Positions 1 through 64,000 of a stretch of DNA of 64,000 bases are shown here, one piece after another; the stretch's first letter is position 1; every line of letters starts with the position of its first letter. Source of the stretch: Diplocarpon mali (Eukaryota > Ascomycota > Leotiomycetes > Helotiales > Drepanopezizaceae); assembly GCA_024741835.1 (NCBI GenBank), contig JAENRP010000040.1, positions 10,878-74,877 on the forward strand. The letters are read 5' to 3'. The notes beneath the pieces were generated by a model. The model worked only from the letters and a program-made list of their open reading frames with translations. It had not been told where the DNA came from and searched no databases. A program made the translations under genes and the position numbers.

Positions 1-33
<33 letters not shown>
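1..33. repeat. (AG)n microsatellite
   Basis: Uninterrupted AG dinucleotide run at the left edge of the window; it may continue outside it. Confidence 0.97.
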
Positions 34-35
<2 letters not shown>

Positions 36-1129
36 CGCAGCTCAGACGCTCGGCCGGGTCTTCAAAGTCCACATTGATGCGACGTCGTCGACAGACTGCC
101 CAGCACCCAGAGCTGTACGGGAGACCTTCTGCAGCAGGACCAGGCTTGATTGACGAGCAGGGAGAGGCTCCGGGGGGCCCTGGGAGAGAGGACGGCGGGA
201 CGGGACGGGACTCGACTGTGGTCCAGCAGGTATCTCTCGTCCCCTGTCCTGTGGGTGCTGCAACGGAAATCTCCTCCTTGTAAAAGTATCCCGAACACCG
301 TACGAAGGGAAGCGGGGGGAGAAAAACAGCGAGAAATTACTCGCCGGCGGGCTCGAGCGTATAGCGTCCGGTGCCACCAGGGTAGTCTGAATTTTCCGAA
401 TTGTGTTCTGGATAGTGCCTGGGAAACAAGAGAGACGCTCGTACACGGAGTCGGTTATCCTGGGATGGATGAGTCCCAGGCCCCCTGATCCACGACCCTG
501 GTCCGCCGGGGATCTTGTCTGCAGCAGCTCCTATCAACGATCCAGATGATTACATGCGAGTCGAAAGCAGGTCACGTCGAGGATGAGGATCCACGGCCCC
601 TGCTCACCAGACACACGAGAAGAAGACAAAAAAAAAAGGGGGTGTTGATGTTTCCCCCCCCCTTCCCCGAATGACAAATACACTCTTCGCTCACCACTCC
701 ATCGCACGCGGGACTCGGACGAGGGGGACAGACTGCTCTCCGTCGGGGGGCCAGCACGGTCGACGGGGCGGAGAGCCTTCCTGCGACGACGGGCTGGCGT
801 CTCGCGGGGTGATGTTCTGGAAAGAGGCGCCGCGCGGGATCGCGGTCGGCGTGGGATCCTCGTCCTGGGCTGGGCCGTGGGTGCGGGTCGCGGCTGGCGA
901 TGTGGTGATCTGGAGCGTCTGGCGGGATGGCGGGAGCTGTTGAGTGCAGAGCCCTCCTCGGCGACTTGGCTTTTGGCGGATGGGTCTTTGCGGTGGGGAT
1001 GAAGGGATGAAGGGGGGATGAAGGGGGATGTGGAGGGGGTGTGGAGAAAGGTGTAAGGATAGGTGTAATGATAATATGTTTGGATCCTGTGTAAAGATGT
1101 AGGATAATATGTTAAGATATAAGGTTAAT
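34..1129. other. GC-rich stretch without a recognisable gene
   Basis: Several overlapping open frames of 60-150 codons exist on both strands, but none has a recognisable domain, a convincing start or a splice pattern; open frames arise easily in GC-rich DNA. Around 997-1035 there is a G-rich imperfect repeat of GATGAAGGG type. I see nothing else. Confidence 0.6.
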
Positions 1130-1365
1130 GTATAAAGATACAAGGTAAAGATATAAAGAAGTGGGGCTCATAATATAAAGATACAAGGTACAGATATTAA
1201 GACATAAGGATAATATGTAAAGATGTAAAGATGTAGGGTTAATGTGAAAAGAGACAAGGTAGAGATATAAAGATGTGGGGTTAATATATAAATATACAAG
1301 GTAAAGATATAAAGATACAGGGTTAATATATAAATATACAAGGTAAATTATAAATACATCAAGAT
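1130..1365. repeat. Degenerate 42-bp AT-rich minisatellite
   Basis: Successive units share the order GGTTAATATATAAATATA, CAAGGTAAAGATATAAAG, then ATACAG or ATGTGG. The last two units (about 1279-1350) are nearly identical and 42 bp apart; earlier ones are more diverged. AT-rich, in contrast to the surrounding GC-rich DNA. Confidence 0.8.
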
Positions 1366-2009
1366 ACAAGATAATACCTCATCTCCAAACCCAACATCCA
1401 AAATAAACCCAAGCCTGCACGAAAACCCTCAAAGCCAAGGCTCCTCCTTCAAACACCTCCCGCTCCCTCTTCTCTTGATACTATGACCCGCCTCGGCCCC
1501 CTCGTATCTCTCACGCCCTCCAGCCGTCGTATATCTCCCAACCATCCCCGGCACTCGCGTCACGGCCCGGAGGACCGGGAACACGGCCAAGGCCGGCGAA
1601 GAGCCCCGTGTCGTTGGTAGAGAGGGCATTCCCCCCGAGACGAGACGGCGACGCTTGATCGCCGAGCGCGTATCACGGTGTCTTCGGAGCGCGTGGGCGC
1701 GGTGCGGCGCTGAGACGGCCTATTTATAGCCGGGGCGCGCGGCCGGCGGCTGCCGGCTAAGAATAGGCGCGGAGGAAGAACGAGCCTGTCCGCACCGCCT
1801 CTCGTCGACCAGAGAGTAGGCTGCGAAAGGGCCTTGATATGCGGCCAGGAAAGATCGCGGTTTGACCATGGCATCTTCCAGCTGCGACTGCGATGCCTCC
1901 GATTGAGTAGCGATGGCTCAGAGGTGGCTCCTCAGCGTCGGGTGTAGAGTACCGAGGGAGTAGGATCCAGCGTCCGAGACAAGTCAATCGCCGTGGGCAG
2001 ACATCTTGA
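1366..2009. other. Intergenic region upstream of the secreted-protein gene
   Basis: No supported gene. It leads into the promoter of the small secreted protein. A second TATA-like motif, TATTTATAG, lies near 1720. Confidence 0.55.
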
Positions 2010-2016
2010 TATATAA
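2010..2016 (+). promoter_or_regulatory. TATA box of the small secreted-protein gene
   Basis: TATATAA lies 122 bp upstream of the start codon at 2138. This fits a short 5' leader of roughly 90-100 nt and a strongly inducible promoter. The motif is seen directly; its function is inferred. Confidence 0.6.
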
Positions 2017-2137
2017 GCCAGCACTTCTCGCCCGAGGAGACTCGTCGTCTGCTGCCTTGATCGCTCGCAACAACTGTCATCAACTCCTCCTCTCTGAAAA
2101 ATCCCGCGTCGGCCCTTCGACTCAGCTACTCGTGAAG

Positions 2138-2398
2138 ATGCAGCTCTCGGCCTCCCTCACCACCGCTACGCTCCTCGCCTTCGCGTCCTTGTGCGCCGCG
2201 AAATGCAGCGGGGAAATCAAGAAAGACGAAGATGCCTCCTGCAGGAAAGGCATCAATATGTTCTGCTCTAGCGACACGTCAGCCTGCGGAACAGGACTGC
2301 ATCAAAGCTTCGACACCGACCTGACGCTGCAAAACGAGGAGAGCTGCAAGGGCCTAGATGTTTTTGCCCCATGCACTCGACATGTCTGCTGCTCCTAG
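2138..2398 (+). CDS. Small secreted cysteine-rich protein (effector-like)
   Basis: An 86-residue protein. It begins with a typical signal peptide: Met-Gln, then a hydrophobic core (LTTATLLAFASLCAA, about residues 6-21) and a likely cleavage after an Ala-rich site. The mature part of about 65 residues holds eight cysteines, the last two adjacent near the C-terminus (VCCS), so four disulfides are possible. The start at 2138 is chosen because the signal peptide begins exactly there and a TATA box lies 122 bp upstream; the open frame extends further upstream without signal character. No intron is needed. Eight-Cys small secreted proteins are common among fungal effectors and antimicrobial peptides, but I do not recognise the family. 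The gene sits alone in a gene-poor, repeat-rich stretch, a frequent setting for effectors. Confidence 0.85.
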   Translation: MQLSASLTTATLLAFASLCAAKCSGEIKKDEDASCRKGINMFCSSDTSACGTGLHQSFDTDLTLQNEESCKGLDVFAPCTRHVCCS

Positions 2399-2621
2399 TC
2401 CGAAGGGCAGTGGCCGTTCGTCTCGCAAGGCCTCTGCACTGGCGGCCGGGCGGGAGAGAGGGTCGGCTCTGGAGTCAACGGGCGGTCCTGGGGGATGGGG
2501 AGGGTGGGAGAACAGATGGCTGGCTGTGCATGCTCTCTCTACATGGTCCTGTACATACTTCCTCTCTACAATCAAGACTTTGCAACCTGCCACCCGGTCC
2601 GGCCATTTCCCCACGCGTGGC

Positions 2622-2681
2622 GATGGTAGCGATGGTAGCGATGGTAGCAATGGTAGCGATGGTAGCAATGGTAACAATGAT
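2622..2681. repeat. 9-bp tandem repeat (GATGGTAGC)
   Basis: About six to seven units of GATGGTAGC, with G/A variation and decay at the right end, directly abutting the next, unrelated minisatellite. Confidence 0.95.
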
Positions 2682-2857
2682 AAACAGTCAAGTAAACAGT
2701 CGAGTAAACAGTCGAGTAACCAATCACATAAGCAATCACATAAGCAATCAAGTAACCAATCACATAAGCAATCACATGAGCAATCACGTAAACAATCAAG
2801 TAAACAATCAAGTAAACAATCCAGTCAACAATCAAGTCAACAATCAAGTCAACAAAC
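2682..2857. repeat. 12-bp minisatellite (AAGTAAACAATC type)
   Basis: About 14 units of a 12-bp motif with variants AAGTAAACAATC, ACATAAGCAATC and AAGTCAACAATC. All three forward frames stay open because 12 is a multiple of three, producing artefactual SKQ- and VNN-type peptide repeats. Confidence 0.95.
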
Positions 2858-2982
2858 CGGCAAAACCCCTTTTCCACTCGCCGACCCACGCCTCTCTCCT
2901 CTCCGCTCCTCGCTTCCGGGCACGGATCACCCTCCTCTGCCCGTGTGCCAAACATCCCTCGCCAGAGTCCGCGTGTGGGGAC

Positions 2983-3019
2983 AGCCCAGCCCAGCCCAGC
3001 CCAGCACAGCACAGCCCAG
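2983..3019. repeat. 5-bp CAGCC tandem repeat
   Basis: Short run of CAGCC with CAGCA variants. Confidence 0.85.
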
Positions 3020-3328
3020 GCCACACGCGATGCGCCTGACTCATCCATGCGCGGAAGAAACGAGAAATCACGGCTCTCGCCCCCCGACGGCTCTCCCGAG
3101 CCACAAGAAGCCTCTCCCCGCCCTCTTGTTTCTTCGCGCAGGATGAGAGGCTGCTCCCTTTTTTCCCTGCAGATTCTCGGCGTCGGGACCTACGCGTCAA
3201 CATCCCATGCACGGGGACATCCCCTGGGGACTGTTAGCAGCGGTTTGGCGCGTCCCGAGATGGCGACAGATGATGTAGTCGTGACGGCGGCGTAGAGCTG
3301 GGATGGGTCATGGAGAGAAGACGAGGGG
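3020..3328. other. Intergenic, nothing recognised
   Basis: Only short overlapping open frames on both strands and no recognisable feature. Confidence 0.5.
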
Positions 3329-3590
3329 GGCTGGAGCATTGGGATTAAGATGTGTTTACGTTGGAGAGCGTATGAAATAGAGATTAGTAGGTGGCTGGAG
3401 CATTGGGATCAAGATGTGTTTACGTTGTAGAGCGTATGAAATAGAGATTAGTAGGTGGCTGGAGCATCAGTATAAAAGGTGTATTTACGTTGTAGAGCGT
3501 ATAAAATAGAGATCAGCAGGGTAGCAAGAGCATCAGTATAAAAGATGTGTTTACTTTATAAAGCTTATAATAAAGTATAGATTAGTGTGT
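3329..3590. repeat. 64-bp minisatellite, left part
   Basis: Units start at 3329, 3393, 3457 and about 3523; the first three are spaced exactly 64 bp. Each carries GGAGCATTGGGATCAAG or a variant, then ATGTGTTTACGTTGTAGAGC, then GTATGAAATAGAGATTAG. The fourth unit is more decayed. The array is interrupted by the inverted-repeat element at 3607-3857 and resumes afterwards. Confidence 0.92.
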
Positions 3591-3606
3591 ACTTCGTACA
3601 GGCAAT

Positions 3607-3857
3607 AATGATTCCGGATTTCTAGTCCGTGCGTAAGCTTATGCTCTTTAGATACTTAGAAATGCTGCTTTATCAAATTTTCTTAGTATTTTATATACGC
3701 TCCTATTGAGTCCATATTGAATTACTATGATTCAAGCTGTAAAAGCGGCAAATTAACATTCAAATATCATTGGAGGTACCCTTAGCTTAGTATCCTTTTA
3801 AATAGAACCTTCTACGATATATAAGAATCGTGCACGGACTAGAAATCCGGAATCATT
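3607..3857. mobile_element. MITE-like element with perfect 26-bp terminal inverted repeats
   Basis: Positions 3607-3632 and 3832-3857 are exact reverse complements (left end starts AATGATTCCGG, right end finishes CCGGAATCATT). The 251-bp element has an AT-rich interior with no useful open frame, so it would be non-autonomous. It lies inside a 64-bp minisatellite that continues on its far side, which indicates insertion. Flanks AGGCAAT and CAGCAAG are loosely similar, but I cannot define a clean target-site duplication, so the superfamily (hAT, Tc1/mariner or other) is open. Confidence 0.85.
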
Positions 3858-3873
3858 TCAGCAAGTACTATGT

Positions 3874-3951
3874 AGCTAGAGCACAAGTATAAAAGATGTG
3901 TTTACGTTATAGAGCCTTAATAAATAGAGATCAGCAGGTACCTAGAGCACG
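3874..3951. repeat. 64-bp minisatellite, right part
   Basis: One full unit (GCACAAGTATAAAAGATGTG, TTTACGTTATAGAGC, AATAGAGATCAGCAGGT) and the start of another (CTAGAGCACG). Same family as 3329-3590, separated from it by the inverted-repeat element. Confidence 0.88.
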
Positions 3952-5220
3952 ATTTCACGAGTCTGGCTCTGGTTCGGCACATCTCCGCCTCGCAGCCAGC
4001 ACATGCCTCGATGTCTCGGGATGCACAGATGTTGCGGTGCACGTGTGCAGCGCAGCTCTCGCGCCGGGCGTCTTCCCCCAGCCGGCGAGCCGTTCGCGAG
4101 GAGAGGATTCCCGCCTGCGCCGAGCAGGCATCCGGCGCCGGGGCCGATGCGAGCAGGGCCGAGTGACGCCGCGAGGGAGAAAAAACAACTCCGCGGCGTG
4201 AAGGGTCGCGAGGAACAGACTGCGTAGATCGAGGGGGCCAGGGGAGGGCATATCCTGGCTTGCTCTCCCCGGCGCAGTGCTAGTCATGTGACGCTGCAGC
4301 AGATGTGTGTAGAGACACCCGGCTGCTTGAGCCGCACCGCCTCAGGAGGAGCATACTCGGGGAGCGATGAATCACCATGATACTCTTCTTCATCGCCACG
4401 ACGTCTCGGACCGAGGGGCCTGGCGCGTGATCTCGCACACGTGCTGTCGAGCACGTGACCACGAACATCACCGCCGGGCACACCCACGCCGTATCCGCAC
4501 GATCTGCAGGGAGAGGGGGCGTGTCGGGGTGTGCAGGGTGGAGAGGTTTTGCTCTCACTGCGGTGGCCTGCACCCGATCGGTATCATTCGCGCCCTTCGT
4601 CGCATCACTCTCCTCTCCGGCCCGCGTGTCCTCGCGGATGGCCCGGTACAGCACACACCCGTATCAGCAAGCCGCGAGCCGCCTCCAGACGCTCTCCACC
4701 GCCGGCCCGACAGACACGACGGCGCGACATATCCGTCCACGCCCTGCCGACGCGCCGCAGCCCACGCCAGGGACCTGGGCCGGCGCGGGTACGCAGCGCC
4801 GTGTCGGCGTCGCCCGACAGCCGAGGGAGAGATCCCGGAGCTGGCGGCGCCTTGTTCCCGCGCCTTGTTGACGGACCCCCCTTGGCAGAGAGCAGGGCAC
4901 ATCGAGGCCAGAGACTGACGCGGGCGGATGGAGCTGCGTCTCTGCGCCGCCAAAAGCGTGATAGATTGAGGTTCACGACGGACGGAAGATCAGACCATAG
5001 ATCCCTCGATCGGCAGAGGAAGCTCGGGCTGGGCTGGGTGCCGTCCTGGGGCGGACCTCTCTCCGGATGCACTTCTGCGGGCGTCGCGCGCGCACTCGCG
5101 CCGGCAGAGCCCCAGCCCCCTGCCGTGCGGCGAACCCCGAGATTCTCGGTGCTTGGATGCGCTGCGTCGTCATGCGCTGTCGCGCCTCGCTTGCCGGCGA
5201 TCGAGTCTGGCCCTGCTGCT
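3952..5220. other. GC-rich stretch without a recognisable gene
   Basis: Long open frames on both strands (up to about 240-280 codons) overlap each other and are Arg/Pro/Ala-rich in every frame, as expected from base composition. No domain, signal peptide or splice structure supports any of them. Confidence 0.5.
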
Positions 5221-5221
5221 G

Positions 5222-5445
5222 TATATGGGAAGGGTATATTGGAGGGATATTGAGGGTATATTGGAGGGTACATTGAGAGTACATTGAGGGTACATTGGAG
5301 GGTATATTGGAGGGACATTGAGGGTATATTGGAGGGACATTGAGGGTATGTTGGAGGGTACATTGAGAGTACATTGGAGGGTACATTGAGGGTACATTGG
5401 AGGTACATTGAGGGTACATTGAGAGTACATTGAGAGTACATTGGA
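5222..5445. repeat. 11-12-bp minisatellite (GGGTACATTGA / GGGTATATTGGA)
   Basis: About 19 units alternating between GGGTATATTGGA, GGGTACATTGA and GAGTACATTGA. The mixture of 11- and 12-bp units shifts frame repeatedly; the minus strand reads as an artefactual peptide repeat rich in Tyr-Pro-Gln-Cys. Confidence 0.95.
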
Positions 5446-5634
5446 AGTGTGTAAGCGTCTCTTGCGCGTAGAGGAAATGCGGAGAAGCCGGCTCCTGCAG
5501 GGAGAGCAGGCGTCTGGGCCTTTGCCTGCCGGTGCGGCGCGCGGCAAAGCTCGCTGCGATGCGGTGCCGGTAATGCACCCAGCAGAGAGTCTGGGGCCCG
5601 TCCACGCGGGCAGCTTGAGGCGTGGGTTTAACTT

Positions 5635-5750
5635 GGCTGTGTTGACAGGCTGTGTTGACTGGCTGTGTTGACATGACCGTTGACTGGCTGTGTTGACATG
5701 ACCGTTGACTAGCTGTGTTGACATGACTGTTGACTAGCTGTGTTGACATG
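5635..5750. repeat. 25-bp tandem repeat containing GTGTTGACATGACC
   Basis: About four units of GGCTGTGTTGAC, ATGACCGTTGACT, with GGCTG/AGCTG and ACCG/ACTG variation. Each unit contains two TTGAC cores, the binding core of WRKY and some other regulators, but no role is shown here. Confidence 0.9.
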
Positions 5751-8700
5751 GCAATCTCCGCTCGTACGAATCGAGCCGAGCGGCACGAGGCCACAAGGCA
5801 CCTATGCGCCCCACTTCCCCCTTTCTCCCGACACCCTTGCACTTCGCCAAGCGAGACGCCCCCTCCGACGTAGTAAACGGGCCTGCTTGGTCCTCGGACG
5901 CGGATGGTGAATATTATCCTATCCTGTCCTGTCCCGAATACCTCGACATACGAAGCATCGTGCTCATCGGCAAGATCCGTGCGATGTGCCGAGTCTCGCC
6001 ACCAATCAACTGGAGAGTATCTGATCTGAATTGTAATTATACATCCATCTGCCCCGAACCCCTCTGATTTCTTCCCCCCGCCGGCCACACGAGCAAACGC
6101 GGCCTGGCTGGACCCGTGTGCGGTCCGCGTGTGTGCCTGGTGGCCTCATGCCGTCTTCCCCCCCGTTCCCCTCCGACGCGAGGATAGCAGATAGTCCTTG
6201 GTCGCAGGCAGACAAACATCGCATTCGCTTACATACTTTGCAGGACGTTCGTGTGCGCCTCAGGGGGGGCCTCCACCCAGGACCGTAGGTTTGCATGGTG
6301 AGAATTCCCTTGCTGTGGTGTCTCCGACAAGTGCAGCGTTCGGGCCCGCGGATGGAATGCAGAGTACGTCGCTCTGGGGAGGGAGAGCCGGTAGCTACCG
6401 TACCTCAGGACCGGCCAAGGCAAGCCTGGGACGGGGACGGGGACGGGCGCAGCTCGCAGCTGGTACCGCTGACCAGCAAGCGTAGCTGGATGAGAGGGTC
6501 AACGCAGAGACGAGCTGCTCCTGGCGACACCGTACATCGTGCAAATTCGACCCGAGAGATGGTCTGCCCGGCAGCTCTCCTCGCGTCTCTTATCGTGTGG
6601 TGCTGGGAAGCTCGGCCTCGCGCATCGGTTCCGGGCCAAGGGTGCCAATGCCCAGGTTGAAGTCCTGCACGGAGTCTCGCTTCCTAGATAAACAACGTTA
6701 GTCACGCCTCCCCGACTAGCTCGCCCGACAATCCCGACCCTCACCACCAGCGTGTCGTTGAGTACTCGTCTTTCTCGGTTTCTACATCTCGCCCCGTGAT
6801 TGCAGCTTCGAGAGGTATGGAATGACCCCTATCTGGAACTTACCTGATCCCAATGTCACGTTCACTTAGACATGTATGTGTGAGGAGTAAAGCAGGTCTT
6901 GAGAGGTTTTCACCCGCGAGTTTAAACACCAGTACCTGATTTACTTTACATGCTGTGATATCTCTAGTCTTGTGTTAGATCGCAGGCAGGGTGGGAGGGA
7001 ACCGTGATTGACGATTGGGTTTCTGGCATCGACGCTCGCTCCCGCTCCGGGGCGCACCTGCTCAATCCTCCTCCCCCTCTCTACTCTCTCCTCTGGACCT
7101 GGATTCAATTGTCCTCTGTTACGGTCACCTGATTCGTATATCTCCAACTTCAGGGGGCTTCTCTGCCCCGGATATGAAGCTAGTAGTCTAGGGATTGACC
7201 GGTATAATATCTCGGGTCACGCTAAACTAGGTATACTGCACTATGCTACTCACAGCAGATCGAACATACTGCTCCCACACCCCCCTATCCCCTTTCAGAA
7301 ATTGCCTTTTCGACCTTGCCACCGCTGCAAGTTCAGCTCTGGGACCAGGGGGGGGGGGTAGTGAGTATTTGCGATTTTTGCATCTCGACTACTCTGCACA
7401 CTGGACCTCAATAGATAGCGAAGAGCATTCCGCTAATCGTACCCCTGCCGGAGTATTGGTCCGAGGCGTTGCGGTAGCTAGAAAGCACACGGGCGCCGGT
7501 CTTGTACTGCTCCGACGGGTGCACGATTACCAGGAAAGAAGAAGATACTTTTCAAAATCACTTGTCAAAAGCTAGATATATGAAAATCTTATCTAACACA
7601 CTTGACATCGAGATTGAAAACTACCTCGGAGTATGACAGCGACAAATCTCAAAGCATCCACACTTTGGCCAGCGATAAAGCTCCGAGAGGATTCGGCCGA
7701 TCGCTTGCGATTCCAAATCGCCACCCTCCCTACTCTCGACCAATTTGGGACTTACCATCCTCAAAATTGTAAAAGAAAAAATCTCGGAGCCCCTCGACGA
7801 TAAACCAGAAAGAGAAAACTCTCCCGACCCGCGGACGCGGCCCCGCCGCCCTTGGCTCTCGTCTGAAGCTAAAGCCTAGAGTTTAAGGTTAAAGCCAGCC
7901 CCTAGCCCGTTTCATTCTCATTGCATCTCAACGCGGGGGGGGTGTGCGGAGACGTCCTCTACCTCAGTACGTCAGCGACGAGCATGATTAAGGTTAAGGT
8001 TTTCGGCTTCTCAGATCCCTGGGACGCGAAGTTGGGGCTTGCCGGGTGGGAGGCGGATGGGCAGGCCCTCTGAGGGGACGGGGGATTCTGTCTTTGGGTT
8101 TGTATTTGCATCTGCACTATTGTGCACGTCGGTACGTACAGAAGCGTCGCGTCGGCACAGCAGGTCACAGAAGGTGCCGTCTTTTGTGGGGGCGGCGAAA
8201 AACCCAGCAAAAGTGCTTTTCTTCTTCGATCGCCTGCAGATATCGCCCCTGTCTCCAGGAGGCCGGGGAGTTTCTGGCTGGTCCACGACCCTGGAACAGA
8301 TACGCACGCTCAAGAGAGACTGTGACTGTGTATCGCCCCTAGCCCACGGGTATGGAGCCGAAATGTGGCGTTGGAAATCTGGCGCTGGAAATCTGGCGCT
8401 GGCAAAGAAAAAGTAGCCGCCTGTTCCTGCGCCTCGAAGAGATAAATCCATCCTAGAAAAAGGAGGAAGACGGCTTCTGGAGAGGCAGAAGCTCGCTTAA
8501 CCGGGACTCGATCGGAAAAAGTAAACAAGGCAGTAGGTGATACTTTTGGTAGCTGCCTGCGTCCTGTGTGTAGTGCAGAGATGCCGGAGGGCGGAGGGGG
8601 GGTTATGGCTCACCGCTTTGATATTGCCTGGATGTATCGCCCGATATATGAGGTAGGTAAGAGTGCTACTGGCAGAACCGGGCGGTGAGCTGTGAGGATA

Positions 8701-10782
8701 CCTCGAGCACGTCGGAAAGCACTGCATGCAGCGAGACTTTGACGCTTCTCCCCCCCCAACTTCCGACTTATGCGCTCGCGTAATTGTTGTATGTCGGGAT
8801 GTAGGTCATATGATGAATGATCATGTGATTAGTCACATGATAATAGAGGCTTGGCACTGCTGTATTTACTCTACGCTCTCGAGGGGTAGCTTCGAGAGTA
8901 AGCTTTTACACCCGAATATAATCCAACGTATTCGCGAAGGCTTCAGCTGTGCACACAATCACCCAGTGTGATATCAACATTGTACTTGTTTTGTCTTTCT
9001 GCTGTTCCCCCCTCCCCGCTCCCCTTTTCTCATAAGATTTTCTCTCTATCGGATCGTGCTGCGTACACGCGCTTTTGATTTTCGCGGGGCGAAGGAGGGT
9101 TCTTTTCTCCCTGTGCCGTTTTGATATGTTTCCTCTAGCTCTGCGGCTCTATGCGGGTTTCTCTGCCTGGCTTGTGTTGATGTTGCTCTTGCCACTGAAA
9201 CTGGGATTGGAATTGCTATTCGTTGCCTGATTGTTCTTGAATCGCGATGCCGCTGGTCGGAAACGGCATGGCACGATACCACGCGCTGGCACTGGCTTGT
9301 ACCTCCATCTGCGGCTCCTCCCTCTCATCCTGGCTCTCATTGTGGCCATAGCATCGCTGCCGCACAGCAGCCTCCCTTGGGAAAAAGAAACCAAACCCAC
9401 TGCAAGCACAGCAGGATCCCATATCCACCGCTCCCCCTTCCCCTCGTCCCCGGGAACCCCGTCCCAGGCGCCATGTGCCAGCCCGCCTTGTATCCAGTAT
9501 CGTCTCGCCTTCTCCCGGCTTCCGCCTCGCGCGTTTCACGGCCTGGATAGCAGGCAGGCAGGCAAAACACCGCGGGGGCCAGTGCGTGCCGCGTCGTGAC
9601 TTTCTGGCTTGAGACGCCGACTGTGACCATGTCAACACCTGGCAGGCACCGTAAGCGAGCAGAGACGAGAAGAGACGAACCACCGACAGCAGATGCCCCC
9701 AGATGCCCACGGACCCGAGCATGCTTTGGTCTTTTGCTCGTGCGGTGCTGGGCTGGACTGTTTCTCGGGCGGCGATTGACGAGGTACCATGGGCACGGGG
9801 CATTGGGTAGTAGGCACTATTGATGAGGCGCTTGATGCTGCGCGTTCGAAGATCTAGGGAGATCACCGGGTGTTATTTCGAACCCGCCTGCACCTTATAG
9901 TCAGACTATCGACGTTCTCACGAGACGCAAACCTAGGCCCGCGTCGTGTCTATCCACAGGATCCTCTTGCATCCTCTTTCTCGTCGCCGGCCTTGATCGC
10001 TCCATAGGTCTCCCTGTTCGGTCAAGCCCAGGTTTCCGTTCACATCTATGCCGCAGTCCCAATACGCCACGCCACGCCACCACACCGCAGTCCAGAATGA
10101 CCTGCCTACTACGCATCCAACAACGCGGTCACGTTTCCCATCCCCTCCCATCTCCATGCGGCCTCCCCCTCGATCCTCGGGTATCGAGAGTCATAGCCAC
10201 AGCAATGTCGACATCTGCTCTGTCCCCGAGGGCCTCCGCACAGCGGCGGGAGTTGGAGGCACGCATTGTTTGTTGATATATTGCTTGTCGATCCATTCAA
10301 GCCTAGGGCGCGACGTCTTCAGTGCATACCCTTCTGACAAAAGGACGTTCTAGATGAGTACAGCTGCGGCACAGGCCAGTTCACGCTGTCTACCCAGTCT
10401 AGGGCACGAGTACGGAATACCAAAAAGGGCGACACTCGGCACACTCGCACCGCAGACCCAGCACTGTGGTCTACTTCCCGCCTACGTCGCTTTCGAAATT
10501 GCAAGCATCTGCTCCCTCCTGCTCTCTCCTCTCCTTTTCCATGTTCTGCGTTGTTCCTGTTCCTACTCCTGTCCTGTCTCTCTAGCTGGCGAGCAGAATA
10601 TATCCCATGCCATCCCAACCTAGCCCATGTCTGGTTTGTTTTCTTGAGCCGGGCCGAGCTGGGCTGGGCTCGCTTGCGACCGTCTCCATGCACTACACCG
10701 ACTGGGGCTCTTGCGTCGTGCGGAATCCAGAAAATCCCAGTGGAGCACTGCTTTGCGCGGCTTTGGAGGAAAGCATGTTATT
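5751..10782. other. Long gene-poor stretch
   Basis: About 5 kb with no gene I can support. Small items: a poly-G run near 7349; a 14-bp tandem (GGCGCTGGAAATCT) near 8370-8403; an inverted repeat at 8821-8840; homopurine or homopyrimidine patches. Open frames up to 216 codons exist but have no recognisable content. Confidence 0.5.
8821..8840. promoter_or_regulatory. Perfect 8-bp inverted repeat TCATGTGA-TTAG-TCACATGA
   Basis: Two perfect 8-bp arms around a TTAG loop. Each arm matches the RTCACRTG-type site used by Cbf1-like bHLH proteins, once per strand. No adjacent gene is supported, so a regulatory role is only a possibility. Confidence 0.35.
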
Positions 10783-10873
10783 ACACATAGCCGCATACAC
10801 ACATAGCCTCATACACACATAGCCTCATACACACATAGCCGCATATACACATAGCCTCATACACACATAGCAT
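10783..10873. repeat. 16-bp minisatellite (ACACATAGCCTCATAC)
   Basis: Five to six units of ACACATAGCC, KCATAC with CCTC/CCGC variation. Confidence 0.95.
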
Positions 10874-11858
10874 CCGTACCATGTCCATTATAGCCTCTCA
10901 ATCTTCCATATCCACATCAATCTCAATCCGAGTCTCCAGTTCCTGTTGACGTCCTCGCCAGCGACTTACCTGTACATGTATATTCCTTCCTTCTAAGCTT
11001 GTCATACAACCTTTGACATGAGCCTGCGCCCGCACTTCGCCCCCTCTCCCTCTCTTCTCTTGCTTGTTCCCTATTGACGTCTCTTCTCTTCTTCGCCTCA
11101 CGTCAAGCCCTCAGCTTGAACCGCCTCTGTCCCGTCCAGCTCCGGGCCACCATCCCCGTCTCCGCGCTGCCCAGCCTGCCTTGTCGATTGTTCAGTACTT
11201 GGCCTCGTATCTGGCAGGGATCCTGACTGCTCTCCGCGTGTCTCGGTTCGGGTAGTCAGCTCGGGGTCATGGCCGACTTGGATTCCAAACCAGGGTCTGG
11301 TGTTGCCTTTGCCTTTGCATCTGCATCAACTATGCTTGTTGAGAAGCCGAGGTGAGCGGAGCCGAGTTCACTAGCCAGAGTATATGATCATCTACCCTTC
11401 ATCCACCATGCAGTGGACTACGTTCTCTAGCTCACGCCCACGGGTGCGTATCCAGGCGCCTCTACCGATCGGTCTGGAATCGAACCGCGGAGCTGTCGAG
11501 TCGCGAAATGGCTACATCTCAACCATGACAAACCACCCCATCTCTCGCCCAACACTCCCCAGCTCTGCACCAACCGCAGAACCACAACTCGTAACCCCAT
11601 CTGAGTCCCAGACGCTCGAGCATCTTGGGAACCCAAATGCGCAGCAGAGATTGGGATCATGCTTCGATATCCCAAACGCCCGGTCTGATCGCTCGCCTCG
11701 CCTCGCCTCGCTACTCCCCCCATACCGGTAGGGGCTGAGCCGTCACCATGCCTGTAGGAATATAGTGATCGGGGTCACATGTGAGGCATGTGACGAGAGT
11801 GAAAGAGAGTGAATCTGGGGACACGTGACGGCCTTGGCATATGCTGCCCTCGAGTACT

Positions 11859-11860
<2 letters not shown>
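10874..11860. other. Intergenic; weak hint of a small spliced ORF
   Basis: An ATG at 11269 in a reasonable context opens a 28-codon frame that runs to a GTGAGC donor at 11352. A CAG acceptor at 11413 would close a gene of about 66 residues. No homology is recognised and I do not annotate it as a gene. A short CGCCT repeat lies near 11690-11710. TCACATGTGA near 11775 is palindromic. Confidence 0.35.
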
Positions 11861-11908
<48 letters not shown>

Positions 11909-11934
11909 ACACACACACACACACACACACACAC
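11861..11934. repeat. Compound microsatellite (TC)n then (AC)n
   Basis: A TC run (11861-11902) followed by an AC run (11907-11934), joined by TCTC/ACTC transitions. Confidence 0.97.
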
Positions 11935-14900
11935 ATTCATCTACAACTGCAACAAGAATCCATCTTACTTTATCAGTGCGCACCTTGTGAAACCAACAAT
12001 GCCAGCGCGAGCCAATCTGCGCGGTGCTGTGCTCGCTCGCGCCTCGCTGGCTGGTGCTTGACGCATCTGTGTCTACGCCTGTGACATGCTGTGCTGTGCT
12101 GGGGTCAGGCTGGGAGCATGCCGTACTCTACTCGCGCTACTATTCAGTGCAGAGAAGAGCGTGCAGGACTTGGTGTGTATAGAGCGCAGCGGTATCCCAA
12201 CGCCTCCTGGCGCTGGTCTCTGGCCTCTCGTGGTCACGGTCGGCCTACAGCATCTACACCTCTACCTCTCAAGCTCAGCCGCGCATGCACGCCCCTAGCA
12301 ACCTCTCCCTCCTCAGCAGGAATACGCATCCCTGCTTTCGCGCGAGCATCCTACCGGTTTCCCCCCTCGTCGTCCTTGCGACAGCGGGGAGGGGAGACAG
12401 GGGAAGGGGGAATGTTCGCTGTCTTCTTGGTAGAAGGGAGAGGGGGGGGGGAGAGAAGAGGACATGCATCCCCCTTCACACCTAGCGGTTGCCGCTATGT
12501 GGCAAGCAGGCTGGCAAGAACACATTGCTGCCTGCCCTCTGCTTCTGGACTATCCGCGTGTGGAGTTCCTGATATTGATATGGATATAGATGTGGATATG
12601 GAAATCGCTACTTGCCCTTTCTGCGACCAAGTTGCTGCTTGGATGTTGCAAGCGGGTAAAAGGTGTGAATTTCTTTACCTGCTGGTTTTTCCTTGGCTCT
12701 TGAGATTGCAACGAAGACTAGGGCATACCTTGGCGCTTGTGCTTCCAGCGTAGTATACAGAGCAAGTTGAGATGTGCGATTCATTTCCAAACTGGGTCAG
12801 ATCGTACACATAAACACGATCCCGGTATCGAGAATAAGAGGGCTCGGCACAAGCGCGATCGGTCTGATACGAGGTCTTGGGCGGCGAAGTAGAGAAAGGC
12901 ACGTTGCCTTTGACCTTCCTTTTCTTGGATTTTGTGCCTAGCGTTTGGAACATGAGAGTTGAGCATTAGCCAAGGCATTGAAGTCTGATTACTACTACGT
13001 CCTTTTTTCCCCCGCGATCTGAGCGGATTCCTTTGGTTATCTCTCTAGTGATGTATGCTGTTGGTTCTCTTGCATGGTTGCGCGCGTGTGTACATGTACA
13101 CTATCAATAAAGGAGGAATCCTTTGGCTCGATACTCTGTTCCTTGCAGATGGTAATATCTGGCTCTGGAATATTCTTGCCCCGGCGATCTTGCAACCCTG
13201 TTCCTCCCACAGACACCCTCCTCGCCCCGTGTCTCTTGACAAAATCAGGGAATGCAGCAGCTGTGAAATAGATTCTAGCCTCCAGATAGCTGGCCTTGAC
13301 CCTGCGTGTGGCTTACAAAGGGCTGCGCGCCAGACTCTTTCTGTTTGTTTGAATAGAGAACGCCTAGAAACTGGGCAGTAGAAGTTATGGAAATAGAGAG
13401 AAATGACCAAAGGATCCCACGGTCTGAATGGAATGTAGAGATGAGATAGTAGATGATAAAATTCAATATATTCGAAGCAAATAGAGGATAATCTCAAACG
13501 CGCTGAAGTGGATTGATCATCTTCAGAGGAAATAAATAAACGAACCATCACAGTGCAAAAGATACAACCGAAATCAAGCTTTGCGCTTAATCAGTGAGTA
13601 CGTATCAGATGTGATCCTGATTTAAGTAAAAGTAAAATGGAACATAGGCTGAGCTTGTAATCATTGCAAAAAAGAAACAAGAAAAGGGTGAAAGGGAGCA
13701 CTAGTCTTTCCTCTTTCATTAGTAGAACCCTTCAAATATCCTTCTACCTACTGGAAAAGCAAGTAAAGAAGTTGGAAGTGACGAGTAATGGTACCAACCG
13801 ATAAGCAAGTACTTGATTGTCTTATAGCATACAGCGTGGATACGTTTCTAAGTCTTGCTATTGGAAACCTGCAAAGCCTAGTTACCCATTGAAACGATCA
13901 TTATACGACTCAATACTAGCGCTAGTCAGAAGTTCAGACAGAAGTCTCTACTCTATATCTGTAAATGCTACCCGCCTGTTGCAGGGCACGTAGTACATAT
14001 GGGTTTTCATAAGGATATAATTATGATTAGCCGATGTTTTCTCAGGGATAAATGTAGAGCCCGCACTCCACTTGATCTCGGTTGCTACTCTTGGTAGCTG
14101 TAGGCTAGTCAAGTCCATTGCTGTTGTGGAAAGCTTCCACCGCGCATTGCGATTATGGCACGGCTTTTCATTTCTTCAAAGCTTTCAGTGAATGGCTACG
14201 TATGTGACCTGCTTCTGAAGTCTTCGTAGCTCTTTAATTCTTATCAATATGTAAACATATTTTACGAAAAAAAAAAGGAAAAAATATATCCAGAGGGCTA
14301 TGTGATTACGTAGGGGCTGGGACCGGAGTCTCATCTTGCCCGACCTTCATTAACGTGTTGTTTCTTCAAAGACCACATCTCACAGGTTTTAGAAATGATG
14401 TTGATACAGTGCTCAAACGGTGGCCTAGGGACTCTATCGATCCTGACTTTCAGATCATGAACCTGATCAATCCCTCTCGTTTAGTCGGAACTTTGCAGCT
14501 TTCCTTATCGCTACCCCTCCATTGTATGCTTTGGAAGAACTCTTGATGCATTGCGCTATCACAATAGCGAGACCTGTCGCATTTACGAAGAGGAGATGCA
14601 GGTTGAAAGCAGAGTATGTCATATTGTGGCGCAGACTCTCTAGAGATTTGTCAGCTACTTGGGAATTACCAGGCCCCCTGATAATAGATCAGTTGATATG
14701 CTAAAGACCATCTTGGGATTGAGTGTTTTGCAAACAAGTACAGTGCAACAAGGGAGCCAACAGCATAGATTGAGTAACAACTGAACTGCATTATGAAAGA
14801 CTACATTGCTACAGAAGAGATTGAAATTTTGGGCAAAGCCTCAGAGACCACTCTGTCAGATACTGCATCCTATTGCTATATGGTAATTTTTAATAATCAC

Positions 14901-15748
14901 ATCTTCTGTAGTTGATACAATAGTGAAGAATGGTTACTTTGAAGGGCCACTCTAGAGAAAGGACGTGTTTTCGCTTGATAAAAATGCTCAAAACAAACAT
15001 GATTAGGTCTTGCCCAGCCGAAACAATCACCCAGCTGTTGAGATTCAAGCAATCTGTTAGAAGTAATACAGTTTGTGATGGTCACTGCTGTGAAGGGGTT
15101 TACATCTTTTGTATTCAATTGACAAAGAGTTGAGACTTTTGAAGTGAGTGCCTTGACATTGTATTATTTACCTCAGCCATTATCAAGCTATCTTCAGGTT
15201 CAATACTACTTGATAATACATTGATTCTGTAAGAGCTATCATACTGCCATGAGATGATATTTAAGTTCACAATGCTGTTCATCTTCTGCGGAAAAGGCAA
15301 GATGGTTCCAAGGCTCTGTTCGAAACGTATCTAAGCCTCGATTGGCCACAACACTTGGATCCTAACGCAGATAAGTCTACCTTCTAGTATCGAAAATACC
15401 TATGGATTGGTTAGCAGCCTTAAGATTTTGATGTTCTTATTATGCAGACCTCACCTGTGTCCTCTTCATCTGCGGGAAACAACAGGCAGCTTTCCTGACA
15501 GCTACATTCACAACTTGAACCAAGACACAATAAACCACAGCAGACCATATTCTCCCAAACGCAAGTCTGCCTCTCTTTATCACTTTACGTAATTGTCAAT
15601 TCCTATCTTCTGTACAGCAATACACGCGTCACAACCAGGCAACAAGACCCACCAGCGAAACACAACCTATCAGTGGCAGAATTTGACTTCTCACAATCGT
15701 AGCATCACCAAGACGTATAGCTCAGCGCTTGACAAGATATATCTGGCC
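11935..15748. other. Gene-poor intergenic stretch
   Basis: No supported gene. 12540-12610 has a GATATGGATATAGAT-type hexamer repeat. From about 13.0 kb base composition becomes more AT-rich. Open frames stay under 170 codons with no recognisable domain. The end of the region is the likely promoter and leader of the next gene. Confidence 0.5.
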
Positions 15749-17078
15749 ATGGAGGAGGCTCACGATTCCAAGCAGGCTATGCTTCACCCCACAGCGATGC
15801 AGTATGCAGATGTGGCATGGAACTTGAAGTACTTGCAATGCCAGAGTGAGCTGATTGAGCTATTGGCAGGAGAAGCCCTCAAGCGTGCGAGAACTATGCA
15901 TCTGAGCAAGAGAGACGAGAAAAGGGTCATCAATCTGAAAAAGTCCTTACAGAAGAACAAGGTCGTGGCCACGGAAGAGCTTGAGGTAAGAGGCGAGAGT
16001 TCCCAGCCAACGACTTGGAGATACTGACTCCTCGCAACAGGCTGCGCAGAGGGCCGCGATCAAGGCACAGATCAGGTATCACGAATCTCGCACCCCCCAA
16101 AACCTCCCTCCCCTCGAGCCCCAATTCCACATCGACGCAGTCGACAACCCGCAGCTCCTGCAACTCAAGAAGCGCTACGACGTCCTGCGCGAGGCGCTGC
16201 ACATGAGCAGCACCACGATCAGCGCGGAGGAATGGGCGGCCATGAACCTCTGCGCCTCGGGGCGGCGAAAGCTCTACGCGGACAGCCAGCTGGTGCGCGA
16301 TCTCAACGAGAGCCGCGAGCTGCCGTGCAATTTCAGCCATGGCATCGGCACGCCGACCGAGGACTTCGAGACGGAGGAGGCGGGCTGCGGATTCCAGAGC
16401 AGGAACATCTTATTCGCCGGCTTTCCCCAGCTGTTTGCTGCGTTAAGCCTGGGTCTGGATGGCTTCCCGACCGACGGTGCGCTGAATGATACCTACCAGA
16501 GGATACTTGGTATCCAGATCGAGGGGGGCCTGCCACTGCTAGATCTGAAGGGCAGGGCAGAGGCTGATGCCACCGCGAGCGAGGATGTCGACATGGACGG
16601 CGCGGAGTCAGGAGATGAAGCCGGCGGTGCCTCGCGACTATTTCACCAGGCGGAGGACGGACCGGCCAGCGGGAATGCCGGTCACACATCTCAACAAGCA
16701 ACCGCCCCAGCGCCAGCTCGTCGCCGCTCGCAAAAGGCTGCGATACCTCCAGCAGCAGCAGCAGCAGCGCATCCAGCTCCCGCGCTCACGCAAAACCCAT
16801 ACGGCCGAGCGACTCCCTACGCCCCGACACCCCAGGCGAAGAACCCGGCCTTGAACCTCAAATGGCACCTCGTCAAGGGAAACCCGCCGCCCGCGGTGAC
16901 GGCCGTCGCGTGGGACCGAGCATTCCGGAACGCGTACGCGAAGCGCTTTAACGCTCGCGGGAAAAACAACGTTCTGTCGAGGGCGGATAATGCGAGCGGG
17001 CTCACGCGCGACGAGGCCATCTCGCGATTGATCAGGGAAGGGGTCGTGCGTGGGGGGTTTGCGGATACGAATCCTTAG
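15749..17078 (+). CDS. Unrecognised two-exon protein with disordered Ala/Pro-rich region
   Basis: Join 15749-15985 and 16041-17078; 424 residues. The ATG at 15749 has a strong context (GGCCATGG). The 55-bp intron has donor GTAAGA, branch-like ACTGAC and acceptor CAACAG, and splices in phase 0. Residues 1-120 are charged and helical in character (LKRARTMHLSKRDEKR), possibly coiled coil. About 265-345 is low complexity, acidic then Ala/Pro-rich with an alanine run encoded by a GCA repeat near 16752. The C-terminal 80 residues are basic and end with an ordered-looking helix (SGLTRDEAISRLIREGVVRG). Exon 2 is clearly more GC-rich than exon 1. I recognise no family. Either exon could extend if upstream exons exist. 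Confidence 0.72.
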
Positions 17079-18796
17079 GTCGGAGAAGTCTGGACTTGAC
17101 GATGATGATATGCTTGTAGAAGTTTGCCTCTGCATAGCGCGTCCTTGTGTAGTCAATACAGACTAGTGTATCCGAACGCGAGACAATGAGTAAGGTGTAT
17201 TCTTGTGATAGGAGCATTCGGGGCAGCGGCCTGGCCATTATCAGAGTACGTAGAGCGTATGAAAGCTCCGAAAGAGCGGAGCTTGCGTACCTTACAGCCA
17301 GTCAAGCTTCGAATGATCTGCGTAGGTTTGAGAATGGCCCCGGAATAAGCTTTGGTTCTCTGAGTATATCGTCAGTCCGTGGAAAGGATTGTTTCAGTTG
17401 ATGACTGGAAAACAACAGAAACCTGACTGAAAGGTTCAACATCTAAATCGCTGAAGACTAACTTATTCCATGGTAATTGACTATGAACATGAATGTTCTT
17501 GATGACAGAGAATCACGTCAAGTGCGCGCAGGAGATTATGCGAATAAGAAGAAATAGCATCCGCCTTTGCTGGCCAAATCAACATGTAACGACTTGGTTG
17601 TAGAGATATGTATTGAGAGAATGCCACGTCCAGAGAAACAAGATTCCACTTTTGATTCTTTCGATAGTTCGATACCTTGTTTCCAATAGCATTCCTCTGC
17701 TATTTTATCAAAATTACATAATTTAAAATTGAACACTGCAAGAAGACATGGTAGTTAGGAAGGCATCGAGGGAGATATCGCAGGAGGTCCCAAAGGAAGT
17801 CTCAAATCGAAGATATCCAAGAGATATCGAATCCAAGGAGGTGTCGAAGGAAAGAGAATGGATCCAGAAGAATTGAAGAATAAAACAATGCACCTCTACA
17901 ACACTTTCAGTCATCGCGTATATTCAGCTGAACGTTTATTATCGTACGAGTCTGCTTTCCAAAACTCGAGAAAACGAAATACATACATACATATATTTAT
18001 ACTTGTATAACTAGTCAGAACCAAACGTACCTTTTGTAACTATCCTTTGATTTCGCCCCACTGTTTTCCAATAATTTTACAATCATTTACAACACTCTTA
18101 CCATTACTGACCGAATAAACTCCTCAGCGGGTTGTCAGCACACTTCAAGCTACAGGAGCTTCGCTGTCCGCTTCAGCCAAAAGTCCAGACGGTGCTTGAG
18201 GTTATACTGAGCCTCGTTGAGTATCCGGGCGTTTTCCCGCGCGGAAATATCGCCTCCAGCGTCAATGAGACGTCTGCCGCATCGATTGTTGTTTGCGTTC
18301 GTTCGTGGCCCGTTGGGAGTCTCCTGGCCCATCCCCCTGCCAACACCAAGACGCCCCACACTTCCCTCCGACGACGGCAAATCACGCAGGCCTTTGTTGT
18401 CACAGCTCGCTTAGCACTTGGCGCCCCCCTATCTTGCTGGCAACCCTGCCTCGCATTACACGTGGCGCTCTCCGCTCGCAGTGCTGGATGTCGTCGGGGT
18501 ATACGATGCGAGGGCGTCGTCGGGCTGCGCAGGCGCCGTCTCTGGGCAGGTTCTCCCAACATGTGTGGTGACGGCTTCACTTCTCGTGGGACACGTTCAC
18601 TGGGTGCCGCGCAGCCGCTGAGAGTCTGGCGTGCAGGGTGGGAGGGTTGCGGGTGGGAAACCCGGAGCGTTGGGTTCCATCTGCGAGGGACCGAATCGCC
18701 CTGGAGAGCTCGCCGGAGCTATCGGTGGCTGTCTGATGGTTGCAGCTGTCACGGGCTTGGGGAGACAGGGATTAGCTCTTCTTCTCTGCACATAAC
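17079..18796. other. Intergenic region
   Basis: AT-rich to about 18.1 kb, then GC-rich toward the next gene. 17760-17870 has a loose GAGATATCGAAGG-type repeat. Open frames in 18.1-18.8 kb overlap on both strands and are not supported. The promoter of the HMG-CoA-reductase-like gene must lie here. Confidence 0.45.
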
Positions 18797-20188
18797 ATGT
18801 GCTCCTCTGCGCGTGGCTATCCTCGTCAGAACCTCCAGCTTGTTACGATGCCTCGCTCGCCCAAGGAGATTGAGAGGCCTTTCATCATAAACCTCCTCGA
18901 CCCATCTCGGTCCCGGCCTCAGCTTGAGAAAACAGCTCCGCGCGCGAGCGACGCGGATCCCCGACAGAGCCGGCCAGAACGGCCCCCGGCAAAACCGACA
19001 TCTCCGACTCAAGCAGAGAGAGAGGATGCGTCGCAAGGAGAAGCGCTGGGGAGTCTCACGGCCCGACACGATGCGCCCAAGACGCAACTCCAGATCTCGC
19101 CGAACCTGCCGCGGAATCTTGCATCCGCAGCAGACGCCGGAATCGAGAGCACCGCGAGCTTCACACTGCCCGTCACGCTCGCCGGCCCTCTGAGCATCCA
19201 CGGCACGTATCAGAGCGAGAAGAGCCTCTACGCTCCGCTGGCAACAGTCGATCCAGCCGTCGGTACCGCCTGCTCCCGCGGCTGCGAGGTGTTCTCTGCC
19301 GGCGGCGGCATCTCAACCGCCGCCCTCGACGAGGTCCTGACCCGGCGTCCCGTCTTCACGTTCTCCAGCATGCCGCAAGCCCTCGCGTTCTACCGACTCC
19401 TGCCATCCCTCTTCGGATACCTCAAGGGCGCCGCAGAGCAGACGAGCCTCCACGGGACGCTGGCATCGGTGAAGCCCTTCATCGCCGGGACCTCAGTCCG
19501 CGCCGAGCTCGCGTACGCGTGCAGCGATGCCGCCGACCAGAGGATGGTGGATTCGGCGACGCGGGCGGCCTGCACGACACTGGTCGAGGAGGACCGCCCT
19601 GACGGCTTGGTCGGATTCCAGATCGATGCGGACGCCGCATCGGACCGAGACGCTGCGTGGAAAGCTGCTTCGGCGCAGCAAGGGATATCCGTCTTGGCCT
19701 GGGGCACGATCCCGAACCGCGTCAGCCAGAACATGCTCGGGTGCTCTACTGAGACGCTGAGAGGCGTGCTGTCTCTCTCGGATGAGCTCGGTACGAGGGA
19801 CGGTCGGGTGAGGCAGTCTCCCAACGCCTCGGACATCGCGGCTGCGATCCTCGGCTCCTGCGGACGACGCGTCGGATCCGCCCCCGAGTCGGTGACATCG
19901 CATCTCACGGCCGAGTTCGACCGAGAGACAGAAGAGCTCACGCTGAGCCTGTTCTTCCCATCTCTGCGGATCTTCATGGACGGCTCTGACGGTGCGGCGG
20001 AGAGCGCGACGCAGACAGAGGCCCTGGAGACGATCGGCTGCCGGGGAGAGGGGAAGAGATGGGCGCTGGCGGAGACGGTAGCTGCGTTTGCGCTGGCGGT
20101 GGAAATCAGTTCCCTCGGTGCACTCGCCACTCAGAATCTGGCCGCGAGACGCAGAGGCGTGGCGAGGAAGCTCAAGTCGAAGCTCTGA
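18797..20188 (+). CDS. HMG-CoA-reductase-fold protein, catalytically degenerate
   Basis: 463 residues from 18797, or 446 from an in-frame ATG at 18848; both have A at -3. The first 100 residues are disordered. From there the order of class I HMG-CoA reductase catalytic-domain blocks is visible (numbers from 18848): LPVTLAGPL (107-115), PLATVDPAVGTACSRGC (130-146; the family has PMATTEG-LVASTNRGC), AGGG (151-154), LTRRPV (165-170; family MTRAP), AYACSDAADQRM (222-233; family SGDAMGMNM), SCGRR (337-341; family CGQD), and ETVAAFALAVEISSLGALAT (409-428; family GELSLMAALA). My hand alignment puts Ser at the catalytic Lys, Arg at the catalytic Asp and Arg at the catalytic His. There is no membrane anchor. 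The protein is therefore probably not a mevalonate-pathway enzyme; a ligand-binding or regulatory role is a guess. Confidence 0.82.
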   Translation: MCSSARGYPRQNLQLVTMPRSPKEIERPFIINLLDPSRSRPQLEKTAPRASDADPRQSRPERPPAKPTSPTQAEREDASQGEALGSLTARHDAPKTQLQISPNLPRNLASAADAGIESTASFTLPVTLAGPLSIHGTYQSEKSLYAPLATVDPAVGTACSRGCEVFSAGGGISTAALDEVLTRRPVFTFSSMPQALAFYRLLPSLFGYLKGAAEQTSLHGTLASVKPFIAGTSVRAELAYACSDAADQRMVDSATRAACTTLVEEDRPDGLVGFQIDADAASDRDAAWKAASAQQGISVLAWGTIPNRVSQNMLGCSTETLRGVLSLSDELGTRDGRVRQSPNASDIAAAILGSCGRRVGSAPESVTSHLTAEFDRETEELTLSLFFPSLRIFMDGSDGAAESATQTEALETIGCRGEGKRWALAETVAAFALAVEISSLGALATQNLAARRRGVARKLKSKL

Positions 20189-23136
20189 GATGTGTGCTTT
20201 GGGGGATACGACGGCTAGATACACATGGACTCGGTCCCCCGTGGGGCTTTTCGGGGTGTGTAGAACGCCAGCACGAGATTGAAAAAGTTTGTGATAGAGA
20301 TGTGCCGCATAGCCTGCGATAATGCCGATTCTGAACTGGTGGGGGACGGTGTTTACTCTCGCGAGGTAGAAATCTTTAGAAAAAGCATCAAGACAGGAAC
20401 GAGCCGCATCTCCAGCCCTCTGTGCTGATCTCCCTAGCTTGTAGAAGTCGTCCGGAAACAACCAACGATATCAAATTAAGTCTTAACAAATGCAGTCCTC
20501 AGAGCCATGACTTCTAAGTCTGATTTACAGAATCTCTGCGATGAGGAGTATGCAGAGTTGTTATGGAGCTCTTCTCGGCTTCGGTGCCCGGACTTTTGAT
20601 ATCGAAACCAGGCCTCCTCCTTTGCTGCTCGCTTATTCTTGTACGCTCCTGTAGCGCCAAGGTATTCTCTCGTCTTCAGGAATTCGATGGCGAAAACGGC
20701 CATGGACGCTTCTATCTCCCGCTCAGGGAAAGCCAGGTTGCGAGGGTCGGGAGGGGAGATAAAGGCACGGTTACGGTCGCCCTAGGCTTGGTGGAGGTAT
20801 GAAATGTTGTATTCTCTAGCATCGCGATGAGGGGCATCGGGAGCCCTTTGTTTACACTGGCTTGCTGGGGATGAGCAGAGGCTGGCGGTACGACGCCCTG
20901 GGAGACTGGACCACTAGCCGCCAACATCTTGCAGCAGAGACCTCTCTGAGAAGCTCTCTTGAGGCGGGACTCTTGGATAGCGGTGTTTGGGAAAGTGGAG
21001 CTCTAAATGGGGAGAGAGACGATTAGGGAGTTATGTTCGTGGGGTAATCTCTGACGGGAATTAATATTTAAATATAAGATACATATTGAAGTACGTATGC
21101 CCCTCACACACATCGCTGCAAGTACCTGCCACACTCTGTTCATCCCACAGCCCAGAGCCACCCTGAAATAGCTTCGCACAAGGTCTCTTATAGCCTGGGA
21201 GATGTCGTTCAATACTGCCGCGTCTCATGCACATAAAGGATGGTTTGTTACCTCCTGAGAGACAACTCAATCACCATCAACCTGTTCTGGGCGCATTTAC
21301 TTACGTCCCTTTGCCGAAAAGCATATCTAAGCTGGGTACCGCCGAAGCGGTGCGTGTGCACGATCTGTCGGGATTACGGTACTAGCATGACGATGACGAA
21401 CTTCGCACGAGACTATAGCCCTGCGAGTCGAGAAATATACCTATAGACGTTGTAGTAGTCTTCTCTCTCTCTCTAGACTCAGACCCCAGTCCCGTGGGAT
21501 TTCCAAGTGACGCCCTGCGATACCGAAACCAGCAGAAGAGGTCCAGTCAGTTCTGCACGACAGCACCCCACAGACTCCCTTGATAAGTTTCTTCTTTTCT
21601 TCCTACTCTTAGAGAAATAGCACTCGAAGATTTCTCAGGCAGCTTCCCTCCAACCCAGAAACCCCATCTCCAACTCCTTCGTACCCAGCGCACCACCCCC
21701 ACCATGTCAGAGAATCCCCCTTTCCCGCCCAAAAGACCAAAACCCCTCATTCCCAACCGACACCAACACCCCCCGAAATGAAGACAGCCCACCTCCCAGG
21801 CTCGTCCCGGATCCATGAGCTCTCGACGCTGATCCTCCTCGTCCACGTGATGTGGTATGATGTCGTTCCCTCTTGTCAGTGCTGCCCGTGGGAAGCTCGC
21901 CCCGCCGTCGCGCGACGCCCAAGAGGCCGGCTGCACACCCGCGGCGCCGCGAGGCGTGGACGGATCGGACACGCTCTTGTCCGGTACGCGTTGACTTGTT
22001 TCTGTTGCACGTCGACGTGGGTGTGGCGTCGTAGACGCCCGCTCTAGCTCTCCTCGCGACCGAACTTCTCTGGGAGCCGGATCCCACGAGGCCAAGACGA
22101 TTCCAGTACTGGCACAGGCGCAGTGGAACTCTTTCTAGAGCGAGGTCTGCTGGATCCATGCTAGCTCTAGGCGTAGCAGAGCGCGGCCTTCAGTCGTGGT
22201 GGTGTAAATGGCTTCTTGTTTCTCGGTTAAAGCAGTTGGCACATCTCTCGAGCCGAGACGAGAACACTTCACTCTCTCGACATCAGATCGAGAAAAGTGC
22301 GAGGTATTCAGAGTAGCCACATGCCGTAGCCACAGCCTCTTATCCCTCCTCCACTCTCCATGCCATGCATTAAATATTCGCAGTGCTCGGCTCTCGCAAT
22401 GAGGTCGACTTGGTCCCGGTATGCCTAAGCGAGTAGCGTTAGTCCCCCCCTAGTATACCAGCAAACCAAGCCAGAAAAAATCAAAAGATTACGACATAAC
22501 CGTCCAAAGAAAAATACCCCCCTAGTCCAGCCAAGTTCCGGGTTCTTCTGACTTCATAAACCGATATCTAAATGCAGCCGAGATCATTTCCTTCTCCCGC
22601 CCTCTGCCCATCACACTCGTACCACGCCCCAGACAACCCAAACCCCCAACCAGGACGTATATCTGGCCAGCACAACCCGCGGAGGAATAAAAAAAAAATC
22701 CGAGCCTCGCCGCATTCCTTGCCGGTGCCGTCTCCACCGCAGTCTTCATCTCGTCCCTGAGCACAGCGCACGACGTGATGCTTGGTCGCAAGAGGAGATG
22801 TGCCGCCGCTGCACGCCCTCGTGCCCTCTCCCCGGCGGACGCGCCCCGATCCAAAGCACCGCCTCTCTACACGGCGTCGCCATCCATCGAGCGCAGGAGC
22901 GGCTCCCCGTGTACGAGGAGCTGTATCGGGGACTCCCTGTTCTGCCGCTTCCAGCTTACCTGCCAGGGCAGACAGGGCGTCCGCTTCAGAGGCAGAGCTG
23001 CAGATATGGGTTGGATGGGTATTATAACATTGAGAGCGGAAGAGACTAGGAGGGAGGGAGAGCGTTGTTCTGTTGGATAGGGAGGGGGGTATGCGTGGAT
23101 AGCGATTATACAACTGGAATTGCTGGATACCCACTT
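20189..23136. other. Region with unresolved small ORFs
   Basis: No gene is firmly supported. On the minus strand, 20476-20703 reads a 75-residue frame with KNKRAAKEEAWFRYQ, faintly like the last helix of a double-stranded-RNA-binding domain, but no complete domain can be built. On the plus strand around 22700-23050 two frames look locally protein-like: one with a hydrophobic segment (LAAFLAGAVSTAVFISSL), one with PVYEELYRGLPVLPLPAYL. A poly-A run at 22690 separates possible exons and a small gene may exist here, but its structure is unresolved. A TC repeat lies near 21460. Confidence 0.35.
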
Positions 23137-23172
23137 GTATCTGAGCCTGTATCTGAGCCTGTATCTGAGCCT
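23137..23172. repeat. Three perfect 12-bp repeats (GTATCTGAGCCT)
   Basis: Units at 23137, 23149 and 23161. Confidence 0.95.
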
Positions 23173-23719
23173 TAAGCGGAACTGAAGAGCCGCAAAGAAT
23201 AAAAGCTTTCGTGACGAGTAAGGCATGAGTAACGCACGATTCTTGTTCGTATGGCTTCGCTCAGAGTCGCAACACCAGCTGGAAACCGGCATCATACCTC
23301 GCCGTCGACTTCTCTGGCTTCTCGCCATGTCCCAGGCCGATATACGTCGCGAATAGACTTGCTAACGGTATGAAACCACACATACGAAGAACCGACAAAC
23401 ACCTGAAAAAAGAGGGGGGGGGGGAGAAAAAAGAACCCTCCTCCGCGCCGCCAGTCATAAGCCCCGGGAACTAACTGAATGACGGTATTTCAGAGTATTC
23501 CACCAGGACTTCTTGGGAAACCTCACGGGAAGTCCACCTGTATCTAACCTCGGACCTGCCCTGCAACCTTCCCACCACTCATTCCCTGCAATCCAAACCG
23601 ACCAAACCATCATTCGCTCCAAGCCCTCGTGCCACCGAACAGCCCTCGCGAAAAGAACCTTTCCCGTACAGCTACGCATACAGGTAATAGACTCTCTCGT
23701 CCTTAGCCTCGTCCTCTAC

Positions 23720-24019
23720 ATGGCCCTCATGACAGCCCTCGTCAGCGCAGTCTTTAGTTGCTGGGTCGCCCGCGCAGCCGAGTCGGAGATGCCTGTACGG
23801 ACGCAGAGCTCGGATTTTCCACCGCCGCATACGCCGTTTCGAGATGTTGAGTGGGGGAGTCGAGACGAGGATGACGAGAGTGTAGACGACGAGGAGGACT
23901 TCGAGTGGATGACGCCGTATAATGTGGACAGCAGTACCACTCATGTGGCGACGCGAGAAGAATGGGACGGAGAGGGGGACATTGGCTGGTCCGAGCAGAG
24001 GAGGAAGATAAGGCATTGA
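23720..24019 (+). CDS. Possible small protein with N-terminal hydrophobic segment and acidic tail
   Basis: 99 residues from the ATG at 23720. It starts with a hydrophobic stretch (MALMTALVSAVFSCWVA) that could be a signal peptide or anchor, followed by a hydrophilic part with a strongly acidic block (DEDDESVDDEEDFEW) and a basic end. The open frame continues 69 codons upstream without an ATG and also includes hydrophobic residues just before the start (SLVLSLVLY), so an upstream exon is possible. It is divergent from nothing obvious and lies tail-to-tail with palA. Not recognised. Support is composition and the coherent frame only. Confidence 0.35.
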   Translation: MALMTALVSAVFSCWVARAAESEMPVRTQSSDFPPPHTPFRDVEWGSRDEDDESVDDEEDFEWMTPYNVDSSTTHVATREEWDGEGDIGWSEQRRKIRH

Positions 24020-24287
24020 GGACCATATTTTCACGCCCCGGAGAAGATGAAGGAGGGCATATTCGCCGATAAAAATGATTGGAAAGGTAGTGATACGCCA
24101 GTATCGGAGTGCGATGAAAGCAATGAAAGAGTTGTACTGGCCTACCTGCACCTGTTCCCAGCACCATCATGTCGCGAGCCATTGCCTCCGTCGGCATTTA
24201 TAACACTATGCCTAACAATTCAGCAGCAATTCCTCGCTATGCACCTACCTATCTACCCTCAAGTCTAGAAGCTTACAGATTACCCTC

Positions 24288-27016
24288 TTATCCAAAATTA
24301 AGACCCTGATTAGAATCCCAAGTCCGTCCACGACCTTGAGATTGTCCTTGCGTCGAAGTGACATTTTCTCCTGCTCCGCCCGAAGATCCTACGCTACCGA
24401 ATTTAATGCCCATATCTGGGCTCCAGGTGGCCGGGACGACGGGCTGACTTTGCAGGCCTGCTCGCTGCGGGACTGGGGCTGGGATATGAGAGTCTTCGTT
24501 GTTGTTGACGCGGGGTTGGGGTTGTGAGGGAGCGTTGTAGGTTCGCGGGACGGGCGTGTTCGCTTCTTGCTGTTGGCGCAGGGTTAGAGAAGAGAGGGGT
24601 GGCAGTGAGAGATCGCTGTGGAGACGTAAATTAATTTGCGGATCCTCGGGACGTATTTACGGGTAAAGAGACGGGGTACTTACGCTTCCATCCTCATCGC
24701 CTCCTCCCTCCGCTCATATACAAACGCCTTGACTCCATCCCTGAACCGCCCCACGATTTTCGCCAGGTCATTGTAGAACTTTCTCCCCACCTCCAGGTTA
24801 CTCACTATCTCCTTGTATTTGAAATATGCGTTCTCCAGTCTCTGTAGAGCCTGTTCTCGCTCCCGGGAGCTGGTGTCGCCTTTCCTGGCGATCACAAATG
24901 CCGCATGGGCGCTTTCGAGCTGGCTAGTCAGGCGATCCTGCTCCTCCGACTCGGTCCTCAGACTTGCAAGATCAGGATCGTATTTCGATAAGCGCTGCTC
25001 GAAGAACTCCTCAAAGTGCGCGGGGACCACTATTTGACTGGGGAATTCGCGTTCCAGACGAGCCGCTTCAGCAAGGATGCTGTTGTTTATGTCATCCTTC
25101 TTCGCCTTCTCTCGTAGAGCCTCGATTTTCCGCCTCCTCCGAGCCTCTAGGCGCGAGAGTTCGTTGAGGCTATTCCGCAACCGAGAAACTTCTCCTTCTA
25201 TCTTCGGGGGAATAGTCGCGCGGCGGCTACTAGGAACAAAGTTCCCAATGTCACGATCCGAGCTGGAGAGAACTCGGAGCATGTCCTCGCATTCGCGGTA
25301 CTTACTCATAACAAGCTGATCGCTGCTTCCGGCACTCTTAAGGTACCCATCAATCTCGGCAACTTGGGTGTACAGTTTCGCGGCGGCAGACTTCGAGTCC
25401 AGGCGAGCCCATCGGTCGGTTCCATATTTCATGAGAAGCCTTTCGTTCTCGGATTGTTCCGCTTGGAGTAGTTCTCGGCCTTCGGCAAAGATAGCGTCGT
25501 CAGAAGCTTTCAATTTGGCGGTATCGGAGAAGGATCTTTGTAGGCGGTTCAGGGCATCCGCTTGCCTTATCTCCTCGGCGTGGGATGTCAGAGTAGGTGG
25601 CAGGCCAAGAGGCTTTTCAAGGGCTTGTAGAGATCCAGGAAGGTTGAGAGAAGATAAGGTATCATGGATTTTGGCGGTGAGGATCTCGAGCTCCTCCACG
25701 ATATTGGTGTTGACTAAGCGATCTCTCCTCTCTTCGTAGATGCTAGCAGCAACATGCACGGCAAAAGGTACCAGCTTTGCGAATAGCGGCGGCCCAAATT
25801 CTCCGTTGTCTCCGATGAATGTAGCTGGCTCAGATATCTCTTTTGGCACTTTCGAAACTGCCATGTTGGCTCGCTCGAGTGTTTTGAGCTCTGATTTGGG
25901 GGGGACAGGACCTAAAATGTTAGTCGAGCCTCGAGGATGGTCGTGCAAGACCTACTCAAGTAAATCAAATCGTTGTCTTTCTCCGCTCTCTTTAGGTCCT
26001 CAGTGACCTTATTCTTCAAGCCGTTCAAGTCGCCTAGCACTGTTTTATTCAGATATCTCGCCTCCTTTAATGCTTCATTGACGCAAACTATACTGTCCCT
26101 CAGCCGCGCAACTTCTTCTCCGTACTTTCTCTTCTCCAAACAATCGCATGCCTGTCGGTATTGTGCTGCCGCTGCAAAGTGATGGTGCTTCGCCGTAGTA
26201 TGGTGTATCCACTCAGAACTGATTGCCTCGCTTTTCACTCCCCAGTCCCCTGACGCACCATAGAAATCAGACACCTTGGCAGCCAGTTTCGCAATCGAGG
26301 CGTCTTTGTACCCATCCATTACGGCCCTCTGCCAAAAACATTCCTGCGCCTGCGCTAGTAGCAACTGTTGGAGAGACTCGAGCGTAGAATCATCCATGTC
26401 TTCGGGCGGAGTAGAGCGCAGATCCGGGATTATGACACTCTTGATATGTGAAATCACCCCCGCAGATAAACAGAAATAGTTGCAAGCTGATCGCAGCCCG
26501 TCTGTGGTTCCGCGATTCGAAGACATAGCTAGTTGAGAGTACAGGGCCGCAAGATTGTACAGAATGTTAGCCAGTTCGAACTTGAGATTGTTCTGGGAAG
26601 TCGGCCGTTCAGTATTATAGCCCAGCGCAGGATACCAGGTGAAATTAACTCCAATCTGCGAGAGTATCATCAGCAGGCGTGCAAGCAAACGGTTAGAGAA
26701 CTCACGTCTATGGGGAATTTACCCCCCATCCAGGAAAGATGCCCGGCATAGGCAGAGATCTTCTTGATACCGCTCGTATGCGGCTCCTTCACATACATGG
26801 CATCCCTCCGCAGAGCATCGATGACCTCGAGGTCCTGCTTGAACATATCCGGGTGCTGGTCATATTTGCTGGAGATGTATTGCTTGATTGCAGTTGAGAG
26901 GGACACGGAATTCGTCTTGCGGAACGGCAACGACAGGATATTGCTGGAAAAATTAGCTCAGGGTTTCAAAGATAGGCAGAAAGAAGTCTGTGTATGCACT
27001 GTGCTCACTTTGCCAT
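24288..27016 (-). CDS. palA: pH-response regulator PalA/RIM20 (BRO1-domain protein)
   Basis: Five exons on the minus strand: 27009-27016, 26706-26943, 25956-26655, 24684-25911, 24288-24615; introns of 65, 50, 44 and 68 bp with GT-AG ends. The product is 833 residues, close to Aspergillus PalA. Residues 3 to about 385 form the BRO1 domain, with NILSLPFRK at the start, ISSKYDQHPDMF, FTWYPALGYNTERPT, LANILYNLAALYSQLAM, QECFWQRAVMDGYKDASIAK and KRKYGEEVARLRD. About 390-715 is the coiled-coil V domain (SIYEERRDRLV, LNLPGSLQALEKPLGLP). The last 110 residues are Gln/Pro-rich and hold the conserved WSPDMGIKFG. Known role: PalA/Rim20 binds YPX(L/I) motifs of the PacC/Rim101 transcription factor and Snf7 on endosomal ESCRT-III, enabling PacC cleavage at alkaline pH. 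Exon 1 is only 8 nt (ATG GCA AA), which sets the start. The sequence is intact, with no RIP signs. Confidence 0.97.
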
Positions 27017-28907
27017 AATTGCTACAAGTAGCAGATGTAGCCACGCGCTGCGATTTGTGCGGTTCGCGCGTTCTTGTCAGACTTTCAAAATTGGCGATGA
27101 CTTCATATTCAGGCCTGAGGCTAAAGTTGCCCCTCTTTGAGGCACCAGCAACTTGAACCGCCCGCCGATCTGTTAATCATCCTCTCGCTAAAGTGAAAGG
27201 GTGCCAACCTCCTCCAAGTAGTGCGACTCTCTTGATTCTTAAGTCTTGTTCCTCTGCTGCATCGGAACTCGTTCGTGTCAAGTCCAGCTTAAGCTTTCGT
27301 CGTTCGAATCCTGATAGCAAAACTTACTCCGTATAATTTCTTTGACTTTAAATCAGTACCCCAGGTACAAATTGTCGTGAAAATCTCATTTGAGTCTCTT
27401 TTGCTGCCGGAAGCATATTACTTTCGGCCTCTGAAAAGAGAATAAGAGTTTTTGCTTTGTAAATTTATGCTGCCCAAGCTTTCACTATTGGTGGATTGTC
27501 TTTCTGTTTCATCTTGTATCTTGCTAAGCTTTGGAGTTCAGGTGATATATTTTCATTGCCCAAAGTGAAGACTATAAATTATTTGAGGATAAAAAGGTAC
27601 ACTGTTGGGGGTGTGACGCGACGGCTCTCTATGATCTTACGCTTTTGACATATGACTCTACAGGTGAATTGCAGAGCGGGGAGAAGCAGGCTGAAATAGT
27701 TTTGAATTGGCAGGTCAAGGGACATCGCTTGGAAGGGATTGAGAGAAAGAAGGGGGCACTCGGGAATGGTATCGAATGCCTTGAGGCGTTTCAAGCATGC
27801 TTGAATCACAAAGAATGACTTCTCTTATTTTATCTCGTGCCAATGCAATGTTTTCTTTTTCTCGCGTAACTGAAGGGGGCGAGGTAGCCATAGCTTTGAC
27901 GTTGATGCAAGGATTATGTGTCCGAAGTAGCATTTCAAGACAGAAGGGCTACGTGGTGACCTAGTGAGTGGATGTGTCGAAATCGCTTGATCAACTAGTA
28001 ACTAAATTGCGATTCTCTTACCATTTTTGAATTACTAAGAGATATTTTCTTTTGCCTATGACTAGTTGCTCAAGTACTACTTGATAGTAGCACTGCAAAT
28101 TTTTAGTCTCCTGTATTGCAGCTACTACTCCCTAAATCTGCGCCAGCTTGTGTAAAAAAATTCTCGCGTCCCCCTCAAAACCTTGATCGCGTCTCTCCTC
28201 TTCTGCTACACTGTATCGCATTGTTTGATTTAACAGTTCAACATAGGATGCTAAGTCAGGGTCTGTGGTATTATCGTAGAGAGCGATTTTCCAGGAAGCG
28301 GTTGTATCAAAGGAGTGATTATCCGACCTGACTATTTCTGAATCTCCGGTCTGAGAATCGCAAAGGGGTTCAAGGCCTTGTATTTATAGTTGCGCTTGGA
28401 GGATCGCAGGTGGAGTGTTCGGTGTTAATGAATTCGCTTAAGGATACTAAGACTGTGGATTTCCCCATGGGAGTAGCGACGTGAATTTTTAGCTGTGGAT
28501 ATCTGCAGTGGCGTCGGTAGAAGTGCTACAAATCTGATAGATGCCGGTTCTTGTAAAATATCTAAGTCATTTAACTTAGATTTACTAACTGTTCATTAGG
28601 TGCTTCTTGTTCTCCTCCCTTTCTCCTCCGTGCTCTCCCCCTTCTTCCTTCCCTTCTCCATCCTCATAAAGTATACTCAAAGTAAATAGTTCAATCCACT
28701 ACGATCTCCAACTATGTCGATTTGAAGGAAGTAGTCTAATGCAAGTCAATCCTAATCGATTTTCTAATCCGGAGACAATAGTAGAAGTATACCATCAATC
28801 TTAACCTAACACTTGTTATTCGCGAAAAGGCGAGTTGAAACGTCAAAGCTATACGTATCCTAAGAACCCCTGCGGATGATGATCAAAGAAGTGCACCTTC
28901 TTTCCGC
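27017..28907. other. Intergenic region upstream of palA
   Basis: The palA promoter is at its left end (minus-strand gene). The rest is AT-rich with frames under 80 codons. A hairpin ATCTAAGT-CATTTA-ACTTAGAT lies near 28560-28582. Nothing else is recognised. Confidence 0.5.
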
Positions 28908-29375
28908 TCAGCCGTCTCCGATCTCCAAAAGAGTTTGAATCGCACATCGATTATACGTCGTTTGCATTGAATCCATCAACTTCAATTCGTTTTTCTCCCA
29001 TCGGGTTATGCTCAAATCAAATTTCCCGCCCGCAGCCGGCTGCGCATGTCTGAGCACCGCTACGTGCCGATCCTCGCTAACGAACCATTCCGCCCAGCTC
29101 TGATGTTGACTTTCGTTCAAAAGCGCAAAACTTTCCTCCCTCCTCTCCTTTTCTTCACGAGGAACCTCATTCTGCGTTCCAGGAGGGTCATTCCCCCTCT
29201 CAAGAGCCGCGTTCAACTCGCGCAATATCCGCTCTGCTCGTTTGCAGCAAAATATACATGCTGTTCTGGCTGGCGAACTAAACGATTTATGCCAGGGTGA
29301 GTGAGAACTGGGTCCTGCTTCGCCATGTAACCAGCTGTCGAAGAACATCTCGGCAACATAAAAAAAAAACATCAT
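28908..29375 (-). CDS. Unrecognised ORF, charged protein
   Basis: 155 residues from an ATG at 29375; later in-frame Mets (for example MFFDSWLHG) are alternatives, because the first codons are a suspicious Phe run encoded by poly-T. It has a CIFCCKRAERILRELNAAL segment, a Glu/Arg-rich middle (REEKERREESFALL) and a Trp-containing stretch (QSWAEWFVSEDR). No intron is needed. No family is recognised. Codon choice is plausible for a gene, but there is no other support; it could be a fragment of a larger decayed gene. Confidence 0.4.
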   Translation of the reverse strand: MMFFFYVAEMFFDSWLHGEAGPSSHSPWHKSFSSPARTACIFCCKRAERILRELNAALERGNDPPGTQNEVPREEKERREESFALLNESQHQSWAEWFVSEDRHVAVLRHAQPAAGGKFDLSITRWEKNELKLMDSMQTTYNRCAIQTLLEIGDG

Positions 29376-30144
29376 CTATCCCTCAATTCAGAGCTCGCCC
29401 CTGATTCTCGAATATTAATGCGAAACTTAAGCTAAGCTAAGCTGAGCACTATCGACCAGATCAGGGCGAAAATCAAGACCCTGAGTTATACCTTAGTTCT
29501 AGGAATGGCATCGATGCGACCTCGTCACCGTCTGAAATAGAATATTTCATAGTCTTGAATCTAGTGTCCCTTTTGGAGAACCACATGATACCACTTCTGT
29601 ACCCGCCAGCTCCAGCCAAATCAGGAGTCTCCCAGCTATCCATCTCGCAGAAAAACCTGCATCATTTCCATACCTGCTAGCTCCAGATAAGCAGTCCCTC
29701 AGCCGGATGAGAGGTTTACAATTGAAAAATCTGTACCTCGTCGTCGCCTTGAAACGTGGGGACGCACAACGCGAGTAATCGCCACGTAGACGGATCAGAA
29801 GCGGGAGGGTTTCGAGATTTGTGTTTATTATGCTCGGGGTCAGAGTCTCGTTTCGGGTACATATCATGCAGCTCTGGAGATTGTATAAATTTCAATCAAA
29901 TTTCTGGTGCTTGAGGATTCTTGTTTCAGCAACGCTTAGACGCTGCATCTAATATCGCTACTTCATGGTCGAGTCTCCGTCTCCTCCAACGATTGATGAT
30001 TGCCACGATCTCCTGCTCATCACACCCGTTTCTTCCTCGTCTTTGTGTCTCCGCGAGCCATTTCTCACTAAAGGATTCCTCGAAGGATTCAAGCTTCGGA
30101 TTCGAGAGGCTCTCGACATGTACCAGTCATGCCCATTAGCTATT
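29376..30144. other. Intergenic region
   Basis: Short frames only. A GCTAA tandem lies near 29430. The minus-strand gene at 30145 ends here. Confidence 0.45.
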
Positions 30145-31032
30145 TCATAGAACCAACTCTCCCAGTGACGACATCTCCCTCTCCTTATTCTTCAATCGCG
30201 AAGCAGCTTCACAGCCTGGTTTTCGACGTTTGCCGAATAGCAGACAACCGCATTCCATTAGCCAATCCGACACCGTCGTATCCACGACGGGGTTCTGAAG
30301 AGTCCCAGCTGCCGTTGCCGAATCAGAGGACTTGATCACGTACCGGTCTGGGATATCTGCCCCTTCGGCTTCGATCGCTTCCAACTGGCCCTGGTTGAAC
30401 TCTGTTATATCTTGGTAGCAGCGAAGTTGAGCGCGGAGCCATGCGAAGAAGCGGCGGTTGTCCCTCTTGCACCCGATGCAGAAGAGCTTTCTGTTGAGTT
30501 GATGGGCACAATTGTGGCAAACTCTATTGAGCATTCTCTCTACTGCTGGGGTGGATCGGAGGTCTCTGTTATTGCGCCTGTTGTATTGCTTGTCATTTCT
30601 AGTTGCGTAGTTTGTATTCGTGTCGTCGGGCGTCGTGTCATCCGTGCTTGCAATCTTCGTGGTTGTGACCTTTGTGTTTGCACTCTTTGTGGGTGTGACC
30701 TTCGTGGTTGTCGTTGTCGTATGTGCGCCCATTTTATTTGCACCCTTCTTAGTTGTGCCCTTAGTTGTGCCCTTCGTAGCTGCGACCTTCGTAGTCGTGG
30801 AACATTCAGGCTCTCTTCGGAACTCGTTCGGACCCCAGAATGCCTTGTATGGACTGTCGCCTGCAAGCGGAGAGGCAGACGCACGCCAGTCGTTGGACTC
30901 CATGGCTCGTGTGGAACCCTTTTTCCTAAATTCGTTTCTTGACTGCTTGGAGTTTTGAGAGGGTGGTATGGACCTGGGCGCTCTGCGGTTCTGTCTCGAG
31001 GCTGGGCGTTGAGTGGTGTGGCTGGACAGCAT
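30145..31032 (-). CDS. Protein with Thr/Lys-rich low-complexity region and CxxC-x9-CxxC motif
   Basis: Single exon, 295 residues, ATG start at 31032. Residues 1-75 are basic and disordered. About 78-130 is a repetitive Thr/Lys segment (KGTTKGTTKKGANK, TTTTTTKVTPTKSANTK). Residues 172-188 carry CHNC and CIGC, nine residues apart, a plausible zinc-binding pair, followed by a basic aromatic helix (KRDNRRFFAWLRAQLR). The C-terminal part has three more cysteines (MECGCLLFGKRRKPGC) and a charged end. This may be a nucleic-acid- or protein-binding zinc ribbon, but I do not recognise the family. The repetitive region is GTT/GTC-rich on the plus strand and is probably length-variable. Confidence 0.62.
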   Translation of the reverse strand: MLSSHTTQRPASRQNRRAPRSIPPSQNSKQSRNEFRKKGSTRAMESNDWRASASPLAGDSPYKAFWGPNEFRREPECSTTTKVAATKGTTKGTTKKGANKMGAHTTTTTTKVTPTKSANTKVTTTKIASTDDTTPDDTNTNYATRNDKQYNRRNNRDLRSTPAVERMLNRVCHNCAHQLNRKLFCIGCKRDNRRFFAWLRAQLRCYQDITEFNQGQLEAIEAEGADIPDRYVIKSSDSATAAGTLQNPVVDTTVSDWLMECGCLLFGKRRKPGCEAASRLKNKEREMSSLGELVL

Positions 31033-33020
31033 GTTGGCGAATGACTGAAGAATGTGCTTGGTGGATAATTTTGCAGAAGGGAGAAGAAATTCTTGGGGGA
31101 AAGTGAAATATCATTTGTATCGTGGGCTACCTATCTTAGTGTGCCGTCGTTTATGACATCTGTGATGCGGAAAGGCCGAAGTGCAACTAAACCTTCGTCA
31201 TAAAAGCACTTAGCTTCAATTTTAGCAAAGGCGCGGACAAGAAGCTAGTTGACTAAGAGCTATGCTTAAGATATCTACTGAATCAAATCCGGGGTTTTAA
31301 ACCCAGACGATAATAGTTTGGCTTTACTTGGCCGCTAATCAACTGTTTGAGCAATGAGCCAACGTTATTGATGGGAAGCGAAGACCACACTCCAATTAAT
31401 GCTCAGGCGAGACAGATACTAGTTTCCAGTTCCAATAGCTCTTGTTTTGCCGAGGAGAGTTGACACAATTTAGAGTGGACAGCAAGGTTCTCTATTCAAG
31501 TGGTAGTGCTACACGTGGTACGCTTTTGCGCTGCCCTCATCGGCTTGAGCAGCTTATGTTTGAGTGGCAAAAATCAAATTCACTTTGAGTGGTGGTTGAA
31601 ATATAGACTGGAGACACAAGTCATCCTTGTTCTGGATTAGCCTTGTGTTGGCAGTGAGCCTATTGAATCGTGACTTCCGCAGATTCGGCGTGCGAACTCG
31701 TCCTCGTCACTGCCAGACTAATTGGTTTGTTCGCAGTAATCTGTGGCTCCGAAACCATCGGACTCACGAGGTGAGGCCGTATAAAAAGTGATTTTTCTTG
31801 CCTACTTGGTTAGAAACAATGTCCGGCATATTCATCTTACCAAGGGGCCGTAACGAGCTACGATATATTCTAGGATTTCTCGACTACTGCCATGGTACAT
31901 GCTGCATATATGACACAGGGTATTGAGCAAGGGGTGAGATGTAAATAACAGAGAGAATTGGATTCCTTCCCAATATTTCTGCATATGAGTTCGTCATACA
32001 GTCAGAGTTTCCAATGTAAATGTCAGGAGACAAAGAGTTGTACCTCCTGCTTTCATAGTGTTTCATGCCCTTCGAACACAAAGTGGGATCAGACCTATAG
32101 GGAAACACCAAGAGTAATTTACATTCTAGCAAAAGTACCTCTCTACATCATCAAGACCAAGTCTTGCTGGCGATTTATCAAATTCGGAGACTGGGCTAAA
32201 GGTCGGAAGAGCCAGATGTTGAGAAAGAAGAATGATACATGCCTTGAAGAGGAGAAGAGACGAGTTTTAGGGGCTGAGCTGGCTTGGAAGGGGGCACAAT
32301 AGAACACAGGCTTAGATGGATTTTATGGTGCTATCGAATTTTTCCTTGGTGTCTGGAGAACGTTTAGCATGAGAATCAATACTCTGAAAATGAACAGCTG
32401 ACTAAATGCGCTCAGGTTGTTTTTCTCGCTTAGTGGTGGCAACAAATCGGCATCAACAGCATTTTGGAGGACTTGATTAAAAAAAACTTATTGGGTCTAT
32501 TCCAAAGCTAGGCAATCTTAGAGAATGATTTAATGATGAATACAGATGCCATTGATGAATTCCTCAAAGGCTTGACGAGAGCCTCCTGGGTGTCAGCTGT
32601 TGGCTGGCTCAGAAATAAAACACCGCATTTGTCAGCCAATGTGTTAATAAAAAAGCTTTTATATATATTTAATATCATCATGAACTGATTCCTTCTTTGT
32701 AGGTGAGGATGAAAGAGATCTTATATTTCTAGAGGAGTTATTAACTGTTTTTTATCAGAGGACACTCTACTCGAATGTATCTCAACACTTGACAGCCAGC
32801 GTCGAAATACAAACTCCTTAGTACTATTATCACGCTCAGCTATTTTCTAGAAAGATTAATTACAGAAGAGATATGGTTTTTAGGCCCCTGGATTTCGATA
32901 TGAAAGATATCATCAAGTTCGACAGGGAGTGCAGATATTTCCGCCAAGGTACCACAGCTCCTGACGCATGGGTTGCAACCACACGACCATCACCCACACC
33001 ACTCGTCAAAACCTTGCTAG
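31033..33020. other. Intergenic region
   Basis: AT-rich. The longest plus-strand frame (31958-32302) has no ATG near its start and no recognisable content. Upstream exons of the gene starting at 33021 could lie at the right end; an open frame from the ATG at 32873 is in a different phase and does not splice in cleanly. Confidence 0.45.
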
Positions 33021-33909
33021 ATGAGCCGTCCAAGGCTGAAAGTCTCGCGAGATGCTTTCGCGGAGATGAACAATGCTGCGATGGCCTATTGCAGATGGGC
33101 GTGGTACTTCGAATATGCGTTGAAAACGAAAGAGCTGTCACATTTCATTGCCAACTACGTCGATTCGAAAGTTTCCGAGTTGGAAGTAAACACAGAGTTG
33201 AGCGATGTGCAGAGGCTGATGATACAAAACGTACGTATGGGTTTGAGCCGTTGTCAAAATGGCCAGGTGAACGATCTGTTGAATGTGAGTTCCTCCTCCT
33301 CCAGACTCGTTCTTCTCCCCTCCATCTACGTCCTGTCCCAGATCTTCCTCCTTTCTCTTACTAACAATATCGAAGCGGCTGCTGGCCACTGGAAAGCCTC
33401 TCATCGAATACTACATCAAGGTGCGAGTCGAGGCTGGCCTCCCCATCTTCCGACCTACCTACACGATGGACGTCACCGAGCCAGAAGCACGCCTGAGCAT
33501 CCAGATGGAGTACGACGTGCGAAGAGAAGCGCTGCATATCGCATCCCTCTGCGTCACGGTCGAGCAGATGGCAAAGTACAGGAGTGATGGCGGACGCACG
33601 TACTTCTGGGCCAGTCCGCTGATGCCAGCGACGCTCAAGGTCGAGGCCGAGCTCAAAATCCTGGCGCACTTTGGCGACGCCGTGACGGATGCGAGAGCCT
33701 GGCTGCCTGCCGAAGTCGCGGAGCTTCTCAGCATGAGCAGAGATACCAGGCCGCTGCAGGGTAATTGGTGGTCGATTTACCGAGCTTACATCAAATACTT
33801 CCGTATCGACGACGTCGTGAATCAGGAGTCGGAGCTGTCACTGGAGGTATTCGGCGCGCCGGTCAAGTCGGACAATGATGGGAAGAGCGTAGGGGATGAG
33901 GCTGCTTAG
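33021..33909 (+). CDS. Unrecognised two-exon protein
   Basis: Join 33021-33284 and 33376-33909; 265 residues. The 91-bp intron has donor GTGAGT, branch TTACTAAC and acceptor CGAAG; splicing is in phase 0 and joins NDLLN to RLLATGKPLIEYY. Exon 2 has strong GC-biased third positions, clearly coding. The protein looks globular and mostly helical, with several Trp/Tyr residues (YCRWAWYFEYAL, NWWSIYRAYIKYF) and no signal peptide or membrane span. The context around ATG 33021 is weak (TAG before it), so the true start may be in an upstream exon. I recognise no family. Confidence 0.7.
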
Positions 33910-35825
33910 GAGGTGAACCTGGGAGCAAGTGGGATCTGTTTTCTAGGGATGGATTGTTGTCAGTTCTGGAAAGATAGATTGGCCAGCGGGCAGGTCACTG
34001 CTCTACGGCTTGGAGTTTGCGAGCAGAAGTGCAGATGATACCTCAATGGACACACGATGATTTCTATTATTTTTGTTCTGCCTCTGAGAATTCTTTAACT
34101 GCGTAAACGTGCCCATCCCTTCTAGAACTTGATCGTCTTTCTGGCATTTTAGACTCGTGGGTAATGTTCCTGCCCATTATCAGGGTGCATGTTTAACGTT
34201 TTGCTAGTCCTCATCACTCACTAATCTCCCAAACTCAACAACTTGAACTTCTTTTCGATTGATCTTGGCTTGAATATAAGGCCTCATTCTCTTCGGATCC
34301 TCTCCTCATGCATTGTAATGGTGACCACAGCTTTAGATTCTCAGATCAAGTGTGTTATGATCAAGTGCTTGACCTCTAGTGTTTATAAAAATCCTGGTTT
34401 TTCTTCTGAAAATATGTCTAATAATCAGACATGAGAACTTTTTTCCCTGGTATTCGTAGGGAAAAGAGATTTAATAGTGAGCCAAGAGCGGTTGCGGGCG
34501 TTAATTTCCCAAAAAGACTCAAGTCAATACTGCATGACTGATTGAAGCCCAAGCCTCTTGCACCTCTTTGCTCCAACTCGTGACAAAGCTTCAACAGGTC
34601 TAAAGTCACGCGAGATGATGATTTTCCAGGCAAGCCATCTATTTCCAAACTTGAATACCACATTAGAGCGTTCAGAGGGCTTGCTATAATTTACTACACG
34701 CCTCATCAATGCTGATGGTAAAATAGTTCGACGTTCATGCGAGAGAGCCGTATCCTAGGTAACTGAGAGGCATTGAAGAATCTTCATATTAGTTCTTCAA
34801 TACTTTGAAGCTCAGGAGAGTAAGCAATTATTCATTTTATGAAAGCAAGCTCAGACATTTAGTACCATAGAGCAGCCAAGGCGTTCCATGCTACAACGTA
34901 CTTTCCTAGCATCGTAGCGGAGGATTGCAGCCCATATAGCTCGCCGCTCTTGAGCTCCCTTTGAATCTCCAAGATTCACGTAATCGATGTTTGAACACAC
35001 TCCTTGCTCCTGGCTTCTCGAGAGATCTAGTGAGGAAAAATTAACCCAATAGAAAGTTTTCTCTAACAACCAACAAACCGAATAACGTAAATACTCTGAA
35101 ACTTCTCTCGCTTTGAAACCTGTCTTTGCACTGTTTGCTTTGTATGTTGTTTTTGGAATACATTTTATTCATTCACTTACACTTTCCCCTATCGCTTAAT
35201 CTTACCTTGCTAATTGCTTGCACTATCATTGAATTCTATATTATCATTCTTGCCTGAATACATTTTCTCAATCACTGAAACAGTTATATACTCATTGATA
35301 CCTCTTGCCCATCTCCGCGTACCTCTGCGTGTTAGGACTCTTTGCGTACGGCTTTCGAACTATATAATCCAGAGATCAGTACATATAGGTCCGAGGCTTT
35401 GGGTTCGAGGCTTTCCTCGAGCTTTGTTTTAGGCCCTGAGTGTACGAGAGGTGAGATCAGGGGCGATGAGATCTGTATGTAGCCGTGCAGCCAGTTCTTT
35501 TTTGAAGGGCAAACTCCACGAAAGCGATACAATGACTTTCCATTTGAACGCTCGTAACTGTCTTGCCACTGCTCGTGGCTATTGTTATTTTCGCGTGCCC
35601 TACTGGCTACGTAGGAGTGGAGTCGAGCCAGCGACTGTGAAATTGCCATGTACAAAATAGAGCACGAAGCGCAGAGCCCATTGGTATCAGCAGCCCGTTC
35701 TCTTGAACCTGAGGCTATAAGATCATCGAACATTTGGAAGATTTCGATGGGTTCTGTGCTATTGCTGAACGAGGAACACGTCTGTTAGGGATCAAGAGAG
35801 GGGAGTCCTGAGGCGATAAGGCGTT
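33910..35825. other. Intergenic region
   Basis: AT-rich, with frames under 135 codons on both strands and none recognisable. It ends at the solo LTR. Confidence 0.45.
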
Positions 35826-35830
35826 GACGC

Positions 35831-35956
35831 TGTTAGAAATATACAAGGTTCGGAGATTGAACGAACGGAACGGAGACTAAGGCTTGGTAAGCATACCTTG
35901 TATATATACTCCTGCAGCTCTATAGATCTTTGAGTCTACAATTTTAGATTCTATCA
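35831..35956. mobile_element. Solo LTR (126 bp) with 5-bp target duplication
   Basis: Begins TGTTAGAA and ends TTCTATCA, the near-inverted termini typical of Copia-type LTRs. It is flanked by a perfect duplication GACGC at 35826-35830 and 35957-35961. It contains a TATATATA stretch near 35910, as expected for an LTR promoter. No internal retrotransposon sequence is adjacent, so it is a solo LTR left by recombination. It does not resemble the 299-bp LTRs at 50.4/58.1 kb. Confidence 0.9.
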
Positions 35957-35961
35957 GACGC

Positions 35962-37020
35962 AAGTCACACAACCAGTGGATGAGAGTATGCTGCCAAATT
36001 CAAATTCGCTGTCGATTCTAATCAACTTTTGCACCTGTGAAAGTTATTTTTCTAGCTCAGAACACGTGCTTAGTATTCATACAAACTGACAAAGAGTATG
36101 ATTAGGGGGCTATTGAAAACGGCATGTTGGGTTTCAGTAAAATCATACCATTTCTGTGGAGAATGGCACAAGTTATCCGCATTTCACGATATCATTTACT
36201 CATGACTCAACTACTATTGAGTGTGGAAGCTGCGATGCGAAATTTCCGTGTTGCGTATATCTTGATTCGAACCAAGAACTCTGCCCTCTGTCTTGTCGAT
36301 TTCAAGTCCCAAAGACTGCAAAAGCTTGATCCTGCGGAAAATAAGAGCCCAACAACAACTAATAAGATGCTACTCAAAAATGGCTGATTCTTTTGAAATT
36401 TCAAGCTGTATTACAGGTTCACCTTGACTGTAAGGACTTTGGAAATGTAATTAATATTCTAGTGTAATAGATCGAGCTTTATTCATAATCCAAGCCATCC
36501 TGGAACTGATACTGGCTTACAGAAAGCGCTTTTAAAAATTGTTGTTGGCAGCTTCATCATCGTTGCCATATCCCATAATACTTCACATCTACTAGACAAC
36601 TCTTGGAGTTGGCCTGCACGAGCGCTGGCAGCTATGAAGCATTGGCCGTATATTTTGAATTGCTTTAGGTATTTTTATGCAGCGAGGTCGCAAAGTAGCT
36701 CTTGATCGTAGGCGCATATTGTTGTACGATGTTACGAATCTCGAGTAAGTTCATCTTGAAATTGCACAAGAAAGTTAGCACTGTTAAAAAGAATAGAAAG
36801 CAGTGCAGTTTATGAAGGATACGAATAATCTCGCACCCGTATCTCGATTTGTACGTACTTGCTGTTGACAAGACTGCAGCAGCGGGAAAATTAAACACTA
36901 TGACTTTTTATAGCAATGAGGTTCTCTGATAGTGAACTTGATAGTAAACTAGAAGAGAGGGCACGAAGAAGTATAAGGTGCAAACGACGATGTTGGGTGT
37001 CTTGATTTATAAGAGCTCTC
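35962..37020. other. Intergenic DNA up to the AT-rich boundary
   Basis: Moderately AT-rich; frames of 60-90 codons without recognisable content. Confidence 0.45.
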
Positions 37021-37318
37021 TAACTAGGAGCTATTTAAGGTAAGCGGGCTTCTTAGTAAAGCCGCTAAGTCATATAGCAAGTCATATGATATATCATATA
37101 TATAATATGTTATATAACGGATTATATAATAAATATATAATAGGCATACTTGCAATATACCCCTCTGCGGAGACCTTTAAAGGTACTCGCCAGTAATACA
37201 TATGACGTTATAACTTTTATTGTAATTTACAGATTCGCATGAAAAATCAACCTGCAGATATGGGAAATAGAGTAGAGTTCGCTAGCGCGAAATCCACCCC
37301 TTAGTAAGTCAAAAATCA

Positions 37319-37341
37319 ACTCGCGGGCCTGGCCCAGGAGT
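37319..37341. repeat. 23-bp palindrome, copy 1
   Basis: Arms ACTCGCGGGC / GCCCAGGAGT around CTG; 8 of 10 arm pairs match. Least AT-shifted copy, just inside the island boundary, abutting an A-rich tandem repeat. Confidence 0.85.
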
Positions 37342-37427
37342 AGAAAAAAAAATCACCCCTTAATGGAAGTATAAAAAAAAATCACTTTATAATAGAGGTA
37401 TAAAAAAAATCACCCCTTAATCGAGGT
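37339..37427. repeat. A-rich tandem repeat (about 28 bp, three units)
   Basis: Units contain a poly-A run followed by ATCACCCCTTAAT and GAGGTAT; the second unit is altered (ATCACTTTATAAT) by C-to-T changes. Confidence 0.85.
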
Positions 37428-37439
37428 GCAAAACCTTTA

Positions 37440-38418
37440 TATTTAACAATTTGATAAAGGCGGCATAGTTAAAGCTATTTAAGCTCTTAATAAGTCTATT
37501 AGCGGCGTTGTCTTTAGTATTAGTATACTAAAGATCTAAATGGCCTTTCTAAAGCTCTTGCCGAATATAATAGAACTTAATATCGATATACTTTATTCTC
37601 TAATGATATTCGGGGTTTTCAATAAGATAAAGGGCTCTTTAGTTGTTATAGATCATCTCGACTTTAGTAGTATCATTGCTAGTATAGCCTATTTCCTTAA
37701 GTACTTAGCGTATCTAAGAGGCCTCTTATGCGAATTTGCATATAGCGACGTATTCTACCTCTATAAATAAGAGAGCGATAATAGTTTATCGCTTAAAGGA
37801 GGCGGTGATTACGCTATTATTAAGGAAGAAGACGGCCTTAGAATAGGAGGCTCTACTTCTTCTATTACTTGCTTAATCAGAATCGCAGTAGCTATATAAT
37901 TTCTAAAGCTCTAGGTCAGTTGTTTTGCTTTCGAAGGTAGTATAATAGAATCGCATTCCTTATAAGTATTATAAAACTCGTTTTAAAGCTGCTATATATT
38001 ATAGCAAAGGATTAGTAAGGAATTTGCTAAAAATGGAGTAGTAGTATAGTATATCCTAATGCGTATAGTGCGTAAGGTACTATAAAGAACTATAGATCTC
38101 TTAGTATAGCTTTACTTCCTATAGAGTGGCGCGGCCTTTAAATTTAACTATATGAACTTTATAGCTATTAGCAAAAGGCGTTAGTACGCTCTTACAATTA
38201 GTTATATGAAAACGTTTAAGAACCTTATTAACGTAGGCGTCTTAATAAAGTGAGATTGTCCTATTTTATCGATTTTTAATTATATATACTTTTAAAAAGT
38301 AGTTAGCCAGTTCGCTACCTATAATCTTAAAGAGGTTATAAAGATCTCTCTTAAACTTATTATATATATTACCCTTCTTTGCTACTATAAGGAAGTCGTT
38401 AATATAGGTGATAATATT
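37440..38418 (-). mobile_element. Copia remnant: end of reverse transcriptase and RNase H
   Basis: Minus-strand translation, with stops, gives YINDFLIVAKK (the YVDD block), FKRDLYNLFKIIGSELANYF, DAYVNKVLKRFHITNCKSV and further blocks that match Ty1/Copia reverse transcriptase and the following linker and RNase H. The remnant breaks off abruptly at 38418, just upstream of the catalytic block in pol order, where the 1.75-kb repeat begins. Heavily RIP-mutated and non-functional. Confidence 0.85.
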
Positions 38419-38747
38419 GAGCTTAAGTGAGTCGGCGCAGTAGGTAAAGGAGGCTTCTAGAAGTCGATGGTCGATATATTAGTAAGAGTTAGGGAAGGAA
38501 GGTTACCCCTTTCTTCCCTATAGCTATATATATATTAATATCCTACTAATTAAGTAGTAGGGTTATATAATAATATATTAAAGTGATAGCTATATCGCCT
38601 ATTTTAATACCTTTACTTAGACTTTACTTTAATTGACTTATAGTTAGGAAAATAATAACTATCCTTTTGCGCTAATCTAACTCTTAAGTATCTCTTTAAA
38701 TTAAAAACAATTAATTAATAGCTACTTCTATTAAAATTACTAATCCT

Positions 38748-38770
38748 ACTTATAAGGCGGGACTAGGAGT
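38748..38770. repeat. 23-bp palindrome, copy 2
   Basis: Arms ACTTATAAGG / GACTAGGAGT around CGG; strongly eroded (5 of 10 pairs). First of three copies spaced 65 bp. Its counterpart in the duplicated segment is 41075. Confidence 0.7.
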
Positions 38771-38812
38771 TAAATTTCCTAAAAGCGTTCCTTTATAAAA
38801 CTATATAACTTG

Positions 38813-38835
38813 ACTCGCGGTCTAGGCCTAAGAGT
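38813..38835. repeat. 23-bp palindrome, copy 3
   Basis: Arms ACTCGCGGTC / GCCTAAGAGT around TAG; 6 of 10 pairs. Exactly 65 bp from copy 2. Confidence 0.8.
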
Positions 38836-38877
38836 TGATCTAAAGAAAAACTTTCCTTTATAAGATTATATAACCTA

Positions 38878-38900
38878 ATTCGTAGGGCGGGCCTAGGAGT
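38878..38900. repeat. 23-bp palindrome, copy 4
   Basis: Arms ATTCGTAGGG / GCCTAGGAGT around CGG; 7 of 10 pairs. Exactly 65 bp from copy 3. The minus strand reads T-P-R-P-A-L-R-I. Confidence 0.8.
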
Positions 38901-41074
38901 TGTCCTTAAGCCTGCTAAGCCCTTATTATCTTTTGCAACCTTAGTATATCTTTAAATGCTTTAAACTTTGCAACTATCTTTAATAGCTTTATAAATCCAT
39001 TTGCTACTATTCGATCGGTTGGGATATAGGTAATTAATAACTTATTCTTTATAATAAGGTCGCAGATAAAGTAGTAAGTAATATTAATATATTTCGATCG
39101 CTTATATAAGTATGGATTCTTTATAAGTGTAATTGCTCTTATATTATCTACTTAAAGATTAATATAATTCCTATCTTATTTAATATACTTAGCGAAATCT
39201 ATATCTTTTAAAACTTAAGCGATTTATAATCCTTACTTATAATTTGATAATATTAATATATATTTGGCCTTAGTGCTTGCAGTAGCTATTGATTTCTACT
39301 TCCTACTTCCTTATAATATAGGTCTGCTATATAGTACTACTACGCTTTTAAATATACTTTTTTAGCCTTTTATATTTGCCTAATTGGAATTAGTATATAC
39401 CTTAAGCTTTGCACTTATATATTTCATTAGTCTATATCTTACCTTTTATATAATTATCAATCGAAGGTACCTTTTAAGTCGCTTGACTATATTCTTATAT
39501 TAAATTATTAGATCCTTTAAGTTCTGATTAAGTTGCTTAATAATAAAGGCAATATCTAGTCTTATATATACTATAGTATATATAATTGCTTTAATATCTT
39601 ATTAGTACTTCTTTAGATCTCCTTTTTATTCATTTTTATTAATAGGCTTTAACTTATTATACTTTCCTTCGATTAGAGTACGCTTTAGCTTAAAGTTAGG
39701 AGTATAAGTAAAGAGTCCTATTTGGTCTAGGATCTTCTTAATATACTGCTCTTAATCTAACTAGAGTTCTTAAGTAAAGCGGTTCCTTATAATGCAGATA
39801 CTAAGGATCTTATGAATTCCCCTTAGATCCTTAGTATTAAAATGTTTCCGAATTGTTATAAAGAACTAATTTAATTAAGTAGTTGTTTTTATAACTATAG
39901 TAATATTGTTAATATATAATAGTAACTTAATTCTACGCTTAATATAAATAAATAGATAAGGGTTAGCTAGGCTTTAAACGAATCCTATTTCTATTAAAGT
40001 AAAGCTATATAAAAGGTTCTAATTATAGGCTGATTATTTAAGCCTATAGATACTGCAAAGTATATAAAAAGAGTGGCCAGCGCATATAGGAATACTATTA
40101 GGTCGGGATAGAAAAATCCGTTCCTTTATAATCGCTTTAGTAAATACATTTTTAATATTATACTATTTGCATTTAAGGTCCTTAGCGGCTACTATTACTA
40201 TAAATATATAAAAGGTATCTATGCGAACTATTGGCGCAAACGTATTAAAGTAGTCTTCTTTATACTATTAGGAGAAGCCCTTAGCTATAAGCCTTGCCTT
40301 ATAACGTTTTAGAGTCCTATTTGCATATATCTTAATTATAAAGACCTACTTTATTAATATTAAGTTTACATCTTTTAGCGTTAGTTCCTCTATCTATATG
40401 CTATTTGTAATAAGAGAGCTTATCTCCTTTTAAATTGTCTTATTCTATACTGCTTTATTCTTTAGATTATTAATAGCTTTATTATATATCTTTAGAAGAA
40501 AGATTTTCATTATCCCCTTAGCGGCTAGGAATGCATTATCTTTATCAAAGCTCTATTGAAGTTTGAGCTTATAAATCCTATATGCTATTATGGCTTAGAT
40601 ACGCTTAGACTCGCGTTTATTTAAAGTATCTTCTAGTTCTAGGTCTCTATTTCTCTTTAAAGATATAGGTTTAGCTATAGGTTCTATAGGCTTATTATTT
40701 AAGGAACCGCTTTTTAGTAGTAAAGGCTTATTATTACTTATTATTGAGCTTAAGTGAGTCGGCGCAGTAGGTAAAGGAGGCTTCTAAAGGTCGATAGTCG
40801 ATATATTAGTAAGAGTTAAGGAAGGAAGGTTACCCCTTTCTTCCTTATAGCTATATATATATTAATATCTTACTAATTAAGTAGTAGGGTTATATAATAA
40901 TATATTAGAGTGATAGCTATATTACCTATCTTAATACTCTTACTTAGACCTTACTCCGATTGACCTATAGTCAGGAAAATAACAACTATCCTTTTATACT
41001 AATCTAACTCTTAAGTATCTCTTTAAATTAAAAATAATCAATTAATAGCAACCTCTATTGAAATCACTAATCCT

Positions 41075-41097
41075 ACTCATAGGGCGGGATTAGGAGT
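41075..41097. repeat. 23-bp palindrome, copy 5 (duplicate of copy 2)
   Basis: Arms ACTCATAGGG / GATTAGGAGT around CGG; 6 of 10 pairs. Confidence 0.75.
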
Positions 41098-41138
41098 CAA
41101 ATTTCCAAAAGCGTTCCTTTATAAGACTATATGACTTG

Positions 41139-41161
41139 ACTCGCGGTCTAGGCCTAGGAGT
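41139..41161. repeat. 23-bp palindrome, copy 6 (duplicate of copy 3)
   Basis: Arms ACTCGCGGTC / GCCTAGGAGT around TAG; 6 of 10 pairs. Flanked by G and C, extending to GACT...AGTC. Confidence 0.82.
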
Positions 41162-41199
41162 CGATTTAAAAACTTTCCTTTATAAGACTATATGACCTA

Positions 41200-41222
41200 A
41201 CTCGCAGGGCAGGCTTAAGAGT
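41200..41222. repeat. 23-bp palindrome, copy 7 (duplicate of copy 4)
   Basis: Arms ACTCGCAGGG / GCTTAAGAGT around CAG; 6 of 10 pairs. Confidence 0.8.
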
Positions 41223-42489
41223 CGTCCTTAAGCCTATTAAGCCCTTACTATCTTCTATAACCCTAGTATATCTTTAAATGCTTTAAACTTTGCAACTATC
41301 TTTAATAGCTTTATAAATCCATTTGCTACTATTCGATCAGTTAGGATATAAGTAATTAATAACTTATTCTTTATAATAAGGTCGTAGATAAAGTAGTAGG
41401 TAATATTAATATATTTTAATCGCTTATGCAAATGTGGATTCTTTATAAGTGCAATCGCCCTTATATTATCTGCTTAAAGATTAATATAGTTCCTATCTTA
41501 TTTAATATACTTAATAAAACTTATATCTTTTAAAACTTAGGCGATCTATAGTCCTTATTTGCAATTTGACGATATTAATATATATTCGGCCTTAGTACTT
41601 GCTATAGCTACTGATTTCTACTTCCTATTTCCTTATAATATAGGTCTGCTATATAGTACTGCTACGCTTTTAGATATACTTTTCCAGCCTTTCATATTTG
41701 CCTAATCGGAATCGGTATATACCTTAAGCTTTACGCTTATATATTTTATTAGTTTATATCTTACCTTTTATATGATTATTAATTAAAGGTACCTTTTAAG
41801 TCGCTTAACTATATTTTTATATCGAATTATCGGATCCTTTAGGTTTTGATTAAGTTGCTTAGTAATAAAGGCAATATCTAGTCTTATATATACTATAGTA
41901 TATATAATTGCTTTAATATCCTATTAGTACTTCTTTAGATCTCCTCTCTACTTATTTTTATTAGTAGGCTCTAACTTATTATACTTTCCTTCGATTGGAA
42001 TACGCTTTAGCTTAAAGTTAAGAGTATAAGTAGAGAGTCCTATTCGGTCTAGGATCTTTTTAATATACTGCTCTTAGTTTAATTAGAGTTCTTAAGTAGA
42101 ATAGTTCCTTATAACGCGGATGCTAAGGATCTTATGAATTCCCCTTAGATCCTTAGTATTAAAACGTTTCTAAATCGTTATAAAGAACTAATCTAATTAA
42201 GTAGTTGTTTTTACAGCTATAGTAATATCGTTAATATATAATAGCAACTTAATTCTACGCTTAGTATAGGTAAATAGATAAGGGTTAGCTAGGCTTTAAA
42301 TGAATCCTATTTCTACTAGAATAGAGCTATATAAGAGGTTCTAATTATAAGCTGATTGTTTAAGCCTATAAATACTATAGAGTATATAGAAAGAGTGGCT
42401 AGCGTATATAGGAATACTATTAGGTTGGGAGAGAAAAATCCGTTCCTTTATAGTCGCTTTAGTAAATGTATTTTTAATATTATACTATT

Positions 42490-42898
42490 ATAAAAACTTG
42501 GGGAGGAGACAACACAAGAATAGGCCTAAGGGAAGACTTAAAAACAAGAGGAGGAAGCACCACAAGCGGGCTCTCTTAGATAAGATGTTAAGGACAAGTC
42601 CTAAGTATAGGGTATATTTAGTACTATAGCGACACGCGCTATCTCTATATATAGAAGGTGGCCCTTTTATTCTCCTACCGGCCTGCGCCGATTATATAAT
42701 ATATATTATAAGACCTATCTATCTTAAGTCTCTATATATATCTTAAATAATAAAAGTAGTAGCCCTTACTACTATTAGTAAAGAATACAAAATAATATAA
42801 GTTAAGGCAATAGTATATTAATTACTAGTAAACCCTAAGTATAAGAAAACTAATATATTAAAAGGCTTAAACTAGGGCTATATTATTATTAAAGGTAA
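42490..42898. other. LTR-like or leader sequence before the assembly gap
   Basis: Unlike its surroundings it keeps some GC-rich words (CGACACGCGCTATC, CTACCGGCCTGCGCCG) next to a TATATATAG stretch, resembling an LTR promoter and R/U5 region. No second copy is visible in the window, so this is only a suggestion. Confidence 0.3.
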
Positions 42899-42959
42899 NN
42901 NNNNNNNNNNNNNNNNNNNNNNNNNNNNNNNNNNNNNNNNNNNNNNNNNNNNNNNNNNN
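42899..42959. other. Assembly gap (61 N)
   Basis: Run of N. Sequence on the two sides may not be truly adjacent. Confidence 0.99.
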
Positions 42960-42977
42960 TTTTTTTATACACTTTTC

Positions 42978-43000
42978 ACCTATAGGCCGGGCCTAGGAGT
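42978..43000. repeat. 23-bp palindrome, copy 8
   Basis: Arms ACCTATAGGC / GCCTAGGAGT around CGG; 7 of 10 pairs. In E1. Confidence 0.85.
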
Positions 43001-43402
43001 TAGAAAACGAAACTAGCAAAATAAACAAATAAGCTATAGAGTTGCAAAAACAATTAAAAATAGTACTAACTTAGATATCAATTTTCCTTAGTTCTCTTTA
43101 AGGGATAGGGAGAACTATTATTAGATAATACTCTCTTTATAAAGCGCCTACTTCTTCTTAATAGTTTACTATTAGTGTTAAAAGAGTCCGGTCTTAATAT
43201 TGCAAAAGCTTTAGTGTTTTATGAAGATGCTAGTATAGTTTGATAGCTTCTGCTAATAGGGAGGGAGACTTATATTATAGCATTATTATTATTATCCTCT
43301 TTATTATTATTATTATCCTTTAAAGAGTCTTCTACTATAGAGGGGGATAAGGCAGGCAATTTAATAGATAATACTTCCTTTTCTTTGCCTTTGGTTAATA
43401 TA

Positions 43403-43425
43403 AGTTGCAGGCCGGGCCTAGGAGT
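43403..43425. repeat. 23-bp palindrome, copy 9
   Basis: Arms AGTTGCAGGC / GCCTAGGAGT around CGG; 6 of 10 pairs. On the E1 coding strand it reads T-P-R-P-G-L-Q-L, inside a frame that stays open for more than 30 codons afterwards (LTKGKEKEVLSIKLPALS). Confidence 0.85.
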
Positions 43426-44233
43426 TGTATTAGAGGGTTTAGCATAAGGTTTCTTAATACTATACTTTTCGAGAAGGATCGTCTTATCAATTATATTATT
43501 AGCCTTAATATTATTATTAATACCTTTTGTCTTAGTCTAAGACTTATCCCTATACAGTTATAGCTCTAACTATTAAATCAGCTTCTAAGTATAGGTAAAA
43601 TTATTAAAAAGTTCCTACTTATACTTCTTTAGATATATTATTAACTAAGTTATATCTTTAGAAAATAACTCCTTTACTATTATTACTATTATTACTATTA
43701 ATAGATTATTCTATAGCTGTTTCCTTATAAATGCCTCTAACAGTAGGCCTCCTTTTATTATATTAAGCGTTGCACAAAATTTGGCTAACGATTCTTTAGC
43801 AATACTCTATCTTATAGTGCTAGGTCTCTTTATACTAATAGAATCGATAAGAAAATCTTTTAAATCTATACTATTCTCTAATGAGTTATTACTAATAACT
43901 TCTATATAGTTATTGCTAATAGTAAGAAAGCCACCTTTTCCTAGTTCTTTAGCAGATTCTATATTAACAAACGTGCCTTATCTAGTAAATATAGAGAATA
44001 GAGTTATCTTATTAGAGATATACTCCTTTAGAAGTATCTTCTCTTTAGTATTTAATTCTTTCTATTATACTGCATTTTAAGCTAGATTTAGTAAGATCTA
44101 CTAAGCATTCTTAAGGCGTTAGGGTATAAGATTTGATAATTTATAGGATTTTTCTTAAATAGTGAATTCTCCAGTCGATTATTTAGCTGCTAAAATTATA
44201 TAATAGTTAATAGTTCTATTATCAGATGGATTA

Positions 44234-44256
44234 ACCTATAAGCCAGGCCTAGGAGT
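44234..44256. repeat. 23-bp palindrome, copy 10
   Basis: Arms ACCTATAAGC / GCCTAGGAGT around CAG; 6 of 10 pairs. Reads T-P-R-P-G-L-stop-V-N in E1, at roughly the same place as copy 14 in E2. Confidence 0.85.
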
Positions 44257-45463
44257 CAATCTTATAAATCTTATATTAGTATTAATCTTAATAGCAATAA
44301 CTCTTAAGTAGTAATCAATTCTAATAAACTATATAGGCTTAGGATATATCATTAATTTATATAAAGACTTATATTAAGTTAGTAGAGCACTTAAGTATAA
44401 TCTATAATATATCCTTAATATCTATTATATTAAGCTATAAGTTATATTATAAAGGTAGGTAGAAGGGGGGTTTGGCTTCTTATCTAAGGTCTAGAAGTAG
44501 TATTAATACATTTCTAATTCTTCTTATACTAATATTAAAAATGAATTCTTTTTACAATTACTATAACTATATATGCGTATAGCGCTTAAAAAGGCGCAGC
44601 TAAATAACTTAGGCATATTTAAAAAGCCTTTACTACAGAATGATATAAAGTTATTAATAGTTAGTATAGCATTATACTAGGTAGGGGTCTATACGATATT
44701 ATAGAATAATTTAAGGGCTTTAAGTGCTACTCTAAACTTAGAGAAGCCTAATGATATATCCTTTTTAACTTAGCTTGCTATTCTATTGCCGATAGCTATA
44801 ATTATATAATTTCCTAGATGTAATAAAAATAAGGTTAAGTTAAAAGCAGTATAAAATTTATAGATATTAGATAATATATCTTTATTAGTAAGGCCTATTA
44901 TTGCCAATCTATAGTACTGCGCATATTAGCGTTTATAAAAGGCGCAGAACTTTTCAAAATTAAAGTCCCTAAATATTCCTATTATAAACTTTGCAAGTCT
45001 TATCTTCATTTCTAATATTACTACTATCTTAAAACTGTCGCTATACTATAGTATCATCTTTATATTAAAAGGGACCTAATAATATTCTATAAAGATAATA
45101 TTTATATTAACTTCGGATTTCTCCTTAAGAATATAGAAGTCACCTTTTAATTTCTTATACTTAATAAAGAACTGCATAATATTATCTATAGAAAATTCGT
45201 CTTATAGCAGTTTTATAATCTACTTAATAGCTCTTATCGTCCCTTCCTATACTAATAAGACTTCTCCCCGACCTTCTTTTCTTAAATACTTTATTATTAA
45301 CTTATAGAATTTAAGAATAAATTTTTATAAGTTATTAGGAAAAGATTGTATAATATCGGCGGTATCCTTTTTAGTATTATTAAAAATTTCTAATATATTA
45401 GTAATAGTGCCTATTTCTTTATTAGACAATTCATCTTCTGAGTCTATAATATTATATATATTA

Positions 45464-45486
45464 ACCTATAGGCCGGGCCTATAAGT
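45464..45486. repeat. 23-bp palindrome, copy 11
   Basis: Arms ACCTATAGGC / GCCTATAAGT around CGG; 9 of 10 pairs. Reads T-Y-R-P-G-L-stop-V-N, in frame with the following E1 segment DSEDELSNKEIG. Confidence 0.9.
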
Positions 45487-45649
45487 CATTTTCTTTACTA
45501 CTAGTGTTTAGAGTATTTGAGGTATATCTAGGGATAGTGACTTAAATTCGTCTGAGTCAGAGGAATAGTAGTCAAGTAAGTTAGCTGCTTGAGTTCCTAG
45601 TATTATAGGCACCTCTAGCTTAAGGACATTCTCCTTATATACTAATTCC

Positions 45650-45672
45650 ACTTATAGGCTAGGCCTATAAGT
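45650..45672. repeat. 23-bp palindrome, copy 12 (perfect arms)
   Basis: Arms ACTTATAGGC / GCCTATAAGT around TAG; 10 of 10 pairs. Reads L-T-Y-R-P-S-L-stop-V, in frame with the following E1 segment (KENVLKLEVPIILGTQAAN). Confidence 0.92.
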
Positions 45673-47299
45673 CAAATTCTCTTTATTAGTTATTCCTATC
45701 AAAGGTAGTAGCATTTTTAAAGTAATAGGAATAACAAACTCCTATCTCTCTAACTTATTATTAAAGTAATTTATAGTATACTTAGCGAGATAAGTCATCT
45801 TTTCTTTTATAATAAGTAGACTATATTATAACTATTAGAGGCTAAGTATATCTAGAACAGTTTAATCAGAAAGTGCAAAATTATTATATTATAAGAGTTC
45901 ATCTTTTATAGTCTAAATAGTAGAGTATATAATAGTGCTTAAGAACCTAATAAATTTTCTACCTCTAATGCTATTTCCTTACAGCTTTTTTATACCTTTT
46001 TAGATAGTGAAATGATTTAATACCTATATGGCCTTTGCTATAGGTTAGTATATTTTAAAGATTTTACCAAGCCCTTATAAGGCGTTATTAGCAGTAATAT
46101 CAGTTATAAAGTAGGTCTAGAAAAGTGTACTATAAGTGCTACCTATAAACTGTAACAATCTTTTTATATACTTATTCTTCTTATTTCGATTTTTCCAAAA
46201 CAAATCCATAGAATTAGTATACCCTTAATATTCCTATAGAAATTTTTCATAATTAATCCCTTTTATCTTAAGCTTATTCTTAAGAAAATTATTAAAGCTT
46301 AAAAATCCTTCTTTTATAGTAGAAATTCTATAGTTTAATACTTCTATAGATAAGTTTAAAAATACTTGCTATTCTATTTCACCTAACGTTCTATAGGTAC
46401 TTACTATATCTTCTAATGATCTTAGAGCTTTTCTATCCTATAAAAAGTTACCCTCCAATATTAGTTTATTATTAGTAGTATTTAAGGGTTTGCTACCTAA
46501 AGCTACAACTGATATATTCTTCTTAAGTATGGCTCTCTTGCTTGAGCTTAGTAGTACTATAATGAATTATTTAATAGGAGGGAGTAGTTCTAAATGAAGA
46601 GATAATTATTTAAGAAAGATTAACAATATAGGAGGCTTATACTAGAAAAGATTGATAACGAAAGATAATAGTAGTAGTGCTAGTATTATAGGTCTAGTAG
46701 GGTTATAGAAAAAGTAAAAAAAGTAAAATCGTAGTGCGGGGAGAGGCTTATTTATAGAGTTTGAAATCGCATTAGTACATATAGGAAAAGTAGGCATAAT
46801 GAGCTTAGAAGTAAGAACAAAAGTGGGGTATAATATATACAAGGACCTATAATTGGTAAATGATAATTATTAAAGGTAAGGAAGACATTTCAAAGGTAAG
46901 TATTAGAAAGTTATATATAAAGGAAATAATTAAAGAATAAATTATATAAAGAGTAAAGTAAATAAAGAATATATATAAAATAGAATAATAGGTTGAGAAT
47001 AAAGAGGTGCAGGTATATAGAAAGTAGATAATCCTTAAAAATTTCAACTTCTAATTTGCAATCTCTCTAAATGGTTTTTAAGGAGGGGGTAGTAGACTCG
47101 ATTCTCTAGGCTTAAGTCGATTCAATTATTAATTCTATTATCACTTTAGAGTCTTCTTTTCTTATATTGGTTCTTATTTCTTGGCGATTTCTTAACTTTA
47201 GGGACCTCTCTTAAAGGATCTTCTATTAATACCCTTAGATTTAGTAACTAAGGTTTATCCGAATCATCTTATAGGCTTAAGCTAGCCGAGTCCAACCTT

Positions 47300-47322
47300 A
47301 CTCGCAGGCTAGGCTTGCGAGT
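47300..47322. repeat. 23-bp palindrome, copy 13 (best-preserved GC form)
   Basis: Arms ACTCGCAGGC / GCTTGCGAGT around TAG; 9 of 10 pairs. The E2 coding strand reads L-T-R-K-P-S-L-R-V-R-L without a stop. Confidence 0.92.
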
Positions 47323-48184
47323 CAGTCTTAGCGTTTCTAAGCTTAAGGGTAAAAATAGGGGATTGGTTCCTAAATTAGGATTTAATATTATACTAAAGTC
47401 TTAGTTCGTCTCTTTTCCGAATTTTCTTATAATAATGCCTTTATCAATTAGTATATTAGGCTCTTAAATAGCATTTACTTTATTGCGCTATCCTTAAGAC
47501 TTAAGTCTATAAAGAAGCGACTTAGTATTTATAATATTCGTCTAAGCCTTAATAAGGGTATTAAAGAGCTTTTGATTATATTCTATAAGGTGGATTTTCA
47601 ATTTGTCTTTATTAAGAAGAAACAACTCCTATACTTCGATTATAATCGATAGATCTATCTAAAAGCGTCAACTAATAATGGCTTTAAAGAGGCTACTATA
47701 ATTCTTAAGATAAAAAGCTGCCTTAAAAGGTGCAGTGGTTTTACGTATATTAATCTATTAAGGTACTAGAGGTTGCTTTAAAGCAAAGACTGAAAAGACA
47801 AAATCGGAGATTTAAGTCTCATTTTCTAAGGTATTCTTATTAAGGACAGCTATATAGTTATTGCAAAAGGCTATAAAACTACTAGTCTTATAAGAATTGT
47901 TTAAAAGCATTTTAAGAAGGTATTCCTATTTTATTATTATTATAATTAGATTGCTATTATTAGTAATAGGTCGTAAGATCTCCTTTCGCTTTAACTTTGC
48001 AATCATTTAAGCTAGTTGAGATTTTGAACCGAGTGCTTAAGAAGTCTATCGACTTGTCTTCTTTGCAAATAGAGTAAGTTTTATAGTCAATTGAGAGCCG
48101 ACCTACCTATTAAGGCTTTTAGAAGCTGGCCCTTATCTAATTAGTAGGATCTAATAATCTAAGACTTACTTTCTAATAAAATTG

Positions 48185-48207
48185 ACTTATAGGCCAGGAC
48201 TGCAAGT
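48185..48207. repeat. 23-bp palindrome, copy 14
   Basis: Arms ACTTATAGGC / GACTGCAAGT around CAG; 7 of 10 pairs. Reads T-C-S-P-G-L-stop-V-N in E2, roughly colinear with copy 10 in E1. Confidence 0.85.
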
Positions 48208-49570
48208 GAAAATCGGAATTTCTTTATTAATAGCACTTATATCTCTCTTTATTAAAACGACTTGATTATAAAGACTAAGGCTAATTAATTAAAGAGGTTT
48301 AAGATAGGCTATAAGCTAATAGGCTCTTCTACTTTTCACTATTATAGCTAAGAGGTAGAGTTTATAATATATCCAAAGGACTTATTAAGTAAGGCTGAAT
48401 ATTATATTATAGAGAAAATAAGAAGGTATAAAGGTCGCGTTATCCATAGGGCAGAAGTAATAAAGGTATATCTTTACTTCTTATCTTATAATAGAGAGGA
48501 ATGTATTTGTAAAAGCACTATTATTAGTAGTAAAATTGTCGATTAAGAAGCGGCATCTAAAGGGTTTAGGTATTATAATTGACCCTTCTTCTTCTATTTC
48601 CTCTTACTATTTATTGCTTAATAATATTAAAAAGAAAGAATTGTTCCATTCAATCGGCTCTAACGCCTTTAAGGCTTTAGGATCAGCCTTGAATTTTATA
48701 GTACCTAAAGATGCCTCTATTATTAATAGGTTAGATTTGCGTATTTTTAAAGAGATAAAGAACTGATTATTAGGGTAGATTAGAAAAAGATCAATATCTT
48801 CTATTATATAAAGAAGTTTAAGGTATTTAATAGTTTTATTAATATTAAATCCTTTATAATTAAGACTATAGTAAACCGAAAGAGAGCAAATATAAAGGTT
48901 ATAAAGTCTTCTTCCTTCGATTCTTACGCTAGGAAGATACTATTAAAAGCAAGTCTTTATTATAAAGGACACTTGAATATTATATTATTCTCTAAGCTTA
49001 AGGTTGAGAATGACCGATTGAGGCATATTGCTATAATTATAAATATCCTAATTAATAGATTCCTTTTTGCGTTCTCTTTCTTGTAAGATAAAATAGTCTC
49101 GCTTAGCATCTAAGAGACTAGGTTCTTGACTTTTATAATTATTAAAGAATTGAATAATATCTATAGAGGCGAACTTATCTAGGATAAGCTATTGAATCTA
49201 TCTAATAGCTCTCCTAGTTATCTCTAAAGTAGTAGGAATAGGGTCTTCTCTTATATTATCGTTTTTAAAACAGTTGTATATAAATATAAAGAAGTTAAGA
49301 ACTAGCTCCTTTAAGTTGTTAAGAAAAGAGTTTAAGCAAGCGCGCAATCCTTTGGTTTTAAATTGCAAATTAGCTAAGGTAGCTATTAAACGATCTATCC
49401 TTTTTAAAGGTCGAGCTAAAATAGGTTGTTTAGCTAAAGGAGAGTCCTTTGAAGATTTTGAAAATTCTAAAGAGGCTGCATTAAGCGTTTAGGCAGTTTG
49501 TTTAATAGCAGTTTCTAAAATCATTTTAGCAAAAGGTAGGTTAGGTCCAGTTTTAAAATTCTTATTTCTA

Positions 49571-49593
49571 ACTCTTAGTCTAGGACCGTAAGT
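49571..49593. repeat. 23-bp palindrome, copy 15
   Basis: Arms ACTCTTAGTC / GACCGTAAGT around TAG; 6 of 10 pairs. Reads D-L-T-Y-G-P-R-L-R-V-R in a frame that continues into the E2 segment homologous to E1 (LNNLKELVLNFF). Confidence 0.82.
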
Positions 49594-50406
49594 TAAATCA
49601 TATAGTTTAGCACTTATTATATCTTTAAGTTAAAAAGCGAATTTTAAAGCAAGCTTGATTATAAATAACCAATTCCCTTTTTTATTATTAAAGAAATCTC
49701 ATTTAAACTCTATTATAGGAGTCCAGTTCTCTTTTAAAATAAGCAAACTATAAGTAAAAGCGCAGAGCTTTAGTATATTAATAATAGTGCTATTAGGTAG
49801 AGTAATATCTATAGCCTAATTTGATCTTTTTATAGCCCTATTAGCTGCTATAAGTATTATATTAGATAGGCCTATAAATTTGCGACTGCGAATTCGATTG
49901 CCTTGGAATTTTACTACTCCTTTTTAAATGATAAAGAAATTGAGAATTTGAATAGCTCTAGCGGTAGGAGTATTTTCCTTAAGAATTTTTAATAATACTT
50001 ATCTTCTATTATTAGAATCAATATTTGTTAAAAAGCGCAAACGAAATAGGAGTCCTCTCTTATTGATGGCTAAATTATCTAGTTATTAAATAGATTCTTC
50101 TCTTTTATCTTAATCTATTCTGAAAGTGTTAGCCAAGGTTATATATTAATTTGCGTTAGCTAAGAATTCCTCTTTAAAGATTCCCTTTAGTCTTAATTCT
50201 TTAGTTAAGAAGTTGTCAAATTAGAGAATTCCAAGGGCTACCTAGGTTGAAAGGTTGCTAATAGCATTCGCGTAAGCTAAAAGGAGTTTTTATTACTCTA
50301 TATCTCCTAAGGCTACGTAGGTCGATTTAAAGCTCTTTAATAATATAATAGCTCTACTGTCTTAAGAGAAGTTTATAACTAGTGCTTATTTATCCCTTAT
50401 TATAGT

Positions 50407-50705
50407 TGTTGGTACGCAGATTCCTATGCAAGAGGCAAGCCATCCTCGTTCCTAGGGTCATCCTACATAGCTGTACTATATGCGATATAAGGGGTTTTGT
50501 ATGTATTTCAGACGGCTGTTTAGCCAGAGGACCTTAGAAGGATATCTATATGCGGCTAAGAGGGAATATAGGAAGGAGGACATTTAAAGGTATAAAGGTA
50601 CTATCTCAGTTATATAAAGATAGATAGATATTATAATAGATTCTTTTTAATAATAAGTACTTAACTATATTTATATAAATATCAATTATTAGTATAGAAC
50701 CTATA
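50407..50705 (+). repeat. Copia 5' LTR (299 bp)
   Basis: Starts TGTTGGTACGCAG and ends AGAACCTATA. Same length as the right LTR; most differences are transitions. Retains the TG terminus that is TA in the right copy, as a G-to-A change would produce. Confidence 0.96.
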
Positions 50706-50749
50706 CTAATTAGTAGTAGTACCTTTACTATAGATAGTAAGGTTATTAA

Positions 50750-53700
50750 ATTGAAGAATTCTTTCTTGATTTTAAGGAGTACTTAATTATATTTCTAGCT
50801 TACCTTAAATATTAACTTAAATGTATAAAGTAATATCAGTTACTATTAGAGGGGAAAAGGCAAAAGGTACGCGAATCTAGCTAGAGTTATTACTTTAAAG
50901 GTAGATACTATCCTCTTCTACCTGCGTTCTATTATATATTATAATTAGGGCAAAACCGGAGTGCAATTAGTATCCTAACTATAATTAGATAATAGTATAA
51001 TGATATATAAAATACGACTATATCGGACTTCTTTCGGACCCTATTAGGGCGTAGAGCAATATTCGGACAATATTAGGAAATGATTAAGAGGAGACTATTA
51101 ATACTACTTAATCTAGGGTAACCCTAGATATTAAGGGACCTTAAAAGGGATATAAGACCTTAAGAGGATTAACCTAGCAAAGAGGCCTTTAGATTAAAAG
51201 ATTAATATATAAAGAACTTTCGAAAGATATTATAAGATAGTAAAAGGAGAGGGCTATACTTTACTAAGGACTTTTAAAAGGAATTCTAAGATTAGATAGT
51301 TAGCGACTTTAAATTGCTAGATAAGGACATTTAATAATACTTAAGAGACGACCTTTGGTACTATAGAGTATACGTTTAGCGTAGGAAGGGCGTTTCGATC
51401 GGCTAGGCACTTTTCGATATAGTATACTAAGAAGGAAATGAGTAGCTAGAAGACTAGCTAAAGTCATAGACCTAAGAAGTACTAAACTCAGTTATAGCAT
51501 AATCTCTAAGATATAGAATAAAGTTTACTTTAGAATTTGCTAAATCTATGCGAATAAGCGAGCTACCTGCTTAGAGGGTTACTATAGTTAAATAGGAGAT
51601 ACTATATTAAGACTTGCTTCGGCAAGGATACCTTAGATATAATAATAATACTTTATAAGATAACCTATATAAAGCAGATACTTTAAGATAAACAACCGAA
51701 TGGTATAACCTTAAAAGAATATCTTATCAACCCCAATTAGGATGGACCTTAGTCTTATAATACCTAGAGATCCCGAATCCGATACTAATGCCGCCGATCC
51801 AATTGAGAGACGGATTATTACCACCCTTTACTATAAGGAGAGGTTTAAGAGCGCTTCTAGACCTTAATTAGAGCGACGCTCAACTATCTTAGTATATTAT
51901 AGAACCTTTGACTTCAGATTAGGCCAAAACCCTTATAAATCTAAGTAAGATATATATTAAGGAGACTTAGTACTTAGGTAGGAAAGATCACCTTAATAAG
52001 AAGCTTTATATATTTGCCGATTTGTATTAAAGAGCCTTAGTAGACTAAAGTATATAGCATAGAGCCTTTCCATTTATACTATAAGACTTGGCCTTAATAT
52101 ACTACTATTAGTACCTATAAAATAAGAACTTTAAGTTTGCTAAGTTAGTAAAGGCCATTCGGGCCAATTATAAGACTGAAGAGAGAAGTAGCAGATTCTT
52201 AAAGAGGTGGTTTCGGCTAACATTTGACCTATTCTGATAAAAAGACTATTAAAGAGGGAAACCGATCCTAACCTAACTTAAGAACTATGCTAAGGAGCTA
52301 TAAAACCTGCAATTAGGCCTATATGCTAGTATAAGGAACGATCGATCAATTAGAGATAGGCTTATATAAGGTATTTCTAAGAATCGGCTATTCCAAATGG
52401 CACTTTTTAAGCTACTAGCGACGTTCCTAGCTCTATTAGATAGCTTATAGACTTACGTAAGAGTAGTTGCCTAGGATAGACTATCCAAACCCTAGTACCC
52501 CAGTTCGGCTACTAATAGACCTTAATATTATTTGGCCAAAGAGCAAAGGCAATCTATAGTACACTTTTCGAATAGAAAGATGAAGTTTGCCTAAGGTAAT
52601 AAGAGAGGAATAACCTTTTAACTAAAATCAGGCTATATAAGGTACATTATATATTAGAAAAAGGACTGCTATAGTAGTAAGCACTTAAAAGAAGAAAGAG
52701 CCGCTTAGAAGTCTTATTATATAGCAAGCCGATAAGCTAAAGGGTATAAGCTAATAGATAAAATATATAAGGCATACCTCTTATAAAAAGATAAAGGAGC
52801 ATATTTAAAGGGCAATAGGACCGATAAGGATAAGTAGGAAACGTCTTTAGAAGAGGAGGACTAAGCAATTAGCGACCTTAAGGATAGTAATATCAACTTT
52901 ACTATAGTATTCCTAGCTTCTAATTAGGAATATAACTTAAGAACTGTGCTTAACCAGCTTGAAAAGTAGAAGGCTGAATACCTTTTAATAATAAGGGTTA
53001 ATAAACTGATACAAACAGACCCTAAGGTGTTTATAATATAGTAGACGGATCAATTCTTCTAAGGATTCTTAATTGATATAGGCGCTTTAAATAAAAATGT
53101 AAAAGGAATCAACCAATTTAAAGCCTTATAAAATATATAGGACGCAGTTCTAGCTCTACTCGGCGCTAAAAAGTATAAAATTACCTTTAGGGTAGGTTTA
53201 TAAAATGCAATCGGCAAGATAACTGTTTGAATACCGGCAGGCCTTATAGAGTTCTTAATTATAAAGGCAGATATACCGTTTTTAATCTGCTTATAATAAT
53301 TCGATAAAATGGAAGCTAAATACGACAATCTGCGCAATTTGCTTATTATCGGTAAGGAGAAATACTTAATTGTTAGAAAACATAGGCACCTATGGCTCTT
53401 ACTTAATATAATAAAGCAACTTCTAATAACTTTAAAAGGTACAATTAATATATACTACTTAATAGAAATAGAGATCCGAAGGCTATATAAAAGATTTGAA
53501 TATCCTTTAGTAAAATGCCTTAAATACCTCTTGAACTAGGCCGGTTATAATATCGACTCTAGTATTATAGCGAAAGTAAGGGAAATATACCGATATTATC
53601 AACTCTACGCTAACGCTCCTTATAGATTCCGATTTAAGCTATAAGATAATATCGACTTTAATTATACTATATATATCGATATTGCTTAGTTTAATAGAAG

Positions 53701-56400
53701 GAACGCCCTTTATATAGTTAATAAAGCGACGGGATTTAGAGCCGCAAGGTTCTTATAAAAGGGAATAGAAGTATATTCGGCCGATGTAGTATTTCGAGCC
53801 TTTAAATTAGCTTAGCTAAATACATATATTAGACCTTTTGATTTTATAGTATACGACTATAGTACTAACTTCAACTCGGCAAAGTTCAAAAGCTCTTTAA
53901 GATCTATAGGAATAACCTTTAAACTGGTTCCTATAAAGGCGCACTACTCTATCGGTAAGGTCGAATGGTATCATCGCCCTTTAAGATATACCTTTAAGAT
54001 AATAATAGCTAAATACCCCTAATTAAGCGATAATAAGAGGCTGTAAATGGCTGTTAAAGTAGTTAATGATATAGCAGGGCCTAATAGAATAATTCCTACC
54101 CTACTCGTTTTTAAGGCATATCTAAGGCTAATTGAACTAGATCTACCAAATCTGTTAGTAGAATAGAGGGCAGCAACAATTAAGAAGGCTATAAAGGAAG
54201 TGAAGAAGATCCACGCTACTCATAAGGTTAACAACGCTTTAAGTATAAGAAATGGCCCTAGAACTACTTATATCTACGATTTAAGGCTAAAAGACCTAGT
54301 ATTAGTATATTAAGAGAAGGGAGGATAGATAGGCCCATTTGAGTTCCTAGGCTTAAAGAACGAAACCTATATAGTTAATATCAGCAGCAGAATAAGGCAC
54401 TTTAGATCAATAAGCATACGTCTATTTAAAATCGATAATAAAGAAAACTGCCTAAAGGAAACTAAAGGAATTAAACCTAAGGATCGAACGACTACTAAAA
54501 GGGAGTAAAACGCAATTGATATTAATAAAGAAGTAGAGCCCTCTCGCTTAGCTAAGCCGCAACTTAATAGCTATAAGCAATCGCTAAGAGTAGAGGTTCC
54601 CTTTATTAAGCCTATTTCCAGCCTTCCTATAATTAATAATAATTATAATACTAAGATATAGATATCCTTTAGAGCAGATAATAAGCTATATATAGCTAAA
54701 TCGGAAGTATTCCTAATAGAGAAGGAGAATAAGGATTAAGAACTATCGCAGAAGCTATAGGTAGAAGGCAAGATTATTACTCTTAAGCGCCCTTTCTAGC
54801 AATCTCGCTTAAAGGAGTACTAAGGGCTAATGAATAAGGGGGTATTTATACTAATGAATAAAAATGACCCTACTATAAAAGGCAAAAGGATCTTTAAATC
54901 GAGAATGATTGATAAGATAAAGGGAAAGGAGATAGATCACCTATTTAAGAAATCACACCTAGTTGTATAGGCCTAGAATAATACTAGTAAGAAGGAGGAA
55001 GGCATAATCACTTAATCCCTAACTATCTAATAAGTAAGCCAACGCCTTTTAATATCACTTTTAGCATCAATTTAAGAATACTTTAAAGAATAGGGTAAAA
55101 AGGGCATTCTTAGCCTACGGGATATTATATAAGCGTATACCTAAGCAACTTTAAAGCTATTATATAATATATTTATATTTCCCTTATAAGATATTGCTAA
55201 GCTATTCCCTATAGGTACGGTCTTTAAAGTGGTACTGCCGCTCTATAGTATTCCCGAATTAGGAAATTACTAGTTTAGCACCTACTATAAGCACTATTGT
55301 AGTAATCTTAGTATAGCTAACTTAACTTATAACTCCTATCTATTATTAACCTTAAGCACTTCTCCCTTTTTTAGTATAGTAGGAATACAAACGGACAACA
55401 CTTTAATACTTAGAGAAGTAGACTTCTTGAAAAAGAAGGAGGATAAGATCAAAAGGGTAGGATTCCTTATAAAGCTAATACAATACCTATTAAGCACCGA
55501 ATTACTAGCTTTCAATAGGTGTATTATTTCCTAAGAAGGGGATATAATATATATGCGACAAAAGGGCTAAGGCTAAAGGCTGGAACTAGTCGATACTTCT
55601 TAAGAGGGCTATAAGCAATAATACTTAAAGTAGAGAGCAAAAGGAGCTTATTTAACTATAATCTACTAGCTAGAAGCTTCCTTCGATTTATCAGCTATAG
55701 CCTAATACTAGGATCTGATAGTTTAAGATGCAGAGAATTTAAATAAGCGACTTAAGTGGATTCGAAATAACCCTAAAAGAGGCCTGACCTACCTTGCTAT
55801 CAATTTGCAAAACGCTAAACTATTTACATTTATCGATAGATCTTTTGCTAATAATAAGGATTTAAGCTTACAAATCAACTATATTATCGTACTAGCTACT
55901 AAAGAGGAAGGAGAATCGCAGTTTACTTTAAAAGGCAATATTCTATACTATAGCTTAACGGAGTGTAAAAGAGTAATAAGAGCTATATTAGCCTTCAAAC
56001 TGTATACTATAGTAGCAGGTATTAATATGCTAGTTTCTATAGCTATAACGATCGATATGGTAATAGCTAAGCTAAGTCTACCCTGCCTCCTTACTATTAT
56101 ATATATAGATTCCCTCTCCTTATATAAGTATATTGTTAAATTAGGTACTATAAAGGAGAAGCAATTAATAATCGATATAATAGCTATTCGATAATCGTAT
56201 GAGAATAGGGAGCTTATAGAGATACGTTGGATCGATAGTGCTAGCAACCCTACCAATGCTATAATAAAAGCCAATCTAAATCAGGCCCTTTAGCAACTGG
56301 TAGATACTAATTTGATAACTGTTAGGAAGGAGGGATAGGTATAAAGGCCTATTAGGGCATAACTAGACTTGAAAAGGTCTTAGATTAATAATATCTGATA
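50750..56400 (+). pseudogene. Copia Gag-Pol pseudogene
   Basis: Recognisable plus-strand blocks despite many stops. Protease FLIDIGALNKNVKGINQF (family DTGA, with T changed to I). GAG-pre-integrase IEIRRLYKRFEYPLVKCL. Integrase FIVYDYSTNFNSAKFKSSL, HYSIGKVEWYHRPLR and LQMAVKVVNDIAGPN. Reverse transcriptase VVLPLYSIPELGNY and the catalytic block VGIQTDNTLIL. RNase H TFIDRSFANNKDLSLQINYI, CKRVIRAILAFKLYTIVAG and TIIYIDSLSLYKYIVKLGT. This is the fungal Copia branch with Q-T-D-D at the RT active site. Non-functional through RIP. Confidence 0.92.
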
Positions 56401-58131
56401 TTTTTAATTATAAGCTATTAGTAATTTTTTTATTTATTTTTTATTTTACTATAAGATATATTCCTACACTTACTATTACTACCTTCTTTTTATCTTTTCT
56501 TACTTACCTACATATACTTGCATTTTTTTATCACTTAAGTAGTATTAAAGAAGGAGGTTATAGCAAAGTAGCAATTATTATATTATTAAAGATAATAATC
56601 TACTAATGATTCTACCCTTAATAAGCACCTATCCTAAGCACTAGGATTTCTAAAGCGTAGATCCTTAAACCCTTAAGGCTTAAAAGCCTTATTACTTAAA
56701 GCAGCGGCTAAATTGGCCCGCTCCTCTTAAGCTTATACCTAAGCAAAAGCGGCTGCGATCTCCTTTGGATTCGGCTTATTTAAATTATTAAGATCCAGAT
56801 CCCTACCCTTTAGAGAGCCCTTAAAAGGCACCTATCTGCCCTTGCCTTTTTAGCAGCAGATATTATTAAAGGGAGCCTAAGAGCGGCCCCTAGCTAAGCT
56901 AAATAGCCCCTTTATATGCTAAAGGAAGCCGAGCACCTTAGCGCTTTAAGTTTTAAAATACCTAAGGGTAGCATTACCGCCCTAGATAGCGCGCAATAGA
57001 TCTTGCGAATAGTTAGTTATTAATATTAAATAAATTCAAAGGTACGTATAGCTTGCTAGATGTTCGCAAAGTCAATACTGCGGTAAAGAGCATAAGCTTC
57101 GTTTAGCTAAGCTAGCTAAAGGGCATCCTAAGTCTTTAGGACTATAGAGATTTATATTTAAGTCTCCTTAGATAGGATTTAGGCCGCCTCTTAGATCGCT
57201 TTAATATTGCTATTAACTTAAGCATCCTAAAGGATGATATACTTATCTTAAGCTTAGATAGGTATTTAAAATAGACATCTATTAGAGGTTATTAGAGTAA
57301 GAGGATATTAAAGGGCACTTACTAGGATATACTTAGCCTACTATGTAATATAGTAGTTATACTTCTTAGAAGTAAGAGTATTAAAGGCGCATATATGGCT
57401 AGTATTATTCTTACTAGCCTCCTTTCTTAATATTATATATGTATAACGTACGTATATCACCCGAAAGGCCTTAGGCAGATCTTTTAAGTTGCATTCGAGT
57501 ACTATCTAAGTTAGCGATATATATATCAAAGGGGGTCGGCCAACTATTAAAGCACTTACTAATAATAATAATATTAATAATAAGATAATATAGGATAAGA
57601 TCTACTAAAGGGTTAATCAACTTAAAAGTAAAAAGGGGAATCGACCTACTTATAAGAAGTAGGAATTAAAGTTGAAAGATCAAGGGAAGAGGGAAGCTCG
57701 ATATATATGCCTTCTTAAAGGCCCCTCTTTTCCCTTCCACAAATCATTATAATTCATAGCCATAGTGGATTACAATTCTAAATAACTCTTTAATAAAGAG
57801 TCTCAAACCTACTAGAACGCAACCAGACTATAATCGCACTACTACAAGGCTTAAATAAAGACCTTAGATTGCTTCTATCACTTAGACACCTTTCCTTTCC
57901 CTCTTTACTATTTTATCTTTACTATTTGCCTTTATCTTTACTATTCTACTTTATATATATACTATCCTTATTACCTATTATATCTGCCTTTACTATTAAG
58001 CTATTTGTCTTTACTATTCTATTCTTTATTACCATTTGATTATTTACTACCGATCTGCCTCCTTTATATACCTATTTTACGTACTTCCTTATATAAGTTG
58101 AAAAGGTCTTTTTAAAAGAAAGTACTGCTAG

Positions 58132-58430
58132 TATTGATACGCAGATTCTTATATAAAAGGCAAGCCATCCTCATTCCTAGGGTCATCCTATACAGCTATA
58201 CCATATGCGATATAAGGGGTTTCGTATGTATTTCGGACGGCTGTTCAGCCAGAGGACCTCAGAAGGATATCTATATACAGCTAGGAGGGAATATAAAAGG
58301 GAGGTCATTCAAAGGTATAAAGGTACTATCTCAGTCATATAGAGATAGATAGACATTATAATAGATTCTTTTTAATAATAAGTACTTAACTATATTCATA
58401 TGAATATCGATTACTAATATAGAACCTATA
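58132..58430 (+). repeat. Copia 3' LTR (299 bp)
   Basis: Starts TATTGATACGCAG and ends AGAACCTATA, followed by ATAGT. A 72-codon open frame inside it is an artefact of the LTR sequence. Confidence 0.96.
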
Positions 58431-58862
58431 ATAGTAGATAAAACCATTTGTGAGTTCTTTAGAGGCATATTGCTTGTGAAAGATAGGTAGTATAAATAAG
58501 AGAGTTTAATAGGGTATAAGAATTAAAAGGGCATATAAGTTGCAATAGGTTTGCTATATATATATTAAGGAAATTGGACTTTTTATTTATTATTTAAGGA
58601 AAGTAATAGGAATATTATAATTAAAGGCTAATATTAAGAATATAAAATAAGTTAAAGCAGGCAAGAATTTAAAGTGATCTTAAAAGATCTATATCTTAAA
58701 TAATAAAGGAGGCGACTTTGCTAAAAATGTAAAAATAAGGATTAAAGGAAGGTAAGACAATTAATAAGCTAGGAAATCGTTCGGTATTCCTACTTACGTT
58801 CTTCGGATATTTTAAGAATAATAACTTAAGGTTGCGATTAGTTAGGTATTTTAATATTCTTT
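58431..58862 (-). mobile_element. E2 N-terminal part and its upstream leader
   Basis: Continuation of E2 across the Copia insertion. Its upstream sequence reads (minus strand) short hydrophobic stretches such as LTYFIFLILAFNYNIPITF, similar in style to the leader upstream of E1 (RFYFFYFFYNPTRPIILAL), so both ORF blocks probably share a common 5' region, perhaps an LTR. Confidence 0.5.
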
Positions 58863-58885
58863 ATTCGTAGGACCGGCTTATAGGT
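58863..58885. repeat. 23-bp palindrome, copy 16
   Basis: Arms ATTCGTAGGA / GCTTATAGGT around CCG; eroded (4 of 10 pairs) but with the same length and flank (GTCAAATT). Minus strand reads L-T-Y-K-P-V-L-R-I. Confidence 0.65.
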
Positions 58886-60297
58886 CAAATTGGAAAAATC
58901 TTGGTCTTTATCTAAAGGTTTAAAATTGCTTATATCGCCGTCGGTTCTTGCAAAGGATTCGGAGGTTATATCAATTTCTAATTTGTCTTTTAAAGGGAAT
59001 AAGGTCTAATTGCATTAATAAAAGCGCTTTAGTCGGTTAGCTGCGAAGGTTCCCTTGATATCGACTTTATTAAGTTCCTAAAGAGAATAGTATCCCTTTT
59101 CTTTTTACTTAGATTTAACCTTAAATAGACCAAGCTATCGATAATCAAGTTTAGTATTTGCTAATATATTAATACTTCTTATAATATCATAGACTAGGAT
59201 AAGATTATCTTTTTAAATAGAATGCGTTTTAAGTACTTTAGAAGCAGCCTACGCTTCCTTAGCTTTTTCCTAATATCGTTTCTTTTGCAAAATGATTTCC
59301 TTTATATCTATATCTTAAAGCTTAAGTTATTAGTATCTTATTACAAGTAAATCGGAACGGTTCCGAATTTGACTATAGTCGAATAATCTCTAAATAGGCT
59401 ATTAGGATTTAAGAGGGAGCTATGCCTCTTTACTATAGATAAGGAAAAATAGTATAACTCCAGTCGGTTTATAGATTATCGTTTAATAAGCAAAGAGTAT
59501 TTTATAAAAGCGTTTTATCTAATCCTTAAATCCTTTATAAGTAACTTTAGATAGACTATTAAGAATATTATAGTATCCTTATTCTACTACTCTATTAGCT
59601 TTTAAGTTATATGCTAAGATTTGAACCTATTTAATGCCATATTTTCGCAAGAAAGCTTCAACTACTCCTTTGTTTTTAAGGCCTCTATTAATAGTTAATC
59701 TATTAAAAAGTCTATAGCAATAGACTACGTCTTCTTAAAGGAACTTTGCAATAGATTTAAAGTTAGTAGATCTTAAAGGTTATCCTTTAGGCCATCCTAA
59801 TAGGTCTTCCTTTGCTAAAGTAAAATATATTATCCTATTCTTAATAGTTAGTACTTATATAATATTAAGGCTGACTTTATAGAAAAGGCCTAATAGCTAG
59901 GTTAAGAATAAGGGATTTTCCTTATAATTAGGTTTTCGTTTCTAATAAGGGATGCAACTCTTTACAAAAGCTTTATAGTCCTTAAAAGAGCCTTTCTAAA
60001 AGAATTTTCTTAAGAGTTAGTAGTAAGTGGACTTAGCTCCTTAGTAGCTAGTTTCCTTATAAATATCCTAGATAGCTTTAGCCCTTAGTTTTTCATTATT
60101 TAAGCAGAGTTATATAAGGAATAAGTTATCGCTCCTTTTAAACAATCGTCTTCCTTATATTAAATAAATCAAAGCTTTAGCTTTGAATTTCTGAAAATCC
60201 TTAAGAGCAACTGTTTTTAATTATTTAAGTATAATTAAAAATTTCGCAATTTCTTTAGAATCACTTAAGTAGTTAAGTGATAAAATTCTCTTATTTG

Positions 60298-60320
60298 ACT
60301 TATAGGCTAGGCTTAAGAGT
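60298..60320. repeat. 23-bp palindrome, copy 17
   Basis: Arms ACTTATAGGC / GCTTAAGAGT around TAG; 7 of 10 pairs. In the linker between RNase H and integrase of the Gypsy pol. In the pol frame it reads R-L-L-S-L-A-Y-K-S-N, a different phase from the E1/E2 copies. Confidence 0.85.
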
Positions 60321-62264
60321 CGAGTCCCTTTAAGGCGATATATCGATAGATAACCAACTTCGTTCTCTATCTACTTATTAATATCTGTTTTATCTTCTTT
60401 AATTAAATTAGAGGGGTAGGGGCAAGTTCTTCTTAAAAGGTTGTCTATAGCAGTGTTTTTCATTCTTGGAATGTGTTTGACTTTAAAGTCTATTAATCTT
60501 ATTTAAGTAATCCATTTTATTAGCAAGGCTTTAAGTAGGTCGCTTGCAGCTCTATTTAATTGTTCTACTAGTACTTTAATATTAGTTTTAAGGATAAAGT
60601 AAGTGCTATAGAGGTCGCTTCTCATCTTTTTCATTGCTTTTAAGGCTCTTTTGCATTCCTATTTAATAGTATTATACTTTATTTTTACTAGATTCTAAAG
60701 ACTACTTTTAAAGTGAGCTAGATGTCTTTTCTATTAGCTATTAGCTTATTAAAGGATAGTACCCTATTTGATTAAGCTTATATCAACTATTAGTATAATT
60801 GGCTTAGCATTAGCTTTATAATCTATTTTAATTAGATATAGCGCTTTAAGTAATGCTTGCTTCAGTTGTTTCATAGCTTCTATTTGGGGTTCTTCCTACT
60901 GAAACTCAGCCCCTTTCTGAAATAAGGTATAAATAGGCGCTGCCTTTTTAGTAAAATCCTTAATCTAAATGCGATAGTATACTATAACGCTAATAAACGC
61001 GCGAGCTTCTGCTATATTATTATACCTCTTCTATTTATTGATTTTGAGTACTTTAGCCCTTTAAGGACTTCGGCTATTGGAATTAGTAATGAAACTAATA
61101 ATTTCTATTAATAGAAGATAGTATTATAACTTTAGACCAACTGTTGCTCTTATCCTTTCGAATTGTATAAGTACTTAGTCCAGGTTCTAAATGTATTTTA
61201 TTATAAATTATTATATATTAAGAAGAACTTCTTTATAATTATAGAATGATCTTGATCCTTTTACTCTTATATCGTTTATATAAGGGAGCGTAATATTAGG
61301 TATATAATCTACTAATATCTTATAAATTACTTAGATAAATTAAACGATCGAATTTATAGCCCCTTAAGGTAATCTTATTATCTGAAGTAGCTTAAAAGGG
61401 GTTTGAATTGCTATTATATCTTTCGATTTAATATTAAGAATAAATTGGTTGTATTTAAAGAAGAAGTTAATAAGAGAGCTATAGGTTAATCCTACGAATT
61501 CATTTAAGAACTCATCTATATTTAAAAGAATATTAGTATCCTTAATAGTTACTCGGTTCATCTCTACTACTACTATTATTAGTCTATAAGTTCCCTTCTC
61601 TTTCTTAGCAACTAGGAACCATTTGTTCTTATAAGGGCTATTATAAAACTTAAGAACTTCTTACTTCAGCCTATCCTTTAATATTTCAATTACCTTTTCT
61701 TAAAGAGCTTTAAGGACTCCGAATGTTTTCTCTTACTAGGCTTTATAGGGTATTATCTTAATCTTAATATAAGATATAACCTCTTTTCAAATCTGGCCAA
61801 GTTCCGTCTAATTAAAAGCCAAAGCGTCTTTTTAATTTATTAAGGTTTTATAAAGTAGTTTGCATTCTTATTCTATTAAGTCATTTCTAATTTTTAGTAT
61901 ATTAAAATATTCTTTTATTAGCTAATATCCGATAGGTTTATTAAAAAATCTACCTATAATAAACTTATCGAGTTTGCTACCTAGCTTTAAAAGTCAAAGC
62001 TTCTTATCTTATTTAAACTAATCGTCTAGTCCTCTAGGCTTTAAGCTATTAGAGATTCCCTAATCTATTAGTCGTACTTTATCAGCCTTACTTTTATATA
62101 TAGTTCGAATATTAGCTAGTACTATACTTCTCTACTTCTTTCCTTTTTTATCAAATCTTATAAAACGGTCCGAATTTTCCTTTTTAAAAATAAATAAAAG
62201 ATTTTCTAAGTTGTTAATTTAAAGTATATAGATAGAAATATTATTAGTAATTTTATTGTTTTTC

Positions 62265-62287
62265 ACTTATAGGTCCGGCCTATAAGT
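62265..62287. repeat. 23-bp palindrome, copy 18
   Basis: Arms ACTTATAGGT / GCCTATAAGT around CCG; 9 of 10 pairs. Between protease and reverse transcriptase of the Gypsy pol. Confidence 0.9.
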
Positions 62288-62426
62288 GGTTTTTAGGTTT
62301 TTTAAAATAATTAGTAAATTATTAAAATTTATAAAATGAACTCTCTTCTCTACCTTATTTTTCTTTTTTCTTAATTATTAAGCTAATAAAACTCCAATTA
62401 TATTAATTTTCAAAATTCTAGATTTA

Positions 62427-62449
62427 ACTCTTAGTCTAAGACTATAAGT
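62427..62449. repeat. 23-bp palindrome, copy 19
   Basis: Arms ACTCTTAGTC / GACTATAAGT around TAA; 8 of 10 pairs. Same inter-domain region as copy 18, 162 bp away; flank AGTTAAATCA shared with copy 15. Confidence 0.85.
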
Positions 62450-64000
62450 TAAATCACTATTATTTAAAATTGGCAAACTTACCTTTCTTTTATTATAACT
62501 CCTTACTAAGTGCCTTCTTTTACTAGTATTAAGCTTAGCCCTTATACTAGCTAATCGTTTCCTAAAACCTTATTTTAAAATTCGGCTATATCTCTTATAA
62601 TAACCATTTGTCCTTCTAAGGATCGATCTATATTTTAAAGGCTAGCTTTTATAAGCCTATCTCTAGGATAGTTAAATATTAGCTAAGATTCTAAAATGAA
62701 AGGCATTTTTAAAAGAATGTCATTTAAAGAATTCTCTATTATTAGAAAGTCAGTATAATTAATAATTCCTTTGACTCTAACCTTTACGTTTTTCACCTAT
62801 CTATTAAAATTGTGTTTTAATCTAAAGACAGTCGAATAAATAAGGAATTGATTGCTAACAATTGTTAATCGAGCCATTTCCGCTACTTTTCTAATTATTA
62901 TATTAACTTCTGAACTATAATCGATCAAAGCCTTTGCTTTAACTAATTCTTTTATAAAATAAATAATAATAGGGCTTTTTATCGCAACTGCTAAACAATT
63001 TCAATTGATATTCTAAGATATTAAAGCTATTACTATAATATCGTAGTACCTTTAGGTTCCTTTATCTTTTGTAATCTAAAGACATTTGATTAAAGCTAAG
63101 TGCTTTTTAAAGTTCTTTTACATTATAATTTCCATTTCCTTATTATTATTCAAATCTTTAAAGGTAACTGGGATATGCTTTCCTAGCACTTTATCAAAGC
63201 GTCTAGTTAAACCAAATAGGTCTTTAAATATAAAGTTAATTTACTAAGCTATAACATTCTCTATAGCTTTCTCTATTATAATTAAACTAGCGTATTTATT
63301 AACGAATTTCTCCTATTTTAATATCTATCTCTTTCGCTTAAGGTTAAAGGTCTATGCAATAACTTTAACTTCTTAATCTTTAAGCTTAAAGCCATCTTCG
63401 TCTATTATATCTTTAATTAATTCGTCTACTATATCAGCTTTATCCTTATCTACTATAGTTCTAGATTATTAGATATCTTTTAGCATTTAGACTCTATATT
63501 AAGATTCCTAAGTTGCACGCATTAATTTCTAGACTTTGGCTAGTTTTATTAATATTAAGGGAGTGGTAGATCTAGAAGGACGCTAAGTATTCCAAGGGTT
63601 TCTAAATATAAAAGTAGCATTAATATTAGCAGATACATTATTATTAACCTATCCTAAGATAGAAATGCCTTTAACTTCTATAGCTATTTGATCAAAAGCT
63701 AAGTCCTTAAGAACTCCCTTAGGTAAGTTGCTAGTTAGACTAGTATATATATAAGTTGGAATTTTAGCATTCATATCTATAATACACTATTATTCAACTA
63801 AATTCTCGTCCTATTTTATACTATATATTATTATTCGAATAGTTTATAACTATAAGCAATTCTGGTACTTTTTAATAAGGATAGCTTCTAGCCTAGGATC
63901 TCTAATGCAAAGCATCCCATACTTATTAATATGCATAACCCTAGTATTAATAAAACGATAGAAAAGAGGGCAATTGTTACAATACTTATATAAAGCATAA

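Follow-up and report, generated by a model that had tools for sequence, protein, structure and literature searches.

The window, by which we mean the whole stretch of 64,000 bases that was analysed, contains a Copia-type piece, an element with long LTR-like direct repeats and a Gypsy-type element which appears to be ~16 kb long (Table 1). An earlier note had treated the parts of the latter, E1, E2 and the Gypsy pol, as separate unrelated families; they proved to be one element, interrupted by another retrotransposon, so that the 19 palindromic sites dealt with below lie in three host elements. The LTR-like end repeat of the Gypsy-type element recurs at the opposite end in other copies, such as that of L006, and the right end of the present copy is located beyond the window. 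Across 99% of the region used as query, pol is 46% identical to P0001, a protein with PF00078, PF17919, PF17917 and PF17921, and its integrase region could be aligned too. P0173, the protein to which the L026 copy of ORF g1 was compared, is a Diplocarpon coronariae protein of 1105 aa for which no Pfam or PDB match was found.

Table 1. Retrotransposon features and 23-base dyads in the window
Feature	Position	Strand	Remarks
Dyad in Copia-type piece	37319..37341		
Element with ~1.75-kb direct (LTR-like) repeats	38412..42489		repeats 38412-40167 and 40739-42489, 90% identical; short internal part
Dyad 1 of 3, left long repeat	38748..38770		
Dyad 2 of 3, left long repeat	38813..38835		
Dyad 3 of 3, left long repeat	38878..38900		
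Dyad 1 of 3, right long repeat	41075..41097		secondary copy
Dyad 2 of 3, right long repeat	41139..41161		secondary copy
Dyad 3 of 3, right long repeat	41200..41222		secondary copy
LTR-like end repeat of Gypsy-type element	42483..42740		matches L006:2979-3234
Dyad near 3' end of Gypsy-type element	42978..43000		adjoins masked bases
ORF g2, paralogue of g1	43290..46600	-	RIP-degraded, ends approximate
Dyad in g2, C-terminal tail	43403..43425		
Dyad in g2	44234..44256		aligned with 48185 of g1
Dyad in g2	45464..45486		without counterpart in g1
Dyad in g2	45650..45672		aligned with 49571 of g1
ORF g1	47124..50400	-	RIP-degraded, ends approximate; L026 copy 71% identical to P0173
Dyad in g1	47300..47322		third P0173 peptide, TREPGPRV; flanks match 166 genome places
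Dyad in g1	48185..48207		second P0173 peptide, TRGPGPRV
Dyad in g1	49571..49593		first P0173 peptide, TRGPGPGV
Inserted LTR retrotransposon, ~8 kb	50409..58433		splits Gypsy-type element; 300-base end repeats 90% identical
Gypsy-type pol (reverse transcriptase, RNase H, integrase)	58840..62860	-	RIP-degraded, ends approximate; nearest protein P0001
Dyad past pol integrase region	58863..58885		weak here, clearer in L002, L026, L027
Dyad in RNase H-integrase linker	60298..60320		different frame (RLASLACES in L026)
Dyad in pol, upstream of reverse transcriptase	62265..62287		
Dyad in pol, upstream of reverse transcriptase	62427..62449		

All 19 palindromes that had been reported were found in place, each of them 23 bases long and with 4 to 10 of 10 arm positions paired, and the three described as secondary copies are accounted for by the 1.75-kb direct repeat. 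A scan of the window with up to 4 mismatches rendered 18 matches, all of them reported sites, vs 0 when the window was reversed. Allowing 5 mismatches raised the count to 23 by adding site 58863, the 19th, and four further matches, vs 2 in the reversed window. Site 58863 is backed by counterparts at L002:66, L026:4421 and L027:7966. The genome-wide search that the earlier note had proposed placed the palindromes far above chance when compared with reversed-pattern controls: in the 49.4-Mb genome, the RIP-tolerant 23-base pattern was found at 2,685 sites (control 0), the majority of which are copies derived from a few dozen, the intact form at 863 (control 0), the ACTCGCAGGC form at 1,157 (control 2) and the ACTCCTAGGC form at 456 (control 0). 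The sites were also sorted into 32 groups, not all of them independent, since L017:6703, L051, L055 and L057 represent one site and several others are tandem or paralogous. In gene-rich DNA the RIP-tolerant dyad did not exceed its control (1 site vs 2 in a GC-richer sample of 119.8 kb); the left half of the window gave 1 vs 0 in the control at 2 mismatches and 0 at 1 mismatch; and the inserted retrotransposon held none at 1 mismatch and a single match at 2, at 55057, which is an unconvincing dyad. A search of positions 36000-64000 against Rfam yielded 0 matches at gathering scores.

The form ACTC[G/C]CGGGCC-N-GGCCCG[C/G]GAGT was matched in full at 22 genome sites. The two arm variants recognised earlier are present, but we infer that both are RIP-decayed derivatives of this form, i.e. 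of ACTCGCGGGC and ACTCCCGGGC. What had been described as a 3-nt loop reads CNG in the intact form, so that the arms comprise 11 bases around one base. Fixed length was borne out as well, although its maintenance under RIP is uninformative, since RIP makes substitutions only and length is expected to be kept; the informative observation is the near absence of other lengths in the genome (0 sites for a 24-base version and 1 for a 22-base version, vs 2,685 at 23 bases). In the sample DNA, 41 half-site pairs were found at a spacing of 3 and 2 at a spacing of 48 (tandem units), and 38 of 79 half-sites were alone, the reversed control giving 19 half-sites. The unit extends to YN...NR, the outer pyrimidine being swapped for a purine at only 6 of 5,370 genome half-sites; all 64 half-sites of the 32 groups have a pyrimidine at position -2, position -1 is free, conservation declines past position -6, and the edges of the dyad are sharp. 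The symmetry formerly ascribed to the flanks (GACT...AGTC, then AAAT) corresponds to a sequence preference, RAWTYN, and not to extended pairing. Moreover, the G/C-variable arm position is non-complementary in 20 of the 32 groups, a result more in keeping with two half-sites than with a paired stem.

The reading that we prefer, with a probability of roughly 0.4, is that the palindrome acts in cis as a dyad, YN-ACTC[G/C]CGGGCC-N-GGCCCG[C/G]GAGT-NR, which has a length of 27 bases or more and is shared, as a putative protein-bound signal, by several LTR retrotransposon contexts of one Diplocarpon-type fungus, seemingly of the apple-blotch kind. Throughout the genome the dyad occurs in several unrelated retrotransposon contexts, both coding and non-coding, and its carriers include the Gypsy-type element, a short relative, Copia-type elements and others, with many fixed positions outside genes and inside ORF linkers. 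At 16 intact-dyad loci related to site 37319 (L070, L071, L073-L076, L078-L085, L087 and L089) it follows the RNase H end, in the 3' untranslated region, of what on our own reading of the flank is a Copia-type element. Dyad-bearing segments are duplicated in tandem, in arrays of 1, 2 or 3 units in related copies. The dyad is probably recognised by a protein: a dimeric sequence-specific factor, coded either by the host or by an element, would bind it as DNA, and binding would help the elements, for instance by activating or de-repressing them, so that the dyad would be kept for that reason. Elements with a common dyad would then have a common binder. Copies were multiplied by local tandem duplication and, probably, by exchange between elements. 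The uniform spelling among families may alternatively stem from copying or from gene conversion, and not from selection. The dyads of the window, which reside in RIP-degraded relics, are probably no longer under selection.

The earlier note had left a choice between a mobile hairpin and a recruited motif. Recruitment fits better with the unrelated contexts and with the coding and non-coding positions, whereas mobility lacks its key evidence. A miniature mobile element, that is, a selfish palindrome of 23-27 bases with many past insertions that were tolerated in coding regions, is nevertheless an unlikely explanation with several observations in its favour. Tolerance in coding regions would follow from the frame staying open, a length of 27 bases amounting to nine codons, and the dyad occurs in more than one reading frame as well as at non-coding positions; its presence in unrelated contexts, its uniform spelling between families, which fits copying, and the RAWTYN preference with a sharp edge, which resembles a target preference, all point the same way. 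The peptide is absent from the Gypsy homologues P0001-P0005, but their linkers are too divergent to reveal a clean insertion. Between the paralogous ORFs, site 45464 is present in g2 only and the C-terminal sites are not common to g1 and g2 either, which implies that sites come and go; on the other hand, sites 49571/45650 and 48185/44234 occupy matching positions. Both of these pairs show 20-21 purine/pyrimidine matches out of 23 (other windows having a mean of 16 and reaching 22/23), and third positions alone match at 12/16 vs 0.60 elsewhere, a weak difference; overall g1-g2 identity is 27%, lowered by RIP in g2, two copies of which are just 69% identical to each other. Against mobility, no empty site was found in 359 alignments across dyads within this one genome, a comparison that would miss copies with diverged flanks; all 37 Copia flank pairs from the same genome were filled; and, among the 100 listed of the 166 places matching the flanks of site 47300, all had the filled length (99 of 52 bases and one of 51; letters are shown for 48). 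No flanking duplication of the target was detected, no direct-repeat offset standing out among the 32 groups in a test that RIP blurs, where the symmetric RAWTYN preference was the sole signal. Recent mobility is unsupported because neither empty sites nor target duplications were found, and gene-rich DNA, as noted, shows no excess over control. Overall, the palindrome looks more like a common signal that has been retained or copied at the DNA level than like a random motif or a hairpin that has jumped recently.

An RNA element, whose self-complementarity would allow either a hairpin fold or the pairing of two genomic RNAs, is improbable. As part of this reading, it would serve dimerization or packaging of retrotransposon RNA and be common to parasites of one particle. 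The recognisable hosts are all retrotransposon-like, a short element in L017 has two sites in common with the leader of the Gypsy-type element, and a folding energy of -19 kcal/mol (z -5.2) was obtained for the symmetric intact form; the commonest intact form, however, carries a C.C or G.G mismatch (21 of the 22 fully matching sites) and folds at -12.7 kcal/mol (z -2.3). Arm pairing exceeded that of shuffles at a nearly invariant position (0.97 vs 0.94, z 5.7) and slightly at the next one (0.91 vs 0.86, z 2.0), but no compensatory excess was seen at truly variable positions in the 32 groups, a test limited by RIP. Sites are moreover spread across the length of the element and are not confined to its 5' end. 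Ty3 is described as dimerizing via a short 5' palindrome, although the palindromes tested have six bases (PMC11381356).

Selection for a peptide in linkers, for example a protease site, with the palindrome as a by-product, is already disfavoured and has very little probability. Within ORFs the dyad often reads T-[R/P]-G-P-G-P-[R/G]-V, P0173 runs in frame through three dyads with three such peptides, and the six intervals from 43403 to 49571 are all, from their coordinates, multiples of 3. Of 19 clusters, 11 have the fewest stops in frame 0, vs ~6 expected with six equal frames, a count in which one is a near tie and one is the non-coding 37319 site. But one pol site lies in another frame, and the Copia 3' untranslated and long-repeat sites are non-coding, which means that the peptide by itself does not account for the palindrome. 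Furthermore, third codon positions, which the peptide leaves free, are uniform in the 17 coding groups (position 2 is T in 16/17, 14 is C in 15/17, 5 is always a pyrimidine, 17 and 20 are always purines, and 8 is G in 12 and T in 5), with even counts at those just outside the dyad (9, 9, 9, 7). The centre base is free in intact copies, yet it is skewed in these groups (T 12, C 3, A 2). That GC-rich words spared by RIP mimic a family has next to no probability, and was refuted by the reversed-pattern controls (0-2 vs 456-2,685 sites) and is contradicted by the fixed spacing, even if the stretch is strongly RIP-affected (TpA/ApT 1.41 vs 0.76 in the left half) and the single CA/TG step of the intact dyad tested helps explain its GC-rich look.

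Returning to the protein-bound dyad, a further-reaching version, possible but somewhat doubtful, is that of a community signal: the 27-base dyad would be a putative protein-binding site giving unrelated Gypsy- and Copia-type retrotransposons access to one factor, possibly as a sequence-specific system of activation or anti-silencing in a fungus that uses RIP, and written into synonymous coding positions. Should the dyad be a recognition site held in common, unrelated retrotransposons of one genome would converge on, or trade, one signal and carry it inside protein-coding sequence. The thousands of dyad copies are a direct test bed for selfish elements acquiring host- or element-coded control in a repeat-mutating genome.

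Several known systems can be compared with this dyad. Fungal mitochondrial GC clusters are GC-rich palindromes scattered in AT-rich DNA; here, in contrast, the DNA is nuclear, its high AT content accompanies RIP, and retrotransposons serve as hosts. Rickettsia palindromic elements are ~150 bp long, bacterial, and located in frame inside the coding sequences of many ordinary genes (PMC10969869). The dyad shares with them the palindromic repeats read in frame through ORFs, but it has 23-27 bases and resides in nuclear fungal retrotransposons, where we found neither occupied/empty pairs within this one genome nor target duplications, and no excess over control in the gene-rich sample. The dimerization palindromes of Ty1 and Ty3 are likewise cis-acting palindromic signals of LTR retrotransposons; the Ty3 candidates have six bases near the 5' end (PMC11381356), whereas the present dyad has 23-27 bases, is element-wide and often carries a mismatch. 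In Arabidopsis, VANDAL transposons carry motifs of the VANC anti-silencing proteins, of which the VANC21 motif has nine bases, is mainly non-coding and is rare outside one VANDAL family (PMC5735166). The likeness consists in a short sequence-specific motif present many times in transposons, multiplied in tandem and varying in number among copies, and the dyad is likewise concentrated in certain transposons, where tandem repetition has increased its number; it differs in its 27 bases, its several retrotransposon contexts, its frequent coding location and its putative binder (PMC5735166).

The 19 palindromes listed in the earlier note are all present in the window where they had been reported (19/19). 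A window scan with up to 4 mismatches rendered 18 matches, all of them reported sites, and none when the sequence was reversed. Allowing 5 mismatches recovered the 19th site and four others, versus 2 in the reversed window. The whole assembly (49,369,952 bases, 676 contigs, with the window at C40:10878-74877) contains 1,157 sites of the ACTCGCAGGC form at up to 3 mismatches, versus 2 for the reversed control, 456 of the ACTCCTAGGC form at up to 2 mismatches, versus 0, and 863 of the intact form described below at up to 3 mismatches, versus 0. When every C was allowed to be C or T and every G to be G or A except at the fixed ends, 2,685 sites were found versus 0 in the control, most of them copies of one another. 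These reversed-pattern controls rule out chance or composition as the origin of the palindrome, hereafter the dyad. Rfam rendered no match for the dyad region, and an exact scan of viral contigs with a single degenerate pattern, built on the RIP-changed forms rather than the intact one, gave none either. Literature searches for such an element or for retrotransposons of this fungus brought up no description among the papers listed, and those with the intact DNA or peptide strings no related description, as judged by title. The genome paper of D. coronariae describes two assemblies, of 51.5 and 50.7 Mb with ca. 34% repeats, and the string "palindrom" is absent from its main text (PMC11527701).

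The systematic sample comprised stretches L005 to L024 only, partly masked, further loci having been chosen for carrying palindromes. In this sample the RIP-tolerant form at 2 mismatches gave 33 sites versus 11 controls in AT-rich DNA (67.7 kb, 7 stretches), and 1 site versus 2 controls in other DNA (119.8 kb, 13 stretches). A stricter scan found 24 sites in 5 of the 20 stretches and 0 in controls, a 4-mismatch hit in L024 being discarded as chance. N-masked stretches were seen in L010, L013, L015 and L051 and next to window position 42958.

The fixed length of 23 bases holds throughout the genome, with no 24-base version and a single 22-base one. Opposite half-sites less than 60 bases apart in the examined stretches were at spacing 3 in 41 pairs and at spacing 48 in 2, where tandem arrangement accounts for the latter. 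Of the 79 half-sites in all, 38 had no partner, and the reversed control rendered 19 half-sites. In a registered alignment of 143 instances in 32 site groups, not all independent (L017:6703, L051, L055 and L057 are one site), conservation reaches RAWTYN on both sides and drops beyond; offset -1 is free and offset -2 is invariably a pyrimidine. Genome-wide, a purine at -2 was found in 6 of 5,370 half-sites, these sites being mostly copies of each other. The extension of the symmetry into the flanks claimed earlier was not borne out, since pairing at offsets -1 to -12 was no better than in shuffles (largest z 1.2), and a hairpin extended through the flanks was dropped on these grounds. Within the 32 groups, really variable positions showed no excess of arm-to-arm pairing over shuffles, two nearly invariant positions paired slightly above them (0.97 versus 0.94, z 5.7; 0.91 versus 0.86, z 2.0), and the G/C-variable position was non-complementary between arms in 20 of 32.

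The two reported arm types appear to be decayed forms of one intact dyad. The form ACTC[G/C]CGGGCC-N-GGCCCG[C/G]GAGT was proposed because the D. coronariae protein P0173 (1105 aa) pointed to it with the peptides TRGPGPGV, TRGPGPRV and TREPGPRV at three homologous places. It is fully matched at 22 genome sites, and in 21 of these the variable position is mismatched, as C.C or G.G; 20 of the 22 were taken for closer study. Window positions 36001-64000 are RIP-affected, with TpA/ApT at 1.41 versus 0.76 in 1-36000 and (CpA+TpG)/(ApC+GpT) at 0.62 versus 1.23, and in 37 Copia copies the substitutions seen are C-to-T and G-to-A. The presence of a single CA/TG step in the intact form tested partly explains why it survives as GC-rich words.

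Features of the window (tandem ORFs g1 and g2 are RIP-degraded)
Feature	Coordinates	Strand	Length	Remarks
HMG-CoA reductase-like ORF and palA/BRO1-type gene	18797-20185, 24683-26688			GC-rich half of the window; host genes identified with Pfam
Copia-type piece				Carries the 37319 dyad
Element with 1.75-kb direct repeats				Three dyads per repeat
End repeat of the Gypsy-type element	42483-42740
g1 and g2, two tandem paralogous ORFs	43290-50400 (g2, ~43290-46600; g1, ~47124-50400)	-	~1,100 codons	Downstream of pol
LTR retrotransposon	50409-58433		~8 kb	Inserted in the Gypsy-type element; equally RIP-affected

The pieces E1, E2 and Gypsy pol had been taken as separate families. Copies L026 and L029 are continuous from the 49571 site through the pol part, and in the window these parts are split by the inserted retrotransposon, which has 300-base end repeats; the three pieces are therefore one element. 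Its pol lies on the minus strand and encodes reverse transcriptase, RNase H and integrase (read in L026). Among database proteins P0001 comes closest, with 46% identity across 99% of the queried region. Of 635 first-look candidates in the genome 38 were scored, and the best of these is 54% identical to P0001. Copies of the end repeat also lie at the opposite end of the element in L006 and L020, which would suggest a Gypsy-type element near 16 kb long. A single database relative was found for g1, P0173 (68% over a 720-aa query; 71%, 751/1056, over the ORF), and P0173 itself matched nothing in Pfam or PDB. The inserted retrotransposon has no convincing dyad (RIP-tolerant scan, 0 at 1 mismatch and 1 at 2) and serves as a natural dyad-free control. 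The palA product is nearest, among named proteins, to those of Drepanopeziza brunnea (90%) and Rhynchosporium (88%); taken together with P0173, this indicates Diplocarpon or a close relative.

Clustering by masked flanks resolved 152 instances into 21 clusters. One family has one unit (L033), two (L027, L028, L031, L032) or three (L039, L043) at 45 bases, another two (L047) or three (L036, L037, L041) at 45-54 bases, and what we read as the Copia gag-protease boundary one (L077) or two (L058, L072). Unit number thus varies among related copies, so that local tandem duplication multiplies the dyad. A dyad-bearing 2.9-kb insert in a Gypsy-type copy (L017 4200-7135), apparently a short non-autonomous relative, has two sites in common with the Gypsy-type leader. 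In the Copia-type 3' region (L070, L071, L073-L076, L078-L085, L087, L089), short repeats rich in T-runs lie upstream of the dyad, and T-run length differs among copies.

Translated in frame 0, the intact dyad gives T-[R/P]-G-P-G-P-[R/G]-V, with all codons fourfold degenerate. At 11 of 19 clusters this frame has the fewest stops, counting the non-coding 37319 site and one near tie; the 60298 site is read in a different frame. In 17 coding groups of our choice, some of which are paralogous or in tandem, the bases at third codon positions within the dyad are uniform (e.g. T 16/17, C 15/17; position 8, G 12 and T 5; centre, T 12, C 3 and A 2), and the third positions at -1 and +23 show an even spread. 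As aligned, g1 and g2 are 27% identical (263/981), a value lowered by RIP in g2; two dyads align between them, a third in g2 has no partner in g1, and the C-terminal ones are not aligned. The two dyads in common agree as purine or pyrimidine at 20 and 21 of 23 bases, versus a mean of 16 in other windows, the best of which reach 22. When only third positions are compared, the agreement is 12/16 versus 0.60 elsewhere. The spelling is clearly uniform across families, and could have been kept either by selection or by copying.

The earlier note had viewed the palindrome as a mobile hairpin or as a motif recruited by different elements; its presence in several host elements stands, and the mobility of the hairpin found no support in empty sites or target duplications in this one genome, copies with diverged flanks escaping the empty-site tests. 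None of 359 dyad-crossing alignments among copies was empty (for 5 of 86 queries no alignment spanned the dyad), and all 37 Copia flank pairs were filled. A Gypsy flank pair allowing 0-26 bases in between occurs at 166 genome places; among the 100 listed, 99 have the filled length of 52 bases and one has 51, and the dyad is present in all 48 with readable letters. A one-unit Copia gag-protease search found two places, both of one-unit length, and none of empty length, as judged by length. No target-site duplication was found beside the dyad and no flank offset stands out, the offset of the best per-base direct-repeat match (0.53 at k=4) overlapping the dyad itself. Comparison of the RNase H-integrase linker with database proteins P0001 to P0005 as a case of clean insertion was dropped, the linkers being too divergent. 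The dyad may have been mobile in the past and later put to use.

The dyad behaves like a nucleotide signal with two half-sites. The closest working analogy for such a signal and its putative binder is the VANDAL/VANC system, which shows that a protein-binding motif can build up in transposons through tandem duplication (PMC5735166).
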